Shown in pieces: positions 1-64,000 of a stretch of 64,000 nt of DNA. The position numbers and the translations under genes are program-made. The notes beneath the pieces were generated by a model. It worked only from the letters and a program-made list of their open reading frames with translations. It did no database searches and was not told where the DNA came from. Positions within the stretch are counted from its first letter, which is position 1, and each line of letters starts with the position of its first letter. The stretch is from the NCBI RefSeq assembly GCF_000422385.1, contig NZ_AULR01000015.1, positions 1 to 64,000 on the forward strand, given 5' to 3'. The DNA comes from Microbacterium indicum DSM 19969. GTDB taxonomy: Bacteria > Actinomycetota > Actinomycetes > Actinomycetales > Microbacteriaceae.

Positions 1-1
1 G

Positions 2-202
2 AAGTTCCAGATCGGCAGCCACCTCGCCGGAGCACTCGTCACCATCGTCCGAGACGCCACCACCATCGCGTTCTACGACGTCGCTACCGGCGAACTCCTC
101 ATCGAACACCCCTGGCCCGAGCCCGGCGTCCGCTACGTCAGCAACGGCAGGCCCCGCGGGCCCCGGAGGACCCCGCCACCGGAACCGTCACCGACGTCTT
201 GA
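2..202 (+). CDS. Transposase C-terminus (IS481-like, partial)
   Basis: This frame is open from the window edge to a TGA at 200-202 and encodes 66 residues. It begins KFQIGSHLAGALVTIVRDAT and continues with a segment ending in HPWPEPGVRYVSNGRPRGPR. This is the beta-rich tail found after the DDE integrase core in actinobacterial IS481-type transposases. The catalytic DDE residues lie outside the window. It is called partial because the 5' end is cut off, so whether the element is intact is unknown. Confidence 0.6.
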   Translation, partial: KFQIGSHLAGALVTIVRDATTIAFYDVATGELLIEHPWPEPGVRYVSNGRPRGPRRTPPPEPSPTS

Positions 203-264
203 CACATGAAGCGTCACCGATCTGCTGATGCGCTTCCGTCACCGAAGTCCTGATACATCACACC
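187..264. repeat. Three tandem ~25-bp repeats at the IS end
   Basis: Three units start with GTCACCGA at 187, 213 and 238, a spacing of 26 and 25 bp. Units 1 and 3 are the most alike: GTCACCGACGTCTTGACACA against GTCACCGAAGTCCTGATACA. The first overlaps the end of the transposase frame. They are probably transposase-binding repeats of the IS terminus. The remaining bases up to the flavin reductase gene at 418 show nothing else recognisable. Confidence 0.55.
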
Positions 265-417
265 TCGCGTGGGGAAAACACGGAGAAAAGGAGAACCAGA
301 GACGGGACCCCGGGAACTCGAGCCCCGGGCGCGTTCGGCCGGGTTTGACTTCGAGCTAGCTTGAGGTTCTAGCCTGAGGCCGGCGGATGCAGACCACGCC
401 GAGACGGAGACACCTGG

Positions 418-942
418 ATGAACCGCGATTCCCGCACCCCCGAGTCCGACCCCGATCTGTCCGGCGGGTTCCGCGCGGCGTTCCGCGACCACCCGGCCGG
501 CGTCTCGCTGATCACCGCCGCGGGGCAGGACGGCCCCGTCGGGCTGACGGCCTCCTCGGTCGCGTCGGTCGCGGTCGATCCCCCGACCCTCTCGTTCTCG
601 GTCACCCGATCGACCGGCAGCGCCGGCGAGGTCCTGCGCGCCGACACCTTCGTCGTGCACCTCCTCGCCGACAGCCACGCCTCGCTCGCGACGGCCTTCG
701 CGACCTCAGGCGCTCCGCGCTTCACCGCCGAGCAGAACTGGACCACGCTGCCGACCGGCGAGCCCCTCCTCCGAGACGCCCGCGTCGCCCTGCGCTGCCG
801 CATGACGACGAGCTTCGCCGTCGGCAGCTCGACCCTCGTCCTGGCCGAGGTCCTCGACGTCTACCCCGGCCCCGACGCCGCGGCCCTGACATACCACGAC
901 CGCCGGTACCGCCGCAGCCACCGCGACGACCCCAGCCTGTGA
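418..942 (+). CDS. Flavin reductase family protein
   Basis: The 174-aa product fits the flavin-reductase-like FMN-binding fold (split barrel) that uses NAD(P)H to reduce flavin, often for a partner monooxygenase. The typical N-terminal block is visible around residues 13-60: FRAAFRDHPAGVSLITA, then GLTASSVASVAVDPPTLSFS, where the family binds FMN. A second conserved stretch, FVVHLLADSHASLATAFA, lies near residues 80-97. Length is normal for the family. The ATG follows GGAG in a weak Shine-Dalgarno context. It stands alone, convergent with csoR, and no monooxygenase partner is nearby, so its physiological electron acceptor is unknown. Confidence 0.8.
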   Translation: MNRDSRTPESDPDLSGGFRAAFRDHPAGVSLITAAGQDGPVGLTASSVASVAVDPPTLSFSVTRSTGSAGEVLRADTFVVHLLADSHASLATAFATSGAPRFTAEQNWTTLPTGEPLLRDARVALRCRMTTSFAVGSSTLVLAEVLDVYPGPDAAALTYHDRRYRRSHRDDPSL

Positions 943-949
943 CGTGACG

Positions 950-967
950 GCGGTCCGTCAGGACCGC
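950..967. terminator. Small hairpin between convergent genes
   Basis: GCGGTCC and GGACCGC form a 7-bp stem around a GTCA loop. The hairpin overlaps the csoR stop codon (958-960) and lies just after the flavin reductase stop. There is no U-tract on either side, so termination is inferred only from position. Confidence 0.4.
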
Positions 968-1275
968 ACGAGGCGCGCGATCGCGTCGCTCGCCTCTCGG
1001 ATCTTCTGATCCGCGAGGGCGTCGTCGTCCATCCGGGCCGCGTCGACCACGCAGTGCTTGAGGTGGTCGTCGAGCAGCCCGACGGCCACCGCCTGCAGCG
1101 CGCTCTTCAGCGCGCTGATCTGGGTGAGGATGTCGATGCAGTACTTCTCGTCATCGACCATCTTCGAGATCCCGCGCGCCTGCCCCTCGATGCGCTTGAG
1201 GCGGTTGAGGTACTTGTCCTTGTCGGTGATGTATCCGTGGGTCGCGTGCGTCTCGGCGACGACGTCTTCGGTCAT
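958..1275 (-). CDS. csoR: CsoR-type copper-sensing repressor
   Basis: This 105-aa all-helical repressor belongs to the CsoR/RcnR family, which releases operator DNA when Cu(I) binds. The Cys-His-Cys set is visible as Cys46, His71 and Cys75. The 25- and 4-residue spacings are the same as in characterised copper-binding CsoR proteins. The conserved LNRLKRIEGQARGI segment is at residues 23-36. It is the last gene of the copB-csoR unit, starting 15 bp after the copB stop behind a clear AAGGA site. CsoR-type operators before copB and copZ suggest autoregulation and control of both units. Confidence 0.92.
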   Translation of the reverse strand: MTEDVVAETHATHGYITDKDKYLNRLKRIEGQARGISKMVDDEKYCIDILTQISALKSALQAVAVGLLDDHLKHCVVDAARMDDDALADQKIREASDAIARLVRS

Positions 1276-1290
1276 GTTCGGTTCCTTCGT

Positions 1291-3462
1291 TCAGCGTCGC
1301 AGCGCGGCGCGGGTGCTCGCTTCGGGCGTGAGGTCGATCCGGCGCAGGAGCTGCGCGTTCAGCGCGACGACGACGGTCGAGAGCGACATGAGGATCGCAC
1401 CGATCGACATGGGCAAGACGAATCCGATCGGCGCCAGCACGCCGGCGGCGAGCGGCACGGAGATCAGGTTGTAGCCGGCGGCCCACCAGAGATTCTGCTT
1501 CATCTTCCGGTACGCCGCTCGGGAGAGCTGGATCACCGAGAGCACCGAACGCGGATCGGAGCTCGCCAGGATGACGCCGGCGGAGGCGATCGCGACGTCG
1601 GTCCCGGCGCCGATCGCGATGCCGACGTCCGCCTGCGCGAGCGCGGGGGCGTCGTTGACGCCGTCGCCGACCATCGCGACCCGTCGGCCCTCCTTCTGCA
1701 GCTCGGCGACCCGGCCCGACTTGTCCTCGGGGCGCACCTGCGCGTAGATCCGATCCACGCCCAGCTCGGCGCCGACCGCCTGCGCGACCGCCTCGGCGTC
1801 GCCCGTGATCATGACGACCTGGACGCCGAGCGCGTGCAGCGCCTCGACGGCCTCGCGGGACTCGGGGCGGATCTCGTCGGCGAGCCGGAGCCCGCCGACG
1901 ACCGCCCCGTCGCGGGCGACGTGCAGGATGATCGCGCCCTCGGAGCGCCAGTCGTCGGCGCGGTCGACCTCGCGCGCGCCGAGCTCCTCGAGCAGGCGCG
2001 GGCCCCCGACGCGGATCTCGGCGCCGTCGACCGTCGCGGTGACGCCGACGGCGGGCGACGAGGCGAATCCCGTCGCGGCGGGGACCGCGAGGCCCCGCTC
2101 GCCCGCGGCGCGGACGATGGCCTTCGCCAGGGGATGCTCGCTGTCGGCCTCCGCGGCCGCGGCGAGCGCCAGAACCGCGTCGGCGTCGAGCTCGCCGACG
2201 GGCTCGACCGCCGTGACCGTCGGCTCGCCCTTCGTGAGCGTTCCCGTCTTGTCGAACAGGACCGTGTCGACTGTGCGCATGCTCTCGAGCGCGAGACGGT
2301 CCTTCACGAGCACGCCTCCGCGGGCCGCCCGCTCGGTCGCGATCGAGACGACGAGCGGGATCGCGAGGCCGAGGGCGTGGGGGCACGCGATCACGAGGAC
2401 CGTGATCGTGCGCACGACAGCGTCGTCGGGGCTCCCGACGAGCGTCCACACGACCGCGGTGACGGCGGCCGCGACGAGCGCGAACCAGAACAGCAGCGCC
2501 GCGGCGCGATCCGCGATCCGCTGCGCGCGGGACGAGGATCCCTGCGCCTCCGCGACCAGCCGCTGGATGCCCGCGAGGGTCGTCTCGTCGCCCGTCGCGG
2601 TGACCTCGACGCGCAGGCCCGAGTCGGTCGCGACGGTCCCCGCCGTGACGGGATCCCCCACGCCGCGCGCCACGGTGCGCGATTCGCCCGTGACCATCGA
2701 CTCGTCCATGTCGGCGCGGCCGTCGAGGATCCGGCCGTCGGCGGGGACGCTGCCGCCGGGGCGGACCACGACGACGTCGCCGACGCGCAGGTCGGCGGGC
2801 GAGACCGCGACGACCCGATCGCCCTCGACGCGCTCCGCCTCGTCGGGCAGGAGGGCGGCGAGGGAGTCGAGGGCCGAGCTCGTCTGGGCGAGCGATCGCA
2901 TCTCGATCCAGTGCCCGAGGAGCATGATCACGATCAGGAGCGCGAGCTCCCACCAGAACTCGAGCTCCGCGTGCAGCAGGCCGAGCGTCGCGCCCCAGGA
3001 GGCGAAGAAGGCCACCGTGATCGCGAGGCCGATGAGCAGCATCATGCCCGGCTTGCGGGTGCGCAGCTCGGCGACCGCGCCCGTGAGGAAGGGCCACCCG
3101 CCCCACGCGTACATCACGGTGCCGAGGGCGGGCGCGACGAACCGCGCCCAGCCGGGCACCTCGTAGCCGAGGATCATCGCGAACATCGGAGAGAAGGCGA
3201 CGACCGGGACCGCGAGGACGAGGTTGATCCAGAACAGCCGACGGAACCGGCCGACGTGATCGCCGTGGCCGCCGTGCCCGGAGTGGTCCATCTGCCCCGC
3301 GTGGCCCGCGTGCATGTCGTGCCCGGCGTGCGGGTCGTGGCCCGCGTGGCCACCCGCAGGCATGTCGTGGCCGGCGTGCATGTCGTGCCCGGCGTGCGCG
3401 CCGGAGGCGTCGTCGGCCGCCGTGGCGGCGTGGTGATCGTGGTGCGCGTGCGGATCGGACAT
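1291..3462 (-). CDS. copB: CopB-type heavy-metal P1B-ATPase (CPH motif)
   Basis: This membrane ATPase of about 723 residues probably exports copper. After the ATG at 3462 comes a His/Met/Asp-rich stretch of about 75 residues with repeated HAGHDMHAGHD-like blocks and no HMA domain, as in CopB proteins. The membrane metal motif is CPH (VIACPHALGLAIP) rather than CPC, which places it in the P1B-3 group. The phosphorylation site DKTGTLT and hinge [10 protein letters not shown] are intact. The frame is open 23 codons further upstream, but the chosen ATG has GGGAAG about 8 bases before it and starts the His-rich region. It shares a transcript with csoR. Selectivity for Cu(I) or Cu(II) cannot be read from sequence. 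Confidence 0.9.
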   Translation of the reverse strand: MSDPHAHHDHHAATAADDASGAHAGHDMHAGHDMPAGGHAGHDPHAGHDMHAGHAGQMDHSGHGGHGDHVGRFRRLFWINLVLAVPVVAFSPMFAMILGYEVPGWARFVAPALGTVMYAWGGWPFLTGAVAELRTRKPGMMLLIGLAITVAFFASWGATLGLLHAELEFWWELALLIVIMLLGHWIEMRSLAQTSSALDSLAALLPDEAERVEGDRVVAVSPADLRVGDVVVVRPGGSVPADGRILDGRADMDESMVTGESRTVARGVGDPVTAGTVATDSGLRVEVTATGDETTLAGIQRLVAEAQGSSSRAQRIADRAAALLFWFALVAAAVTAVVWTLVGSPDDAVVRTITVLVIACPHALGLAIPLVVSIATERAARGGVLVKDRLALESMRTVDTVLFDKTGTLTKGEPTVTAVEPVGELDADAVLALAAAAEADSEHPLAKAIVRAAGERGLAVPAATGFASSPAVGVTATVDGAEIRVGGPRLLEELGAREVDRADDWRSEGAIILHVARDGAVVGGLRLADEIRPESREAVEALHALGVQVVMITGDAEAVAQAVGAELGVDRIYAQVRPEDKSGRVAELQKEGRRVAMVGDGVNDAPALAQADVGIAIGAGTDVAIASAGVILASSDPRSVLSVIQLSRAAYRKMKQNLWWAAGYNLISVPLAAGVLAPIGFVLPMSIGAILMSLSTVVVALNAQLLRRIDLTPEASTRAALRR

Positions 3463-3510
3463 CGTCTCGCTTCCCTGTTCCGAACGGATGGGACGGGGCT
3501 CCCCCATGTA

Positions 3511-3525
3511 TACCCCGTACGAGTA
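3511..3525. promoter_or_regulatory. Candidate CsoR operator before copB
   Basis: TACCCCGTACGAGTA lies 49 bp upstream of the copB start. It matches the copZ operator TACCCCCTAGGGGTA at 12 of 15 positions and has the same TACCCC-N-TA-N-G-N-GTA layout. Binding by CsoR is inferred. Confidence 0.6.
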
Positions 3526-3534
3526 TCTCAACGA

Positions 3535-3572
3535 CCCCTCGGCGCGCCGTATTCCTGCGGCCGGCCGAGGGG
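3535..3572 (-). terminator. Hairpin after copA
   Basis: CCCCTCGGC (3535-3543) and GCCGAGGGG (3564-3572) form a 9-bp stem just beyond the copA stop on the minus strand. No T-run follows, so this may be a weak terminator allowing readthrough towards copB-csoR. Confidence 0.45.
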
Positions 3573-3581
3573 ATCCCCCGG

Positions 3582-5846
3582 TCAGCGCGCGATGCTCGTG
3601 AATCCGCGCAGCCGCAGGCTGTTGCCGACGACGAACACGCTGGACAGCGCCATCGCGGCGCCGGCGAGCATCGGGTTGAGGAGGCCCAGGGCCGCGACCG
3701 GGATCGCCGCCGTGTTGTAGGCGAAGGCCCAGAAGAGGTTGGTCTTGATCGTGCCGAGCGTCTTGCGGGACAGGCGGATCGCGTCGGCCGCGCCGCGGAG
3801 GTCGCCGCGGACCAGCGTGATGTCGGACGCCTCGATCGCGACGTCGGTTCCCGTGCCCATCGCGAGGCCCAGATCGGCCTGCGCGAGCGCGGGGGCGTCG
3901 TTGACGCCGTCGCCGACCATCGCGACGACCCGTCCCTCGCCCTGCAGGCGGGTGACGACGTCGACCTTGTCCTGCGGGAGGACCTCGGCGATCACCCGGT
4001 CGATGCCGACCTCGGCGGCGATCCGACGGGCGACCGCCTCGTTGTCACCCGTGAGCAGGATCGGGGTGAGCCCGAGCGCCGTGAGCTGGGCGATCGCCTC
4101 GGCGCTCGTCGGCTTGACGGTGTCGGCGACGACGAGGATCCCCCGCGCGGCGCCGTCCCATCCGACGGCGACAACGGTCTTGCCCGCGTCCTCGGCCTGG
4201 GCCTTCGCGAGCGCGACCTCGGGGCTGAGGCTCTGAGCCCACTCGGCGAGCAGCGACTCGCGCCCGACGATCAGGGCGTGCCCGTCGACGATGCCCTGGA
4301 CGCCCTTGCCCTCGAGATTGGCGAACCCCTCGGCGGCCGGCAGCGAGCCGACCTCCTGCGTGGCGCCCTTCGCGATCGCCTGCGCGATCGGGTGCTCGGA
4401 CGCGTCCTCGAGCGCGCCCGCGAGGCGGAGGAGCTCGCCGCGATCCGTGCCCGGCTCGGTGACGACGTCGACGAGCGTCATCTTGCCGCTCGTCACGGTG
4501 CCGGTCTTGTCGAGCACGATCGTGTCGACCTTGCGAGTCGACTCGAGGACCTCGGGGCCCTTGATGAGGATCCCCATCTGGGCGCCGCGGCCCGTTCCGA
4601 CGAGGAGGGCGGTCGGCGTCGCGAGCCCCAGGGCGCAGGGGCAGGCGATCACGAGCACCGCGACGGCGGCGGTGAAGGCCGCCGAGATCGGGAAGCCCGC
4701 TCCCCACCACGCACCGAGGGTCACGATCGCGATGAGGATCGCGATCGGCACGAACACCCCGGAGATCCGATCCGCGAGGCGCTGGACCTCGGCCTTGCCC
4801 GTCTGCGCGTCCTCGACGAGCTTCGCCATCTGCGCCAGCTGCGTGTCGGATCCGACCCGCGTCGCGCGGACGACGAGGCGCCCGCCGGCGTTGACCGTCG
4901 CGCCCGTGACGGCGTCGCCCTCGGCGACCTCGACGGGCACCGATTCGCCCGTCAGCATGGACGCGTCGACGGCCGAGGTGCCCGAGACGACGATGCCGTC
5001 GGTCGCGATCTTCTCGCCGGGGCGCACGACGAACTCGTCGCCGACCCGCAGATCATCGACGGAGAGCTTTCTCTCGACGCCGCCGCGGATGACCGCGACC
5101 TCCTTCGCGCCGAGCTCGAGCAGCGCGCGGAGCGCCGCCCCCGCCTGGCGCTTGGAGCGCTTCTCGAAGTAGCGGCCCGCGAGGATGAACATCGTCACGC
5201 CGGCGGCGACCTCGAGGTAGATGTTCGCCGCGCCGTCCGACGGCGCGAGCGTCAGCTCGAACGCGTGCGTCATCCCCGGGGTGCCGGCCGTGCCGAAGAA
5301 CAGCGCGTAGAGCGACCACAGGAACGCCGCGGACGTGCCCATCGAGATGAGCGTGTCCATCGTCGCCGCGCCGTGGCGGAGGTTCGTCCAGGCGGCCTTG
5401 TGGAACGGGAACGCCGCCCACACGATGACGGGAGACGCGAGGGCGAGCGATGCCCACTGCCAGTAGGTGAACTGCAGCGCCGGGATCATCGCGATCGCGA
5501 TGACGGGCGCGCTGAGGACGATCGAGACGATCAGCCGGTTGCGCAGGCTCGTGAGCTCCGGATCGGAGTCGCCCGCCTGATCCGCTTCCGGCGCCGTCTT
5601 CTTGGGCGCCGGAAGCGCGGCGCTGTACCCGGTCTTCTCGACCTCGGCGATCAGCAGCGTCGGGTCGTACCCGGCCGGGACCGTGACCTTCGCCTTCTCG
5701 GTGGCGTAGTTGACGGTCGCCTCGACGCCGTCGAGCTTGTTGAGCTTCTTCTCGATGCGCATCGCGCACGAGGCGCAGGTCATCCCGCCGATCTCGAGTT
5801 CGACGGCGGAGTCCGCGGCGGAACCCGCGGATGCTGTTGCGCTCAT
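3582..5846 (-). CDS. copA: Copper-exporting P1B-1 ATPase CopA
   Basis: This 754-aa Cu(I) efflux pump sits in the cytoplasmic membrane. One N-terminal HMA domain carries GMTCASC, with Cys24 and Cys27 as the expected copper ligands. The transmembrane CPC motif reads [15 protein letters not shown], the catalytic aspartate is in DKTGTVT, and the hinge is [12 protein letters not shown]. Domain order and length are normal for CopA. The ATG has AAGGA seven bases upstream. It is the third gene of the copZ / accessory protein / copA unit, starting 33 bp after the accessory gene. CopZ presumably delivers copper to the HMA domain. Control by CsoR is inferred from the operator before copZ. Confidence 0.93.
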
Positions 5847-5879
5847 GGTGTTCCTTCTTCTCTCAGATCCCCGGGCCGG

Positions 5880-6824
5880 TCAGTGACCGTCGCCCGTCTC
5901 GCTGTGAGCGTCGTCCGCGCCGGATCCGCCCGACGCCTGGCCGGCGTCGACGACGAACTGCGCGGTGCGGACCTGCCCGTCGACCTGGAAGTCGAGGTAG
6001 AGCAGGTAGCGGCCCGCCGTCGGGGCCTCGGCGGCGAAGCGGATGTCGGGGCCGGCCGTGTCGCCGCCCTCCGGCTCGTCGCCCTCGGCGTGGACGTGCA
6101 GGTAGGCGAGGTCGCCGTCGCGGAGCACGACCAGGTGCCCGAAGGCGCCCAGGTACGGCTCGAGCGTGGTGACGGGCTCGCCGTCGCGCGCGACCGACAG
6201 GGTCAGCTCGCTGCTCTGCCCCGCCGTCAGATCGCCGTCGAGCGTGACGGTATACCCGTCGACCTCGCTGACGGTCGACTCGGCGGTCGACGGCGACGGC
6301 GTGAGGTCCCCCGCGACGTCGACCGTTCGGGTCAGCGTCACCGCGTCGGCGGCGTCAGCGGATCCGGGCACGAAGTCCGCGTACACGCGGTACGTCCCAG
6401 CCTCCTCCCACTCCCACGGCGCCGACCACGTTCCCGTCGCCTCGTCGAGCGTCGGGTGCACGTGCTGGAACTGCGTGCCGTCGGTTCGCACGGCGATCAG
6501 GTGGAGGTCCTTCTCGTGCGACGTCTCGTAGCTCGTCAGCGGATCGCCGTCGGCATCGAGGATCCGGAAGCGCAGCTCCCCCTGCTCCTCAGCCTCGGAG
6601 GGCGCCTCGATCGGGCTGAGCACGTAGCCGCCGTCCGCGACCGAGACGCCGGGGACGGTCTCGTCGTCGCCCATCGCCATCGCCGAGTGGTCGGTCGACG
6701 ACGCCGCGGCGGTCCAGCTCGTCACGGCGCCGTCGGGGACGACGGCCGCCGCGATGCCGTATGCCGCGCCGAACGCCGCGACGACGCCGACGCCGTAGAG
6801 GCCGAGCCGTCCCGCGGCGTTCAT
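5880..6824 (-). CDS. Membrane-anchored extracytoplasmic protein of the copper operon
   Basis: This product of about 314 residues has one hydrophobic segment near residues 5-27 and a long hydrophilic remainder predicted to face outside. I do not recognise a characterised family. Two beta-rich, Ig-like halves can be seen. One carries the His cluster HLIAVRTDGTQFQHVHP, and the second has GAFGHLVVLRDGDLAYLHVH followed by a similar strand pattern. These His/Met-poor but His-clustered loops could bind copper. Its ATG shares a base with the copZ stop (TGATG), so translation is probably coupled. The position between copZ and copA supports a role in extracytoplasmic copper handling, by context only. 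Confidence 0.7.
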   Translation of the reverse strand: MNAAGRLGLYGVGVVAAFGAAYGIAAAVVPDGAVTSWTAAASSTDHSAMAMGDDETVPGVSVADGGYVLSPIEAPSEAEEQGELRFRILDADGDPLTSYETSHEKDLHLIAVRTDGTQFQHVHPTLDEATGTWSAPWEWEEAGTYRVYADFVPGSADAADAVTLTRTVDVAGDLTPSPSTAESTVSEVDGYTVTLDGDLTAGQSSELTLSVARDGEPVTTLEPYLGAFGHLVVLRDGDLAYLHVHAEGDEPEGGDTAGPDIRFAAEAPTAGRYLLYLDFQVDGQVRTAQFVVDAGQASGGSGADDAHSETGDGH

Positions 6825-7033
6825 CAGGCGCGCACTGCCGAATAGCCGGCCTCGTCGACGGCCGCGAGCACGGCGGCGTCGTCCAGCTCCTCGGTCGACG
6901 AGACGACGAGGCGGCCAGTCTGGGCGCTCACCTGGATCTCGGCGACGCCGGGGATCTGGGAGACCTCTTCGCGGACCGACATCTCGCAGTGTCCGCACGT
7001 CATGCCGGTGACCTGGTACTCGTTCGTGGCCAT
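6824..7033 (-). CDS. copZ: Copper chaperone CopZ (HMA domain)
   Basis: This 69-aa protein is a single heavy-metal-associated domain with GMTCGHC near the N-terminus, the two cysteines being the Cu(I) ligands. The ferredoxin-like pattern continues to the C-terminal AVDEAGYSAV. It should carry copper in the cytoplasm to CopA and possibly CsoR. It is first in its operon, behind a strong GGAAGG site, and overlaps the next gene by one base. Confidence 0.9.
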   Translation of the reverse strand: MATNEYQVTGMTCGHCEMSVREEVSQIPGVAEIQVSAQTGRLVVSSTEELDDAAVLAAVDEAGYSAVRA

Positions 7034-7079
7034 GGTGGTTTCCTTCCCTGAGGTGATGCTCCCGGACGGGGCACCACCG

Positions 7080-7107
7080 ATCGTAACACCCCTACCCCCT
7101 AGGGGTA
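7080..7107 (-). promoter_or_regulatory. copZ promoter with CsoR-type operator
   Basis: TACCCCCTAGGGGTA (7093-7107) contains the perfect palindrome CCCCTAGGGG and resembles known CsoR boxes. On the minus strand a TACGAT -10-like hexamer follows at 7085-7080. The operator therefore sits over the spacer and -35 region, where a bound repressor would block polymerase. No good -35 is visible. Confidence 0.7.
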
Positions 7108-7168
7108 TTGAGATTCGGCGAGGAGCATGCGGGCCCGCGCCTCCGAAGCGGCCGAGCAGCCGCGCCGC

Positions 7169-8446
7169 TCACCGGGGAATCGCTTCCTCCCGAAGGCGCG
7201 ACCCGACGTGGCGGGGCCTGCTCGCGGCGACGCCGGCCAGCGCCTGAACGGCGAGCATCACCACGAGGGCGACGAGCGGAACGACCCACCCGTCGGTCGC
7301 CGCATGGAGCACGCCGAGACCGATCGGGCCGAGACCGGCGAAGAGATAGCCGAACCCCTGGGCCATCGTCGACACGTGGCCCGTGTGGTGGGTGTCCGGG
7401 GATCTCCAGACGATGAAGCTCAGCGAGAGGCTGATGGAGGCTCCCTGGCCGAGGCCGAGCAGCGCCATCCACACGTAGGCGGCCGGCTCGGGAACCGGCG
7501 CGAACAGGAGGCCGATGATCGCGACCGCGGTCAGCGCGGCGGCGATCACGATCGGCGACCACGTCACCCGCACGCGCCGAGCCAGCGCCGGGGTGACGAG
7601 CGAGGCGACGATGCCGGGGAACGCCGAGAAGGACAGCATCCACCCCGCGGTTCCGGCGGGGAGCCCCGCGTCGACGAGCACGGTCGGGATCCAGGTGAGG
7701 GCCGCGTAGTAGCTCATGCTCTGGAGCCCCATGAGCGCGGTCACGGACAGCGCGACGGGATCCCGGAGGATGGCGCGGAACGGCGGTTCGCCCTGGAGCG
7801 ACGGTGCGGCGGTCCCGCGCGCGTCGCGCGCGGAGCGGACGATCTGCGGGATCCACACGACGAGCGCGAGAACCGCAGGGATCGCCCAGATCGCCAGCGC
7901 CGCCCGCCAGTCGCGGCCGACCGCCGCGAGCATCGGGACGGTCAGCCCCGATGCGAGAGCCGCGCCCACGAAGAGAGCGGTCGAGTACAGCCCCATCATG
8001 AGGCCCGCCCAGCGCGCGAAGTCCTTCTTGATCGCCGGCGGCATCACGACGTTGCCGATGCCGATCGCCGCGCCGATCAGGACGGTCCCGACGAAGAGCA
8101 TGCCGACCCCGGGGAGGGAGCGCAGGAGGATCCCCGCGACGAGCACGAGCAGCGCGAGGCCGAGCAGGCGGTGCAGGCCGAACCTGCGGGTCAGCGACGG
8201 GGTGAGGAACGCGAAGGCGCCGAAGGCGACGACGGGGATCGCCGTGAGCAGGCTGGCGCCCGCGGCCGAGAGTCCGAGCGACGCGCGGATGTCGACGAGC
8301 ACCGGCCCGACCGACGCGACGCCGATGCGGAGGTTCAGCCCGACGAGCAGCAGCCCGACGGCCAGCAGGCCCAGGCTCGCGGCGCTGCGCGGATCGCCGC
8401 GCGGCGGTGTGCGATCGTCGGATGCGGTGTCGTGGCGGCTGTCCAT
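7169..8446 (-). CDS. CynX/NimT-type MFS transporter
   Basis: This 425-aa membrane protein has about 12 predicted helices in two halves joined by a hydrophilic loop near residues 205-225. The N-terminal block with LLVGLNLRIGVASVGPVL and SLGLSAAGASLLTAIPV is typical of the CynX/NimT branch of the major facilitator superfamily (cyanate and 2-nitroimidazole transport homologues). The true substrate cannot be read. The start has AAGGG upstream. It is monocistronic, stopping 60 bp before the copZ operator. An inverted repeat 85 bp upstream may be its operator. There is no cyanase gene nearby, so cyanate transport is not supported by context. Confidence 0.8.
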   Translation of the reverse strand: MDSRHDTASDDRTPPRGDPRSAASLGLLAVGLLLVGLNLRIGVASVGPVLVDIRASLGLSAAGASLLTAIPVVAFGAFAFLTPSLTRRFGLHRLLGLALLVLVAGILLRSLPGVGMLFVGTVLIGAAIGIGNVVMPPAIKKDFARWAGLMMGLYSTALFVGAALASGLTVPMLAAVGRDWRAALAIWAIPAVLALVVWIPQIVRSARDARGTAAPSLQGEPPFRAILRDPVALSVTALMGLQSMSYYAALTWIPTVLVDAGLPAGTAGWMLSFSAFPGIVASLVTPALARRVRVTWSPIVIAAALTAVAIIGLLFAPVPEPAAYVWMALLGLGQGASISLSLSFIVWRSPDTHHTGHVSTMAQGFGYLFAGLGPIGLGVLHAATDGWVVPLVALVVMLAVQALAGVAASRPRHVGSRLREEAIPR

Positions 8447-8530
8447 GAGGGCCCTTCCCGGAATGTACGTGCCCCCAGCTCACACGACGGCGCGCCCGTT
8501 GCGAAACCGACGCCGCGCCAGCCGATGCCG

Positions 8531-8547
8531 GAATTGCGCCACAATTC
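8531..8547. promoter_or_regulatory. Candidate operator upstream of the MFS gene
   Basis: GAATTG and CAATTC form a perfect inverted repeat with a 5-bp spacer, 85 bp before the MFS start. It is AT-richer than its surroundings. The cognate regulator is not identifiable. Confidence 0.35.
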
Positions 8548-8845
8548 ACGGAAACCCGAGCAGGTCCGCCTTCTGGGCTACTCGCAGCAGACTCCGACGC
8601 ACACGCACATCCTGGGTCATCTCGACTCCCCCCGCGAGGCGTCCTCTCCTCGCGACCCGCGGGGTCTCGGATCGCCCCCACTCCATCGAATCGTGTGGAC
8701 ACCGGCGAATTTCGCGCATCCTCACCGCGCACGGCGACACGGGCATGCGCGTGATCTTCGTGCCCGCCACGATGATGGCGCGGCGGCTGCCGGCCGCACC
8801 GTCGGTCCTCGCGGTGTCGGGGCGAGCCAGCGGCTCCTCAGCAGG

Positions 8846-8971
8846 CTATTCGGCGACGACACGGGTATGAGGTTCCGTCGATGGCGCACCCAGCTCCGCG
8901 CCCACAGGTCCCCGCTTCTCCTCGCCGACGGCGAGACGGTGATCGATCGCCCACTCGGCGTCCACCGTCAT
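8846..8971 (-). CDS. Tentative 41-aa small protein
   Basis: An ATG at 8971 follows GAGGAG with a six-base spacer (GAGGAGGCCGTCATG) and opens a frame of 41 codons to a TAG at 8846-8848. It begins MTVDAEWAIDHRLAVGEEK and is hydrophilic with no recognisable motif. It lies 24 bp after the dnaB stop on the same strand. The ribosome-binding site is the main support; conservation in relatives would be needed to accept it. Confidence 0.3.
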   Translation of the reverse strand: MTVDAEWAIDHRLAVGEEKRGPVGAELGAPSTEPHTRVVAE

Positions 8972-8995
8972 GACGGCCTCCTCGACCGTGCCTGC

Positions 8996-10384
8996 TCAGG
9001 CCCCGTCGCCGCCGAAGCCCGACTCCATGTGGACCATGTCGTGGAAGCGGCTGTAGTGGCCCTGGAAGGCCACGGCGATCTCGGCCGTGGGGCCGTTGCG
9101 GTGCTTGGCGACGATGAGGTCGGCCTCGCCCGGACGGGTCTGCTTGTCGTAGACCTCGTCGCGGTGCAGCAGGATCACCATGTCGGCGTCCTGCTCGATC
9201 GAACCCGACTCGCGCAGGTCGCTGACCATGGGGCGCTTGTCCTGGCGCTGCTCGGATCCGCGGTTCAGCTGCGAGAGCGCGATCACGGGAACGCCGAGCT
9301 CCTTCGCCATGAGCTTGAGCGCTCGCGAGAACTCGCTGACCTCCTGCTGGCGCGACTCGACCTTCTTGCCCGAGGTCATGAGCTGGAGGTAGTCGATGAT
9401 GATCATGCGCAGGCCCACGCGCTGCTTGAGGCGGCGGCACTTCGCGCGGATCTCGACGAGCGTCATGTTGGGGCTGTCGTCGACGTAGAGCGGCGCGTCG
9501 TTGATGCGGCCGCGCGTCGACGCGAGCGTCGTCCAGTCGCGCGAGTCGAGGTCGCCCTTGCGCAGCTTCTGCAGCGGGATCTGCCCCTCGGCGCTCAGGA
9601 GGCGCATCGCGATCTCGGTCTTGCCCATCTCGAGCGAGAAGAAGATCGACGGCTGGTTGTGCTTGATCGACGCGGCGCGGGCGAAGTCGAGCGCGAGCGT
9701 CGACTTTCCCATCGCGGGGCGCGCGGCCACGACGATCATCTGACCCGCGTGCAGCCCGTTGGTCAGCTGGTCGAGCTCGGCGAAGCCCGTCGGCACGCCG
9801 AGCATCTGCCCGTCGCGCCCCTTCGCCATCTCGATCTCCTCGACGGCGGATCCGATCGCCACCTCGAGCGGAACGTAGTCCTCGGACTGCTCCTGGCCCG
9901 TGACGCCGTAGATCTCGGCCTGCGCCTGGTTGACGAGCTCGACCGCCTCGCCCTGGCCGTCGTAGCCCATCTGCACGATGCGGGTTCCCGCGTCGACGAG
10001 GCGGCGCAGCAGCGCGCGCTCCTGCACGATCGACGCGTAGTACCCCGCGTTCGCAGCCGTCGGCACGATCGACGTGAGCGTGTGCAGGTAGTCGGCACCG
10101 CCGGCGCGCTGCAGGTCGCCCGTCTTGATGAGCTCGTCGGTGACGGCGATCACGTCGGTGGGCTCGCCGTGCGAGTACAGCGTGAGGATCGCCTCGAAGA
10201 TGATCTCGTGCTTGGGGATGTAGAAGTCGGCCCCGCGCAGCGTCTCGACGACGTCGGCCACCGCGTCCTTCGAGAGCAGCATGCCTCCGAGGGTCGACTG
10301 CTCGCTCAGCATGTCGTGGGGCGGCGTGCGCTCGGCCTCGCGCGGCCTGCCGAGACGCTCGGATGCGACATCTGCGATCGACAC
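8996..10384 (-). CDS. dnaB: Replicative DNA helicase DnaB
   Basis: This 462-aa product is the hexameric 5'-3' helicase that unwinds DNA at the replication fork. The helical N-terminal domain (about residues 20-120) and RecA-like ATPase domain (from about 180) are both present. Walker A is ARPAMGKST, and a Walker-B-like IIIDYLQLM and the RESGSIEQDADMVILLHR block follow. No intein is inserted. It starts with GTG behind GGGAG. The DnaA-box-like cluster directly upstream may regulate it. Confidence 0.95.
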   Translation of the reverse strand: MSIADVASERLGRPREAERTPPHDMLSEQSTLGGMLLSKDAVADVVETLRGADFYIPKHEIIFEAILTLYSHGEPTDVIAVTDELIKTGDLQRAGGADYLHTLTSIVPTAANAGYYASIVQERALLRRLVDAGTRIVQMGYDGQGEAVELVNQAQAEIYGVTGQEQSEDYVPLEVAIGSAVEEIEMAKGRDGQMLGVPTGFAELDQLTNGLHAGQMIVVAARPAMGKSTLALDFARAASIKHNQPSIFFSLEMGKTEIAMRLLSAEGQIPLQKLRKGDLDSRDWTTLASTRGRINDAPLYVDDSPNMTLVEIRAKCRRLKQRVGLRMIIIDYLQLMTSGKKVESRQQEVSEFSRALKLMAKELGVPVIALSQLNRGSEQRQDKRPMVSDLRESGSIEQDADMVILLHRDEVYDKQTRPGEADLIVAKHRNGPTAEIAVAFQGHYSRFHDMVHMESGFGGDGA

Positions 10385-10526
10385 GGATCTCCCTTTCCGG
10401 AACGCTGTGGGCCGCGGCTGCGGGCCTCACGAGGAGTGAATCAGCAGCCGCCGACATTCGAAGCGGCACCCCGAAGAGCGCCGCCTGTTCACCCTAGGAG
10501 CGCCCCGCTGGACGTTCAATCGACCC

Positions 10527-10682
10527 TGTGGATAACTCTGTGGACAGACCTGGGCACAACACGGCGATTCTTGTGGAGAGCACCTGTGGACAACCGGACG
10601 CGCTCGAGATTGTTCCCCGTCGAAATCAAAATCTGACCAGGGGATTCCTCGTTCCACACCCTGTGGATGCAGTTGTGGTTAA
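10527..10682. promoter_or_regulatory. Cluster of DnaA-box-like 9-mers
   Basis: Six same-orientation 9-mers begin TGTGG: TGTGGATAA (10527), TGTGGACAG (10539), TGTGGAGAG (10572), TGTGGACAA (10585), TGTGGATGC (10662) and TGTGGTTAA (10674). Read on the minus strand, the first is TTATCCACA and the fourth is TTGTCCACA, the consensus boxes of E. coli and of actinobacteria. An AT-richer stretch lies at 10608-10635. This fills most of the 412-bp gap between rplI and dnaB. Confidence 0.7.
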
Positions 10683-10746
10683 ACCCGCGATTGAGGGTTG
10701 AACAGAAGGTGAACCGCGCGCGTGACGCCTGTGTAAAAAGCGCGCG

Positions 10747-10780
10747 AAAAACGGCGCCGCTCCCCGGGGGAACGGCGCCG
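10747..10780 (-). terminator. Intrinsic terminator of the rpsF-rplI operon
   Basis: Two copies of CGGCGCCG pair across TCCCC/GGGGA to give a strong GC stem (10752-10780). On the minus strand this is followed by a run of five T (10751-10747). It lies 16 bp beyond the rplI stop. Confidence 0.85.
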
Positions 10781-10796
10781 CTTCCGGCGCGAGAAG

Positions 10797-11255
10797 TTAC
10801 TTCTTCTTCGCGGCGACGACCTGCAGGCTGATGACCGCCGTGACCTCGTCGTGCAGACGCACGAGGGCCTCGTGGTCACCGACCGACTTGATCGGCGCAG
10901 GGATCGTGACCTTGCGCTTGTCGAGCTCACCGAGCTCGGCAGCGGACACGGCCGCGACGACGTCGGCGGGGCCGACGGAGCCGAACAGACGGCCCTCGGC
11001 GCCGGCCTTGACCGCGATCTTGACGCGAGCCTGCTCGATGCGCTGCTTGAGCGCCTCGGCCTCCTCGTGCGTCGCGATCGCGCGGGCCTCGCGGGCCGCG
11101 CGGATCGACGCGACCTGCTTCTCGCCACCGCGCGTCCACGCGACGGCGAAGCCCTGGGGGATGAGGTAGTTACGGGCGTAGCCGTCCTTGACCTCGATGA
11201 CGTCTCCGGCGCTGCCCAGGCCGTCGACCTCGTGCGTGAGAATCAGCTTCGACAT
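10797..11255 (-). CDS. rplI: 50S ribosomal protein bL9
   Basis: This 152-aa ribosomal protein has the classic N-terminal RNA-binding domain ([24 protein letters not shown], about residues 10-33), the long connecting helix and the C-terminal domain ending AAKKK. It binds 23S rRNA near the L1 stalk. The start has AAGGAG upstream. It is the last gene of the rpsF-ssb-rpsR-rplI operon, 9 bp after rpsR. Confidence 0.97.
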
Positions 11256-11264
11256 GGGTGCTCC

Positions 11265-11519
11265 TTACCGGCCCGCGCCGGCGTACGGAAGAAGAGCCAT
11301 CTCGCGCGCGTTCTTGATGGCGCGGGCGATCAGGCGCTGCTCCTGCACGGAGACACCGGTGATACGACGGGCGCGGATCTTGCCGCGCTCCGAGATGAAC
11401 TTGCGAAGGGTGGCGACATCCTTGTAGTCGATGAGGCCGACCCGAATGTGCTTCGCGGGAGCGGCGTTCTTGCCGCCCTTCCGCGGCTTGCGGCGGTCGC
11501 CGCTTGACTTTCCAGCCAT
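11265..11519 (-). CDS. rpsR: 30S ribosomal protein bS18
   Basis: This 84-aa small-subunit protein contains the conserved core [20 protein letters not shown] and [19 protein letters not shown]. It pairs with bS6 on the platform of the 30S subunit. It has no cysteines, so it is the zinc-free form. An AAAGGA site precedes the ATG. It lies between ssb and rplI. Confidence 0.97.
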
Positions 11520-11546
11520 GGTGGGTCCTTTACGAGAAAGAAGTGT

Positions 11547-12095
11547 TTAGAACGGGGTGTCGTCCGAGAACGACCCCGGGGTGCTCCACGCGTCGCCGCC
11601 GTTCGAGCCGGGCGTCGCCCAGGGCTCCTCCGACTGCTGCGGGCGCTGCTGGCCTCCGCCGAATCCGCCGCCGCCCTGGCCGACCTGCTGCGGGGCGCCG
11701 TTGCCGCCTCCGAAGCTGCCGCCGCCGGACGATGCCGCGCGCGTCACCTGAGCGGTGGCGTAGCGCAGCGACGGGCCGATCTCCTGCACGTCGAGTTCGT
11801 ACGACGTGCGACGGTTGCCATCGCGGTCCTGGTAGTCGCGCTGACGGAGGTTGCCCTGCGCGATGACGCGCATGCCCTTCGTCATGGATCCCGCGACGTG
11901 CTCCGCGAAGTCGCGCCAGACGCTGGCGCGCAGGAACAGGGCGTCGCCGTCCTTCCACTCGTTCGACTGACGGTCGAACGTGCGAGGAGTCGAGGCGATC
12001 GTGAAGTTGGCCACGGGCACACCGCTCTGCGTGTAGCGCAGCTCGGGGTCGGCGGTCAGATTGCCCACAACGGTGATGACGGTTTCGCCTGCCAT
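11547..12095 (-). CDS. ssb: Single-stranded DNA-binding protein
   Basis: This 182-aa protein has the OB-fold N-terminal domain (about residues 1-110; it begins [20 protein letters not shown]), then a Gly/Gln-rich flexible linker. The acidic tail ends DDTPF, the tip used to recruit replication and repair partners. It coats single-stranded DNA as a tetramer. The ATG is preceded by AAGG overlapping the end of rpsF, 9 bp upstream, so the pair is likely coupled. Confidence 0.96.
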
Positions 12096-12104
12096 GCGAT
12101 TACC

Positions 12105-12473
12105 TTAGGCCTTCGCCGCCGTCTTGCGCGCGGCCTTGGCCTCGGCCCGCTTGGCCTCGGAAGCGATCATCGCGATGGCTTCCTCAGCGCGCAGGACCTT
12201 GGTGCGCATGATGCTCTCGTTGAGGTTCAGCTGACGGTCCATCTCGACCGTCGCCTCGCTCGTCGCGGTGAAGTTGACGACGGCGTAGATGCCCTCGTTC
12301 TTCTTCTGGATCTCGTAGGCGAACTTGCGCTTGCCCCAGATGTCCACGTTCTCGATCGTGCCCTCAGCGTCGGTGATGACCTTGAGGAACTTGTCGAGGA
12401 ACGCGGGAACCTGGCGCTCGTCGAGCTCCGGCTGGATGATTACCATCATCTCGTACTGGTGCTTGTGCGTCAC
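12105..12473 (-). CDS. rpsF: 30S ribosomal protein bS6
   Basis: The 122-aa product begins MTHKHQYEMMVIIQPELDE and contains the bS6 core VDIWGKRKFAYEIQKKNEGIYAV. An Ala/Lys-rich tail follows. The frame is open far upstream, but the GTG at 12473 follows a strong GAAGGAGG site with seven-base spacing and gives the normal length. It is the first gene of the ribosomal/ssb operon; the 148-bp gap upstream presumably holds the promoter, although no clear hexamers were identified. Confidence 0.95.
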   Translation of the reverse strand: MTHKHQYEMMVIIQPELDERQVPAFLDKFLKVITDAEGTIENVDIWGKRKFAYEIQKKNEGIYAVVNFTATSEATVEMDRQLNLNESIMRTKVLRAEEAIAMIASEAKRAEAKAARKTAAKA

Positions 12474-12621
12474 TATCCCACCTCCTTCGGACTCGAACGG
12501 GTGCCGGGCGCTTCCCGACACCAGGAGGGTGTAATGCACGTCGCCGACCGCGACCGAGATCCGGGCGCCGGAAGGCAACCTCAGAAGTCTAGCGGATCCG
12601 AGCCTGAGCGGCCACTGCGGG

Positions 12622-13635
12622 TCACTCGCCGAGGGTCGACTGCCGGCCGACGAGGCGCGGCGCGTGCAGCTCGACGCCCTCGTGGCGCTCGCCCTCGATC
12701 GCGGCCAGCAGCAGCTCGGCCGCGCGGGTGCCGAGCGCCTCGAGCCGCATGTCGACGGTCGTGAGCGGCGGGCGGGCCGCGAGCGACATGATCTGCCAGT
12801 CGTCGTAGCCCGTGACGGCGATGTCCTCGGGGATCCGGATCCCCAGCTCGCGCAGCCGATCGGATCCGCCGCGCGCCAGCTGGTCGGATGCGAACAGGAT
12901 CGCGTCGGCGCCGCCCGGGCCGACGACGCCGTCGCCCACGAGCAGGTCGACCGCGCGGCGGCCCCACCACTCGCTCCACTCGCCGCTGCGCGGCTCGCCG
13001 ACGAGCTCCATCCCGAGCGCCTCGGCCTCGGCGCGCGTCGCCGCGAGCCGACCCGTCGTCGACGGGTGCCCGTCGCGCCCGCCCACATAGGCGACGCGGC
13101 GAGCGCCGATCCCGTGCAGGTGGCTCACGAGCAGCCGCATGCCGGCGTCGTCGTCCGGCACGACCGACGTGTCGGCCGGATCCTCGGACGGCGAGTAGGC
13201 GTAGACCACGGGCACGGGCGCCTCGATGGGCGGGCGCGGCTCGATGCTCCGGCCCGTGACGATGATGCCGTCGACGCGGCGGCTCACGAGCGCGCGGATG
13301 TGGTGCTGCTCACGCACGGGATCGTGGCGCGCCGTCGCGAGGAGCGCCGAGACGCGGCCCGCGATGAGGGCGTTCTCGGCCCCGAGCACGATCGGCAGCG
13401 AGAAGCGGCCGGCGCTGTCGGTGCTCAGCAGGCCGACCGTGAAGGTGCGCTGCGCGTGCATCGAGCGGGCGCCGGCGTGCGGGACGAAGCCGAGCTCCTC
13501 CGCCGCCTGGCGGACGCGCGCGCGGGTCTCCTCGGAGATCCGGCCCGTGTCGTTGAGCGCCTTCGAGACCGTGCTCGTCGCGACGCCCGCGAGCCGGGCG
13601 ACGTCGCCGATGCGCGGCGGTGTCATCGATGCCAT
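12622..13635 (-). CDS. LacI-family regulator of the arabinofuranoside locus
   Basis: This repressor of 337 residues has an N-terminal helix-turn-helix (IGDVARLAGVATSTVSKALN, about residues 9-28) and a periplasmic-binding-protein-like effector domain. The ATG at 13635 was chosen; an in-frame ATG three codons later is also possible. It is divergent from the GH127/ABC operon, and an inverted repeat TGGGAA-N6-TTCCCA lies in the shared promoter region. It most likely represses that operon until an arabinose-containing sugar binds. The effector is inferred from the neighbours only. Confidence 0.88.
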   Translation of the reverse strand: MASMTPPRIGDVARLAGVATSTVSKALNDTGRISEETRARVRQAAEELGFVPHAGARSMHAQRTFTVGLLSTDSAGRFSLPIVLGAENALIAGRVSALLATARHDPVREQHHIRALVSRRVDGIIVTGRSIEPRPPIEAPVPVVYAYSPSEDPADTSVVPDDDAGMRLLVSHLHGIGARRVAYVGGRDGHPSTTGRLAATRAEAEALGMELVGEPRSGEWSEWWGRRAVDLLVGDGVVGPGGADAILFASDQLARGGSDRLRELGIRIPEDIAVTGYDDWQIMSLAARPPLTTVDMRLEALGTRAAELLLAAIEGERHEGVELHAPRLVGRQSTLGE

Positions 13636-13671
13636 GCGCGATAGTTTCCCACAAGTTTTCCCGATCGCCCC

Positions 13672-13719
13672 TTGACCTGCCTGATTTGTGGCCTTAGCTT
13701 GATGGGAAATCGTGTTCCC
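13672..13719 (+). promoter_or_regulatory. Promoter and operator of the GH127 operon
   Basis: TTGACC at 13672-13677 is a good -35; a TAGCTT-like -10 at 13694-13699 follows at 16-bp spacing. TGGGAA (13702-13707) and TTCCCA (13714-13719) form a perfect inverted repeat just downstream, placed to block initiation. Related TTTCCC half-sites lie at about 13645-13662 towards the lacI-type gene. Confidence 0.6.
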
Positions 13720-13750
13720 ACTTTCCCCGAATGTCTCGACGAGGAGACCC

Positions 13751-15559
13751 ATGACCAGCGCGATCACCACCTCCGCCTCCCCCGCAGCCCCCTCCGTCGG
13801 CGCGCACGCGCGGCTCCGCCCCATCGCCGTCGGATCCGCCGCCGTCACGGGAGGCCTGTGGAAGCAGCGCATCGACGCGAACGCCGACGCCTCGATCCCC
13901 GAGGGCCGCGCGCAGCTCGAGAAGGCGAAGAACCTGCTGAACTTCCGCATCAGGGTCGGCGACGCCGAGGGCGAGCCGGCCGGCCCGATCTTCGCCGACA
14001 GCGACGTCTACAAGTGGCTCGAGGCCGCCGCGTGGGAGTACGCCCGATCCCAGGACGAGGGCCTCCTGCGCGACCAGCTCGAGGTGACCGAGCTCGTCGC
14101 GCGGGCGCAGGACGCCGACGGATACCTCAACACCGTCGTGCCCGCCCGGCAGGAGCGATACGGCGAGCTGCCCTGGAGCCACGAGCACTACTGCGCGGGA
14201 CACCTGATCCAGGCGGCCGTCGCCCAGAAGCGCGCGACGGGCCGCGACGACCTCCTCGACGTCGCCGTGCGCCTCGCCGACCACCTCGTCGCGACCTTCG
14301 GCCCGGGGAGGACCGAGGACATCGACGGCCACCCCGTGATCGAGATGGCGCTCGTCGAGCTCTTCCGCGAGACCGGGACTCAGGCCTACCTCGACCTCGC
14401 CCGCTGGTTCGTCGACGCGCGCGGGCACGGGATCATCGAGGCCCGCGGTCACGCGCCGACCTACTTCTCCGACCGCCTGCCTGTGCGCGAGGCCACGACC
14501 GTCGAGGGCCACGCCGTGCGCGCCGTCTACCTCGCGGCCGGCGCCGCCGACGTCGCGATCGAGACGGGTGACGACGCGCTCCTCGCGCAGCTCGCGACGC
14601 AGTACGCGTCGATGCGCGCCGAGAAGCAGTACGTCACGGGCGGGCTCGGATCCCGCTGGGACGGCGAGGCCTTCGGCGACGCGCACGAGCTTCCCAACGA
14701 CCGCGCATACGCCGAGACGTGCGCCGCGATCGGCGGCGTGCAGTGGGCGTGGCGCATGCTGCTCGCGACGGGCGAGGCGCAGTACGCGGATCAGATCGAG
14801 CTCATGCTGCTCAACGGCATGCTCGCGGGCCTCTCCCTGCCCGGCACCGAGTACTTCTACGTCAACGCCCTCCACATCCGCGAGGGCGCGCACCCCGACG
14901 AGGAGCGCAGCGCCGCGCACGGCCGCCGCGGCTGGTTCGACTGCGCCTGCTGCCCGCCCAACATCATGCGCACCCTGTCGAGCCTCGCGGGATACCTCGC
15001 GACGACGACCGACGGCGGGGTGCAGATCCACCAGTTCGCGCCGTCGACGATCGACGCGGGATCCGCGGCGCTGCGCGTCGAGACCTCCTACCCGTGGGAC
15101 GGATCCGTGCGGGTCGTCGTCGACGAGGCCCCCGACGGCGAGTTCGAGATCGCGATCCGCGTGCCCGAGTGGGCCGAGGGCGCGACCCTCGACGGCCTGC
15201 CGGTCGACGCGGGGGGCTACGCGACCGTGACCCGCGCGTGGGCGCGGGGCGACGAGCTCGTGCTCGAGCTGCCCCTCGACGCACGCTTCGTCGCGGCCCA
15301 CCCCCGGGTCGACGAGGCGCGCGGCCAGCGCGCCCTCGTCCGCGGGCCCCTCGTCTACGCCTTCGAGGCCGCGGACAACGCGGGCGTCGTCCTCGACGAC
15401 CAGTCGGTCGATCCGGCCTCGGCCGTCACGGCGGAGGAGCGCCCCGACCTGCTCGGAGGCGTCACGACCCTGCGCACGGGCGACCTCACCGCGATCCCCT
15501 ATCACCTGTGGGCCAACCGCGGGCCCGGCGCCATGCGGGTCTGGCTGCCGGTCGACTGA
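13751..15559 (+). CDS. GH127 beta-L-arabinofuranosidase
   Basis: This 602-aa enzyme belongs to the glycoside hydrolase 127 family (DUF1680), retaining enzymes that release beta-L-arabinofuranose by a zinc-bound cysteine nucleophile. The expected zinc set is visible as Glu322 and Cys324 in YAETCAAIGG and Cys400-Cys401 in DCACCPPN. This matches the Glu-Cys-Cys-Cys site of the characterised Bifidobacterium enzyme. There is no signal peptide, so it acts on imported oligosaccharides in the cytoplasm. GAGGAG precedes the ATG. It is first in an operon with a sugar ABC importer and is probably controlled by the divergent LacI regulator. Confidence 0.85.
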   Translation: MTSAITTSASPAAPSVGAHARLRPIAVGSAAVTGGLWKQRIDANADASIPEGRAQLEKAKNLLNFRIRVGDAEGEPAGPIFADSDVYKWLEAAAWEYARSQDEGLLRDQLEVTELVARAQDADGYLNTVVPARQERYGELPWSHEHYCAGHLIQAAVAQKRATGRDDLLDVAVRLADHLVATFGPGRTEDIDGHPVIEMALVELFRETGTQAYLDLARWFVDARGHGIIEARGHAPTYFSDRLPVREATTVEGHAVRAVYLAAGAADVAIETGDDALLAQLATQYASMRAEKQYVTGGLGSRWDGEAFGDAHELPNDRAYAETCAAIGGVQWAWRMLLATGEAQYADQIELMLLNGMLAGLSLPGTEYFYVNALHIREGAHPDEERSAAHGRRGWFDCACCPPNIMRTLSSLAGYLATTTDGGVQIHQFAPSTIDAGSAALRVETSYPWDGSVRVVVDEAPDGEFEIAIRVPEWAEGATLDGLPVDAGGYATVTRAWARGDELVLELPLDARFVAAHPRVDEARGQRALVRGPLVYAFEAADNAGVVLDDQSVDPASAVTAEERPDLLGGVTTLRTGDLTAIPYHLWANRGPGAMRVWLPVD

Positions 15560-15584
15560 CCCGGCCCCGCGGAGGAGATGGGCA

Positions 15585-16895
15585 ATGGCGCTCACACGAC
15601 GGACCTTCCTCAGCGCGGCGGCGGTCGCCGCGCTCGCGGCCCTCGCCGGCTGCGCATCACGCCTCGAGCCGATCGACACGAGCTCGTCGGCGTTCGGCTC
15701 GGGCGAGGCGAGCGGCACCATCAACTTCTGGTGCCGCGCCGACACCCTCACGGCCAACCAGGCGCTCGTCGACGCGTTCCACGCATCGCAGGACCGGATC
15801 CACATCGAGCTCACGCCCGTGCCGAACGGGCAGTACGTCACGAAGCTCGCGACCGCGATCCGCGGCAACCGCCCGCCCGACCTCGTCGACATCGACGACA
15901 TCTACTCGTCGCTGTTCGCGCAGCGCGGCGTGCTCGCCGACCTGACGCCGCTCGTCGAGAAGCTGCCCTACGCCGACGTCCTCAGCCCCGGGCACCTGTC
16001 GCTCGCCGCGAAGGACGGGCGCAGCTTCGGCGTGCCGTTCCTCGCCGACAACTCGCTCATGTGGTGCAACCTCGAGCTGTTCGACCGTGCGGGGCTCGAC
16101 GTCGACGAGGCGACGGGATCCTTCGAGGGCTACCTCGACGCCGCCCGCGCGCTCGGCGGGCTCGGCGACGGCACGAAGGCGTGGTGGTACCCGGGCAACT
16201 CGTCGGGCTTCCTCGGCTTCGTCGTGCAGCCGCACATGTGGGCCGACGACGCCGACCTGATCCAGGGCGAGATCGGCAGCCAGACGGGATTCGTCGTCGG
16301 GAACGAGCCGGCGCGGAAGACCCTCGAGTTCCTCCACACGCTGTGGAACGAGGATCTCGTCCCCACCCGCTGCTTCTCCGACGACGGCGCCTTCGGGCCG
16401 CTCGAATTCATGGAGGGCACGGCCGGGATGGCCGCCTGCTCGATCGGCAACCTCTCGAACGCCGAGGACGGCTTCCTCGACCGGGTCGAGTCGCGGATGA
16501 TGGTCGGCCCCGAGGGCGGGCGCAGCTTCTTCGACGGCGGCGACAACTTCGTGATCCCGAACGGGGCGCAGAACGCCGAGGCCGCGTGGGAGTACGTGCT
16601 CTTCTGCCTCGACACGGCGCAGCAGGCCGAGCTGCCCGCGAGCGGGTACACGCCGATCCGCTCCGACGTCCTGACCGACGACTTCCGGCGGAGGTGGCCC
16701 CACTCGGTCACCCCGCTCGAGCAGATCGACGCGGGATACGCACCGCTCTCGCTCTCCTACAACCGCATCTACAACCAGTCGGACGGACCCTGGCTCGAGA
16801 TGTTCCGCCGCGCCGTGTTCGACGGCGAGATCGACGCCGCGATGCAGGCGGCGCAGTCCACCTACGACCAGATCCTCCGGCAGGGAGACGCATGA
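15585..16895 (+). CDS. Sugar ABC transporter substrate-binding lipoprotein
   Basis: This 436-aa protein is an extracellular solute-binding protein of the sugar-uptake (CUT1) type. The N-terminus carries a twin-arginine motif (TRRTFLS) and the lipobox LAGC with Cys23 as the lipidated residue. The body has the family's INFWCR, PPDLVDIDD and GVPFLADNSLMW segments. It starts 25 bp after the GH127 stop behind GAGGAG and overlaps the next permease by ATGA. It should deliver the substrate of the GH127 enzyme, probably an arabinofuranosyl oligosaccharide. Confidence 0.88.
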   Translation: MALTRRTFLSAAAVAALAALAGCASRLEPIDTSSSAFGSGEASGTINFWCRADTLTANQALVDAFHASQDRIHIELTPVPNGQYVTKLATAIRGNRPPDLVDIDDIYSSLFAQRGVLADLTPLVEKLPYADVLSPGHLSLAAKDGRSFGVPFLADNSLMWCNLELFDRAGLDVDEATGSFEGYLDAARALGGLGDGTKAWWYPGNSSGFLGFVVQPHMWADDADLIQGEIGSQTGFVVGNEPARKTLEFLHTLWNEDLVPTRCFSDDGAFGPLEFMEGTAGMAACSIGNLSNAEDGFLDRVESRMMVGPEGGRSFFDGGDNFVIPNGAQNAEAAWEYVLFCLDTAQQAELPASGYTPIRSDVLTDDFRRRWPHSVTPLEQIDAGYAPLSLSYNRIYNQSDGPWLEMFRRAVFDGEIDAAMQAAQSTYDQILRQGDA

Positions 16896-17797
16896 GCGCC
16901 ATCGCCCCCGCGGCCCGCACGCGCCGCGGATCCCTCACCCACCCGTCCCGCACCGGCGTCGCGCTCGTGCTGCCCGCCGTCGCGTTCGTCTTCGTGTTCG
17001 TGATCGTCCCGCTCATCGCCGCGATCGGGATCTCGTTCACGAACATGCCGCTCATCGGCGACTGGAGCTTCACGGGCCTCACGAACTACGCGCTCGCGCT
17101 CACCGATCCGGTGTTCGGGCGGGCGATCCTCTACACGCTGATCTACACCGCGATCGTGACCCTGCCGATCCTCGCGCTCGGGTACGCGCTCGCCGTCATG
17201 GTGCGGGCGAACAGGCGCGGATCCACCGTGCTGCGCACGATCTTCTTCCTGCCGTACGTCATCGGCCTCACGACGATCAGCTTCATCGCCCTCCTCGAGG
17301 CGCAGCCGAACAGCGGCGCCGTCAACGTCGTCCTCAAGTGGCTCGGGATCACCGACGGGTCGACCGCCTGGCTCGTCGACGGGCCACTCGCGACGGGGCT
17401 CATCTGCGCCCTCGTCATCTGGGGCGTCTCGGGGCTCACGATGGTCCTGCTGCTCTCGGCGATGCAGGGTGTGCCGGGCGCGGTCTACGAGTCGGCCGAG
17501 CTCGATGGCGCCAGCTGGTGGCAGACCGAGTGGCAGGTGACGATGCCGATGATCCGCCGCCCCATGGCGATGAGCGTGATCATCTCGGTGATCGGATCCT
17601 TCCTCGCCTTCACGCAGTTCTTCATCCTGACCCAGGGCGGGCCGGGATCCGAGACCACGACCGTCGTGATGTCGGTGTACCGCCGGGCGTTCGTCGACCT
17701 GCAGCTCGGGTCGGCCACCGCCATGTCGCTGCTGCTCGTGCTGCTGACGGGACTCGTCACCGCCGTGCAGTTCCTGATGCTCCGAGAGAAGGACTGA
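16892..17797 (+). CDS. Sugar ABC transporter permease (MalF-like)
   Basis: This 301-aa inner-membrane subunit has six predicted helices. The EAA loop that docks with the ATPase reads YESAELDGASWWQTEWQVTMP. The chosen ATG overlaps the binding-protein stop (ATGA), which indicates coupled translation. With the next permease it forms a CUT1 channel. No ATP-binding gene is in this operon, so a shared MsmK-type ATPase encoded elsewhere is likely. Confidence 0.88.
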   Translation: MSAIAPAARTRRGSLTHPSRTGVALVLPAVAFVFVFVIVPLIAAIGISFTNMPLIGDWSFTGLTNYALALTDPVFGRAILYTLIYTAIVTLPILALGYALAVMVRANRRGSTVLRTIFFLPYVIGLTTISFIALLEAQPNSGAVNVVLKWLGITDGSTAWLVDGPLATGLICALVIWGVSGLTMVLLLSAMQGVPGAVYESAELDGASWWQTEWQVTMPMIRRPMAMSVIISVIGSFLAFTQFFILTQGGPGSETTTVVMSVYRRAFVDLQLGSATAMSLLLVLLTGLVTAVQFLMLREKD

Positions 17798-17799
17798 CG

Positions 17800-18729
17800 A
17801 TGACGATCCAGACCCCCGTCACGGGATCCACCCGCACGATCGTCACGGCCGGCGCGCCGAAGCGGCACCGCCACGCGCACGCCGAGCGATCCACCCGCGA
17901 GACCGCGACGAAGCGGCTCCTCTACGTCGTCGGCGGGGTGCTCGCGTCGCTCGTGTTCATCGTGCCGCTGCTGCTCGCCGTGGCGCGGGCGTTCCAGCCG
18001 CACGCCGTCGTCACGGCGCCGCCCGAGTGGGCGACCTTCTTCCACTTCACGTGGGAGAACTTCGCGCAGTTCGCGTCGCAGTCGGGGCTCGGCCGATCGA
18101 TCCTCAACAGCGTCATCGTGTCGGTCGCCACGGCCGTCCTCACGGCGTTCGTCGCGACCCTCGCGGGCTACGGCTTCGCGAAGTTCCGATCGCGGTGGCT
18201 GCCGTGGCTGTTCGGGGCGATCCTCGTGACGATGATGATCCCGTTCCAGGCGATCCTCACGCCGCTGTACATCGAGATGAACACCCTCGGGCTGACCGAC
18301 TCGCTCTTCGGGCTCGTCCTCTTCTATACGACGGTCAACCTGCCGTTCTGCATCTTCGTGATGCGGAACACGTTCGACGCCGTGCCCGACGAGCTCGAGG
18401 AGGCGGCGCTGATCGACGGGGCCCGGCTGCCGCGGATCCTCACGAGCGTCGTCCGGCCGCTGATCATGCCCGGCGTCGCGACGAGCGCGCTGTACGCCTT
18501 CCTCGCCTCGTGGACCGAGTTCCTCGGCGCGCTGACCTTCCTGACCGACCAGGACCTCTTCACGCTGCCGGTCTCGATGGTCAACATGCAGCAGGGTGCG
18601 TACGGCCAGGTCAACTTCGGACTCATCGCCGCGGGCGCCGTCGTCGCGATGATCCCGTGCGTGATCCTCTACGTGTCGCTGCAGCGCTTCTACGTCGCGG
18701 GCCTCGCGAGCGGATCCGTCAAGGGGTGA
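17800..18729 (+). CDS. Sugar ABC transporter permease (MalG-like)
   Basis: This 309-aa membrane protein has an unusually long hydrophilic, His/Arg-containing N-terminus of about 38 residues before six helices. The EAA motif is ELEEAALIDGARLPRILTSVV and the C-terminal end is the typical QRFYVAGLASGSVKG. It starts two bases after the stop of its partner permease. It is the last gene of the arabinofuranoside operon; a repeat array begins 25 bp after its stop. Confidence 0.88.
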   Translation: MTIQTPVTGSTRTIVTAGAPKRHRHAHAERSTRETATKRLLYVVGGVLASLVFIVPLLLAVARAFQPHAVVTAPPEWATFFHFTWENFAQFASQSGLGRSILNSVIVSVATAVLTAFVATLAGYGFAKFRSRWLPWLFGAILVTMMIPFQAILTPLYIEMNTLGLTDSLFGLVLFYTTVNLPFCIFVMRNTFDAVPDELEEAALIDGARLPRILTSVVRPLIMPGVATSALYAFLASWTEFLGALTFLTDQDLFTLPVSMVNMQQGAYGQVNFGLIAAGAVVAMIPCVILYVSLQRFYVAGLASGSVKG

Positions 18730-18754
18730 GCCGCGGGGCGCGACTCCCCCGCCG

Positions 18755-19200
18755 GGCACGACTACGGCAGAAAACCGCCGAGAGGGCCCGACACGCCGCA
18801 CCGGCACCGGCACCCCCGCTTTCCGCCGTACTCCTGCATGCGCGGTGCCGGGCACCCGCCCGCCGGGGTCGGCCGCCGCCCGGCGGGCGGGTCGTCGCCC
18901 CGCCGCCGCGGCCTCCCCACCTCGCCCGGCACGACTACGGCAGAAAACCGCCGAGAGGCCCCGACACGCCGCCCCGTGCCCCGGCACCCCCGCTTTCCGC
19001 CGTACTCCTGCATGCGCGGTGCCGGGCACCCACTCGCCGGGGGTCGGCCGGGCGGCCCGGGCGGGTCGTCGCCCCGCCGCCGTGGCCTCCCCACCTCGCC
19101 CGGGCAGGACTACGGCAGAAACCCGCCGAGGGGCCCCGACACGCCGCACCCCGCACCGGCACCCCCGCCTTCTGCCGTAGTCCTGCGGCGGGTGTGCCGG
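18755..19200. repeat. Three tandem ~174-bp repeats with inverted arms
   Basis: Units start at 18755, 18928 and 19103 (periods 173 and 175 bp); the third is cut short near 19200. Each begins with a GGCA[C/G]GACTACGGCAGAAA segment and contains CCGACACGCCGC, an ACCCCCGC[T/C]TTC segment and, in units 1 and 2, TCCTGCATGCGCGGTGCCGG. In unit 3, GCAGGACTACGGCAGAA (19104-19120) and TTCTGCCGTAGTCCTGC (19170-19186) are a perfect 17-bp inverted repeat around a 49-bp loop. No convincing gene lies in this 577-bp gap. Confidence 0.85.
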
Positions 19201-19256
19201 CAACGGGCGGGGCGAGGTGCCGGGCACGCGGCAGGTGGCGGACGGCCGGCGGCGCG

Positions 19257-19300
19257 CGTCACCTTCCGGCCACCGGAAGTTCACCGGGCGCTGACAGCCT
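19257..19300 (+). promoter_or_regulatory. Candidate PHO-box array
   Basis: Four 11-bp direct units follow one another: CGTCACCTTCC, GGCCACCGGAA, GTTCACCGGGC and GCTGACAGCCT. Their first seven bases match the actinobacterial PhoP consensus GTTCACC at 5, 5, 7 and 3-4 positions. The array ends six bases before the ATG at 19307, so it fits only if the transcript is leaderless. Confidence 0.4.
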
Positions 19301-19306
19301 CGCGAC

Positions 19307-21436
19307 ATGCCCGACTTCTCGAAGCCCCTGGCGATCGGCGCCGCGCTCGCCGTCTTCGCCGCGCCCCTCGCGGCGGCCCCCGCGCTCGCGTCCACGACCT
19401 CCGACGTCCCGCAGGTCGTCGTCAGCGAGGTCGACCCCAACGACGACTGGATCGAGCTGCACAACACGGGCGACGTCGCCGTCGACCTGAGCGGCTACAT
19501 CCTCTCCGACGACCAGGACCCGATCGACGACCACCGCGTCGTGATCCCCGAGGGCACGGTCCTCGAGGCCGACGGCTACTGGCACATGCTCGTCGACGAG
19601 GACGGCCTCGAGGGCGGATTCGGCCTCGGCAAGGGCGACGCCGGCAAGCTCCTGACCCCCGACGCCGCGACCCTCGTGAGCGAGCTCGTCTACCCGGCGG
19701 GCACCGACACGAGCTGGGCCGTGTGCGGTGACGAGATCGTCGAGTCGGGATCCCCGACCCCCTCGGCCGAGAACGACTGCGCGGCCCCCGAGGAGCCCGA
19801 GGCTCCCGCCGAGTCGCCCTTCACGGGCCAGATCGTGATCAACGAGGTCGAGACGAACGGCGACGACACCGACTGGGTCGAGCTCTTCAACACCACGGGA
19901 TCCGACATCGACCTCGCGGGCTTCGGCTTCCGCGACGACGACGAGGGCCACGACCCGTACCGCCTCCCCGAGGGCTCCGTCCTCCCGGCGAACGGCTTCT
20001 TCGTCATCGACCAGGCGCAGGGCGCCGACCCCGGATTCGACTTCGGCCTCGGCGGCCCCGACGAGGCGTGGGTGTTCGACGCCGACGGCGCCGTCGTCGC
20101 GCACGAGGCGTGGGCCGAGCACGCCGACGTGACCTGGGGCCTCTGCACCGACGGCCAGGGATCCCTCGAGCAGACGAAGGTCAGCACGAAGGGCGCCCCG
20201 AACGACTGCACCACGGTCATCGAGGAGCCGACGGTCGACTCGAGCCCGTGGCCCGGCAGCCAGCAGACCGCGGCCATCGACGGCGAGGACTGGTTCTCGG
20301 GCGACATGAGCGGCCTCGACGTCGAGGGCGACGACACCATGTGGGGCGTCGAGAACGGCAACGGCCTGCTCTACCGCCTCGACCGCTCCGGCGACACCTG
20401 GGCGATCCGCGACGAGTGGCAGCTGCGCTACCCCGACGGATCCGGGATCCCCGACTCCGAGGGCGTCACGTTCATCGGCTCGGGATCCGAGAACGGCATC
20501 TACGTGTCGACCGAGCGCGACGACCAGGCGAGCGGCGTGAGCCGCCCCGCCGTGCTGCGCTTCGAGCCCACGGCGGGCGGCGGCGAGCTCGCCGCGACCG
20601 ACGAGTGGAACCTCGCGGCCGACTTCCCCGGCCTCGGCGCGAACTCGGGCCTCGAGGGCGTGACGTGGACCCCCGACGCCGACCTCGTCGCGGACGGCTT
20701 CGCCGACCAGTCGACCGGATCCGCCTACGACCCCGCCTCCTACGCGGGCCACGGCGACGGGCTGTTCTTCGTCGGCGTCGAGGGCACCGCCGCGGTCTAC
20801 GCCTACGCCCTGATGGACGACGGATCCTTCCAGCGGGTCGCCGAGATCGCGACCGACTACGAGCTCGTCGCCGACGTGCAGTACGACGCCCAGACCGGGC
20901 TGCTGTGGATCGTGTGCGACGAGGCCTGCGACGGCCGGATCGGCACCTTCGCGATCGGCGAGGACGGATCCTTCGCCCAGACGGCGCTCTACGACCGCCC
21001 CGCCGACACCGACAACGTGGCGAACGAGGGCTTCGCGATCGCCGACTCGTGCGTCGACGGCCAGCGCCTGACGTACTACGCCGACGACAACGACACCGAC
21101 GGGTTCTCGCTGCGCCAGGGCTCCCTCGACTGCGAGGCGCCGATCGAGACGCCGGCCCCCTCGCCCGAGCCGAGCGAGGAGCCGACGGCCGAGCCGACGA
21201 CGCCCGCCGACGGCGCGGGCCAGGGCGGGGCGACCGCCGAGCCCACCGCGACCGCCGAGCCGACCGCCACGGCCGACCCCACCGAGACGGCCGCTCCCGC
21301 CGCCGCCGAGACGCCCGCGCCCAGCGGGAAGCTCACCGCGACAGGCGGCGACGTGACGGCGCTGCCGCTCGTCGTCGGCGCCCTGGTGCTCCTCGCGGGC
21401 ATCGCGGTCGTCGTCGCGAGCCGCCGCCGCGCCTGA
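19307..21436 (+). CDS. Wall-anchored lamin-tail-domain protein
   Basis: This 709-aa exported protein has a signal peptide (residues 1-29, ending APALA). Two lamin-tail domains follow, near residues 32-155 and 175-305, each with WIELHNT / WVELFNT and SGYILSDD-like strands. A region from about 320 to 610 with repeated short beta segments (FFVGVEGTAAVYAYALMD, GLLWIVCDEACDGRIGTFAI) looks like a beta-propeller of the phytase-like or esterase-like kind. A Pro/Thr/Ala/Glu-rich stalk leads to LTATG, a hydrophobic helix and RRR, a sortase-type anchor. There is no clear ribosome-binding site. Role unknown; extracellular phosphate or nucleic-acid scavenging is one possibility. Confidence 0.7.
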   Translation: MPDFSKPLAIGAALAVFAAPLAAAPALASTTSDVPQVVVSEVDPNDDWIELHNTGDVAVDLSGYILSDDQDPIDDHRVVIPEGTVLEADGYWHMLVDEDGLEGGFGLGKGDAGKLLTPDAATLVSELVYPAGTDTSWAVCGDEIVESGSPTPSAENDCAAPEEPEAPAESPFTGQIVINEVETNGDDTDWVELFNTTGSDIDLAGFGFRDDDEGHDPYRLPEGSVLPANGFFVIDQAQGADPGFDFGLGGPDEAWVFDADGAVVAHEAWAEHADVTWGLCTDGQGSLEQTKVSTKGAPNDCTTVIEEPTVDSSPWPGSQQTAAIDGEDWFSGDMSGLDVEGDDTMWGVENGNGLLYRLDRSGDTWAIRDEWQLRYPDGSGIPDSEGVTFIGSGSENGIYVSTERDDQASGVSRPAVLRFEPTAGGGELAATDEWNLAADFPGLGANSGLEGVTWTPDADLVADGFADQSTGSAYDPASYAGHGDGLFFVGVEGTAAVYAYALMDDGSFQRVAEIATDYELVADVQYDAQTGLLWIVCDEACDGRIGTFAIGEDGSFAQTALYDRPADTDNVANEGFAIADSCVDGQRLTYYADDNDTDGFSLRQGSLDCEAPIETPAPSPEPSEEPTAEPTTPADGAGQGGATAEPTATAEPTATADPTETAAPAAAETPAPSGKLTATGGDVTALPLVVGALVLLAGIAVVVASRRRA

Positions 21437-21447
21437 CGCGACGCATC

Positions 21448-21479
21448 GAGGCCCGGGATCCGCGCGGATCCCGGGCCTC
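21448..21479. terminator. Perfect 32-bp palindrome
   Basis: Arms of 16 bp, starting GAGGCCCGGGATCC, meet with no unpaired bases between them. It lies 11 bp after the lamin-tail gene and before the YdcF-like gene, so a terminator or processing hairpin is likely. There is no U-tract. Confidence 0.6.
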
Positions 21480-21538
21480 CGGCGTCTCCGGGTCGCGCCG
21501 TGGAGCTTGCCGTCATCCGGCCCCCATATCGTGGTCGG

Positions 21539-22108
21539 GTGACCAAGCCGCCCCGCCGCCGCGCCCTGCGCATCGCGATCGCGGCTCTCGTCGCCGTCGT
21601 GCTCGTCGCGGGGATCGGGCTCGGCGTCGCGGCGAAGGAGATCCTCTTCCCCCGCTACGACCGGGTGCAGCACGTCGACGCGATCATCGTGCTCGGGCCG
21701 GTTTCGGACTGGCGGATGGAGCAGGCCGAGGATCTGCTCGACGCGGGCGTCGCCGACGAGATCGCCTATTCGATCGTCGACAGTTACCACCCGCCGTCGT
21801 ACTGCGCCGACATCCACGTCGACGCGATGTGCTTCCATCCCGAGCCCTTCACGACGCAGGGCGAGGCGACGTGGGCGCGTGACGAGGCCGAGGAGCGCGG
21901 CTGGGACTCGATCGCCGTCGTGACGCTCGACCAGCACTCCGAGCGCGCGCGCCACATCTTCGAGGGCTGCCTCGGCGACGGCGTCGACATCGAGATGGTC
22001 GACCCGACCGAGCAGCCGCCCCTCGGCTTCGCCCGCGCGTGGGACGGCTTCTGGTATCAGGTCGGCGCCTGGGGCAAGGCGCTGTTCGTGACCCCCGGCT
22101 GCGCGTAG
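21539..22108 (+). CDS. YdcF-like (DUF218) membrane-anchored protein
   Basis: The product of about 189 residues has an Arg-rich N-terminus, one membrane helix (about residues 10-32) and a DUF218/YdcF-like domain. The start of that domain is visible as VDAIIVLGPVSDWRMEQAEDLLDAGVADEI, with a later VVTLDQHSERARHIFE strand-helix. Four cysteines in the domain could form disulfides outside the membrane. The GTG at 21539 places the positive charges before the helix; an in-frame GTG at 21500 is an alternative, and neither has a good ribosome-binding site. Family members are linked to envelope metabolism, but the reaction is not established here. Confidence 0.65.
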   Translation: MTKPPRRRALRIAIAALVAVVLVAGIGLGVAAKEILFPRYDRVQHVDAIIVLGPVSDWRMEQAEDLLDAGVADEIAYSIVDSYHPPSYCADIHVDAMCFHPEPFTTQGEATWARDEAEERGWDSIAVVTLDQHSERARHIFEGCLGDGVDIEMVDPTEQPPLGFARAWDGFWYQVGAWGKALFVTPGCA

Positions 22109-22123
22109 CGCGGCGCCGCCGCA

Positions 22124-22187
22124 CACAGATCTCGCCTTCCCGCACACGGGATCCGGGATCCGGGTGTGCGGGAAGGTGAGATCTGTG
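22124..22187. terminator. 24-bp-arm inverted repeat between convergent genes
   Basis: CACAGATCTCGCCTTCCCGC and four further bases (22124-22147) pair with 22164-22187 with a single mismatch, around a GGGATCC-containing loop. The next bases repeat GCGGGAAGGCG. It separates the YdcF-like gene from the convergent isomerase gene and probably ends both transcripts. It looks like a mobile extragenic palindrome. Confidence 0.65.
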
Positions 22188-22202
22188 CGGGAAGGCGCGG
22201 CG

Positions 22203-23156
22203 TCAGAACCGCGCGGACACCCACTCCCAGCTCACGCGCGCGGACTCCTCGGGCGGCAGCGTCGCGCGGTCGACCTCGATGATCGTCCACCCGTCCCAGC
22301 CGTCGGGCAGCGCCGCAAGGGCCCCGTCGAGGTCCATGGTTCCGAGGCCCGGCTCGCGGAAGAGCCCCTGATCGCGAGCGGATCCGTAGGAGGTCGGGGT
22401 GGCGCGCGATGCCGCGGCCACCTCGAGATCGAGGTCCTTGATGTGGAGGTCGAGCAGCCGATCGGCGTGGCGCGCGATCATCGTCGCGGAGTCCATGCCG
22501 GCCCACTCGAGGTGCCCGAGGTCGAACGACGCCCCGAGGAGCGACGTCGGGATCGCGGCGAGGGTGCGCTCGATCTCCTCCTCGGTCTCGATCCAGGTCC
22601 CGACGTGGTTGTGGAGCCCGGCCCGCACGCCCTCCTCGGCGAAGATCTCGGCGGCGCGGCCGAGCATGTCGATCACGCGATCGAGGCGGGCCGGGTGGTG
22701 CCCCGCGCCCGTGGCGGCCTCGTCCATCATGCGGATGACGCCCGGAGCGAACGAGACCTCGGGCGAGAGGAAGATCGTCTCGAGGCCGAAGAACAGCGAC
22801 TCCTCCGCCTTGCGGCGGATCCCGTCGAACCAGCGGACCCCCTCGGCGCTCGCGGGGTCGAAAGCGACGCCGTGGTCCTCGGGCAGGGCGAGGCTCGCGT
22901 AGCCCGGCGCGAGCGCGAGCCCGGCGTCGTCGATCATCCGGCGGTAGTCGAACAGGGTCTGCGTGTCGAGGACCTCCATCATCGTCACCGCGAAGCCCGA
23001 TTCGCGGATCGCGCGGAGCACACGCGGATAGTCCTTGCGGAACGCGGGGTCGGCGAACAGCCAGAGGTCTTCGGATCCGGGATCCGAGGGGTCGGCTTTG
23101 ACGCTGATCCACGGGATCGGATTGAGGGCGACGCGATCGGCGCGGAGAAGGGACAT
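22203..23156 (-). CDS. Sugar phosphate isomerase/epimerase-like TIM-barrel protein
   Basis: This 317-aa protein belongs to the AP-endonuclease-2-like TIM-barrel group (xylose isomerase-like), which includes epimerases, inosose dehydratases and C-glycoside-cleaving subunits. Visible metal-site candidates are GLHNHVGTWIETEEEI (His), SFDLGHLEWAGMD (Asp, His), LLDLHIKDLD (His) and TIIEVDRA (Glu). The frame is open upstream but the ATG at 23156 has AAGG seven bases before it and gives a normal length. It is last in the ABC/ROK/GMC operon. Its likely partner is the product of the GMC enzyme, a keto-sugar. Confidence 0.8.
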   Translation of the reverse strand: MSLLRADRVALNPIPWISVKADPSDPGSEDLWLFADPAFRKDYPRVLRAIRESGFAVTMMEVLDTQTLFDYRRMIDDAGLALAPGYASLALPEDHGVAFDPASAEGVRWFDGIRRKAEESLFFGLETIFLSPEVSFAPGVIRMMDEAATGAGHHPARLDRVIDMLGRAAEIFAEEGVRAGLHNHVGTWIETEEEIERTLAAIPTSLLGASFDLGHLEWAGMDSATMIARHADRLLDLHIKDLDLEVAAASRATPTSYGSARDQGLFREPGLGTMDLDGALAALPDGWDGWTIIEVDRATLPPEESARVSWEWVSARF

Positions 23157-23190
23157 GGGTGCCTTTCGGGGTCGGATGGAGAGGTGTGGA

Positions 23191-24699
23191 CTAGGCGGCG
23201 ACGTGCGCTTCGACGACGGCGCGGGCGGCGCGCACCGCGGTGACGACGCCCGTGAGGGTCGCGTTCGCGACGACGGGGGTCGGGACGACGCCGGTGCCGG
23301 CGAGGAACAGGTTGTCGATCCCCCACACGCGCCCCGACGGATCGCACACGCTCGTGCCGTCGTCATCGGATCCGCATCGGACGGTGCCCGTGATGTGGAG
23401 CGAGGATCCAGGCGGCAGGAGAGCGCGCTCGGTCGCGGGATCGAAGTCGCCGAAGAGCTGCACGATGCGGGCGCTCTCCTCCCACGCCCGGTCGATCAGG
23501 GCGCGATCGGCGGCGGAGTAGGCGAAGTCGATGGTCATCCGCGGCATGCCCGCGAGGTCGACCTCGTCGTCCGAGAAGCGCACGCGGTTCTCGGGGCGCG
23601 ACTCGACGGGCGTGTAGAGCGAGACGCCGACGGAATGCGCGAGGGGATGCCCGCTCTCGTCGAGGTACGTCGTGTCCATGATCTGCCCGTGGAAGGGCTG
23701 CGCCGGGCCGTTCTGCGGAAGCCACAGCGAGTCGGTGCACCACTCTCCGCGCGGCGCGAGGGGCAGTTCGGCCGTCGTGATCCCGAACCGGTCGAGGTCG
23801 AGCAGCGCGCGAGCCGTGACGAAGGCGTGCTCGTTGAGGTAGCGGCCGAGGGCGTCGGGGCGGATCCCGGAGGCGAAGAGCAGCTGCGGCGTGCGCAGCG
23901 CGTCGGCGGCGACGATGACGTGACGCCCCGCGAAGACGCTCTCCTCGCCGGAGGACCACCGGACGCGCGCGCCCGTCACGCGCCCCTCGTCGACGATCAG
24001 CGCCGTCACGAGCGCACCGGTGCGCATCGCGAACGCGGGGTCGCCGCCGTGCGCGATGGGCGGGAAGATCGTCGCCGGCGAGGTGCGCGTCAGCAGATCC
24101 CCGTCGGGCGAGACGGCCATCGGCATCGCCTGCGGACCGCGGTCGGCGGGCCCGCGATCGCCGTAGATCTCGGCGAGGGTCTCGAGGACCCGCGCGCCGA
24201 TCTCCGTGGGCCCGATCGCCGGCTGGGTGGCGTGCAGGAGGCGCTGCGCCGTCGCGAGGTCGTCGCGCCACTGCTCATCCTCGCCGCCGAAGACCTCGTC
24301 GCCGGCGGGCCACGGTGTCGCCGCGGTCCAGTGCACGCCCATCCCGCCGGCGTTCCAGGCGATGGCGGTCGCCGGCATGGCGGAGGCCTCCTCGCCGAAG
24401 GTCGCGGTGTGGAACATCCCCGGCGCGGCGTCGGCGAGGGTCGCGGGGGTCTCCTCCGCCACCTCGGCGCCCGTGTACATGCCCTGGATCCCGGACGAGA
24501 CGCGGGTGTTGTAGAGCGACCAGACCGCCGGGTCGGCGATGTCGTGAAGGTGCACGCCGGCGACGTCGCCGATCGGCTCGCCCGCGTCGAGCATCGTGAT
24601 GCTCAGGTGGGGATCGCTCTCGCGCAGCAGCCTCGCCACGGAGGCGCCCATGATCCCGCCGCCGATGAGAAGAACGTCTGCCGGGGTGTCGATCGTCAC
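23191..24699 (-). CDS. GMC oxidoreductase, pyranose-oxidase-like
   Basis: This 502-aa flavoenzyme begins with an FAD-binding Rossmann motif (VLLIGGGIMGASVARLL). The GMC C-terminal block is clear: LHITGTVRCGSDDDG, then NLFLAGTGVVPTPVVANATLTG, whose His and Asn correspond to the catalytic pair of pyranose oxidases. NAGGMGVHWTAATPWP resembles the segment with the flavin-linked histidine in those enzymes. It probably oxidises a sugar or glycoside hydroxyl to a ketone. The GTG start overlaps the ROK gene stop (GTGA). Bacterial relatives include C-glycoside 3-oxidases; which substrate applies here is not known. Confidence 0.78.
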   Translation of the reverse strand: MTIDTPADVLLIGGGIMGASVARLLRESDPHLSITMLDAGEPIGDVAGVHLHDIADPAVWSLYNTRVSSGIQGMYTGAEVAEETPATLADAAPGMFHTATFGEEASAMPATAIAWNAGGMGVHWTAATPWPAGDEVFGGEDEQWRDDLATAQRLLHATQPAIGPTEIGARVLETLAEIYGDRGPADRGPQAMPMAVSPDGDLLTRTSPATIFPPIAHGGDPAFAMRTGALVTALIVDEGRVTGARVRWSSGEESVFAGRHVIVAADALRTPQLLFASGIRPDALGRYLNEHAFVTARALLDLDRFGITTAELPLAPRGEWCTDSLWLPQNGPAQPFHGQIMDTTYLDESGHPLAHSVGVSLYTPVESRPENRVRFSDDEVDLAGMPRMTIDFAYSAADRALIDRAWEESARIVQLFGDFDPATERALLPPGSSLHITGTVRCGSDDDGTSVCDPSGRVWGIDNLFLAGTGVVPTPVVANATLTGVVTAVRAARAVVEAHVAA

Positions 24700-25916
24700 G
24701 CGTGATCCTTGTCGTCGATGGGGTGGGTCGGGGAGCCCGCGCCGGGCGGAGCCGCGGGGTCGAGCGTCAGCACGGGGCCGAACAGCTCGACGTCCATCCG
24801 GTCGAGCGCGAAGCGGAGGGCCCCGATGAGCGGAGCGTCGGGGCCGAGCGTCGACATGCGCAGGGGGATGTCGGGGGCGCGCGCCTCGCGGAGGGCCTCG
24901 GCGAGGCGCGGGAGGATGACGTCGGCCGCGTCCTCGACGCCGCCGCCGAGGACGAAGAGCGAGGGCGCGACCGTCCACGACAGGGTGACGATCATCGTCG
25001 CGATGTGCTCGACGAACTCGTCGATGAGCACGAGGGCTCGGGCGTCGCCGTCTCGCGCCCGGGCGACGGTCTCGAGGGCGGCGGCCCGCGCCGCGGGATC
25101 CGGCGACGTCAGGGATCCCACGGGGTGCCCGTGGAAGACCTGCGCCAGGAGCGGCCACGCCTCCACCAGCTCGCCAGCCGCGCCCTCGAAGCCACGGTGG
25201 ATGTCGCCGCGGATGAGCGTTCCGACGCCCGTGCGCGCGCCGAGGATCGCCCACACGATCGTCTCGTGGTCGACCGCCGTCCCGCGCCAGCGCTCGGCGA
25301 GGGCGCCGAGGTTCGCGTCGTTGTCGGCGAACCACGGCACGTCGAGGCGCCCCGCCATCTCGCTCGGGAAGTCGAAGCCCGCCCACCGCTCCGTGTCGAC
25401 GAGCCGTCGGACGATCCCGTCGTCGTCGATCGCGCCGCCCGATGCGATCGCCCCGGCCCGGAGTCGGTCGAGCGTCGCTCCCGAGTCGGCGACGGCCGCG
25501 CGGACGAGGACGGCCGCGTCGTCGAGGCAGAGGCCCGGATCCCGGTAGTCACGCAGGGGCGCCTGCGCTCGCGCGAGCACGCGACCGCGGACGTCGGCGA
25601 CGAGCGCCGTCACGTCCTCCGTCGTGAACCGGACCGCCGCCAGGAGCGCGTGCTGGGGTCGGAGCTCGAAGCGCCTGGCCGGCCGGCCCGCGAGCCCGCT
25701 CGTCGAGCGGCGCGGCAGCTCGTCGACCCATCCGGCGCGCACGAGCTCGTCGAGGATCAGCTCGAGCGTGCGGCGCGAGAGCCCGGTCGTCTCGGCCAGG
25801 GCCGACATCGTGAGCGGCTCCGTCGAGACGGCGAGCGCGCGCAGGGTGACGCTCGTGTTGACGCGGCGGAGCGCCCGCGGGTCGATGCCGGCGATCTGGA
25901 CGGGCGGGCGGCTCAC
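24696..25916 (-). CDS. ROK-family transcriptional regulator
   Basis: This 406-aa protein joins a winged helix-turn-helix (about residues 17-70, LTMSALAETTGLSRRTLELILDELVRAGW) to a ROK sugar-kinase-like domain. The kinase half shows WFADNDANLGALAE and FEGAAGEL, but the usual zinc-binding CxCG..GC..E set is absent. This is common in regulators that only sense sugar. The GTG start overlaps the permease stop (GTGA). It sits inside the operon it probably controls. The inverted repeat at 29167-29182 is a candidate site. Confidence 0.8.
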   Translation of the reverse strand: MSRPPVQIAGIDPRALRRVNTSVTLRALAVSTEPLTMSALAETTGLSRRTLELILDELVRAGWVDELPRRSTSGLAGRPARRFELRPQHALLAAVRFTTEDVTALVADVRGRVLARAQAPLRDYRDPGLCLDDAAVLVRAAVADSGATLDRLRAGAIASGGAIDDDGIVRRLVDTERWAGFDFPSEMAGRLDVPWFADNDANLGALAERWRGTAVDHETIVWAILGARTGVGTLIRGDIHRGFEGAAGELVEAWPLLAQVFHGHPVGSLTSPDPAARAAALETVARARDGDARALVLIDEFVEHIATMIVTLSWTVAPSLFVLGGGVEDAADVILPRLAEALREARAPDIPLRMSTLGPDAPLIGALRFALDRMDVELFGPVLTLDPAAPPGAGSPTHPIDDKDHA

Positions 25917-26788
25917 TTGAGGCCCGTCGCCGAGATGCCTTGGATGAAGTACCGCTGCAGCAGGAGGAACAGGACGAGGACGGGGAGCATGATCACGAGA
26001 GCGCCGGCGAGCATGAGTCCGTAGTCGAGCACGTTGGCGGCGACCTTGCTCGTGGCCGCCAGGCCGACGGGCAAGGTGTATGTGTCGTTCGACTGCGCCA
26101 CGATGAGCGGCCAGATGAAGTTGTTCCACGAGTTGAGGAACGACATGATCGTCACCGTCGCCACGGCCGGGCCGGCGAGCGGGAGGAACACCTGGGCGAA
26201 GATCCGGATCTCGCTCGCGCCGTCGATCCGCGCGGCCTCGATCAGCTCGTGCGGCACCGACATCGCGTACTGGCGCATGATGAAGATCGAGATGGGCAGC
26301 GCCAGATACGGCAGCGCGATGCCCGCGAGGGTGTCGACGAGGCCGAGGTTGGCCGTGATCACGAACTGCGGCACGAAGACTGCCGTGAACGGGACCATGA
26401 GCGACGCCATCACAGCGGCGAAGGCGATCCGCTTGCCGCGGAACTCGAACATCGTCAGCGCGTACCCCGCGGCCGTCGCCGCGACGATGTTGCCGACGAC
26501 GACGATGAGGGCGACGACGACGCTGTTGACGAGGTACGCGCCGAAGTGCTCGCCCGAGAACAGGCGCACGAAGTTGTCGAACGTGACGTCGGACGGGATC
26601 CATGCACCCGGGTTCTGGCGGATCTCGGTCGTGCTGCGGAGCGACCCGCTGACGACCCACCAGAACGGCAGGAGCGTGAGGATCGCGCCGACCACGAGAG
26701 CGACGTAGAGCAGCCCGGTGAGTGCGCGCCGGCGCGGGGTCCGCCTCGCGGGGGCGGCGACGGGGGCGAACGAGGTGACGGCGGTCAT
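25913..26788 (-). CDS. Carbohydrate ABC transporter permease (MalG-like)
   Basis: This 291-aa permease has six predicted helices, the EAA loop HELIEAARIDGASEIRIFAQVFLP and the family ending QRYFIQGISATGLK. The ATG overlaps the stop of the upstream permease (ATGA) and its stop overlaps the ROK start. It forms the channel with the 26785-27735 product. No ATPase is encoded in this operon. Confidence 0.88.
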   Translation of the reverse strand: MTAVTSFAPVAAPARRTPRRRALTGLLYVALVVGAILTLLPFWWVVSGSLRSTTEIRQNPGAWIPSDVTFDNFVRLFSGEHFGAYLVNSVVVALIVVVGNIVAATAAGYALTMFEFRGKRIAFAAVMASLMVPFTAVFVPQFVITANLGLVDTLAGIALPYLALPISIFIMRQYAMSVPHELIEAARIDGASEIRIFAQVFLPLAGPAVATVTIMSFLNSWNNFIWPLIVAQSNDTYTLPVGLAATSKVAANVLDYGLMLAGALVIMLPVLVLFLLLQRYFIQGISATGLK

Positions 26789-27735
26789 GCGCGGGGCCTC
26801 AGCATCCGGAACTGCAGTGCGCTGACGCACACGACGAGGGCGAGGGTGACGAACGACGCGGCGGACGAGAGACCGAATTCGCCGAAGCCGAACTGCGTGT
26901 AGGTGTACATCGCGACCGACTCCGTGGTGCCGAGCGGCCCGCCGTTGGTCAGCAGGTACGGCTCGTCGAACACCTGCAGGAAGAAGGTCGTCAGCAGCAC
27001 CGAGACCAGGAGGATCGTCGGGAGGAGGAGCGGCAGCGTCACATGCCAGAGCCGGCGCCACCAGCCCGCGCCGTCGAGTGCCGCCGCTTCGTAGACGTCC
27101 TCGGGCACGGCCTGCAGGCCCGCGAGGAAGAGGATCATCGCGGTGCCGAAGTTGCGCCAGATCCCCAGGAGGATGACGATCGGCATCGCCAGATCGGGGT
27201 CGGTGAGCCAGCCGGGCCCGGCGAAGCCGAACCATCCGAGGGCGTCGTTGACCGTCCCGTCGCTCCCGAACGCGTACTTCCAGATCAGCGCCACCGCCAC
27301 GATGTTCGTGACGACGGGCGCGTAGAACACCGTGCGGAAGACTCCGCGCATCCGCCGGATCCCCGTGTTGAGCGCGAGGGCGAGGACGAAGCCGACCGCC
27401 ATCGTGAGGGGGACGCCGATGACGACGAACAGCGCCGTGTTGCCGAGGTCGCGGAGGAACCGAGCGTCGGTGAACAGTCGGATGTAGTTGTCGATGCCGA
27501 CGAGGTTCACCTGGAACGGGTTGCGGAGATCCGCGCCGCGCAGATCCGAGAGGCTGATCGCCAGGGCCGCGACGGCCGGGATCGCCGTGTAGACGAGGAA
27601 GACGAGAGCGAACGGCGCGAGGAACATCCAGGCGACGGCGCCCGTACGACGGCGGGCTGAGGAGCGAGGGCGTGCTGACGACGACGCCCCCGCGCGGAGC
27701 GACGGACGGGCCGCCCCGCGCGAGATGGTGGTCAT
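26785..27735 (-). CDS. Carbohydrate ABC transporter permease (MalF-like)
   Basis: This 316-aa membrane subunit has an Arg/Ser-rich cytoplasmic leader of about 33 residues followed by six helices. The EAA motif is VYEAAALDGAGWWRRLWHVTLP. It begins 10 bp after the binding-protein stop. With its partner it belongs to the CUT1 sugar importer group. Confidence 0.88.
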   Translation of the reverse strand: MTTISRGAARPSLRAGASSSARPRSSARRRTGAVAWMFLAPFALVFLVYTAIPAVAALAISLSDLRGADLRNPFQVNLVGIDNYIRLFTDARFLRDLGNTALFVVIGVPLTMAVGFVLALALNTGIRRMRGVFRTVFYAPVVTNIVAVALIWKYAFGSDGTVNDALGWFGFAGPGWLTDPDLAMPIVILLGIWRNFGTAMILFLAGLQAVPEDVYEAAALDGAGWWRRLWHVTLPLLLPTILLVSVLLTTFFLQVFDEPYLLTNGGPLGTTESVAMYTYTQFGFGEFGLSSAASFVTLALVVCVSALQFRMLRPRA

Positions 27736-27745
27736 GGTGTGCGGA

Positions 27746-29059
27746 TCACTCCGTGCCGGTGCCGAGCGAGTCGGCGAAGGACTGGATGTCGGACGCCGCC
27801 TGCTCCGCGGTCTTGGTGCCGCGCGCGACGGCCTCCATCTCCGCCCCGAGCTGCGTCGCGATCTGCGGCCACGTCGTGGACTGGGGATAGGTGCGCGCCG
27901 TCTTCATCTGCTCGAAGTACGCGTCGAGGAGCGACTGATCGGCGATCGTGGGGTCCGACCACGCCGACTCGACGGCCGGGAGCGACCCGTAGTCGGCGTA
28001 CTGGGTGAGCTGCGTGTCCTCGTCCGAGAGGTACTGGATCAGCTTCCAGCTCGCGTCGGAGTTGTCGCTGTCGGCGAGGACGCCCCAGCTTCCGCCGCCG
28101 AGCGAGCTGATCGAGCCGCCGTCGCCCGCCGGGACGGGAGCCGTCGCGACGTTCTCGGCGGTCCATCCGTCCTGGCCGGCGACGTCGTCGTACTGCCCGA
28201 TCACCCACGGGCCGGTCACGATCGACGCGGTCTTGCCCTCGACGAAGTAGGGCTGCGAGTCGAGGAACGACGGGCCGTCGGTCGACGTGTACCCGCCCGT
28301 GAAGTAGGAGGCGTAGTGCGAGAGGGCGCTGACCATCTCGTCGGTGTCGAGCGTCCAAGCGCTGCCGTCGTCGGAGATCAGGTCTCCTCCGGCCTGCCAG
28401 TCGAGCTGCGCGACGAACTGGCCCGTGTAGCTGTCCCACCCGACGTCGGCCGAGAAGCCGTGGTCTGCTCCGGCGTCCTGCAGGGCCTGGAGGAAAGCGG
28501 GGAACTCGTCCCAGGTCGTCGGCGCCTCGACGCCGGCCTCAGCCGCGAGATCGGCGCGGTACACGAGGGCGTACGTGTAGGCGTACCACGGCACCGAATA
28601 GGTCGTCCCGTCGACGGTTCCCGCGTCCCAGGCTCCCGAGAAGAACGAGTCCTCGTCGACGAGGCCGTCGGGGACCGCCGCGAAGCTCCCGCCCTTGATG
28701 AACTGCGCCTGGCTCTCCGTGTACAGCTGCGCGACGTCGGGGGCCGTGCCCGCGGCGATCGCCGAGCTGAGCTTGGTGTTGTACTCGTCCTCGGGGATCA
28801 CGGTGAGCTCGACATCGACGTCGGGGTTCTCCTCGAGGAACGGCTCGATCACCGTCTCGAGCCCCGTCCCGTCGCCGTCGGGGACCCAGACCTCGACGGT
28901 CCCCGTCGCGGGCGAGTCATCGACCGTCGTCGTTGCGCTGTCGGCCGCCGCGTCCGTGCGGCCGCAGCCGGCGAGGGCGAGGACGCCGACGAGCCCGATG
29001 CCGGCGCTGGTTCGGATGAGGCGGCGGCGGGCGGCGGCGGAGAGGTGAGGCGCGGTCAT
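27746..29059 (-). CDS. Sugar ABC transporter substrate-binding lipoprotein
   Basis: This 437-aa lipoprotein has an Arg-rich N-terminus, a hydrophobic stretch and the lipobox LAGC. A Thr/Ser/Ala linker leads to the binding fold, seen in GTVEVWVPDGDG, GTAPDVAQLYTE and VPWYAYTYALVYR. It is the first gene of the operon with two permeases, ROK regulator, GMC oxidase and isomerase. The ligand is presumably the sugar or glycoside oxidised by the GMC enzyme. The start was chosen at the ATG directly before the signal peptide; an open extension of 41 codons upstream lacks features. Confidence 0.87.
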   Translation of the reverse strand: MTAPHLSAAARRRLIRTSAGIGLVGVLALAGCGRTDAAADSATTTVDDSPATGTVEVWVPDGDGTGLETVIEPFLEENPDVDVELTVIPEDEYNTKLSSAIAAGTAPDVAQLYTESQAQFIKGGSFAAVPDGLVDEDSFFSGAWDAGTVDGTTYSVPWYAYTYALVYRADLAAEAGVEAPTTWDEFPAFLQALQDAGADHGFSADVGWDSYTGQFVAQLDWQAGGDLISDDGSAWTLDTDEMVSALSHYASYFTGGYTSTDGPSFLDSQPYFVEGKTASIVTGPWVIGQYDDVAGQDGWTAENVATAPVPAGDGGSISSLGGGSWGVLADSDNSDASWKLIQYLSDEDTQLTQYADYGSLPAVESAWSDPTIADQSLLDAYFEQMKTARTYPQSTTWPQIATQLGAEMEAVARGTKTAEQAASDIQSFADSLGTGTE

Positions 29060-29166
29060 GGTGTGCTCGTTTCTCGGATCACGGGGGAGGTGGAGCATTG
29101 TGCGTTGGCGTAGCGAATCTCGGGTCATCGCTGTCGACGAAGCTAAGGAGCGCGCGTTGCTCCGCA

Positions 29167-29182
29167 GTGACGGCGTCGTCAC
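29167..29182. promoter_or_regulatory. Candidate operator before the glycoside ABC operon
   Basis: GTGACG-GCGT-CGTCAC is a perfect 6-bp-arm inverted repeat 107 bp upstream of the binding-protein gene, next to an AT-rich ATAATTT stretch. The ROK regulator of the operon is the obvious candidate ligand. The rest of the 272-bp gap (29060-29331) shows nothing else. Confidence 0.4.
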
Positions 29183-29331
29183 GAATAATTTCGGCGGTTA
29201 TCGCAAAATTGGGCGGCCTACGCCGGACCGCACCATCGCGGACCCGGCCCGACCGCAGGCCGCCGCTTCCCGCCCCCCGACGTCGTCGGGAGGCGAGAGC
29301 GGTTCGAGATCGGCGCCCCCTGGCGCCTCCG

Positions 29332-30507
29332 CTACGCGCTGCGGACGGCGCCCGTCGGCTCCGCGTCCCCCACCGCGGCCTCGACCTTCGCCGCGAGCTC
29401 CGCCTTGTCCTCGGCCGGAAGCCACGCCGCGTCGACCGCGCGGCGCGCCATCCCGACGATCTCGTCGCGAGTCGCGCCGTTGAGGTCGCGCATGATCTCG
29501 TACTCGTTCTGCAGCGTCGTCGGGAACATGCCCGGGTCATCGGAGCACGGCGTGACCGCGAGCCCCGCCTCGAGCATCGCCCGGATCGACGCGCGGCGCC
29601 ACGGCCGCCACGAACGACGCGACGTCGTGGATCCGACCGTGAAGACGGTGCCGCGCTCGCGTACGTCGTCGAGCACTCGCTGATCCTCGAGCACGTAGTA
29701 GCCGTGGTCGATGCGGTCGCAGCCGAGCAGATCCAGGCAGGTGATGGTGTTCTGCGCGCTCGGCACGTGTTCGGACGAGTGCGCCGTACGACCGAGACCC
29801 GCCTCGCCGGCGAGCCGGTACGCGTCGGCGAATCGCTCGGGTGGGCCGGCGGTCTCGAGGTTGTCGAGGCCGATGCCCGCGAGGTACTCGTGAGGGTTGT
29901 CGACGACCTGGCGCACCTGTTCGAGCGCATGCTCGCCCGACAGCGATCGATCGATTCCCTTGATCATCCGGCCTGTCATGCCGAAGTCGCGCTCCGCCTG
30001 GCGGATTCCTTCGGCGTACGCCTCCATGCTGCCCGCGAACCCGAGGCGCGCGAGGTGATCGGGAACGTCGTCGAAGAACAGCTCGAGGTGTGACGTTCCG
30101 CTCATCTCATGCGCGTCCTCGAAGGCCTCGTAGACGATGCGCGACAGGTCATCGGGGGTGCGCAGCACGTCGCGCACCCACATCGACGTCTGGAACAGAG
30201 AGTACGACCGCTCGGGCTCGCCGGGGGCCCGGCCCTGCGGCACGGGGATCGCCGTGTGCTCGTAGAGCTTCGGGTCCGGCGGAAGCGAGTTGATGTCGCT
30301 CCAGATCCGCTCGGGATCGTCGGGCAGCTCGAGCCCCTCACGGCGCGCGAGCTCTGCGAACGTCGAGCCCCGCACGGTGCCGATGAGGTGGCAGTGCAGG
30401 TCGACCTTGGGGATCGCCCGCAGCCACTCGTCGGTGACGGGAGCCGCGGCGGGCCCCTCGGGGCGCGAGGGCGGCGCGGCGATGGTGGCCTCCGCTCCCG
30501 CGGTCAC
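29332..30507 (-). CDS. Adenosine deaminase family protein
   Basis: This 391-aa metal-dependent amidohydrolase resembles adenosine/adenine deaminases. The first metal motif HxH is in VDLHCHLIG, and C-terminal motifs IDHGYYVLED and PCSDDPGMF are present. The usual HAGE tetrad is changed to HSSE (RTAHSSEHV), keeping the catalytic His and Glu. The segment between residues 285 and 310 is rich in Arg/Trp and diverges from the family, yet the frame resumes normally. It starts at a GTG overlapping the upstream lipoprotein stop (GTGA). Being last in a Pot-type ABC operon, it may act on an imported purine nucleoside or related base. Confidence 0.8.
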   Translation of the reverse strand: MTAGAEATIAAPPSRPEGPAAAPVTDEWLRAIPKVDLHCHLIGTVRGSTFAELARREGLELPDDPERIWSDINSLPPDPKLYEHTAIPVPQGRAPGEPERSYSLFQTSMWVRDVLRTPDDLSRIVYEAFEDAHEMSGTSHLELFFDDVPDHLARLGFAGSMEAYAEGIRQAERDFGMTGRMIKGIDRSLSGEHALEQVRQVVDNPHEYLAGIGLDNLETAGPPERFADAYRLAGEAGLGRTAHSSEHVPSAQNTITCLDLLGCDRIDHGYYVLEDQRVLDDVRERGTVFTVGSTTSRRSWRPWRRASIRAMLEAGLAVTPCSDDPGMFPTTLQNEYEIMRDLNGATRDEIVGMARRAVDAAWLPAEDKAELAAKVEAAVGDAEPTGAVRSA

Positions 30508-31568
30508 TTGGACGTGACCTCGCGAGCGAAGCGGTCGACCCACTCATTACGGGTCGGCGTCAGCTCGGCGGGGTCGAGGGTCTCATAGCCGGCTGCGATC
30601 GGGTCGGCCGCGATGTCGCCGACCACGGCGTCGATCTCGTCGGGGATCGTCGCATCCGGGTTGACGGGGAGGTCGCCGACGAGCTCAGCCGACTTCGACT
30701 GGGTCTCGGCGGAGAGGACGAAGTCGATGAACTGGTGCGCCGCATCGACGTTCGCGGCGCCCTCGGGGATCATGAGGCGATTGGTCGCCATGTACGCGCC
30801 GCCGTCGGGGGCCGTCCAGGCGACGGGCTCGCCCTGCGCCATGAGGTCGGTTGCGAAGCCGCTGATCGTGTTCGCCGCGACGATCTCGTTCTGCACGATG
30901 AGGTTCGTCACCTCGGTCGTCGAGCTGTAGAACTGCAGCATGTTCGGCGCCCAGTCGCCCATCACGTCGAACGCGGTGTCGACGTCGTAGGGTCCGGATC
31001 CCCGGGTCGCTCCGACACCCGAGACGGCGAGCTGGCCCGCCGTGACGGAGATGTCGGGCAGCGCGAGCTTGCCCGCGTACGAGTCGTCGCCCCACAGATC
31101 CCAGCTGGCCGCATCCTCGGCGGAGAGCTCGTCTGTGCGGTAGAGGGTTCCGTCGAGCTGATAGCTGTAGGCGGGGCCCATATAGGCGTCGTCGATCGCG
31201 AAGTCGGCGATGTCCCCGAGAGCGGGAACCTTCGACTCGTCGACCTGCTGGAACAGGCCCTTGTCCTGGCCGAGCGCGGCGTAGTAGTCGCTGATCATCA
31301 TCACGTCGATACCCGGGTCCTCCCCTCCCATGAGCTCGAGCTGCGAGATGCGGTCGGCGTTGGATCCCGTCTCGACCTCGACCTCGATGCCCGTCGCCTC
31401 GGTGAAGGGGTCGAAGATCGCCTCCTGCATCTGCTCGACACCGAAGGGGAAGGTGCTGACGACGAGGGTGTCGGCGTCCGGTTCGCCGGTCGCCGCGGAG
31501 CAGCCGGCGAGGGCGAAGCCGCCCACCGCGAGAACGGCGGGGATCGTGAGGAGTCGGGTGCGCTTCAT
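30504..31568 (-). CDS. PotD-like ABC substrate-binding lipoprotein
   Basis: This 354-aa lipoprotein has the signal MKRTRLLTIPAVLAVGG and lipobox LAGC. The body resembles polyamine/iron-type (PotD/PotF) binding proteins, for example DVMMISDYYAALGQDKG and ANTISGFATDLMAQGEPVAW. The ATG at 31568 was preferred over an in-frame start eight codons upstream because it begins the signal peptide. It lies 20 bp after the ATPase gene and overlaps the adenosine-deaminase-like gene. The ligand cannot be told from sequence. Confidence 0.85.
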   Translation of the reverse strand: MKRTRLLTIPAVLAVGGFALAGCSAATGEPDADTLVVSTFPFGVEQMQEAIFDPFTEATGIEVEVETGSNADRISQLELMGGEDPGIDVMMISDYYAALGQDKGLFQQVDESKVPALGDIADFAIDDAYMGPAYSYQLDGTLYRTDELSAEDAASWDLWGDDSYAGKLALPDISVTAGQLAVSGVGATRGSGPYDVDTAFDVMGDWAPNMLQFYSSTTEVTNLIVQNEIVAANTISGFATDLMAQGEPVAWTAPDGGAYMATNRLMIPEGAANVDAAHQFIDFVLSAETQSKSAELVGDLPVNPDATIPDEIDAVVGDIAADPIAAGYETLDPAELTPTRNEWVDRFAREVTSK

Positions 31569-31588
31569 GATGACGGGCCTTTCGGGGG

Positions 31589-32581
31589 TCACGCGGTGAG
31601 GTGGACGATGCGGGCGGCGGGCGCCGAGACGGTCACGGCGTCGCCGACTGCGACGGGCGCGGCGTCGGCGGAGCGGGTGTTGGAGAGGAGGACCTGCTCG
31701 CCCTCGTCGTCATGGACGACGGCCGAGATGAGCAGGTCGACGCCGCGGTATGCGACGTCGGCGACGACACCGGGGAGGGACAGGCCGCCGGCGTCGATGG
31801 ATCCGGCGGAGATCGTCACGTGCTCCGGGCGGACCGAGATCAGGCCGTCGGAAAGCTGCAGGAAGTTCTCGTAGCCGAGGAAGTCGGCGACGAACCGGTT
31901 CGCGGGGGACCCGAAGACCTCGGCGGGCGCGCCCTGCTGCATGATCTTCCCGGCGCGCATGAGCACCATCTCGTCGCTCATCTCGAGCGCCTCGTCCTGG
32001 TCGTGCGTGACGAGGACGACGGTGAGGCCGGTCTCGGACTGGATCCGGCGGATCTCGGATCGCATCTGCACGCGAAGGCGGGCGTCGAGGTTCGACAGCG
32101 GCTCGTCGAGCAGCAGGAGCTTGGGGCGGATCGCGATCGCCCGAGCGAGGGCCACCCGCTGCTGCTGACCGCCGGAGAGCGCCTTCGGCTTGCGCTTCGC
32201 GAGGTGCCCGAGGCCGACGAGCTCGAGCGACTCGGCGACGCGCGCGGCTCGATCCGCCCCCTTCAACCCGCGGAGCTTCAAGCCGTACCCGACGTTGTCG
32301 GCGACGGTCATGTGCGGGAAGAGCGCGTACGACTGGAACACCATGCCGAGGTCGCGTTTCTCGGGGGGAAGCCGCGTCGCGTCGACCCCGTCGATGAGCA
32401 CGCTGCCCGACGTGGGGCGCGTGTACCCGGCGAGCATGCGCAGCGACGTCGTCTTGCCGCAGCCGGACGGGCCGAGGAGGGTCGTGAGCCTGCCGCGCGG
32501 GATCGCGAGGTCGACGCCGTCGACGGCCGTGAAGTCGCCGAACACCTGGGTGACCTGGCGGAACTCTGCTGCTGCGTTCAT
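31589..32581 (-). CDS. PotA-like ABC transporter ATP-binding protein
   Basis: This 330-aa ATPase has Walker A GPSGCGKTT, the signature LSGGQQQRVALARA, Walker B LLLLDEPLSNLD and a switch histidine in LVTHDQDEA. A C-terminal TOBE-like regulatory domain occupies about residues 235-330. It energises the two permeases encoded upstream, overlapping the second by ATGA. Overall it matches PotA/FbpC-type import ATPases. Confidence 0.9.
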   Translation of the reverse strand: MNAAAEFRQVTQVFGDFTAVDGVDLAIPRGRLTTLLGPSGCGKTTSLRMLAGYTRPTSGSVLIDGVDATRLPPEKRDLGMVFQSYALFPHMTVADNVGYGLKLRGLKGADRAARVAESLELVGLGHLAKRKPKALSGGQQQRVALARAIAIRPKLLLLDEPLSNLDARLRVQMRSEIRRIQSETGLTVVLVTHDQDEALEMSDEMVLMRAGKIMQQGAPAEVFGSPANRFVADFLGYENFLQLSDGLISVRPEHVTISAGSIDAGGLSLPGVVADVAYRGVDLLISAVVHDDEGEQVLLSNTRSADAAPVAVGDAVTVSAPAARIVHLTA

Positions 32582-33375
32582 CGGCTGATGCCTCCGAAGA
32601 TCTTGGCGAACCCGACGGTGCGCTCGGCGATGATGGCGATCACGACCGTGACGGCGAGGATGAGCGTCGACGTGGCCGCGACCATCGGGTCGTAGCTCTG
32701 CTGCACGTAGTCGAGCATCGTGATCGGAAGGGTCTGGGTGTCGCGGCTCTGCAGCAGCAGAGACAGCGGCACGTTGTTGAACGAGGTGATGAAGCTCAGC
32801 AGCGCAGCGGAGAAGATGCCGGGGCGCAGCACGGGCACGGTGATGGTCCAGAACGTGCGCATCGGGCTCGCGCCGAGGCCGCGCGCGGCTTCCTCGAGTG
32901 ACGGATCCGCGCCCGCCAGCGCGGCGCCCGTGACGCGCACGGCATAGGGCAGCAGGAGCGCCGTGTGGCCGATCAGCATGACGAGCCAGTTGTCGACGCG
33001 CATGATCACGATGAGCTGCTGGAACAGCGCGAGGCCGACGACGAGCTCGGGGACGATGAGCGGCGAGAGGAAGAGCGACTCGACGATGCCCTTTCCGGGG
33101 ATCCGTCCGCGGTGGATCGCGAGGGTCACGGGCACGCCGACGGCGAGGGCGATGAGCGTCGCGAGGGCCGCGATCTCGGCGCTCGTCGCGAGAGAGCTCA
33201 TGAACGGCGCGTAGCCGAGCGCGGCGTCGAACCAGCGCAGGGAGAAGCCCTCGGGCGGGAACTTCAGCGAGTTCCCCGCGGTGAACGCCGTCGCGACGAC
33301 GAAGAGGATCGGCACGATCATGACGATGTATCCGGCCACGGCGAGGACCCCGGCGACGGGGTGGCGGTTCGACAT
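32578..33375 (-). CDS. PotC-like ABC transporter permease
   Basis: This 265-aa permease has six helices and the EAA loop SLEEAARGLGASPMRTFWTITVP. Its start shares one base with the PotB-like stop (TGATG), and its stop overlaps the ATPase start. It is the second channel subunit of the Pot-type importer. Confidence 0.88.
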   Translation of the reverse strand: MSNRHPVAGVLAVAGYIVMIVPILFVVATAFTAGNSLKFPPEGFSLRWFDAALGYAPFMSSLATSAEIAALATLIALAVGVPVTLAIHRGRIPGKGIVESLFLSPLIVPELVVGLALFQQLIVIMRVDNWLVMLIGHTALLLPYAVRVTGAALAGADPSLEEAARGLGASPMRTFWTITVPVLRPGIFSAALLSFITSFNNVPLSLLLQSRDTQTLPITMLDYVQQSYDPMVAATSTLILAVTVVIAIIAERTVGFAKIFGGISR

Positions 33376-34199
33376 CAGCTGGTCGCCCCCTTTCTGCCGA
33401 CGAGCGACGAGATGCCCGAGACGAGGAAGACGAGCACCGTCATGATGAGCGCGGTCGCGCTGGCGCTGGGCCAGTCGAGCGTCGCGGTCGAATACGAGTA
33501 GAGCTGCGTCGCGAGCAGGCGGTTACCCGATCCGCCGAGCAGGTAGGGCGTCGTGTAGGCCGTGATCGCTCCCGCGAAGACGAGGGTCGCGGCGACGACG
33601 ACCCCCGGAAGCGAGAGAGGGAAGACGACGTCCCAGAAGGTGCGGGTGCGGCTCGCGCCGAGGCCGCGCGCGGCGTCGTCGAGCCCCGGATCCACCTGCG
33701 ACACCGCCGAATAGCAGGTGACGATCGCGAGCGGCAGGAAGAGCTGCGTCATGCCGAGCACGATCGCGAGAGGCGTGTAGAGGAGCTGCGGCGCCTCGTC
33801 GACGATGCCGAGGCCGACGAGCAGCTGCCCGAGCGCGCCGTTGGATCCGAGGACCACGAGCCAGCCGAACGTGCGCACCACGTTGCTGAGGAGAAGGGGG
33901 AAGATCGCGAGCGCGAGCAGGATCCCCGACCATCGCGACGGCGTGCGGGCGAGCATGTAGGCGATCGGGAAGCCGAGTCCGACCGAGATCGCCGTGACGA
34001 CGAGGCCGTAGACGAGCGTGCGGCCGATGATCGCGAGGTCGTACGGGTCCGTGACCATCTGCCCGAGACGCACGAAGATGTCGGCCGTGTCGGTGCCGGG
34101 CGGGGCGAAGAGCATCGCGAGCGACGGCACGAGGAAGCCGATCAGCAGGAATGCGAGGCCCGGCAGCAGCAGGAGCACGGGGGTGAAGCGTGACCGCAC
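33375..34199 (-). CDS. PotB-like ABC transporter permease
   Basis: This 274-aa permease starts with a hydrophobic helix (RFTPVLLLLPGLAFLLIGF) and carries the EAA loop GLDDAARGLGASRTRTFWDVVFP. It is the first gene of the five-gene operon (two permeases, ATPase, binding protein, deaminase). The divergent LacI regulator starts 158 bp away, with two operator-like palindromes between them. Confidence 0.88.
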   Translation of the reverse strand: MRSRFTPVLLLLPGLAFLLIGFLVPSLAMLFAPPGTDTADIFVRLGQMVTDPYDLAIIGRTLVYGLVVTAISVGLGFPIAYMLARTPSRWSGILLALAIFPLLLSNVVRTFGWLVVLGSNGALGQLLVGLGIVDEAPQLLYTPLAIVLGMTQLFLPLAIVTCYSAVSQVDPGLDDAARGLGASRTRTFWDVVFPLSLPGVVVAATLVFAGAITAYTTPYLLGGSGNRLLATQLYSYSTATLDWPSASATALIMTVLVFLVSGISSLVGRKGATS

Positions 34200-34227
34200 G
34201 CGAGGACCTCCAGGACGATGACTCGGA

Positions 34228-34320
34228 TGTAACCGGTTGCATTCACGCTAGAGGATTGGCCGATCCAACGCATAATCGAGGGTGTAAACCCTGTGTTACG
34301 AAGAGATGCAAACGGTTTCA
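34228..34320. promoter_or_regulatory. Two LacI-type operators in a divergent promoter
   Basis: TGTAACCGGTTGCA (34228-34241) and TGCAAACGGTTTCA (34307-34320) are both near-palindromes with the central CG typical of LacI-family sites. They flank the region between the PotB-like and lacI-type starts, 79 bp apart, so looping or dual repression is possible. Confidence 0.65.
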
Positions 34321-34357
34321 GAGTCGGGCTAGGCTTGGTGCGGATCAAGGAGAAGGA

Positions 34358-35308
34358 ATGGCAACTCTCGCCGACGTCGCGGCGCTCGCGGGTGTCTCGA
34401 AGGCGACCGCCTCGCGAGTGTTCAGCCGACCCGACGTCGTCTCGCAGAGCACGGCCGAGCGCGTGCACACGGCGGCTGACAAGCTCGGCTTCGTCGCCAA
34501 CCGTGCCGCACGGCAGCTCGCCGGCGGCCGCACCGGCGTGATCGCGCTCACGGTTCCGACGCTCGCGAACTCGTTCTTCACCCCCGTGATCGCGGGCGCC
34601 CAGGCCGCCGCCGACGAGGCCGACCTGCAGCTCACCGTCGTCGTGCACCCCCTCGAGCACGTGGACGAGCTCGCGAAGTTCGCGCGCCTCGCGAAGCAGG
34701 TCGACGGCGCGATCGTCGTCGCGCCCCGCGGCATCGACGACCTCGTGACCTCGGCGATCGGTCGACTGCCCGCCGTACTCGTCGACCGCGAGATCGACGG
34801 GGTCGATTCCGTGCGCGTCGACACCCCCGAGGCGTTCGGCCGGCTGACCGACGCGCTCATCGCGGCCGGCCACGAGCGCCTGCTGTACGTCGGCGGGCCC
34901 GCCGGATCGTGGCAGGACCGACTTCGTGAGAGCCTCGTCCGCGCGGCCGCCGACCGCGCCGGCGTGCGCGTCGACGTCGCGTCGCCCTACGAGTCGACGT
35001 TCGCCGCGGGGATCCGCGCATCCGGCGAGATCCTCCGCCACAGGCCCACCGCCGTGATCCCCTACGCGACCGACATCGGCCTCGGCATCGCCCACGCCCT
35101 GCTGCTCGCGGGCGAGGAGCTGCCCGTCATCACGAGTGAGACGAGCATCGTCGACGCCGTCGGATCCGCCGCCCCCGCCATCGACGTCGACGGCGAAGCG
35201 CTCGGCCGAGAGGCCGTCGAGATGCTCGTCGCGCGCATGGCGGATCCGGGGCGTGCGGCCGCCGCCCGGGTGCAGGAGGTGCAGGTCACGGTGCCGAAGC
35301 GGGGGTGA
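34358..35308 (+). CDS. LacI-family regulator of the Pot-type/deaminase operon
   Basis: This 316-aa repressor starts with LADVAALAGVSKATASRVFS (helix-turn-helix and hinge region) and continues into the ligand-binding fold (GVIALTVPTLANSFFTPVIAG). The ATG follows a very strong AAGGAGAAGGA site. It is divergent from the Pot-type operon with two operators between. PurR-like members of this family sense purines, which would fit the deaminase in the target operon, but this is inference. Its stop lies only 3 bp from the convergent MBL gene. Confidence 0.88.
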   Translation: MATLADVAALAGVSKATASRVFSRPDVVSQSTAERVHTAADKLGFVANRAARQLAGGRTGVIALTVPTLANSFFTPVIAGAQAAADEADLQLTVVVHPLEHVDELAKFARLAKQVDGAIVVAPRGIDDLVTSAIGRLPAVLVDREIDGVDSVRVDTPEAFGRLTDALIAAGHERLLYVGGPAGSWQDRLRESLVRAAADRAGVRVDVASPYESTFAAGIRASGEILRHRPTAVIPYATDIGLGIAHALLLAGEELPVITSETSIVDAVGSAAPAIDVDGEALGREAVEMLVARMADPGRAAAARVQEVQVTVPKRG

Positions 35309-35311
35309 GGC

Positions 35312-36130
35312 CTACGCCGCGCGGCGACCTACCTCGCGGTCGATCGCGCGACGCCACGGCTCCCAGTCGGGGTCATGACTCGGCCACACGGCGACGCCCG
35401 GAAGCCGGTCCAGCTCCGCGAGCCGCTCAAGAGCGAGCTTCGCCCGCCGTTCGCCGTCGAGCCCGACCGTCGATCCGCACGGGCGTCCCCCCTCGATGTT
35501 GGAGCGCAGATCCGCCGCGTCGCCCGCGAGCACCACGGTTTCGTCGGACAGCTCGATCACCACGGACTGATGGCCGGGGGTATGCCCCGCCGTGTCGATC
35601 ACCTGCAGCCCGTCCGCAAGCTCCGCATCGCCGTCGAGGAGGGTCGTCGTCACGCCGGCGCGGATGATGTCGTCACGGAACAGGAATGCCGACCGCTGGT
35701 CTTCGACGGTGCGCGCGTAGTCGTGCTCTCCGCGCTGCAGCATAAGCGGTTGGTGCGGTTCCAGCATGCGGATCCCGCCAGTGTGATCGAAGTGCGCGTG
35801 CGTCAGAACGAGACCGGCACAATCGGCCCATTCGAGTCGTGCGGCGGCGACCTGATCGACGAGCGGATCACCGGCGGGCACGACCGGTGCGTAGTTCTCG
35901 TAGCCGAAGCTCCGCAGCCGTGCCTCCCTGTCCCGAATGCGCCGGGGGTCGAAGCCGCCGTCCACCAGGACCCAGCCCTTCTCGAACTCGATCGCCGCCG
36001 CGGTGACCGGCTCGAGTAGCCAGCGGTAGTCGCTGCCACCGGCCACCGACATCGCCTCCGACACGGCCTCGTACGCGAGGACGAAGGGGATCAGTCGCTG
36101 CGGTCGGCCTACAACGGCGAGGTCAGGCAT
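35312..36130 (-). CDS. MBL-fold hydrolase, N-acyl homoserine lactonase-like
   Basis: This 272-aa metallo-beta-lactamase-fold protein carries the dinuclear zinc motif HAHFDH (His111, His113, Asp115, His116). TAGHTPGHQSV, a GDA aspartate and a C-terminal WPSHDPDWEPWRR provide the remaining ligands. This arrangement, with FDPRRI early on, resembles the AiiA/AttM-type lactonases that open homoserine-lactone rings. Its ATG overlaps the TetR gene by 8 bp, so the two are coupled at the end of the guanidine/urea operon. A lactone formed in that pathway is not obvious, and quorum quenching is a guess. Confidence 0.75.
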   Translation of the reverse strand: MPDLAVVGRPQRLIPFVLAYEAVSEAMSVAGGSDYRWLLEPVTAAAIEFEKGWVLVDGGFDPRRIRDREARLRSFGYENYAPVVPAGDPLVDQVAAARLEWADCAGLVLTHAHFDHTGGIRMLEPHQPLMLQRGEHDYARTVEDQRSAFLFRDDIIRAGVTTTLLDGDAELADGLQVIDTAGHTPGHQSVVIELSDETVVLAGDAADLRSNIEGGRPCGSTVGLDGERRAKLALERLAELDRLPGVAVWPSHDPDWEPWRRAIDREVGRRAA

Positions 36131-36713
36131 GCGCCGCCCCGGCGATCAGGAGGCAGGCACGAGCGATCTCCTCGACGATGCCGTCGATCACCGCGCCGTC
36201 GCGACGAAGACCTATCACCGACTCGACCTGATGGATGCATAACCGCCCGCGCAGATGCGATGCGCGGGGCGAGATGCGTGCGACGAGCGACAGGTAGACC
36301 TGCGTCAGCTCCTCGCGCGCCTCGCGAAAGGGATCGAACGGCTGCGCGGCGACCTCGGGCGAAAGATAGAGGATGCCGATGTTGTGCGGATCGTCGAGAA
36401 GCGTCTCGACATCGGCGCGCACGAGGCGGTCGAGCGCTTCGACCGGATCCGGCAGGTCGACGAGTTCACGTGCACGCTCGATCGTGGGCGTCACGGAGCC
36501 GAGAAGAAGCTCCAACAGGATGTCTTCTTTGTTCGCGAAGTGGTAATAGATCGTCGCCTGGCGCAGCCCGGCCGCGTCGGCGATCTGCCGTGTGCTGGTG
36601 CCGGCGAAGCCGCCGGTGGCGAAGAGGCGGGCGGCGGCGGCGAGGACATCCTCGCGCGCCGATGCGCCCACCTTCGCCGGTGTCGCCCGCGGGCGCCCGA
36701 TCGGAGAGGTCAT
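36123..36713 (-). CDS. TetR-family regulator of the guanidine operon
   Basis: This 196-aa regulator has a standard N-terminal helix-turn-helix (LAAAARLFATGGFAGTSTRQIADAAGL, then TIYYHFANKEDIL). The ligand domain is helical with no assignable pocket. The ATG overlaps the allophanate hydrolase stop (ATGA) and its end overlaps the MBL start. The identical-type palindromes at 43542-43561 and 45124-45143 are its likely sites, since it is the only regulator encoded in the operon. Confidence 0.85.
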   Translation of the reverse strand: MTSPIGRPRATPAKVGASAREDVLAAAARLFATGGFAGTSTRQIADAAGLRQATIYYHFANKEDILLELLLGSVTPTIERARELVDLPDPVEALDRLVRADVETLLDDPHNIGILYLSPEVAAQPFDPFREAREELTQVYLSLVARISPRASHLRGRLCIHQVESVIGLRRDGAVIDGIVEEIARACLLIAGAAHA

Positions 36714-38386
36714 GCAGTCAGTGTGTCGAGATAATCCCGCCAGCCGCCGAATTCGCTGATGTCCCGCGCGCCGCCCGTCGCGACGGGCTCGCACTGGAAC
36801 CCGGTCACCGCCGTTCCATCCTCGAGGGAGATCTGACCGACCGCCATGGGCTGCGGCAGCGCGGCGACGAACCGCCCGAACCCCGCGGCGGGCAGGCGCC
36901 AGACCTCGCCGAGGATCGGCGCCCCGCCCTCGGCGACGCGCTCCAGGCCAGGCTTCGGCGGCACCGTGTCGAGGGCATACATGCGGTACTCCGGAGCGGT
37001 GCGCGTCTCGCGCAGGAACGTCGCGCCCGCCGCCACCAACTGATGGTTGAGGGGCTGGCCCGACAGGTGCGCTCCGACGACGAGTACGTCGAGGGCGGGC
37101 GCCTGGATCAGCCGGCCGATCTCGGCGAGGGTGCGGTCGGCGAACGCAGCTCCCGTCAGCATGACGCCGAACGGCAGGCCGCCTACGATTCCCGCAGGAA
37201 CGGCGAGGGCGCTGAGATCCATGAGGTTCGCGAAGTTCGTGTAGCGGCCCATCTTGGAATTCGCGCCGATGGGGTCCGCCGCCACCTCATCGAGCGTCGG
37301 GTGCCAGGTCGTCGTGGGGGTGAGCAGCGCGACCGCTCCGTCCAGGCGGCCGAGGCCCTCAAGCTTCAGGCGGTCGAGCGTCTCGCGGTCGCGGAAGTAC
37401 TGCGTCGCAGTCTGGGCGTCGCCCCCGAGCACGATCTGCGCGACCGTCGGGTCGATGTCGGGCCCCACGAGAGCGGGGTTGTCGCGGATGAAGTCGCCGA
37501 CGGCCGCCGTGCGCTCGGCGACGAACGCGCCCCCGTACAGCAACGCCGCCGCGTCAAGCAAGGGGGCGATGTCGACCTCGACGATCTCGACGCCGGCTGA
37601 TTCGAGCTGCGCCACGACGCCCTCGAACGCCTCCGCCCATCCCTCGGCGAGACCGTCGAGGTGCTCGGCCGTGGGCACCGCGATACGCGGAGCGGCGTCG
37701 AGGGGCGCGGCCGGCAGGTCGGTGCGGCAGCGCGGATCGACACCGTCGGGGCCCGACATGATCTCGATCGCCCGGCGGCCGAGGGCGAGGTCGCGCGCGA
37801 ACACGGTGACGCAGTCGAGCGATCGGCATGCCGGCACGACGCCCGTGGCCGGCACGAGGCCGATCGTGGGTTTGATGCCGACGATGCCGTTGAGTGCGGC
37901 GGGCACGCGTCCGGATCCGGCGGTGTCGGTGCCGAGCGAGATGTCGACCAGACTCAGCGCCACGGCCACCGCCGACCCGGAGCTCGATCCGCCGGAGATC
38001 CGGTCGGGGCGCCAGGCGTTGCGCACGGGCCCGTACGGGCTGCGCGTGCCGACGAGTCCCGTGGCGAACTGGTCGAGGTTGGTCTTGCCGAGCACGATGG
38101 CTCCGGCGATCCGCAGCCGTTCCACGGCGGGCGCGTCAACCGCGGGCGAGTACGCATATGCGGGGCTCCCCGCCGTCGTGGGCAGCCCCGCGACGTCGAT
38201 GTTGTCCTTCACGGCGACGAGCACGCCGGCGAGCGGCAGCCGCTCCCCCGCGGCCACGCGCGCGTCGATCTCCGCTGCCTCGGCTCGGACGTCCTGCTCC
38301 TCGCGCAGCGCGATCCAGATCTCGGGCCGGTCGGCCTGTCGGATCCGGGCATACGCCTCGTCGATCTTCGTCACTGCAGTCTTCAT
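36710..38386 (-). CDS. atzF: Allophanate hydrolase
   Basis: This 558-aa enzyme hydrolyses allophanate to ammonia and CO2. The amidase-signature half (about residues 1-440) shows the Lys-Ser-Ser set in VKDNIDVAG, RISGGSSSGSAVAVA and SLGTDTAGSGRVPAAL. The C-terminal domain of about 110 residues (from AGATFLRETRTAPEYRMYAL) is the extra domain found in AtzF. Its start overlaps the carboxylase stop (ATGA). It completes the carboxylase / DUF1989 pathway. Confidence 0.92.
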   Translation of the reverse strand: MKTAVTKIDEAYARIRQADRPEIWIALREEQDVRAEAAEIDARVAAGERLPLAGVLVAVKDNIDVAGLPTTAGSPAYAYSPAVDAPAVERLRIAGAIVLGKTNLDQFATGLVGTRSPYGPVRNAWRPDRISGGSSSGSAVAVALSLVDISLGTDTAGSGRVPAALNGIVGIKPTIGLVPATGVVPACRSLDCVTVFARDLALGRRAIEIMSGPDGVDPRCRTDLPAAPLDAAPRIAVPTAEHLDGLAEGWAEAFEGVVAQLESAGVEIVEVDIAPLLDAAALLYGGAFVAERTAAVGDFIRDNPALVGPDIDPTVAQIVLGGDAQTATQYFRDRETLDRLKLEGLGRLDGAVALLTPTTTWHPTLDEVAADPIGANSKMGRYTNFANLMDLSALAVPAGIVGGLPFGVMLTGAAFADRTLAEIGRLIQAPALDVLVVGAHLSGQPLNHQLVAAGATFLRETRTAPEYRMYALDTVPPKPGLERVAEGGAPILGEVWRLPAAGFGRFVAALPQPMAVGQISLEDGTAVTGFQCEPVATGGARDISEFGGWRDYLDTLTA

Positions 38387-41300
38387 GCGGCCTCCACCGC
38401 GGCGAGCACCTGGCCCGCCGCAACCTGTTCGCCGGGGCGCACATAGATCTCGGCCAGGCGGCCGTTCACGGGTGCGCTCACGGGGTTCTCCATCTTCATC
38501 GCCTCGAGCACCATGACCGTCTGGTCGATCTCGAGAGTGTCGCCCGGTCGGGCGTCAACCTTCCATACGCTCGCCGCGAAGGGCGCCGTGACGGGAACGC
38601 AGTCATCGGGCACGACGATCTCCTCGGCCTCGGGGGTGGCCCGTTGCGCCGCCTCCTGGCGATCGAATTCGCCGGCCGCGCGCCACGCGTCCTTCTCGAC
38701 CGCGAACGCCGCCTGCTGGCGGTCTCGGAAGGCGGCGATCGAGTCGGCCTCGCGATCGAGCATCCGCTCGTACGGGGCGAGGGCGAACGTGCCCTCCTCG
38801 ACGCGGAAATCACCGCGCCCCGCGTCGACCTCGGCCCGCAGATCGAGCAGCTCGTCGGCTGTGACCTCGTACCACTTGATGCGATCAAACAGGCGCAGCG
38901 CCCAGGGGTGCTCGTGGAACAGGCCGCCCGTCCGGAATCGGTTCCACACCTGCACGGTGCGCCCCACGAACTGATAGCCGCCGGGCCCCTCCATGCCGTA
39001 GATGCACATGTACGCACCGCCGATGCCGACCGAGTTCTCGGCCGTCCAGGTACGAGCGGGGTTGTACTTCGTCGTGACGAGGCGGTGGCGCGGATCGACG
39101 GGGGTGGCGACGGGCGCACCCAGGTAGACGTCGCCCAAGCCGAGCACCAGGTAGTCGGCGTCGAAGACGATGCTCTTCACGTCGTCGACCGAATCGAGGC
39201 CGTTGACACGGCGGATGAACTCGATGTTCCACGGGGTCCAGGGCGCGTCGTCGCGCACGCTCGACATGTACCGATCGATTGCGAGACGCGTGGCCGGATC
39301 GTCCCAGGACAGCGGCAGGTGCACGGTGCGCGACGGCACCTCGAGCTCTCGCGTGGCCGGCAGGTTCTCCTCGATCTCGCCGAGCAGATCCAGTAGCCGT
39401 GACGCACGCAGCACGGACGGATCGGTCTGGATCTGCAGCGACCGGATGCCCGCCGTGAGGTCTCGCACCCCGGCGGGCTGCGCCTCGCGGATCCGCTGTT
39501 CGAGCGCGTGCACGCGCATCCGCAACCCGAGGTCGAGCTCCATGTCGCCGTACTCGATGAGGATGTTGTCGTCGCCGTCGCGTCGATACGTGACCGACGG
39601 GGCGAGCACGGCACCGCCCTCGGTGATCGCCCCACGGCGCGCGAGCACACCGTCGTCGCCATCTCCCGACGCGGATCCGGGGATCAGCGTCGCCCCGAAC
39701 TCAGCGGCTCGCTCTTCGCGCACGGGCACGAAACGCACCGTGTCGCCGGGCCGCAGCTGACCGACCTTCCACAGTTCGCCGCTCGCCACGACCGCCGGGC
39801 AGACGAAGCCGCCGAGGCTGGGGCCGTCCGGGCCCAGGATGATCGGGGTGTCGCCGGTGAAGTCGAGCGCGCCGACCGCATACGCGGTGTCGTGGATGTT
39901 CGACGGGTGCAGCCCGGCCTCGCCACCGTCCTCGCGCGCCCAGGCAGGTTTCGGGCCGCGCAGCCGCACGCCCGTGCGAGCCGACTGAGCGTCGACCTCG
40001 TAGACCGCGGCGTACAGCTCGTCGATGTCGGTGCGCGTGAAGAATTCGGGTGCCGCATGTGGGCCTTCCGTCACCCCGATGACCCAGTCGTGCGTGGCGA
40101 CGGTGCGGCGCTCGATCGGGGCCTCGCGCTGCGCGCCCGATCCCGCGGATCCGACGTACAGTACGTCTCCCGCGATCAGGGCCCGCCCGCCGTGGCCGCC
40201 GAAGCCGCCCAGGGTGAATGTCGACGCGCTGCCGAGGTAGGCGGGAACATCGATCCCGCCCCGCACCGCGAGATACGCCCGCATACCGACGGCCGCGGTG
40301 CCGATCGCCAGCGTGGCGCCGGCGGGGACCGTGACGGGACGCCACAGCGGAACCGCGGATCCGTCGATCGTGACGGGCGCATCGGCCCCCGTCACGCAGA
40401 CGGTCGCCTCCGCCGCAAACCTCAGGCGCGGGCCCGACATCGTGATCTCGAGACCCGGCGCGCCCTCGGGGTTCCCGACGGCGAGGTTGGCCTCACGCAG
40501 CGACACGGAGTCCATCGGGCCCGACGGAGGCACCCCGACCGACCAATAGCCGACGCGTCCCGGCAGATCCTGCACCGTCGTCATGAGGCCGGGCACGAGC
40601 ACGTCGATGCGGGGGCCGATCCCCACCGTGAGGTCTTCGTCGCGCAGGGTGCCGGTGTGGTGTGTGTTGTCGCGGAACGCGGGCAGATCGCACAGCGCCC
40701 GAAGCAGGCGGCGCCCCGTGACGATGCCATCGATGCGCGTCTCGTCGAGGGCACCTGCCAGCAGGTCGATCGCCCCATCACGGGTATCGGTGTGGGCGAT
40801 GATCTTCGCGAGCATCGGGTCGTAATCGGGTGTGACGACGAGCCCCGTCTCGATCCAACCGTCGACGCGCACGCCCGCGCGCTCGGGAAAGACGGCATGA
40901 GTGACCAGGCCCGGCGACGGGGCGAAGTCGCGGGCCGGATCCTCCGCGTACACGCGCGCCTCGATCGCGTGCCCGGCGGGCTGGTGATCGGTCGCGAACA
41001 GCTCGTCGGGCAGCGCGGCTGCGCCGTCTCGGCCGAGCCGCAGCATCAGCTCGACGAGGTCGACGCCGAACACTGCTTCGGTGACGGGGTGCTCCACCTG
41101 CAGGCGCGTGTTCATCTCGAGGAACGCCGCCTCGCCGCGCACGGGGTCGTAGATGAACTCGATCGTGCCCGCCGATCGATAGTTCACGGAAGCCGCGAGG
41201 CGGCGGGCGGCCGCGTGCATCGCCCGACGCGCGGCCGGGGCGACGCCCGGCGCGGGCGCCTCCTCGACGACCTTCTGGTTGCGGCGCTGGAGCGAGCAGT

Positions 41301-41982
41301 CGCGGTCGCCGAAGATCGCGACGCGCCCCTCACCGTCGCCGAACACCTGCACCTCGACATGACGAGCACCTTCGACGAGTCGCTCGAGAAACACCCCGCC
41401 GGATCCGAAGTTCCGGTTCGCGAGCCCCGCGACGGCCGCGTACGCGGCGCGCACCTCATCGCCGGTGCGGCAAATGCTCATCCCGATCCCGCCGCCGCCG
41501 CCCGTGGCCTTCACCATGACGGGCAGGCCGACGCGCTCGGCCTCGGCGACCGCCTCGTCCGCCGACGCCAACAGCCCCGACCCGGGGAGCATCGGGACCG
41601 ATGCGGCGAGCGCACGCTCGCGCGCGATGTGCTTGAGACCGAACTCGGTGATCTGCTCGGGAGTGGGCCCGATCCAGGCGATGCCGGCGGCCTCCGCAGC
41701 GCGTGCGGCGTCGATGTTCTCGGAGAGGAAGCCGTAGCCGGGGTGGATGGCACCGGCACCGGTCCGGATCGCGGCGTCGACGACGGCGTCGATGCGCAGG
41801 TACGACTCCGCCGCGGGGGCGGGCCCCAGCAACACGGCCTCGTCGGCCTCGCGCACGTGCGGGGCCGCGCGATCGGCCTCGCTGAACACCGCGACGGTCC
41901 GCAGCCCGAGGGCCTTGGCCGATCGGATGATGCGTCGGGCGATCTCGCCGCGGTTCGCGACGAGCAGGGTGTCGAACGTCAT
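38383..41982 (-). CDS. Urea/guanidine carboxylase (biotin-dependent)
   Basis: This 1199-aa enzyme has all three modules. A biotin carboxylase occupies about residues 1-450 (LLVANRGEIARRIIRSAKAL, GGGGGIGMS, HVEVQVFGDG, FLEMNTRLQVEHPVTE). A KipI/KipA-type carboxyltransferase occupies about 460-1110, and a biotinyl domain with the lysine in EAMKMEN lies near the end. Annotated homologues are called urea carboxylase. Those encoded with two DUF1989 proteins, as here, include enzymes shown to carboxylate guanidine instead. Length is typical. Overlaps of 4 bp on both sides indicate tight coupling with atzF and the DUF1989 gene. Confidence 0.9.
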   Translation of the reverse strand: MTFDTLLVANRGEIARRIIRSAKALGLRTVAVFSEADRAAPHVREADEAVLLGPAPAAESYLRIDAVVDAAIRTGAGAIHPGYGFLSENIDAARAAEAAGIAWIGPTPEQITEFGLKHIARERALAASVPMLPGSGLLASADEAVAEAERVGLPVMVKATGGGGGIGMSICRTGDEVRAAYAAVAGLANRNFGSGGVFLERLVEGARHVEVQVFGDGEGRVAIFGDRDCSLQRRNQKVVEEAPAPGVAPAARRAMHAAARRLAASVNYRSAGTIEFIYDPVRGEAAFLEMNTRLQVEHPVTEAVFGVDLVELMLRLGRDGAAALPDELFATDHQPAGHAIEARVYAEDPARDFAPSPGLVTHAVFPERAGVRVDGWIETGLVVTPDYDPMLAKIIAHTDTRDGAIDLLAGALDETRIDGIVTGRRLLRALCDLPAFRDNTHHTGTLRDEDLTVGIGPRIDVLVPGLMTTVQDLPGRVGYWSVGVPPSGPMDSVSLREANLAVGNPEGAPGLEITMSGPRLRFAAEATVCVTGADAPVTIDGSAVPLWRPVTVPAGATLAIGTAAVGMRAYLAVRGGIDVPAYLGSASTFTLGGFGGHGGRALIAGDVLYVGSAGSGAQREAPIERRTVATHDWVIGVTEGPHAAPEFFTRTDIDELYAAVYEVDAQSARTGVRLRGPKPAWAREDGGEAGLHPSNIHDTAYAVGALDFTGDTPIILGPDGPSLGGFVCPAVVASGELWKVGQLRPGDTVRFVPVREERAAEFGATLIPGSASGDGDDGVLARRGAITEGGAVLAPSVTYRRDGDDNILIEYGDMELDLGLRMRVHALEQRIREAQPAGVRDLTAGIRSLQIQTDPSVLRASRLLDLLGEIEENLPATRELEVPSRTVHLPLSWDDPATRLAIDRYMSSVRDDAPWTPWNIEFIRRVNGLDSVDDVKSIVFDADYLVLGLGDVYLGAPVATPVDPRHRLVTTKYNPARTWTAENSVGIGGAYMCIYGMEGPGGYQFVGRTVQVWNRFRTGGLFHEHPWALRLFDRIKWYEVTADELLDLRAEVDAGRGDFRVEEGTFALAPYERMLDREADSIAAFRDRQQAAFAVEKDAWRAAGEFDRQEAAQRATPEAEEIVVPDDCVPVTAPFAASVWKVDARPGDTLEIDQTVMVLEAMKMENPVSAPVNGRLAEIYVRPGEQVAAGQVLAAVEAA

Positions 41983-42659
41983 GCGCGGGTCACCATGACG
42001 CGCAACGGTGTGCAGTTGAAGTCGTTGCAGGGGTTGTTCATCTGGGGGCAGTTGGAGATGACGACCAGGACGTCCTTCTCAGCCCGTACCGCGACGCGGC
42101 GCCCCGGCGCCGAGATCCCGTCGACGATGCCGAGCGCGCCATCCTGCTCGACGGGCACGTTCATGAACCAGTTGAGGTTGGACACGAGATCGCGAGCGGT
42201 CAGGCCGTGCTTCGCGCCCTCGTAGAGGAAGTTCTCGCGGCAGCCGTGCTGATAGACGGTGTGGTGTCCGTAGCGCAGCGAGTTCGATTCCTTGCCGCAG
42301 GCCCCGCCGATGGTGTCCTGGCGGTCGACCTCGTTGCCGACGACCGTCATCAGCGGCTCACCTCGGTTCGATCGCAGCACCGTTCCCTCCACGACGTACG
42401 CGTTGCCCTGCCACGCGAGCGTGTCGGGCACGCTGTAGCGCTCGGACGTGTCGTCCGCGGAGAAGATGAGACAGTCGCCCGACTGGTTGCCGCCCACGTC
42501 GACGAGGGTGAGCACGTCGCCAGAGGCCACGACGGCGGCCCAGGACTCCCGGGCGCCGATCGTCTCGTCGAGCACGAGCTCGCCGGGAACCACCGGCTCG
42601 GACCAGTCGAGGACCGATTCCGGCGCGTACACGGGACGGGGAGGAACGGTGGTGATCAT
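41979..42659 (-). CDS. DUF1989 protein (UAAP2 / carboxyguanidine deiminase subunit)
   Basis: This 226-aa protein belongs to the urea carboxylase-associated family 2 (DUF1989). The characteristic segments GNQSGDCLIFSADDTSERYS, CGKESNSLRYGHH and the Cys-rich end NNPCNDFNCTPLRV are clear. In the guanidine pathway the paired DUF1989 subunits hydrolyse carboxyguanidine to allophanate. The ATG at 42659 follows AAGGG; a GTG six codons upstream overlapping the previous stop (GTGA) is an alternative start. Its stop overlaps the carboxylase start. Confidence 0.85.
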   Translation of the reverse strand: MITTVPPRPVYAPESVLDWSEPVVPGELVLDETIGARESWAAVVASGDVLTLVDVGGNQSGDCLIFSADDTSERYSVPDTLAWQGNAYVVEGTVLRSNRGEPLMTVVGNEVDRQDTIGGACGKESNSLRYGHHTVYQHGCRENFLYEGAKHGLTARDLVSNLNWFMNVPVEQDGALGIVDGISAPGRRVAVRAEKDVLVVISNCPQMNNPCNDFNCTPLRVMVTRA

Positions 42660-42673
42660 CGGTGTTCTGCCCT

Positions 42674-43531
42674 TCACATTCCGGCGAGCGCCGCGTAGGC
42701 GATCGAGTTGCGGTAGGCGCGTTCGCGCTCGGGGCTCGCGACGAAAGCATCGTCGCCCGGTTCGGTGGGAGCCGACGACCAGGCGCTGACGCGCAGCGGG
42801 CCCACGATGTAGTCCTCGCGCGGATCGCGCGGGTGGGGCGCGTTCGCGATGAGCACGATGAGCGGCAGCTCGGCGAGGAGATCGATGTGCGTTCCCGCGC
42901 CCGCGGATCCCAGCCAGCGGAAGGATCCGTCATCTTCGACGCGCACCCCCTGGAAGAAGGTCACCGCCGGCGGCAGGTCTCGCCGCGTGAGGCCGTGCTT
43001 CGCTCCGGCCATCGCGAGCAGCGCGGAGCCCGCGGGCGACGCGCTCTCCGGCGTGCCGTCGCCGTACTTCGCGCGGTTCCACGCCTCGCTCGATGACCCA
43101 CAGAAGGCGTCGTGCCGCCCGGAGGTGTCGTCGAGCAGCGTCGCCAGCACACGCCCGTCGCCCGACAGCAGCGGGTGGTTCGTGGTCATGTACGCCTGCC
43201 ACGGGATCTTCTGGCTGTCGGCGACGTTCAGCCGCTCGCTCGGGTTGACGGCGTTCAGCACGATCACGCTCGCGCAGGCGTCTCCCGTCGGGTCTTCGAG
43301 CCGGATCCGCGTGCCGCGCGCGACCCGCAGCTGCGTGTATCCGCCCGGCGCGACGGTCTCCGACCACGTCAGGGCATCGGGCGCCACGCCCTCGGGCGGG
43401 CATGGGGCCCCGGAGGCCGGGATGTATGGCATCCACTCGGATGTCGTCGCGCGGCCGCGCGCGTCCGAACGGGCGCGGCCGACGCTGCCGAGCACCTCGC
43501 GGCGCCCCATGTTATCGATCTCGAGGGCCAT
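42674..43531 (-). CDS. DUF1989 protein (UAAP1 / carboxyguanidine deiminase subunit)
   Basis: This 285-aa protein is the larger DUF1989 partner (urea carboxylase-associated family 1). It shows DPTGDACASVIVLNAVNPSE, DDTSGRHDAFCGSSSEAWNR and GAKHGLTRRDLPPAV, matching its partner in fold but not closely in sequence. It starts behind AAGG, directly downstream of a 20-bp palindrome shared with the symporter promoter. This suggests its own regulated promoter. Confidence 0.85.
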   Translation of the reverse strand: MALEIDNMGRREVLGSVGRARSDARGRATTSEWMPYIPASGAPCPPEGVAPDALTWSETVAPGGYTQLRVARGTRIRLEDPTGDACASVIVLNAVNPSERLNVADSQKIPWQAYMTTNHPLLSGDGRVLATLLDDTSGRHDAFCGSSSEAWNRAKYGDGTPESASPAGSALLAMAGAKHGLTRRDLPPAVTFFQGVRVEDDGSFRWLGSAGAGTHIDLLAELPLIVLIANAPHPRDPREDYIVGPLRVSAWSSAPTEPGDDAFVASPERERAYRNSIAYAALAGM

Positions 43532-43541
43532 TATTCGCGCC

Positions 43542-43561
43542 TTTCTGTCGAGTGATCGGAA
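43542..43561. promoter_or_regulatory. TetR-type operator, copy 2
   Basis: TTTCTGTCGAGTGATCGGAA matches the copy at 45124-45143 at 18 of 20 positions. It lies 10 bp upstream of the first DUF1989 start, in the 65-bp gap after the symporter gene. The arms TTTCTGTC and GATCGGAA form a near-palindrome. Confidence 0.65.
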
Positions 43562-43596
43562 GTCAATCGGACTCATGTTGCCGGCGTGTTTCCCGC

Positions 43597-45096
43597 TCAC
43601 GCCCCCACCGTCTGGAGGTTCTCGGTCGAGATGCGCTCGCGCACGCGCTCCGACACGGCATCCTCTCGGGAGCTGCGAGGCGACACCCACGCGATGACGA
43701 GGAAGGTCGCATAGCTGATCGCGAAGGCGACGAGCGTGGCCCAGCCGTCGAACTCCGGCCCGACGAGTGAGTTCGGGATGTAGAGGATGTCGTTGTCGAC
43801 GCCGTAGAGCGTGGGGGTGACGGCGAGGAAGGCGAGCCGCACGACCAGGCCCACCACGGCAGAGATCTGCACGGCTCGCGCCCCCGGGCGCTTCCAGAAC
43901 ACCCCGGTGATGAAGGGGCCGGCGAGGCACGCAAGCATGAGGTCGAAGGCGAGGGTCAGCAGAACGCCCGTCTGGCTGATCCGGATGGCCAGGAACGCGC
44001 CGGCGACCACGATCGGCACCATGGCGAGGCGGGTCCACCTGAGGAGCGGATCCGGGCCCGTGCTCGCCGGCGTGCGGTGCACCTGGAAGATGTTGCGAAC
44101 CACGATCGCGCTCGTCGCGAGGATCGCGCCCGATGCCGTCGAGAACGAGGCCGCGACGATGCCCGACAGTACGAGGATCGCGAGAAGCGGCGGAGCCCAG
44201 CCGTCGAGCAGCTGATAGAGCACGGGGCCGTCGTCCGACGTGAGCCCGAGCACCGAGTGAGCAGTCAGGGCGACGAGCGCGAAGATCACGCCGACGACCG
44301 TGGTGAGCCCCGCAGCCGCAAAACACGAGCGGCGCGCGACCTCCGGCGACTTCGCACCGAACACGCGCTGCATGAAGTCGATCGCCACGATGTCACCGAT
44401 GCCCAGAGAGATCAGCGTCGCCCAGTTGATCGCGGCACCCGCCGAGGAATCGGTGAGCTGTTCGACGTCGAACGGGCCCATACCCTCGGGAACGACGATC
44501 CCGAAACTGAGCGCCACCCAGACCAGCAGCGAGATCGATGCGACGACCGTGATCGCCGTCTGGATGGCAGCAGTGTAGGCGTCGGAGAAGAGGCCGCCCG
44601 CCACGGTGTACGCGAACACCAGCCCGACCGTGAGGATGACGCCCCACGAATAGGGGATCATCGCGAACCGCTCCAGCAGGAATCCACACGCCACGAGGTT
44701 GCCCGCGAGTAGCACGGTGAACGAGATGACCATGATGATGCCGGCGAAGACCTCTGTGCCGCGGCTGTAGCGCATGCGGAAGTAGTCGGCGAGGGTGAAC
44801 AGCTTCATGCCGTTGAGCGGCTTCGCGAGGAAGATGCCCGTCAGCAGCAGGCAGATCGCCAACCCAAGAGCGAGGGATGCTCCCGACCAGAAGCCGAGGT
44901 CTGCCGTGAGGTCGGTGTTGCCGACGGTCGCATTGGCGTCCACAGCAGCCGCCGCGATCGACACCGACACGAGAGGGATGCCGAGGCTGCGCCCCGCCAC
45001 GAGGAAGTTGGCGCTGTCGCCGTCGACGCGTCGAGCGACCATGACGCCGACAATGAGGACGACCAGGACCGTGAGGCCCACTCCGAGGATGATCAT
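43597..45096 (-). CDS. Sodium:solute symporter family transporter
   Basis: This 499-aa protein has about 13 predicted membrane helices of the SSS/LeuT-fold family. Typical segments are NFLVAGRSLGIPLVSVSIAAA in the second helix, TVAGGLFSDAYTAAIQTAI and SGIVAASFSTASGAILATSA near helix 8, the sodium-site region. As first gene of the guanidine/urea operon it probably imports that substrate. The ATG follows AGGAG. The promoter region carries copy 1 of the shared palindrome. Confidence 0.87.
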   Translation of the reverse strand: MIILGVGLTVLVVLIVGVMVARRVDGDSANFLVAGRSLGIPLVSVSIAAAAVDANATVGNTDLTADLGFWSGASLALGLAICLLLTGIFLAKPLNGMKLFTLADYFRMRYSRGTEVFAGIIMVISFTVLLAGNLVACGFLLERFAMIPYSWGVILTVGLVFAYTVAGGLFSDAYTAAIQTAITVVASISLLVWVALSFGIVVPEGMGPFDVEQLTDSSAGAAINWATLISLGIGDIVAIDFMQRVFGAKSPEVARRSCFAAAGLTTVVGVIFALVALTAHSVLGLTSDDGPVLYQLLDGWAPPLLAILVLSGIVAASFSTASGAILATSAIVVRNIFQVHRTPASTGPDPLLRWTRLAMVPIVVAGAFLAIRISQTGVLLTLAFDLMLACLAGPFITGVFWKRPGARAVQISAVVGLVVRLAFLAVTPTLYGVDNDILYIPNSLVGPEFDGWATLVAFAISYATFLVIAWVSPRSSREDAVSERVRERISTENLQTVGA

Positions 45097-45123
45097 TCGC
45101 TGCTCCTGTCAGCCAGAGACGGG

Positions 45124-45143
45124 TTTCTATCGAGTGATCGAAA
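45124..45143. promoter_or_regulatory. TetR-type operator, copy 1
   Basis: TTTCTATCGAGTGATCGAAA is a near-perfect palindrome: arms TTTCTATC and GATCGAAA differ from exact symmetry at one position. It lies 28 bp upstream of the symporter start and matches the copy at 43542. Confidence 0.68.
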
Positions 45144-45218
45144 CTCTCCGACACGCATGATTCAGCGAGTCGCCGGGTGTGTTGCGGCGCCGTGAACTCA
45201 CTCTCAAGATCGCGACGC

Positions 45219-45251
45219 ATTGGATCCAATTTACTATTCCAAGGATCCAAT
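45219..45251. promoter_or_regulatory. Paired GntR-type operators, site A
   Basis: ATTGGATCCAAT (45219-45230) is a perfect 12-bp palindrome; CAAGGATCCAAT (45240-45251) matches it at 10 positions, 21 bp on. GCATTGGATCC and GGATCCAATGC also form an outer inverted repeat. The pair ends 17 bp before the cyclase ATG. Confidence 0.75.
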
Positions 45252-45268
45252 GCCGTTAGCATCGTCGC

Positions 45269-45913
45269 ATGACGACACGCGAACCGATCGACCTCAGCAT
45301 CGCCGTCCACCCAGAGATGCTGCACTGGGGCCGCCGACCGACCTACGAGATGGTGGAGGAGATCGGTCCCACCAACCCAAGCGAGGTGTCGCGCTGGCTC
45401 ATCGGCGCACACACGGGCACCCACGTCGATGCTCCGAGCCACTTCATCACGGGCGGGACGACCGTCGACCGCATTCCCATCACGCACACGGTGGGCCCGG
45501 CGCGCGTACTCGACCTCACGCACGTGGCGAAGGAGATCACCGCGGACGATCTCGTTGCCGCAGGCGCCGCAGGCGCGACACGGCTCCTCTTCAAGACCCG
45601 CAACTCCACCGATGCCCTCACCCGTAATGTGCGCAGCGAGACCTGGGTCGGCCTCGGCCCCAGTGGGGCTCGGTGGCTCGCCGACAACGGAGCTACCCTC
45701 GCCGGCCTCGACTACATGACGATGGAAGCCCCCGACCATACGGTCGAGTGGCCGACGCACGTCATCCTCTGCGGAGCGGGAGTCGTGATCCTCGAGAACG
45801 CCGACCTCGCGCTCGTCGACCCCGGTGACTACGAGCTCGTGTGCCTGCCCGTGCCCTTCGAGGGGCGCGAAGCGGCCCCCGCCCCCGCGGTCCTACTGCC
45901 GCTCGCCGCGTGA
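45269..45913 (+). CDS. Cyclase / KynB-like formamidase family protein
   Basis: This 214-aa metal-dependent hydrolase belongs to the cyclase family (kynurenine formamidase, isatin hydrolase). The metal motif HTGTHVDAPSHF is complete, and a second conserved block, DYMTMEAPDHTVEWPTH, matches the family. These enzymes hydrolyse amides or lactams. It lies directly downstream of the paired ATTGGATCCAAT operators and overlaps the next hydrolase (GTGA). No tryptophan-pathway genes are nearby, so a kynurenine role is unlikely. Confidence 0.85.
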   Translation: MTTREPIDLSIAVHPEMLHWGRRPTYEMVEEIGPTNPSEVSRWLIGAHTGTHVDAPSHFITGGTTVDRIPITHTVGPARVLDLTHVAKEITADDLVAAGAAGATRLLFKTRNSTDALTRNVRSETWVGLGPSGARWLADNGATLAGLDYMTMEAPDHTVEWPTHVILCGAGVVILENADLALVDPGDYELVCLPVPFEGREAAPAPAVLLPLAA

Positions 45914-46602
45914 GCCGGGCCATGCACATCGTTCTGGTACATGGCATGGGCGGGTCCGCGAGCTCCTGGTCGTCGGTCGCACCGCTTCTCGATGTGCGGG
46001 GAATCTCGTACTCCATCGCCGACAACTGGTCGCAGTCTCTCGCCGAGGACGTGGCGACCGTGGAGCGGCTCATCGCCGATGCGAGCGAGCCGGTGCTGCT
46101 CGTGGGCCATTCGTACGGCGGCGCGGTGATCACCGGTGCCGGCCGACACGCGGATGTGCGAGGGCTGGTCTACGTCTCGGCGTTCGGCCCCGCCGAGGGC
46201 GAGACGATCAACAGCATCGTCGAGAGCTATCCACCCGCGACGGTTTCGACGTTCTTCGATCGCGGTGACGATGGCGCGTGGATCCCTCAGGACGGCCCCG
46301 CGGCACGCGAGGCTCTCGCATGGGACGTTCCTGACGAGATCTGGCTACGCGAGCAGCACGACAAGCGCGTCTCGTCGAATGAGATCTTCCGCACCCCGGC
46401 CGGCGTGCCGGCGTGGGCGTCGAAGCCCGCCTGGTACATGGTCGCCACGCAGGATCAGCACATCGTCGTCGAGGCGCAGCGCGACATGGCTGCGCGCATG
46501 AACGCCACCGTCGTGGACGTCGGCACGACGCACGCGATCCAGCACGTACAACCGCAGTGCGTGGTCGACACGATCGAACAGGCGATCGCGATGCTCAGCT
46601 GA
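45910..46602 (+). CDS. Alpha/beta hydrolase
   Basis: This 230-aa protein has the serine-hydrolase elements in order: oxyanion-hole HGMGGSASSW, nucleophile elbow GHSYGGA, acid in ATQDQH and a C-terminal GTTHAIQH histidine. It resembles the small plant-methylesterase-like group of actinobacterial esterases. The GTG at 45910 overlaps the cyclase stop; an ATG four codons later is equally possible. It probably acts with the cyclase on an ester or amide intermediate. Confidence 0.83.
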   Translation: MSRAMHIVLVHGMGGSASSWSSVAPLLDVRGISYSIADNWSQSLAEDVATVERLIADASEPVLLVGHSYGGAVITGAGRHADVRGLVYVSAFGPAEGETINSIVESYPPATVSTFFDRGDDGAWIPQDGPAAREALAWDVPDEIWLREQHDKRVSSNEIFRTPAGVPAWASKPAWYMVATQDQHIVVEAQRDMAARMNATVVDVGTTHAIQHVQPQCVVDTIEQAIAMLS

Positions 46603-46654
46603 TCGAACGCGAGTGGCCCCGACCGAACAGTCGGGGCCACTCGCGTTCGATCAG
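46599..46654. terminator. Bidirectional terminator with a 25-bp perfect stem
   Basis: Arms 46599-46623 and 46630-46654 are exact complements around the loop CGAACA. The stem contains the stop codons of both convergent genes (46600-46602 and 46651-46653). It must fold in either transcript. Confidence 0.85.
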
Positions 46655-47910
46655 GCGGCGAGGCGGTCGACGACCGCGCAACCCGACTGCAGGACGAGCC
46701 GGACTGCGGCGTCAGCGCACATGCCGATCGGATCGGAGAGGGGATCGACGTCGGTCACGACGAGATCCGCCGTTTTGCCCTCCTCGATCGAACCGATCCG
46801 ATCGTCGAGACCCAGCAGCCGCGCCCCCGTCAGGGTGCCGGCGCACACGGCCTCAAGCGGGGTCAGGCCCGCCTCGACGAGCCAGGCCAGTTCTCGCAGG
46901 TTGCGCCCGTGCGGATGCACGCCCGCGTCGGTGCCCATCGCGAGGGTGACTCCCGCCGTCACCGCGCGACGGATCGAGTCCAGACCCCGCTGACGCAGCG
47001 CCTCGCGCGCGGCGAGTCGGGCGGGCGTCACCTGGTCGGGGGCGAGCTCGCGCATCAGCGTCGAGAGTGTGGGGATCAGAACCGTGCCGCGGTCGACCAT
47101 CAGCTGGATCGTCTCGTCGGACATGTCGTATCCGTGTTCGACGCTGGCAGCGCCGCCGAGCACTGCGGCGCGCACGCCGGCGTCGGTCAGCGCGTGCGCG
47201 GTGACGGTCGGACGACGATCGCGCCCCGCCAGCAGGCTCACGACCAGGCGCACCTGCTGCTCGGTGAGGCCCGCCTCATCGGTGGGCTTACCGGCACCGC
47301 CCGAGGTGCAGACCTTGATCACATCGGCTCCCGATCGCAGCAGCGACCGCACCATCGTGACGATGTCGGCGTCCGTGTCGACGACGCCCGCCGGCGGGGT
47401 GCCGGGGCGCACGGCCCACGCCGGCAGCGCGCCGTTCGGCAGGACCGGATCGGCGTGCCCGCCCGTCGGCGAGAGCATCGAAAGCGCCAGGTGGAGTCGC
47501 GGGCCGATCGCGCTGCCGGCCGCGATCGCGTTGCGGTAGCCCGGGGTGAGGCCGTCGAGGTCTCGCGCCGTCGTGATGCCGGCAGCGAGCGTCTTCTCGA
47601 GTACCCGCCCGACCGCGAACACCGACTCCTCGATGAACTGGCCGCGCTGGGTTTCGGCGTCTGTATCGACCATCGAGAGGTGCACATGGGCATCGACGAA
47701 GCCCGGCATCAGGTGCCGGCCCGCGAGGTCGACGACCTGCGCGTCGGCGACGGCGATGTCCCGCCGGGGCCCCGCGAAGGCGATCGCCCCGTCGCGGACC
47801 TCGACCTCGGAGTCGGGCACAGGCGCGGCACCCGTCCCGTCGATGAGCGTGGCTCCGACATAGCGGGTCACGCCGGACCGGATCGGGACCGCTGGCAGCA
47901 GAACGGGCAT
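46651..47910 (-). CDS. Amidohydrolase family protein (imidazolonepropionase/prolidase-like)
   Basis: This 419-aa amidohydrolase keeps every expected ligand. HxH is in DAHVHLSM, the bridging lysine in DVIKVCTSGG, histidines in VTAHAL and VEHGYDM, and the aspartate in GTDAGVHPHG. It belongs to the branch with metal-dependent prolidases and related dipeptidases. It is the last gene of the Dpp-type ABC operon, 18 bp after the ATPase gene. It may hydrolyse the imported peptide- or amide-like compound. Confidence 0.84.
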   Translation of the reverse strand: MPVLLPAVPIRSGVTRYVGATLIDGTGAAPVPDSEVEVRDGAIAFAGPRRDIAVADAQVVDLAGRHLMPGFVDAHVHLSMVDTDAETQRGQFIEESVFAVGRVLEKTLAAGITTARDLDGLTPGYRNAIAAGSAIGPRLHLALSMLSPTGGHADPVLPNGALPAWAVRPGTPPAGVVDTDADIVTMVRSLLRSGADVIKVCTSGGAGKPTDEAGLTEQQVRLVVSLLAGRDRRPTVTAHALTDAGVRAAVLGGAASVEHGYDMSDETIQLMVDRGTVLIPTLSTLMRELAPDQVTPARLAAREALRQRGLDSIRRAVTAGVTLAMGTDAGVHPHGRNLRELAWLVEAGLTPLEAVCAGTLTGARLLGLDDRIGSIEEGKTADLVVTDVDPLSDPIGMCADAAVRLVLQSGCAVVDRLAA

Positions 47911-47928
47911 CGGACTCCTTCGTTGCGG

Positions 47929-48702
47929 TCAGTCGGCGAGCGAGAATCGCGGCGACCCCGGGTCGGCGTCGAGCAGTCGCCGCGTGTAGGGGTGCTGCGG
48001 GTTCGCGTAGATCTGCTCGACGGGGCCCGCCTCGACGACCCGGCCTCCGTAGAGCACCATGATCTCGTCGCTCACGCGCTGCACGACGGCGAGGTTGTGC
48101 GAGATGAAGATCATTGTCAGCCCGAGGGAGCGTTTGATGTCGGCCAGCAGATCGAGGATCTGCGCCTGCACCGACACGTCGAGCGCCGACGTGATCTCGT
48201 CGGCGATCACGAGGCTCGGGTCGATGATGAGGCCGCGTGCGATCGCGACGCGCTGGCGCTGCCCGCCCGAGAACTCATGTGGGAACCGGTCCATCATGTC
48301 GGCAGACAGCCCCACGCGTTCGAGCCAGGAGACGATCAGGTCACGATTCGCGCGCACGCGGGCGCGGCGCGGCTCGATGGCCTCGGCGAGGGCCTGGCCG
48401 ATCGTGCGTCGCGGTGAGAGCGAGGAGTACGGGTCCTGCGGAATCAGCTGGGTGCTCCGCCGGTAGTCGCGGAGAGCGCCGTGTTTGAGACCTCGGACGT
48501 CGACGCCGTCGACGACGACGCTGCCGCTCGAGATCGGCGTGGTCCCAACGAGAGCGCCCGCGAACGTCGACTTTCCGGATCCCGATTCCCCCACGACGCC
48601 GACCGTCTTCCCGCGGGCGAGCTGCAGGTCGACCCCCGAGAGCACCCGCGTGCGCCCGTATGCGACGGCCAGCCCCGCCACGTCCAGCATCAGTTCCGCC
48701 AT
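47929..48702 (-). CDS. DppF-like ABC transporter ATP-binding protein
   Basis: This 257-aa ATPase has Walker A GESGSGKST, the Q-loop LIPQDPYSSLSPR, the signature FSGGQRQRVAIARG and Walker B LVIADEITSALD. The C-terminal NPQHPYTRRLL is typical of the oligopeptide/dipeptide group. Its ATG lies 13 bp inside the end of the upstream permease-ATPase fusion gene. It pairs with the ATPase half of that fusion. Confidence 0.88.
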   Translation of the reverse strand: MAELMLDVAGLAVAYGRTRVLSGVDLQLARGKTVGVVGESGSGKSTFAGALVGTTPISSGSVVVDGVDVRGLKHGALRDYRRSTQLIPQDPYSSLSPRRTIGQALAEAIEPRRARVRANRDLIVSWLERVGLSADMMDRFPHEFSGGQRQRVAIARGLIIDPSLVIADEITSALDVSVQAQILDLLADIKRSLGLTMIFISHNLAVVQRVSDEIMVLYGGRVVEAGPVEQIYANPQHPYTRRLLDADPGSPRFSLAD

Positions 48703-50420
48703 TCCGCGCTCTCCGCAGGTCCGCCCGCCGCGATCGAGACGACAGGTGTCGCCGCGAGCAGCTTCTTCGTATAGGGGTGCTGCACCGAATCGTGCGCCAA
48801 CGCGCCCATGTCGTCGATCTGCTCGACGATCTCGCCGTCCTTCATGACGAGCACGCGGTCGCACAGCGCCCGGACGACGCCGAGGTCGTGAGAGATGAAC
48901 AGGACCGCGGTGCCCGACTCTTCGTTCATCCGCTTCAGGAGCGCCAGCACCTCTCGCTGGACCGTGACGTCGAGGGCCGTCGTCGGCTCGTCCGCGACGA
49001 TGAGGTCCGGCTCGGTACTCATCGCCGAGGCGATCATCGCGCGCTGCTTCATACCGCCCGAGAGCTGATGCGGGTACTGGCGCAGCCGCCCCTCCGGATC
49101 CGTCAGCCGGACGCGACGGAACCAGGAGAGCACGCGGGCGATCGCGTCGTACCGCGTCTGACCCAAGTGGATCCGCAGGACGTCCGACAGCTGGATCGCG
49201 AGGATCATGGACGGATTGAGGGCCGTTCCCGGGTCCTGATAGATGAGACCGATCCGCTTGGCGAGCGCCTTCGGCGGCACGTCCCCGAGCAGGTCGGTGT
49301 CGCCGAGCCGCAGCCGTTTCGCCGATGCGTCCAACCCCTCCGCGACGAGGCGCGACACGACCGACGCTGTGAGCGACTTGCCGGAGCCCGACTCGCCGAC
49401 GATGCCGAGCACCTCGCCGCGCGAGATGGTGAAGGAGACGCCCTTGACGATCTCGCGCCCCGTCTCGCGGTGCGCGACGCGGATGTCGTCCGCGACGAGC
49501 AGCGCGTCGTGCTCCACGGGAGTCTGTTCCCCCGCGCCGGGGGCACGCCGCAACCGGGCGCGGGGCGTGCGCGTGCGCGGGTTCGACGCCGCGGCGAGGC
49601 CATCGCCGATCAGCAGGGCCGCCAGGGAGGTGAAGGTCAGCGCCACGGCGGGGCCGACGAGCACGATCGGATTGCTCGTCAGCTTGCTGAGCCCATCGCT
49701 CAGCAGGGTTCCCCAGTCGAACGACGGCGTCTGCGCGCCGAGGCCGAGGAAGGAGAGGCCCGAGATCTCGACGAGCGCGCCGCTGAACGCACCGGCGACC
49801 TGGATGAGGATCGGCTCCGCCATGTTCGGCAGCACGTGACGCGTCGCCACGAGATGCACGGGGACCCCCATGAGCCGGGCGGTCTCGACGTACTCGCTGG
49901 AGGCGATCTTCGAGGCGAGGTTCGCGGTGATGCGGGCGAAGCCCGCGATGTTGGCGACCGCGATGGCGAACACGACCTGCACCACGCCCTGCCCGAGGAT
50001 CGCCGCGACGATGATCGCGACGAGCATCGTCGGGTAGCTGATCGCGAACTCGATCGCGCGCAGCCCGAATTCGCGGACGCGCCGCGGCGCGAGCCACACG
50101 CCGATTCCGATCGCGACTCCGATGATCGCCGACAGCGCGGTGGCGGAGATCGCCATGACCACGGTCGTGCGCGACGCGACCAGCGTCCGAAGGAGCATGT
50201 CGCGCCCGAGCGTGTCGGTTCCGAGCAGGTGCTCCGGGGAGGAGCCTTGGTTGGCGCCGTCGCCGATCGCCGACACCTGGCCGCCCCAGGCGAGGGGGGC
50301 GATGATCGCCGTCAGGAGCACCAGCCCGAACATCGCCAGCCCGAGGACGAGCGCGAAGCTCCACCGGATGCGACTGCGGCGCGGGGCCGCCTGTGGTGTC
50401 CTCGCCTGCAGTTCAGCCAC
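48690..50420 (-). CDS. DppC-DppD fusion: ABC permease plus ATPase
   Basis: This 576-aa protein joins a DppC-type permease (about residues 1-285) to a DppD-type ATPase (about 310-570) through an Arg/Pro-rich linker. In the permease, LGTDTLGRDMLLR and the EAA region YVETARLMGVPVHLVATRHVLP are present. The ATPase has GESGSGKSL, the signature LSGGMKQRAMIASA and Walker B LIVADEPTTALD. The frame is continuous, so the fusion is real; such fusions are known in actinobacteria. It overlaps the DppB-like gene by 8 bp. Confidence 0.87.
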   Translation of the reverse strand: MAELQARTPQAAPRRSRIRWSFALVLGLAMFGLVLLTAIIAPLAWGGQVSAIGDGANQGSSPEHLLGTDTLGRDMLLRTLVASRTTVVMAISATALSAIIGVAIGIGVWLAPRRVREFGLRAIEFAISYPTMLVAIIVAAILGQGVVQVVFAIAVANIAGFARITANLASKIASSEYVETARLMGVPVHLVATRHVLPNMAEPILIQVAGAFSGALVEISGLSFLGLGAQTPSFDWGTLLSDGLSKLTSNPIVLVGPAVALTFTSLAALLIGDGLAAASNPRTRTPRARLRRAPGAGEQTPVEHDALLVADDIRVAHRETGREIVKGVSFTISRGEVLGIVGESGSGKSLTASVVSRLVAEGLDASAKRLRLGDTDLLGDVPPKALAKRIGLIYQDPGTALNPSMILAIQLSDVLRIHLGQTRYDAIARVLSWFRRVRLTDPEGRLRQYPHQLSGGMKQRAMIASAMSTEPDLIVADEPTTALDVTVQREVLALLKRMNEESGTAVLFISHDLGVVRALCDRVLVMKDGEIVEQIDDMGALAHDSVQHPYTKKLLAATPVVSIAAGGPAESAEWRN

Positions 50421-51447
50421 GTTTCTCCCCCAGGGTCCGCGGATCGATGATGCCCAGCACGATGTCGATCACCAGCGTGATCAGGAGCGAGATGAGCCCG
50501 ACGACGAACACCGCCGCGCGGATCACGGGGTAGTCCTTGTCGACCGAGATCGCCTGCACGATCACGCCGCCCAGCCCCGGCCACGCGAACACGGCCTCGG
50601 TGATGAGCGCGGATCCGAGCAGGGCCGTGAGGATGATGCCCGACAGGGTGAGCGCGGTCGTCAGCAGGTTGGGGAGCATGTGCTTCGCATAGAGCGTCAT
50701 CGCGGGCAGTCGCCAGCCGCGCGCGGTGCGCATGTAGTCCTGCTCGAGGATGACGACGGTCTCCCGGCGGACGACGCGCGCAACGGAGCAGAGCCCGCTG
50801 ATGGTCAGGGACATGATCGGCAGCACCGCCGTCCTGCCAAAGTCATACGCCGGCGAGTATGCCGGCGGCAGGACGTTGAGCCACACAGCGAAGATCACAA
50901 CGAGCAGGGTCGCCATGATGTAGGTCGGGATCGACGAGATGATGCCGGTGACGAAGTTGAACGCGAGGTCGAGCCACCGGTGCCGATCCCCTCTCGTCAT
51001 GACGCCGACCCACATGCCGAGGACGATGCCGGCGATCAGGAGGCCGATGACCGCGGCGAATGTGATCGACAGCGTGTACGGGGCGGCCGTCGCGACGATG
51101 TCCATCGCGGGCATCGAGTACCGGAACGAGTCGCCGAAGTCGCCGTGGAGAAGCCCCGTGACGTAGGTTCCGAACTGCGTCAGGAGCGGCTGGTCGAGAC
51201 CGAGCTGCTCCCGGACGAGCTCCACCTGCTCCAGGGTCGCGTCCTGTCCCGCGATGGCGGTCGCCGGGTCGCCGGGAATCAGCTGGACGATGAGGAAGGT
51301 CACGAGGGTGAGGAGCACCACGTTGATGATGAGCCCCGCCGCGCGGCGGAGGAGGAACCTCCGCCACGCGCCCGACAGCGAGCTCGCTGTGATCTGGGGA
51401 GCGGGGCCGCTCGCGTCGATATCGGCGTCGGCCGAGACGATCGTCAT
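50413..51447 (-). CDS. DppB-like ABC transporter permease
   Basis: This 344-aa permease has a hydrophilic leader of about 30 residues and then six helices. The DppB hallmarks IPGDPATAIAGQDAT and FGTYVTGLLHGDFGDSFRY follow the first helix, and YMRTARGWRLPAMTLYAKHM is the ATPase-docking region. It follows the binding-protein gene after 83 bp and forms the channel with the fusion protein. Confidence 0.88.
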   Translation of the reverse strand: MTIVSADADIDASGPAPQITASSLSGAWRRFLLRRAAGLIINVVLLTLVTFLIVQLIPGDPATAIAGQDATLEQVELVREQLGLDQPLLTQFGTYVTGLLHGDFGDSFRYSMPAMDIVATAAPYTLSITFAAVIGLLIAGIVLGMWVGVMTRGDRHRWLDLAFNFVTGIISSIPTYIMATLLVVIFAVWLNVLPPAYSPAYDFGRTAVLPIMSLTISGLCSVARVVRRETVVILEQDYMRTARGWRLPAMTLYAKHMLPNLLTTALTLSGIILTALLGSALITEAVFAWPGLGGVIVQAISVDKDYPVIRAAVFVVGLISLLITLVIDIVLGIIDPRTLGEKRG

Positions 51448-51530
51448 AGGAACCAGGGCCTCTCGTGTTTCGTGCCGCGGAGGAGGGGCGGGTGGCCGAG
51501 CGGGATCGCTCGGCCACCCGAGGCCTCATG

Positions 51531-53093
51531 TCAGTCGACGATCCTCATCGCCGAGATGTCCCAGTACCCCGAGAAGACGTAGGTGGCGAAGCCCTCACGC
51601 GCGACCATCCGGTGCGTGTCCGTGACGAGCGGGATCATGTCAACCCGCTCCAGGATCGACCGCTGCGCGTCTTCCAGGTACCCGCACTGCTCGTCGGCGT
51701 CCTCGGCCGCGATGCCCTTCTCGTACAGTTCCACGCCCTCCGGGTTGTCGGAGAAGCTCACGTTCGTTCCGCCGTCGAGGTAGCTCGGGCCGAGGTACCT
51801 TGCGATGGACGGCGCGATGAGACCGGTCGTGGCGTTCTCGGCGGCCACGGCGACGTCCCACTTGTTCGGCTCGGTGCGCATCGTGGTCGTCCACTCCGCG
51901 GCGTCCAGGGCGGTGATCGTGACCTCCGCGCCCGCGGCTCGGAGCGACTCGGCCAGATACTCGGCCGCCGAATCCCAGTTGGTCATGATCAGCAGACGGA
52001 TGGTCTGGCCGCTGAGCTCCTGCGATGCCGCGTCGACGTCGTACGTCTGCAGCAGCGACTCGTCTTCCAGGGCGCATGCGTACGTCGCCGAGTTGACCGT
52101 GTACTGCGAGGTGCCGAGCCCGTCGAGGCCCGCGTCATTGAACCCAGCGGGATCGATCGATTGGGCGACCGCCGTGCGCAGGTCCTGGTCGTCTTCGAAC
52201 ATGGCGCCGTCGGATTCGTTGAACACGAGGTTGTATGCCGAGCTCGCGAACTCCTCCACCGTGTATGCGTCGTCGTCTTCGAACTGCAGCGCGTTCGAGT
52301 CGTAGAACCGTGCGATGTCGACGCCGCCCGAGGTGAGCAGGTTGGCGCTCGTGTTCGAGTCCTCCTGCACCGAGAGGTTGATCGTCTCGGCAGGGCGACC
52401 TTCGACGTCCTCCCACGCGGGCCACGCGTCGTAGTCGTCGCGCAGCGTGTACTCCGCGCTGACGCCCGCCTTCGACGAGGTCAGCGTGTAGGGGCCGGAC
52501 CAGGCGCCCTCGACGGTGCCGGCGGCGAGGCCATCGGGATCCGCGATGCCGGCGGGGCAGATGATACCCGTTCCGGGCCGCGTCACGCCGCCGAGCAGCT
52601 GCGAGTAGGGCTCCGACAGGGTGATCGTGAGCGTGCCGGCCTCGTCGTCGGGGGTGAACGTGGCGTCGCCCGACCCGAAGGCCTGGGTCTGCCACGTCTG
52701 CGCACCCGAGTCGTCGAGGCCGGTGAGATAGGTGAAGGAGTCGGCAACGACGGTCGGCGTGATCTCCGTGCCGTCCGAGCAGGTCGCGTCGTCGCGGATC
52801 GTGAAGACATACTCGGAGGCCGAGACGGCGTCCCAGTCGGTCGCGAGGCCTCCGACGTAGCCCTCGGTCTCGCCCTGGCGCAGCAGGGTGTCGAATCCGA
52901 GTCGCGCGACCGTCTGGTCTGCGTCAGCGCTGCCCCGAGCCGGATCAAAGGTCGAGGGCGCATACCAGAGCTCCGCGTTGATCGTGTCGGTCTCCGCCGA
53001 GGCCGACGACGCTCCGGAGGCCGAGCAGCCCGCCAGCGCCAGCGCCAGGCCAGCCACCGCGGCGATGCCGGCGATCATGCTGTTCTTCTTCAT
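51531..53093 (-). CDS. DppA-like ABC substrate-binding lipoprotein
   Basis: This 520-aa lipoprotein of the oligopeptide/nickel-binding (SBP_bac_5) family starts MKKNSMIAGIAAVAGL and has the lipobox LAGC. STFDPARGSADADQTVARLG and LSEPYSQLLGGV are typical early segments. Many Asp/Glu and few Lys give a strongly acidic protein. The ATG follows GGAGAG. It is the first gene of the Dpp-type operon, and paired ATTGGATCCAAT sites lie 55-86 bp upstream. Related proteins import peptides, opines, glycosides or amides, so the ligand is open. Confidence 0.86.
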   Translation of the reverse strand: MKKNSMIAGIAAVAGLALALAGCSASGASSASAETDTINAELWYAPSTFDPARGSADADQTVARLGFDTLLRQGETEGYVGGLATDWDAVSASEYVFTIRDDATCSDGTEITPTVVADSFTYLTGLDDSGAQTWQTQAFGSGDATFTPDDEAGTLTITLSEPYSQLLGGVTRPGTGIICPAGIADPDGLAAGTVEGAWSGPYTLTSSKAGVSAEYTLRDDYDAWPAWEDVEGRPAETINLSVQEDSNTSANLLTSGGVDIARFYDSNALQFEDDDAYTVEEFASSAYNLVFNESDGAMFEDDQDLRTAVAQSIDPAGFNDAGLDGLGTSQYTVNSATYACALEDESLLQTYDVDAASQELSGQTIRLLIMTNWDSAAEYLAESLRAAGAEVTITALDAAEWTTTMRTEPNKWDVAVAAENATTGLIAPSIARYLGPSYLDGGTNVSFSDNPEGVELYEKGIAAEDADEQCGYLEDAQRSILERVDMIPLVTDTHRMVAREGFATYVFSGYWDISAMRIVD

Positions 53094-53147
53094 GTGGGGT
53101 TCTCTCCAGGCTGAGGCGACCACATGGGGTTCGGCCGCATCGGACAA

Positions 53148-53179
53148 ATTGGATCCAATGCGTCAATATTGCATCCAAT
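53148..53179. promoter_or_regulatory. Paired GntR-type operators, site B
   Basis: ATTGGATCCAAT (53148-53159) and ATTGCATCCAAT (53168-53179; one change) are 20 bp apart, upstream of the DppA-like gene. Confidence 0.75.
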
Positions 53180-53220
53180 CATGTTTCTGGCGCATTACCT
53201 GCCCATGTGAATCGCGGCCG

Positions 53221-53670
53221 TCACCAGCCGCGGCGACGCTTCGCCGGCAGGAGCTCCGCCGCCGTCACGGCGCGCGTCTCGCCGCCGCGCGTCACCCACA
53301 CCCGTGCGTCTGGCCAGTAGTCGGTGATCAGCTCCGCGCAGACACCGCACGGCTCGATCACGTGCTCCGTGTCGCCAGGGAGGCGCAGCACCGCCACGCA
53401 GGCGACGACGTCCGGCACCGCACCCGTCGTCGCGGCGTGCGCGAAGACGTTCCCCGCCGCGACACACTCCGCGCAGACCGAGCTGCGCCGCGCGGATCCG
53501 TCCACGTGCACGCCGAGCTGGATCGATCCGTCGCTCATGCGCATCGCCGCGACAACCTCGTGTCGACCCGCGACGTAGGCGCCCGCCAGCAGCGCCCGAG
53601 CCGCCGCGACGAGTTCCACATCGGCCGAGGACATGCTCGCCGGGATCTCAAGCGGCGGCCGGTCTGTCAT
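53221..53670 (-). CDS. Cytidine deaminase-like protein
   Basis: This 149-aa zinc-dependent deaminase has the catalytic CAE (VCAECVAAGN) and PCGVC motifs of the cytidine/blasticidin deaminase fold, with Cys in place of the first His as in tetrameric cytidine deaminases. Two further cysteines near the first motif are unusual. It ends the long hydrolase operon and starts one base after the neighbouring stop behind GAGG. It could deaminate an N-heterocyclic intermediate rather than cytidine. Confidence 0.78.
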   Translation of the reverse strand: MTDRPPLEIPASMSSADVELVAAARALLAGAYVAGRHEVVAAMRMSDGSIQLGVHVDGSARRSSVCAECVAAGNVFAHAATTGAVPDVVACVAVLRLPGDTEHVIEPCGVCAELITDYWPDARVWVTRGGETRAVTAAELLPAKRRRGW

Positions 53671-53671
53671 G

Positions 53672-54436
53672 TCACGCCTCGATTCGCATCAGCCGTGCGT
53701 AGTTCCCGCCCTCGACAAGCGCGCGATCCGACGCATCAGGGATGGCCTTCTTGATCTTCAGCCGCTCGATGTCGAAGTCGGAGCCTGGCCATTCCGTGCC
53801 CATGAGCAGCTTCTCGGCGCCGAGACGGGCGTAGGCACGCCTGACGTCCGCCATGAGCGTCGCCGAGGTCTCGAGGAAGACGTGCTCGTTGCGCTCGGCG
53901 ACGATGATCGCCTCGGGGACGTTCCAGACCGCTCCCATGTGCGCGATGATCGTCGGCACATCGGGGTGCCCCTTCGCGATCTCCTCGATGGCGAACGGCG
54001 CGACGAAGGCGTCGTCGAGGGCGTTGATGATCACCGCCATGCCGTGGTCTGCGCAGGCGCGGAACACGGGGTCGAGCAGCCCGTGGTCGGCGACGTGGTA
54101 GCCGTGCATGCTGGGGTGCAGCTTCAGCCCGCGGATCCCCGCCTCTGCCATGCGGCGGATCTCGTCGATCGCGTCGTCGGCCTGCGGCATGACCTGGCCG
54201 AAGCCGATGAAGCGGTCGGGGTGCGCGTCCTGCATGCTGATGATGAAATCGTTCTCGATGCGCTGCGCGAGCGAGCACACCATCGCCATGTCGATGCCCG
54301 ACTCGTCCATCGCCGTGAGGATGCGCTGCGGGTCGAACGGCACGTGGGCGGGGGGCTCCTCCCCCGGACGGGCACCCGTGAGGTAATCGGAACGTCCGCG
54401 AACGTCCTGAGTTGTGTTGTAGGCGTCGATGATCAT
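53672..54436 (-). CDS. Amidohydrolase-2-like TIM-barrel protein lacking key metal ligands
   Basis: This 254-aa protein fits the amidohydrolase-2 (PF04909-like) barrel: RFIGFGQVMPQADDAIDEIR, IRGLKLHPSMHGY and TIIAHMGAVWNVPEA are standard. The N-terminal metal motif, normally DAHTHF, reads DAYNTTQD, so both histidines are gone. The usual strand histidine is Asn (VIINALDD) and the usual aspartate is Glu (GTEWPGSD). It may be metal-independent or bind substrate differently. It starts behind AGAGGA, 20 bp after the amidase gene. Confidence 0.78.
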   Translation of the reverse strand: MIIDAYNTTQDVRGRSDYLTGARPGEEPPAHVPFDPQRILTAMDESGIDMAMVCSLAQRIENDFIISMQDAHPDRFIGFGQVMPQADDAIDEIRRMAEAGIRGLKLHPSMHGYHVADHGLLDPVFRACADHGMAVIINALDDAFVAPFAIEEIAKGHPDVPTIIAHMGAVWNVPEAIIVAERNEHVFLETSATLMADVRRAYARLGAEKLLMGTEWPGSDFDIERLKIKKAIPDASDRALVEGGNYARLMRIEA

Positions 54437-54456
54437 GTGCGGTTCCTCTCGGAAAT

Positions 54457-55875
54457 TCAGGCGGGGTGGCGGTCGACGAGGCCAAGCGCAGCCTCGATCG
54501 CCGCGGTGCGGCGCAGGAGGTCGAACTCGCCCTGGTTGCGGCCCATGACTTGCAGGCCGACGGGCAGGCCGCCGACGAAGCCACCGGGGGTGACGACGAC
54601 GGGATGCGCGGTCTCGGTGAAGCGGTTGGCAAGCATCTGCCAGCGGAAGTACCGGTCGTACTCGACCTCGCCGACGCGCGCCACCCACTCGTCTTCGGCA
54701 GGAGGTGCAACGACGGGGGTCGCCGGGGCGATGACCAGGTCGATCGACAGGTCGTCGAACCAGTTCTCGGCGCGTCGATAGATCTCGGTGCGCTTGCGCA
54801 GCGCATCGGCGAGCTGGGAGGCGGTCGTGCTCTCGCCCTGGCGAATGTTGCGGAGCAGGTCCGGGCGCAGACCGTCGGGAGTCTCGGCGGCCTGCTCGCG
54901 GCCCGAGGCGTAGAAGTTGAACATCTCGATCGTCTCCCAGGCCTCTTCCGCATCGGCGAGCTCTGGCTCGAAGTCGACGATCGTGAATCCCGCCGCCGCG
55001 AGCGCGACGCGGGCGGCGCGGTGCGCCTGGGCGACCTCGTCGGAGATCGCGATTCCTCCGGCGGTCGCGCTCCAGCCGATGCGGACCGATGACGGGTCGG
55101 CGGCCGTGACGTCGAGGAACTGGGAGGGGTCCTCGGGGATCGACATCGGCGCCATCGGATCGGATCCTGCCATCGCCGCCAGCCCGAGCGCCGCATCGAG
55201 GCTCGTGCGCGCCATAGGCCCGAGCACGCCGTGAGCCGTCCAGCCGTTGTCGGGTCTGCCGCTCGGCACCCGCCCCGGCGTGGGGCGCAGACCGACGACG
55301 TTGCAGAAGGCGGCCGGGTAGCGCAGGCTTCCGCCACTGTCGGATCCATCGACGATCGGCAGCATGCCGGTCGCGACCGCCGCCGCGGCGCCGCCGCTCG
55401 AGCCGCCCGCGTGGCGGGAGAGATCGTAGGGGTTGCGGCACACACCGTGCAGCGGGTTGAACGTGAGGGTGCCGAGACCCTGCTCAGGGGTGTTCGTCTT
55501 CGCGATCACGAGGGCGCCGCCCTCGCGCATCTTGCGCACGATCATCGAGTCCGCCGCGGCGGGCGGGGCATCCCTGCCGAGGAGCGAACCATGCGTCGTC
55601 GGCAGCCCCTTGGCGTCCATGAGGTCTTTCACGCCCGTCGGTAGCCCATGCACGGGACCGAGGTCATCGCCCCGGGCAACCGCACGGTCCGCCTCGCGGG
55701 CGAGTTCGATCGCCTCGCTCTCGGGGATCATCGCGACGATCGCGTTGACCTCGCCGTTGCGTTCCTCGATGCGACCGAGGTGCGCGCGCATCACCTCCTC
55801 GGCCGAGAACTCCCGAGCGCGGATCCCCTGCGTGAGATCGCGCGCGCTGCGCCAGTGGAGGGGTGTGTCTGTCAT
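54457..55875 (-). CDS. Amidase (amidase signature family)
   Basis: This 472-aa enzyme has the Ser-Ser-Lys triad elements: GVKDLMDAKG (Lys), GGSSGGAAAAVATG (cis-Ser region) and VDGSDSGGSLRYPAAF (nucleophile Ser). It resembles cytoplasmic amidases of broad substrate range (GatA-like, 6-aminohexanoate-cyclic-dimer hydrolase-like). The ATG at 55875 follows GGAAGG and overlaps the phosphotriesterase-like stop (ATGA). A long upstream extension of the frame was rejected. Confidence 0.87.
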   Translation of the reverse strand: MTDTPLHWRSARDLTQGIRAREFSAEEVMRAHLGRIEERNGEVNAIVAMIPESEAIELAREADRAVARGDDLGPVHGLPTGVKDLMDAKGLPTTHGSLLGRDAPPAAADSMIVRKMREGGALVIAKTNTPEQGLGTLTFNPLHGVCRNPYDLSRHAGGSSGGAAAAVATGMLPIVDGSDSGGSLRYPAAFCNVVGLRPTPGRVPSGRPDNGWTAHGVLGPMARTSLDAALGLAAMAGSDPMAPMSIPEDPSQFLDVTAADPSSVRIGWSATAGGIAISDEVAQAHRAARVALAAAGFTIVDFEPELADAEEAWETIEMFNFYASGREQAAETPDGLRPDLLRNIRQGESTTASQLADALRKRTEIYRRAENWFDDLSIDLVIAPATPVVAPPAEDEWVARVGEVEYDRYFRWQMLANRFTETAHPVVVTPGGFVGGLPVGLQVMGRNQGEFDLLRRTAAIEAALGLVDRHPA

Positions 55876-56891
55876 CGCGTACCTTCCGGTCGGTCGAGCA
55901 ACGCGGCGGGGCGATGCACGAGGATGTCGTCGATCCGAGTCGATTCGAGGCCCATGCGGGCAAGCGCCGGGGCGATGCGGCGCGGAACATGGCCGTATCC
56001 CATCCCCCCGTATCGGGCGAGCTGCCCCTTCGTCCACACCGACGCGGTCGCGGTGATCGCGGCGCGAGGGCGCTCATGCACGAGGTCGAGCAGGAACTCG
56101 AGACGCGCGAGATCGGTGGCATCGCGGAACCGATCGGCGAAGTAGTGCTCGCTGCCGAAGGCGAATTCGACGACAGCACCGGTGTCGACGATGTCGCGCA
56201 CATACGCGTCGTCGAGCACCTTGTCGATGTTGCAGAACAGGATCTTGTCGGCGGGTAGCCCCTCGCTCATCATGAGCTCGGCGACCTCGAGCCCGAGCAT
56301 CGCGTGCCCCTCGAGCCTCACGCTGACCGCAGCCCCCGCCTCGGCGGCGACGTGACAGGCGGTGCGCAGCGCGCGATCCTCGGCGGGGGTGATCTCGGCG
56401 CTGGTGCCCATGAGCCCGAGCAGCCCGGCCCGGAACTCGGTGCCGGGCACGCGATCGTGGAGGGCCGCACGGAACAGCGCCTCGAATTCGGGTTCGCGCT
56501 TCTGCCGCCACGCGTCGTCGAGGGTCCGATCGATGTAGACCCCGTAGGCCGACACGATGTGGAGCCCCGCCGCCCGCGACACGGCGGGGAGATCGGCGTG
56601 ACGCGGGCCCATCCCCCAGGAGGTCGCCTCGACGATCGTGCCTACGCCCGACTCGGCGGCGAGCGCGAGCTCAGAGATCGCGGTCCCGACGTCGTCGAGC
56701 AGCAGGTTGTCGGGCAGCGCCTGGTAGCTCCAGCGCAGGTCGCCGAGGATCTCGGGGCGAATCTCGCCCTCGATCCAGCGCCCCTCGCGGTTGGGCTTCG
56801 CAAGGACTCGCGAGTCGCCGAGCACGTGCTCGTTTGTGTTGACCCGCCCCAGGGCTTCGCGCGGGACGGGGCCGAGGACCGTCTCGATCAT
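55872..56891 (-). CDS. Phosphotriesterase-like protein with degenerate metal site
   Basis: This 339-aa protein aligns throughout with the phosphotriesterase/lactonase family, from VLGPVPREALGRV to the C-terminal ARYGGMGYGHVPRRIAPAL. Almost every metal ligand is changed. The N-terminal HxH is NEH (Asn20, His22), the carboxylated lysine position is Gly (AGLLGLMGTS), the two strand histidines are Arg (VSVRLEGH) and Asn (ILFCNID), and the C-terminal Asp is Ala (TATASVW). It is either a pseudoenzyme or a metal-free enzyme. It overlaps both neighbours by ATGA and so is expressed with them. Confidence 0.8.
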   Translation of the reverse strand: MIETVLGPVPREALGRVNTNEHVLGDSRVLAKPNREGRWIEGEIRPEILGDLRWSYQALPDNLLLDDVGTAISELALAAESGVGTIVEATSWGMGPRHADLPAVSRAAGLHIVSAYGVYIDRTLDDAWRQKREPEFEALFRAALHDRVPGTEFRAGLLGLMGTSAEITPAEDRALRTACHVAAEAGAAVSVRLEGHAMLGLEVAELMMSEGLPADKILFCNIDKVLDDAYVRDIVDTGAVVEFAFGSEHYFADRFRDATDLARLEFLLDLVHERPRAAITATASVWTKGQLARYGGMGYGHVPRRIAPALARMGLESTRIDDILVHRPAALLDRPEGTR

Positions 56892-58231
56892 CGAACGGCC
56901 CTCCTGTAGACGGTGCGTCCGCCGACGACGGTGCGCCGCACCGTCAGCCTCCGCACGTCGTCGATCGGGACCCGCGTGGGGTCATCAGACCAGAGCGCCC
57001 AGTCGGCGAGGCGGCCCGCGCGCAGCATTCCCTGGGATTCCTCGCCCATCGCGGCGTACGCGGCGCCCGTCGTGTAGGCGGCGAGCGCCTGAGAGACGGT
57101 GATCGCCTCGGCCGAATCCAGCGGAGGATGCCCGTCGATCTGCCGGGTGACGACGTGCCAGATCAGGTGCCGCGGGTCGAAGGCGAAGAACGGGCCGTCG
57201 GATCCGAAGGCGACGGGCGCACCCGAGTCGATCCATGAGCGCACGGGGTCGATCCGCTCGGCGCGAGCGCCGAGCTTCTCGCGCAGCCCCGGAGCGTTCC
57301 AGATCGCGATACCCGGTTGCAGCGAGGCGATGATGCCCTCGCGCGCGGCGAGCGCCATCGTCTCGGCGCTGGGCTCGAGGTAGGCGTGGATCAGCTGGTG
57401 GCGGCGATCTCGGATCGCGCCGGCGGCCTCGGCCGCATATGTGCGGGCGACCAGAGATACCGCCGCGCCGCCGACCGCGTGGGCGCCGACTCCCCATCCG
57501 TGCTCGGCGCACCAGCGCACGAGACGCGCGAAGTCCTCATCGGAGATCCGCTGCACGCCTCGGTAGCCGCTGTCATCCCAGGGCTCCTCGAGCAGCGCTT
57601 GCCCTTTGAGCGCCTCGCCGTCGGCGTACACCTTGATGGGACCGACCCGCAGCAGGTCGTCTCCGAAGCCGGTCGACAGCCCGATGCCGTCGAGGCGCGC
57701 GATGACGGCGTCGACGTCGGGAATCTCCGGCGAGCCGAGATCGTGCCAGGGCATCATGACCGTGCGCATCGTGAGCAATCCGCGGCGCCGCGACTCCTGG
57801 TACCCGCGGAACTCGTCGGGCGAGACCGCCGGATCCACGATGCTCGTGAAGCCGAGGGAATGGAGCAGCGGCTGCACACGCACGAGCGCCCGGATGCGGT
57901 CCTCGAAGGGCGGATGTTCGGGCCCGTCGTCATCGAAGCTGTCGCGCATGGCGTCGATGTACCGCTCGACATCGTCGCCCTCGTCCACGTAGTCGAGCGC
58001 CTTGAGGCCCGCCCGCTGCATGTGCATGTGCGCGTCGATGAGGCCGGGCAGCACGACGCCGTCGAGCTCCACGACCTCCGCTTCGAGGCCGGCGACCTCC
58101 CGCACCTCTTCGAACGTCCCGACAGCCGTGAGGCGGTCGCCGCAGACGGCGAATGCCTCGGCGTGGGGGCGCCCCGGATCCATGGTCACGACACCGCCCG
58201 GCCGGTAGACAGTGCTCCTCGGGTCGGACAT
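56888..58231 (-). CDS. Amidohydrolase-3 (YtcJ-like) family protein
   Basis: This 447-aa amidohydrolase has an intact metal site: DAHMHM, GPIKVYADG, GAHAVGG, LIHAYLEP and GSDGPFFAFD. Members hydrolyse N-substituted formamides and related amides (NfdA type). The ATG at 58231 follows AAAGG; earlier in-frame starts lie within the operator region and were rejected. It is the first gene of the five-gene hydrolase operon, divergent from ridA, with paired operators between. Confidence 0.86.
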   Translation of the reverse strand: MSDPRSTVYRPGGVVTMDPGRPHAEAFAVCGDRLTAVGTFEEVREVAGLEAEVVELDGVVLPGLIDAHMHMQRAGLKALDYVDEGDDVERYIDAMRDSFDDDGPEHPPFEDRIRALVRVQPLLHSLGFTSIVDPAVSPDEFRGYQESRRRGLLTMRTVMMPWHDLGSPEIPDVDAVIARLDGIGLSTGFGDDLLRVGPIKVYADGEALKGQALLEEPWDDSGYRGVQRISDEDFARLVRWCAEHGWGVGAHAVGGAAVSLVARTYAAEAAGAIRDRRHQLIHAYLEPSAETMALAAREGIIASLQPGIAIWNAPGLREKLGARAERIDPVRSWIDSGAPVAFGSDGPFFAFDPRHLIWHVVTRQIDGHPPLDSAEAITVSQALAAYTTGAAYAAMGEESQGMLRAGRLADWALWSDDPTRVPIDDVRRLTVRRTVVGGRTVYRRAVR

Positions 58232-58248
58232 CACGCACCTTTCACTCG

Positions 58249-58280
58249 ATTGGATGCGAATTACATTACATTGGATCCAT
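58249..58280. promoter_or_regulatory. Paired GntR-type operators, site C
   Basis: ATTGGATGCGAA (58249-58260) and ATTGGATCCAT (58270-58280) are 21 bp apart in the divergent promoter between the amidohydrolase and RidA genes. Both are imperfect copies of ATTGGATCCAAT. Confidence 0.68.
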
Positions 58281-58326
58281 GCTGGTGCTGAATGGCGCCG
58301 CGACCCATCGCCCAAGGACTCCGTTC

Positions 58327-58851
58327 ATGACCTCCGCGCATCCCTCCGCCCACGACGCCGAGTCACGCGTCGCCGAACTCGGACTGCAGATCCCCGACTA
58401 CGCGAACCCGCCGTACGGCCAGCGATTCGGCGCATCACTCAAGCCCTTCCATCGTGTCGGAGAGCTCGTGGAGTTCAGCGGCATGTCGCCCGAGAGCCGC
58501 TCCGGCGATCGCACGAACCCCGGCACCGTCGGGCTCGATCTCACGATCGCGCAGGGATACGAGGCGGCGCGCTACACCGCGATCAACAGCCTCGGGATGA
58601 TCCGGTACGCACTCGGCTCACTCAACGAGGTCGTCGCGCTCTCGCGCGCGCTGTGCTTCATCACGTGTCCGCCGGGGTTCGACCGCCTCAACGAGGTTTC
58701 CGCCGGCGCCACCGACCTGTACCTCGAGGTCTTCGGCCCCGAGATCGGCGCCGTCGGGCGCGCATCGATCGGCGCGACTGCGCTGACGAACAGCGCCTCG
58801 TTCGAGCTGTGGCTGAGCCTGGAGTGCGCACCCCGCGCGACCGACGGATGA
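58327..58851 (+). CDS. RidA/YjgF family protein
   Basis: This 174-aa protein resembles the longer RidA-like (YjgH-type) enamine/imine deaminases. The N-terminal VELVEFSGMSPES block, the central ARYTAINSLGMIRYALGSLNEV and the final GRASIGATALTNSASFELWL with the catalytic arginine are present. It would remove or channel a reactive enamine. The ATG follows AAGGA; an ATG at 58279 lies inside the operator. Its stop overlaps the MFS start (ATGA). Confidence 0.84.
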   Translation: MTSAHPSAHDAESRVAELGLQIPDYANPPYGQRFGASLKPFHRVGELVEFSGMSPESRSGDRTNPGTVGLDLTIAQGYEAARYTAINSLGMIRYALGSLNEVVALSRALCFITCPPGFDRLNEVSAGATDLYLEVFGPEIGAVGRASIGATALTNSASFELWLSLECAPRATDG

Positions 58852-60011
58852 CGCGCCCCGTCGTCCGGACCCCGGCGTTCTGGATGCTGTTCAGTGCTTC
58901 CCTTCTCGCGAACGCATCGCACTCGGTCAGCACGCCGATCATCCCCGTCTATGTGGAGGACGTCCTCGGCGGCGACAGCACGACCGCCGGGGTGATCGTC
59001 GCGATGACCTCCCTCGTGTCGATCGTCGCGATGCCCCTCGCGGGAATGCTTGGCGATCGATACGGGTATCGCCCGGTCGCGGCGACCGGCAGCATCATCG
59101 GAGTCACCGCGGTCGTCCTCCTCGCGTCAGTGCCGACGCTCGCCGCCGCCGCGGGCGCCCGCGCGCTGTTCGGCCTGGGCAGTTCGGCGGCCGAGACCCT
59201 GGTGATGGCGTGGGCCGTGGGCATGACGCCCCCGACCCAGCGGGGGCGCACCCTCAGCGTCTACGGCCTGAGCGTCTGGCTCGGCATCGCTCTCGGGCCG
59301 CAGCTGGGTACCCGCGTCGAGGCGGCATGGGGCGCCGTCGCCGCGTTCTGGGCGTGCGCGATCATCGAGGCCCTGATCCTGATGATCCTCCTGCTGATGC
59401 CCCGCCAGGCGACGAAGCGGGAGCGGCCGCCGCACGCGCACCCCGCCGAGGTCCTGTCCGCAGGTCGGGCCGTGTCGGTTCCGGGGCTCGCCGCGACCGC
59501 CGCCTGGTGCGGGCAGGGCCTCCTGCTGGCCTTCTCGCTCGTCCACCTCGCGAGCGTCGGCGTGCCCGCCACGGGGCTGCTCAGCGCGGCCAGCGTGTTC
59601 ACGATCTTCGCGGTCAGCGTCGTCCTCGCCCGGCTCGTCCTCGCGCCTTCCCTCGACCGCATCGGCCCGCGGCGCGCGTCGATCACGTCGCTGGCGATCC
59701 TCGGCTCGGGCCTCGTGATCGTGGCGATCACGCCGAACTTCTGGGTAGCCGCGATCGGCACCATTCTGATCGGAATCGGATTCGCACCGCTCTATCCGGC
59801 GCTTACGATGCTCGCGACACGGCGGCTGGCCGCTCGAAACCAGGCACTCGGCCTCGGGATCTTCGCTGCCTTCGCCAACGCAGGAAACGGCCTCGGCGCC
59901 GTCGTCGGCGGAGCCATGATCGGCTTCATGAGCTCGATGTGGGCGTTCCTCACCGTGGCGGTGCTGCAGATCGCCGCGATCCTCGTCATCTCGTGCCGCA
60001 GCATGCGCTGA
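58848..60011 (+). CDS. MFS transporter
   Basis: This 387-aa membrane protein has about 12 helices and the MFS loop motif GMLGDRYGYRPV after helix 2, with a related region LDRIGPRR after helix 8. It is cotranscribed with ridA and lies within the GntR-type island, so it may import a substrate or export a product of this pathway. It is closest in pattern to drug/metabolite permeases of actinobacteria. No substrate can be assigned. Confidence 0.83.
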   Translation: MTRPVVRTPAFWMLFSASLLANASHSVSTPIIPVYVEDVLGGDSTTAGVIVAMTSLVSIVAMPLAGMLGDRYGYRPVAATGSIIGVTAVVLLASVPTLAAAAGARALFGLGSSAAETLVMAWAVGMTPPTQRGRTLSVYGLSVWLGIALGPQLGTRVEAAWGAVAAFWACAIIEALILMILLLMPRQATKRERPPHAHPAEVLSAGRAVSVPGLAATAAWCGQGLLLAFSLVHLASVGVPATGLLSAASVFTIFAVSVVLARLVLAPSLDRIGPRRASITSLAILGSGLVIVAITPNFWVAAIGTILIGIGFAPLYPALTMLATRRLAARNQALGLGIFAAFANAGNGLGAVVGGAMIGFMSSMWAFLTVAVLQIAAILVISCRSMR

Positions 60012-60055
60012 CGAGCGCGCCGGCGACGTACACCGGAACCGGTGCACCGGTCGAG

Positions 60056-61513
60056 TCAGACGGCCATGACGATGCTCTTCGTCTCCAGGAACCCGTCGAG
60101 GCCCGCCTCGCCCAGGTCCCGCCCGAGGCCCGAGTCGCGCACGCCCCCGAAGGAGAGTGCGGGGTGGAAGATGTTGTAGGTGTTGACCCACACGGTCCCG
60201 GCGCTGATGCCCTGAGCCATGCGGTGGGCGCGCGCAAGGTCCGTCGTCCAGACGCCGGCCGCGAGACCGAACGTCGTATCGTTGGCGATCCGCAGCGCCT
60301 CGGCTTCGTCGTCGAAGGGGATGATCCCGGCGACGGGCCCGAAGATCTCCTCGCGGGCGATGACCATGTCGTTGGTGACGCCGGTGAACAGGGTCGGCTC
60401 GAGGTAGTAGCCGGGGCCGCTGATCCCGCCGCCCGTGACGAGCTGGGCACCCTGCGACTTTCCGCTCTCGATGTAGCCGAGTACGCGCTGGCGCTGCTCC
60501 TCGGACACCATCGGGCCGACGGAGATCCCGCCCGCGAGGCCGTCGCCCACGGGCACCTTCGCGGCGGCCTCGGCGAGGCGCTCGGTCATCTCGCCGAGGA
60601 CGCTGCGCTGCACGAGGATGCGACTGCCGGCCGTGCACATCTGGCCGGAGTGGCCGAAGGTCGCACGCATCGCCGTCACCGTCGCGAGGTCGAGATCCGC
60701 GTCAGCGAAGATGATGTTCGGGCTCTTTCCGCCGAGCTCGAGGGTGACGCGCTTGAAGCCGGGCACCGAGGCGTGCAGGATGTGCGCCCCCACCTCGGTC
60801 GAGCCCGTGAATGTGACCTTGGCGATGTCGGGGTGCGTGCTGAGCGTGGCTCCCGCGACGTGGTCACCCGTGATGACGCTGACGACGCCCGTGGGGATGC
60901 CCGCCTCGGCCATCAGGGCGGCGAGCCGCAGGGCCGTGAGAGGCGTGTCCTCCGCGGGCTTGACGATCACCGGGCATCCCGCGGCGAGCGCGGGGCCGAG
61001 CTTGTACGCCGCCGTCATGACCGGGAAGTTCCAGGGCAGGATCGCTGCGACCGGCCCCACGGGCTCCTTCACCGTGTAGGCGTGGTGCGACCCGCCGTCG
61101 ATGGGGACGACGGTGCCGCCGAGACGCGTCGTCGCGCCGGCGAAGTGGCGGAAGGTGTTCGCGGCGGACTGCGTGTCGGCGCGCGAGCGCTCGATGGGCT
61201 TACCCTGATCGCGCGTCTCGAGGATGGCGAGCTCTTCGAGATCTCGTTCGATCAGCTCGGCGACGCGGTTCATGATCCGGGTGCGCTCGAGCGGATCCAT
61301 GCCGCTCCATACCCGCGACCGGTGTGCCTCGAGCGCGGCGGCGACCGCATGGTCGACGTCGGCCGGCGTTGCGTCTGCGACGGTCGTGATGACCTGCTCG
61401 GTCGCGGGGTCGATCACGTCGCGAATCGCCCGGCCGCCGGCCTCGACCCACTCCCCCGCGAGAAAGAACGGAAGGAACGGTTCGAGCGAAGGCAGGCTGG
61501 CGCGCGAGATCAT
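60056..61513 (-). CDS. NAD(P)-dependent aldehyde dehydrogenase
   Basis: This 485-aa enzyme has the catalytic cysteine in HSGQMCTAGSR, the general-base glutamate in LELGGKSPN and the cofactor site FTGSTEVG with the earlier PWNFPVMTAAYK. It oxidises an aldehyde to the acid, a natural follow-on from an amine oxidase, whose gene lies near the window end. The neighbour to the right is the divergent GntR regulator, and paired operators lie at its start codon. Confidence 0.9.
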   Translation of the reverse strand: MISRASLPSLEPFLPFFLAGEWVEAGGRAIRDVIDPATEQVITTVADATPADVDHAVAAALEAHRSRVWSGMDPLERTRIMNRVAELIERDLEELAILETRDQGKPIERSRADTQSAANTFRHFAGATTRLGGTVVPIDGGSHHAYTVKEPVGPVAAILPWNFPVMTAAYKLGPALAAGCPVIVKPAEDTPLTALRLAALMAEAGIPTGVVSVITGDHVAGATLSTHPDIAKVTFTGSTEVGAHILHASVPGFKRVTLELGGKSPNIIFADADLDLATVTAMRATFGHSGQMCTAGSRILVQRSVLGEMTERLAEAAAKVPVGDGLAGGISVGPMVSEEQRQRVLGYIESGKSQGAQLVTGGGISGPGYYLEPTLFTGVTNDMVIAREEIFGPVAGIIPFDDEAEALRIANDTTFGLAAGVWTTDLARAHRMAQGISAGTVWVNTYNIFHPALSFGGVRDSGLGRDLGEAGLDGFLETKSIVMAV

Positions 61514-61515
61514 GC

Positions 61516-61547
61516 ATGGATCCTAACAGCTCCCCATTGGATCCATT
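61516..61547. promoter_or_regulatory. Paired GntR-type operators, site D
   Basis: ATGGATCCTAA (61516-61526) and ATTGGATCCATT (61536-61547) are 20-21 bp apart in the divergent region between the aldehyde dehydrogenase and gntR-type genes. The first copy sits next to the dehydrogenase ATG. Confidence 0.7.
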
Positions 61548-61635
61548 AGGGTTGGGGTGGACGCGTTGCACCGCACACGCGCCCACGCGGGTTGATAGCA
61601 TCCCGTTCGACAACTCCGGGGGAAGGGGAAAATGC

Positions 61636-62346
61636 ATGCCCGACGAGGAATCGCAACCCACTGGGCATGCACTGGTCGACGACATTGCGGCGAAGATCCG
61701 TGCTCGGATCATGTCGGGCGCGATCCCCATCGGCGCGCAGCTGCGCCAAGCGGAACTCGCTGACGAGTTCGGAGTCAGCCGCACGCCGGTGCGCGAAGCG
61801 CTCCGCCAGCTCCAGGCGGGTGGACTCATCACCGTCGTGCCCAACAAGGGGGCCATTGTGCGAGTCCCCGCGCCCTGGGAGGTGCGCGAGGCGTACGAGG
61901 TGCGAGCAGAGCTTGAGGGGCTCGCGGCGTCGCGAGCGGTGAGCCGGGTCTCCCGAACCGATCTCGACACGCTGCGGCAGGCGAACCAGGAGATGTACGA
62001 GCGCCCTCTGCGTGCCGCCGAGCACGATGCCGACATGGCGACGGAGAGCCGTCGCGAGAACGACGTCTTCCACGACACGATCATCCAGGTCGCCGGCAAC
62101 TCGCGGCTCGCGCGCGCGATCCTCGAGATCAACGAGACCTTCCCGAGGAACGTCACGGCGCAGCTGCTCGTCCACAACGAACGCCACCGCGAAGAGAACT
62201 ACCAGGAGCACCTGCGCGTGGTCGAGGCCCTGGAACAGGGCGATCTCGTCAGGGCCGGCGAAGAGATGCGCGCGCACGTGCTGTCGGCCGGCGAGCACCT
62301 CGCGCAGTGGTACGAACGCCGCTCCTCCACCGTCTTCACCGGCTGA
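61636..62346 (+). CDS. GntR-family (FadR subfamily) regulator
   Basis: This 236-aa regulator has a winged helix-turn-helix (about residues 12-75, including LRQAELADEFGVSRTPVREALRQL) and an FCD-type helical ligand domain (REAYEVRAELEGLAASRAV onward). Likely metal-site residues in FHDTIIQVAGNSRL and a later NYQEHLRVVEAL are visible. The ATG at 61636 follows AAGGGG. It is the only regulator encoded within the 45.2-62.3 kb island. It sits beside one of four paired-operator regions, so it is the best candidate for binding all of them. Confidence 0.88.
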   Translation: MPDEESQPTGHALVDDIAAKIRARIMSGAIPIGAQLRQAELADEFGVSRTPVREALRQLQAGGLITVVPNKGAIVRVPAPWEVREAYEVRAELEGLAASRAVSRVSRTDLDTLRQANQEMYERPLRAAEHDADMATESRRENDVFHDTIIQVAGNSRLARAILEINETFPRNVTAQLLVHNERHREENYQEHLRVVEALEQGDLVRAGEEMRAHVLSAGEHLAQWYERRSSTVFTG

Positions 62347-62353
62347 CCCGCGT

Positions 62354-62860
62354 TCATACGAGCATGGCGGCCGCCATCATCGCGGTCGACAATCCCATCG
62401 TCGCGTGCAGCAGCCGCAGCCGCAGGCGGCTGCCCCGGCGCAACGCGAGCAGCACCGACCACGTGATGTAGCCGAGCGCCGGGATCAGCAGACCCGCCGC
62501 GCCGAGTCCGTGGTGATGCCCGGTCGTGGTCGTGGTCGCCGTGCCCATCACCAGGATGAGCGGCGCCGACACGAGCCCGCCGACCGCGGTGTGGATCCAG
62601 GTGCCGCAGGCCGCCGCACCGCGCTCGCGCCGCGCGAGGCGCGCGCCGACCGCCAGGGCAAGCGAGCAGATCACCAGCGCGATCGCCCAGAGGACGGCGG
62701 GCACCACACCCCCGCCCAGCGCGACATCGGTCATCGCGGCGACCATGACGATCGATGCGATGACCTCGGCCGCGCGCGCCCGCGCCCCGGGCGCGGCGGC
62801 GAGGCAGCAGACCCCGACGCTCGCAGGCAGTAGGGCCGCCAGGTGGAGGGCCGCGCCCAT
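62354..62860 (-). CDS. Small His/Met-containing membrane protein (DUF5134-like)
   Basis: This 168-aa protein has about five predicted helices and a Thr-rich loop with GHHHGLG. LLHATMGLSTAMMAAAML at the end adds His and Met inside the last helix. The pattern recalls DUF5134-type actinobacterial membrane proteins; I am not certain of that family. It follows the copper amine oxidase gene by 7 bp. His/Met residues in the membrane would suit copper transfer to that enzyme, but this is inference. The GntR stop is 8 bp away, convergent. Confidence 0.6.
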   Translation of the reverse strand: MGAALHLAALLPASVGVCCLAAAPGARARAAEVIASIVMVAAMTDVALGGGVVPAVLWAIALVICSLALAVGARLARRERGAAACGTWIHTAVGGLVSAPLILVMGTATTTTTGHHHGLGAAGLLIPALGYITWSVLLALRRGSRLRLRLLHATMGLSTAMMAAAMLV

Positions 62861-62867
62861 CAGCGCG

Positions 62868-64000
62868 TCAGTGCCCGCAGGTACACGTGCCGCCCGCGTG
62901 ACCGCAGGCGCACCCACCGCCCGAGGCATGACCATGACGCGACTGCGACGGCGCCACGTCGAGCGAAGGATTGCGCGTGAAGAATCCGTCGGGCTCCATC
63001 CGGAACATCAACGCGTCCACGGGCATGATCGGCCACTGCTCGGGGCGCGGGAAATGGTGCACCCCCACGACGGGCCACACCACGAGCTCGACGCCGTCGA
63101 GGTCGCGATCGGCCTTCTGCCAGGCGGTGACGCCCTCTTCGCCGAGCGGCGCCTGGTTCGGGTACTCCCCAGCGATGAAGCGCTCGTCGGGGTCGTAGGC
63201 CGTAGCCCACAGGTGCCGGGAGACGAACGGCGCCTTGCGCTCGACGATGCTGCCGGGCTTCGCGAACAGCTGCGTCGTGTGGGGCATCATCATGCGGTAG
63301 GCGGTGGGCTCGCCGAAGCGATTGGTCTTCTCGGTGCTCTCGACGCGCCAGTGCACGGCTCGAGACGGGTCGTTCCGCCGGCCCGCGATGCTCTCGCGGT
63401 CGATCACCGTCGGCACCGTCTTGACGGCGTTGCCCCACGGGTTCAGCTCCTCGTCCTCCTCGACCTCGGCGTGCAGCTCGACGAGACGGTTCTTCGCGCC
63501 GTCGATCGCGGTGTCGAGGCGCAGCGCGAAGTAGTGCTGATGCGTCGGGGCCTGCACGTTCGGGCTGACCATGCGCCCGAACTTCGGCGTCGCGTCATCC
63601 GCGATGCCCGAGACCGACATCACACCCGTGAGCTTGATCTCGAGATCGAGCGAGCCGTCCTGATAGAAGGACCAGTAGAAGCCGTAGTCGTAGTTCGCGA
63701 CCGTCGCGAAGAACGAGATCACGAAGCGGCGCGAGCGGCGCACCTCGGGCTCGTCGATGCGCGTGTTGACGTGCTTCCAGAGGATCGAGTGATCCTCTTC
63801 GTGCATGCAGATCGCGTTCTTGATGGTCTGCGCCGTGCCGAAGCCATCGACGTACGAGGCGTCGAGGTACCGGATCTCTCCCAGGCAGTCGCAGCCGAGC
63901 TCGAGCGACGCCGTCAGGGGACCGGCCCCGTACTCGCCCCAGTCGAAGAAGTTCTTACGGTACGCGGTGGGGTCGCTGTCCAGGTAGGGCACGTACATCT
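62868..64000 (-). CDS. Copper amine oxidase (C-terminal part, cut by window end)
   Basis: The visible 377 residues are the catalytic core of a quinone-containing amine oxidase, which turns primary amines into aldehydes with H2O2 and ammonia. The TPQ precursor tyrosine is in TVANYDYGFYW. The copper histidine pair is in THQHYFALRLD, and the third lies in VGVHHFPRPEQWPIMPVD. The N-terminal domains lie beyond the window. After the normal end comes a Ser/Gln linker and a Cys/His-rich tail, GGGCACGHAGGTCTCGH. The aldehyde dehydrogenase at 60056 could use its product. Confidence 0.88.
   Translation of the reverse strand, partial: MYVPYLDSDPTAYRKNFFDWGEYGAGPLTASLELGCDCLGEIRYLDASYVDGFGTAQTIKNAICMHEEDHSILWKHVNTRIDEPEVRRSRRFVISFFATVANYDYGFYWSFYQDGSLDLEIKLTGVMSVSGIADDATPKFGRMVSPNVQAPTHQHYFALRLDTAIDGAKNRLVELHAEVEEDEELNPWGNAVKTVPTVIDRESIAGRRNDPSRAVHWRVESTEKTNRFGEPTAYRMMMPHTTQLFAKPGSIVERKAPFVSRHLWATAYDPDERFIAGEYPNQAPLGEEGVTAWQKADRDLDGVELVVWPVVGVHHFPRPEQWPIMPVDALMFRMEPDGFFTRNPSLDVAPSQSRHGHASGGGCACGHAGGTCTCGH

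Follow-up and report, generated by a model that had tools for sequence, protein, structure and literature searches.

What do the paired palindromes in the first 64,000 nucleotides of Microbacterium indicum DSM 19969 contig NZ_AULR01000015.1 (hereafter, the window) control, and which protein reads them? A first-pass annotation had placed two copies of one palindrome in each of four intergenic regions, tied about 17 kb into one regulon and nominated the product of the gene at 61636 as its regulator. Overall, our sequence comparisons suggest that this GntR-family protein very probably controls about 27 neighbouring genes through the paired palindromes, and that other actinobacteria likewise combine this regulator with such paired sites.

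All four pairs were recovered in the intergenic regions originally named, preceding the cyclase, the DppA-like gene, the amidohydrolase/RidA genes and the ALDH/GntR genes, and the measured spacings (21, 20, 21 and 21 bp) agreed with the 20-21 bp claimed (Table 1). Most copies are degenerate: the exact 12-mer occurs in the window only at 45219 and 53148, and the other members carry one (53168 and 61536), two (58270), three (45240 and 58249) or four mismatches (61515). Seven copies start where first placed, and pair 4 starts at 61515 in the 12-mer register, not at 61516. The proposal of a single regulon was supported; its extent grew to about 33 kb, and a further pair, the fifth, lies beyond the window. 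From about 36.7 to 70.1 kb there are 27 genes, and every transcription unit that we infer among them is preceded by one pair in the intergenic region before it. The layout is that of an autoregulated regulon, pair 4 lying before GntR and ALDH and pairs 1-3 and 5 before other units, and we infer from it that the pairs serve as operators.

Table 1. Putative regulon of the 61636 product, in contig coordinates.
Feature	Position	Strand	Remark
SSF permease, DUF1989 x2 (UAAP1, UAAP2), urea/guanidine carboxylase, allophanate hydrolase	36710..45096	-	apparent operon divergent from cyclase
Operator pair 1 (45219/45240, 21 bp)	45219..45251		SSF (-) / cyclase (+) intergenic
Cyclase (PF04199), alpha/beta hydrolase	45269..46602	+	
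DppA, DppB, fused DppC-DppD, DppF, amidohydrolase	46651..53093	-	
Operator pair 2 (53148/53168, 20 bp)	53148..53179		upstream of DppA operon
Amidohydro_3, phosphotriesterase family, amidase, Amidohydro_2, cytidine-deaminase-like	53221..58231	-	last one below Pfam's cut-off
Operator pair 3 (58249/58270, 21 bp)	58249..58281		Amidohydro_3 (-) / RidA-like (+) intergenic
RidA/YjgF-like protein (below Pfam's cut-off), MFS transporter	58327..60011	+	
Aldehyde dehydrogenase (ALDH)	60056..61513	-	
Operator pair 4 (61515/61536, 21 bp)	61515..61547		ALDH (-) / GntR (+) intergenic
GntR/FCD regulator, 236 aa, proposed repressor	61636..62346	+	Pfam GntR + FCD; orthologues; AlphaFold model
Copper amine oxidase (CAO), C-terminal part	62868..64000	-	operon continues past window
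GGT (64846-66330), DAO, EgtE-like PLP enzyme (ends 68677)	past window		CAO operon, fifth pair at head
Operator pair 5 (68680/68701)	68680-68712		4.7 kb past window end; heads CAO-side operon

We provide a putative mechanism for this regulon, and consider it highly likely that the 61636 product is a GntR/FCD repressor that sits on tandem palindromes over promoters, is released by an effector and co-regulates about 27 genes including its own. The repressor would bind tandem 12-bp palindromes with the core TTGGATCCAA, in most cases a strong site beside a weak one, whose centres lie 21 bp apart and would thus face the same side of the helix; two dimers or one tetramer may bind them cooperatively. 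Once bound, it would cover the promoter/start region of every transcription unit. An effector from the substrate pathway would enter the FCD pocket and take the repressor off the DNA, and the genes (contig 36.7-70.1 kb), the regulator included, would serve uptake and breakdown of amine, amide or guanidino compounds.

That the protein is instead an activator, or loops DNA between distant pairs, we regard as unlikely. In catabolic clusters, most known GntR proteins act as repressors. Only 1-17 bp separate the pairs at ALDH, the EgtE-like gene, the cyclase and Amidohydro_3 from the start codon, with pair edges 1-2 bp away at the EgtE-like gene and ALDH (1 bp for pair 4), a placement that suits blocking better than activation. 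In contrast, the start codons of SSF, GntR and the isochorismatase gene are 88-122 bp away from the respective pairs, a distance that would suit activation or looping and makes control of these three genes less certain. Looping between palindromes 190 bp apart is also described for the FCD protein Atu1419. Some pairs are overlapped or flanked by TANNNT boxes, which resemble -10 elements; they were not counted as evidence.

The 61636 product belongs to the FCD subfamily of the GntR family, with an N-terminal GntR winged helix (PF00392, 5.6e-20) and a C-terminal FCD domain (PF07729, 3.5e-19), both above Pfam's cut-off. The first-pass annotation had called it a dimer-of-dimers GntR/FadR regulator and the best candidate for these sites. 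The nomination was strongly supported by our sequence comparisons; the FadR label is probably to be replaced by VanR. The fold search ranked the VanR-group protein Atu1419 third and Escherichia coli FadR only from rank 43, which favours VanR. The groups differ in having six (VanR) or seven (FadR) effector-domain helices, and the AlphaFold model (pLDDT 87.7; helices 80-101, 107-127, 134-153, 156-166, 172-180, 182-201 and 204-235) has six if 172-201 is a single broken helix and otherwise seven. Judging from the fold ranking, the protein is probably of the VanR group. A dimer-of-dimers state is plausible, and the tandem 21-bp sites are compatible with a tetramer. Among 21 aligned sequences, Arg49 and Thr50 of the SRTPVREAL stretch and His146, His192 and His214 are invariant, and Asn142/Asp143 are conserved in more than 90%. 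Matched to N137/H141/H192/H214 of Atu1419, this pattern would supply the ligand set of a metal-binding FCD domain (Asp/Asn plus three His).

The named refutation test, loss of the pairs in relatives, was run, and the pairs proved to be kept in relatives with the same regulator and genes. A pair was present at 25 of 26 named orthologue loci, whereas the 54 loci examined for more distant GntR proteins had none; because those 26 loci had been picked by their regulator, only the genome samples are an independent test. In the family sample, a pair occurred in 9 of the 11 orthologue-bearing genomes versus 4 of 288 others (Fisher p 8e-13), with the orthologue line drawn after the hits were known and two pairless proteins at 41-42% identity excluded; including both gives 9/13. 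The class sample, which shares the M. indicum genome and some others with the first, gave 4/4 versus 4/341 (p 1e-7). Of its 345 genomes, 3 also matched the backward control pattern, which puts the four orthologue-free hits near background. Where family-sample genomes bear the orthologue, 11 of their 12 pair places are no more than 17 kb away from the GntR gene.

The spacing was conserved as well. At 36 orthologue loci, where some genomes are probably present twice (L003-L012 versus L015-L040), 39 pairs with at most 5 summed mismatches had a spacing of 21 bp and 5 had one of 22 bp, whereas the 54 distant-GntR loci (980 kb) gave none at spacings of 12-59 bp. A second site (at most 5 mismatches) lay exactly 21 bp from 39 of 48 strong sites, other offsets occurring at most 9 times each, in a count from which identical sequences alone were removed and which retains close relatives. 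The relatives' pairs often stand upstream of homologues of the EgtE-like gene, ALDH, DppA, Amidohydro_2, CAO, GntR itself or a Rieske oxygenase; 11 of 48 fall inside an ORF according to rough gene starts from a home-made GC3 caller. One relative whose regulator is 55% identical has no pair (L039), and the partner site is very weak in several operators.

These comparisons also bear on whether a different regulator, encoded elsewhere, might own the operators, with the GntR gene as passenger and target. A perfect pair upstream of an acyl-CoA-dehydrogenase-like gene in a genome without the orthologue (G622) indicates that the operator form is not exclusive, and the M. indicum genome has 12 FCD matches. 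However, pairs track the orthologue in both genome samples and adjoin its gene in many relatives, and no second regulator appeared among the proteins scanned at contig 36.7-70.1 kb. We consider a different regulator quite improbable and regard the 61636 product as the probable owner of the pairs.

The pairs are also rare. The annotation had found none elsewhere in the window, and our scan (up to 4 mismatches per member and 6 in total, members separated by 10-45 bp) likewise gave no place in the window beyond the four; the fifth pair, outside it, came from the same scan. The genome search that the annotation had suggested (2.81 Mb, 28 contigs) found the pairs, within the mismatch limits used, on this contig only: the 12-mer with at most 1 mismatch occurred on this contig alone, the 21-bp pair pattern (at most 3) at four places, all here, and a looser 20-bp pattern (at most 2) at 53148 alone. 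That the pairs arose by chance, or form a repeat element that regulates nothing, as the often degenerate partner sites might suggest, is a negligible prospect given no pairs in 200 first-order Markov windows versus four observed, no match to the backward-pattern controls of all three genome searches, and the 21-bp peak across genera.

The genes under the putative 61636 repressor look suited to the breakdown of nitrogen-rich compounds. The apparent urea/guanidine carboxylase operon, in which adjacent ORFs share about 4 bp, is probably inside the regulon. In an NCBIfam scan of 20 proteins, with the Dpp genes, carboxylase, allophanate hydrolase and MFS transporter left out, the matches listed that passed the curated cut-off were UAAP1 and UAAP2 (urea amidolyase-associated) and a primary-amine oxidase subfamily; among ten proteins from relatives, the FolC-like gene alone reached it. 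RidA-like and cytidine-deaminase-like are weak names. No Rfam family reached its gathering score in the window, and hence no guanidine riboswitch was found there.

Most relatives' loci additionally encode a glutamine-synthetase-like ligase together with an oxygenase of the Rieske type, neither of which was found in M. indicum; set against the regulator tree, with few supported branches, the Rieske module requires five changes. To our knowledge, no histamine, creatinine, theanine, pterin, purine (Rut/Hpx-like) or ergothioneine pathway covers the whole gene set; these pathways are suggested by single enzymes (CAO, DAO, RidA-like, isochorismatase and EgtE-like PLP enzyme). We tentatively speculate, rating the combination as somewhat unlikely as a whole, that the repressor is a VanR-group FCD tetramer gripping two neighbouring palindromes in phase, that the actinobacterial pathway under its control is an undescribed one that, in most relatives, starts with gamma-glutamylation of an amine and its oxidation by a Rieske enzyme and ends with salvage of the nitrogen through a guanidine/urea carboxylase, and that the window strain keeps the regulon without the entry module.

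The system offers a testable regulator-operator pair for a wide range of uncharacterised hydrolases and oxidases of Microbacterium and other actinobacteria, and searching a genome for the operator would yield its candidate pathway members. The tandem sites at 21 bp lend themselves to testing whether VanR-type FCD proteins act on adjacent sites as tetramers.

Among the literature matches listed for the exact 12-mer, none was a GntR-operator paper by title, and TTGGATCCAA together with GntR was met only in cellulase secretion work. Searches on the wider gene set returned aromatic-amine and aniline degradation and, with guanidine terms, a petroleum-reservoir genome. HypR, a FadR-type regulator of Streptomyces, has a different motif (PMC6608401). 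Suvorova et al. 2015 (PMC4494728) describe double GntR sites in divergent promoters, classed as co-operative or operon-specific, whereas the main text of that paper is without the terms tandem, 21 bp, tetramer or GGATCC. The guanidine carboxylase pathway comprises guanidine carboxylase, carboxyguanidine deaminase and allophanate hydrolase (PMC12186494); similarly, the SSF-UAAP1-UAAP2-UC-AH operon adjoins the pair-1 intergenic region with a candidate urea or guanidine carboxylase, and AH and UC homologues also stand beside pairs in Demequina (L040), the pair of UC being weak. Like the aniline and 1-naphthylamine clusters (AtdA, NpaA), the relatives' regulons combine a Rieske oxygenase with a glutamine-synthetase-like ligase, whose best solved match is NpaA1 (8wwu, E 4e-119); in contrast, M. 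indicum shows neither, and the relatives add CAO, GGT, EgtE-like PLP enzyme, DAO and ALDH. Of the solved structures, PmiR of Pseudomonas aeruginosa (PDB 7xp0, 7xp1) gave the best match by sequence (5e-21); the fold search ranked it second, at 29-30% identity. Atu1419 of Agrobacterium fabrum (PDB 6z74, 6za0, 6za3, 6za7) is described as a tetrameric VanR-group FCD repressor of catabolic genes and of itself that binds 10-bp palindromes, with a perfect and a degenerate site at one promoter. It shares with the 61636 product the GntR/FCD architecture, the SRTPVREAL recognition stretch and a 10-mer palindrome whose third letter is G and whose eighth is C (ATGTATACAT for Atu1419, TTGGATCCAA here), and repression would be a further likeness. 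However, the two proteins are only about 25% identical, and, according to the same source, the Atu1419 regulon serves hydroxycinnamate catabolism and its sites lie 109-190 bp apart with looping, whereas those described here lie 21 bp apart and in phase.

Overall, as far as comparison of sequences can show, the palindrome pairs and the GntR/FCD protein of Microbacterium indicum would form a well-defined, autoregulated catabolic regulon, the tandem operator of which is unusually regular. The four pairs described in the first-pass annotation were present with only minor corrections of their coordinates, and the spacing of 20-21 bp held for all of them. The weaker pair members carried one to four mismatches to ATTGGATCCAAT. 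Simulated windows of the same first-order composition contained pairs in 0 of 200 cases, compared with four pairs in the real window. Across the 2.81-Mb genome, the ATTGGATCCAAT 12-mer with at most one mismatch occurred on this contig only; the 21-bp pair pattern with at most three mismatches was found at four places, all on this contig, and the looser 20-bp pattern at 53148 alone. One of the four 21-bp places is a new fifth pair, 4.7 kb beyond the window end.

Genes were named from Pfam and NCBIfam searches, and putative operons were assigned from gene order and spacing. Between 36.7 and 70.1 kb, every transcription unit assigned in this way is preceded by an intergenic region that holds one pair. 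The regulon would thus comprise approximately 33 kb and 27 genes rather than the 17 kb initially proposed, excluding an unnamed small open frame between the GntR and amine oxidase genes. No pair was seen at the regulon border (contig 70128-76499). The distance from operator to gene varies widely, and the pair edge lies 1 or 2 bp from some start codons.

Operator pairs and associated features (window and contig coordinates, unless a relative's locus is named; UAAP1/UAAP2, DUF1989 proteins; PTE, phosphotriesterase family)
Feature	Position	Spacing (bp)	Content	Pair edge to start codon (bp)
Pair 1	45219/45240	21	SSF-UAAP1-UAAP2-urea/guanidine carboxylase-allophanate hydrolase, divergent from cyclase-alpha/beta hydrolase	SSF, within 88-122; cyclase, 17
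Pair 2	53148/53168	20	DppA-B-CD-F-amidohydrolase	DppA, 54
Pair 3	58249/58270	21	Amidohydro_3-PTE-amidase-Amidohydro_2-CDA-like, divergent from RidA-like-MFS	Amidohydro_3, 17; RidA-like, 45
Pair 4	61515/61536	21	ALDH, divergent from GntR	ALDH, 1; GntR, within 88-122
Pair 5	68680/68701	21	EgtE-like PLP enzyme-DAO-gamma-glutamyltranspeptidase-copper amine oxidase, divergent from two isochorismatase-family hydrolases	EgtE-like, 2; isochorismatase gene, within 88-122
GntR gene	61636-62346 (+)		Proposed repressor, 236 aa	
GTTAGGATCCA site	61513-61547		Adjoins ALDH itself	
Carboxylase operon	36710-45096		Both DUF1989 subunits and SSF permease	
Fused DppC-DppD	48690-50420		DppC-like permease and DppD-like ATPase in a single 576-aa ORF; relatives' homologues match across most of its length in one stretch	
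Small frame	about 62350-62900 (-)		Membrane-like protein (by eye), between GntR and copper amine oxidase	
Regulon border	70128-76499 (L001 10128-16499)		Second oligopeptide-type ABC system (two fused ATPase domains, permease); beta-lactamase-family protein	
Relatives' triple sites	L028 18052-18105; L029 17770-17823		Three palindromes apparent in 21-bp steps	
G622 pair	L117 10015-10047 (C10:60015)	21	Zero-mismatch twin palindrome	

The choice of this GntR regulator as the candidate for the pairs proved right as far as orthologue loci and genome samples show, and a search of the genome and relatives found the pairs kept with the orthologue. Scanning the named genomes gave at least 80 loci, among which those listed comprised 26 orthologues (52-74% identity) and 54 distant GntR loci, many matching in the DNA-binding domain only. 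At least one pair was found in 25 of these 26 orthologue loci, L039 being the only one without. When ten loci from a family genome sample were added (36 in total), pairs with at most five summed mismatches numbered 39 at 21 bp and five at 22 bp; at the same threshold, the 54 distant loci (980 kb) were without pairs throughout the spacing range of 12-59 bp. Of 48 pairs, rough gene calling placed 37 between genes and 11 inside an ORF; for some of the latter, the gene start may have been set too far upstream. Among 48 distinct strong sites, 39 had a partner (at most five mismatches) at offset 21, and no other offset gave more than nine. Partners at offset 16 (9/48) may be a register echo, and those at offset 42 (7/48, the further site being weak) hint that some operators include a third site.

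In the family sample of 299 genomes, 13 had a GntR match at E ≤1e-40; 11 (≥61% identity) were taken as orthologues, and the two left out (41-42%) had no pair. The pair pattern with at most two mismatches occurred in nine of the 11 genomes with an orthologue versus four of the 288 others (Fisher p 8e-13), and the reversed control pattern gave 0 among the matches listed. In the two misses (L009 and L010), strong single sites are still present, and weaker partners lie 21 bp from them. In the class-wide sample of 345 genomes, the pair was present in all four genomes with an orthologue versus 4/341 others (p 1e-7). Here the reversed control matched in three genomes; therefore, the four with a pair but no orthologue are near background. 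The nine family genomes have 12 pair places, of which 11 are no more than 17 kb from the GntR gene; the remaining one, in G176, is on a separate contig, that assembly being fragmented. All nine places in the other three class-sample genomes lie within 31 kb of the gene.

One genome, G622, carries a perfect pair upstream of a gene judged by eye to be acyl-CoA-dehydrogenase-like, and a GntR orthologue was not found in that genome. Therefore, the operator form is not exclusive to the GntR orthologue. In G622, which has four FCD matches, the operator may serve a different regulator; of the three matches compared with the window GntR, the best was 34% identical.

Within flanks of up to 10 kb, ALDH was encoded in 19 of the 26 orthologue loci, the copper amine oxidase, DAO and EgtE-like enzyme in 18, a Rieske protein and a ligase in the same 16, Amidohydro_2 in 14 and the CDA-like protein in 12. 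The closest solved structure to the ligase is NpaA1 (PMC11335346), and that to the Rieske protein is entry 9ina, which a paper on isophthalate dioxygenase mentions (PMC12445078). This tally, these structural relatives and the carboxylase operon together point to an amine, amide or guanidino compound as the substrate. No Rfam riboswitch reached the gathering score in the carboxylase operon (window 36710-45096). In Demequina (L040), homologues of the carboxylase and allophanate hydrolase also adjoin operator sites.

In five relatives' loci (L015, L017, L018, L019 and L118; three of the first four are titled Microbacterium), GTTAGGATCCA, followed by three bases and ATG, adjoins a ferredoxin-reductase gene, and the order is ferredoxin reductase-Rieske-ligase-ALDH. 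Since the site adjoins ALDH itself in the window, the ferredoxin reductase-Rieske-ligase module is absent exactly between operator and ALDH. L016 has the module genes without a clean GTTAGGATCCA site. A search of the M. indicum genome, run without a positive control, gave no match at E 0.001 to a relative's Rieske protein; two glutamine-synthetase matches lie 6 kb apart on a different contig. On the regulator tree, the difference may reflect either loss in M. indicum or gain in the relatives.

Both the GntR and FCD domains of the regulator scored above the Pfam cut-off. The effector domain of the AlphaFold model (pLDDT 87.7) has six helices when residues 172-201 are taken as a single broken helix, and otherwise seven. 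The nearest solved folds were a Brucella GntR protein, PmiR and Atu1419 (VanR), with FadR far lower, which favours but does not prove membership of the VanR group. Atu1419, from Agrobacterium fabrum, is described as a tetramer in which each dimer binds a 10-bp palindrome, ATGTATACAT, with Arg45 contacting the essential G3; a degenerate second site is bound as well (PMC7797058). The window palindrome TTGGATCCAA matches the Atu1419 palindrome in length and in its G3/C8 positions, and the SRTPVREAL stretch, with Arg49 and Thr50, is kept in the window regulator. By analogy, these likenesses support one dimer per palindrome, and a tetramer might span two sites at the 21-bp distance. The carboxylase operon in turn resembles the guanidine carboxylase route (PMC12186494). 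Autoregulated GntR/FCD catabolic regulons are a kind already known, of which the present regulon would be a new instance.
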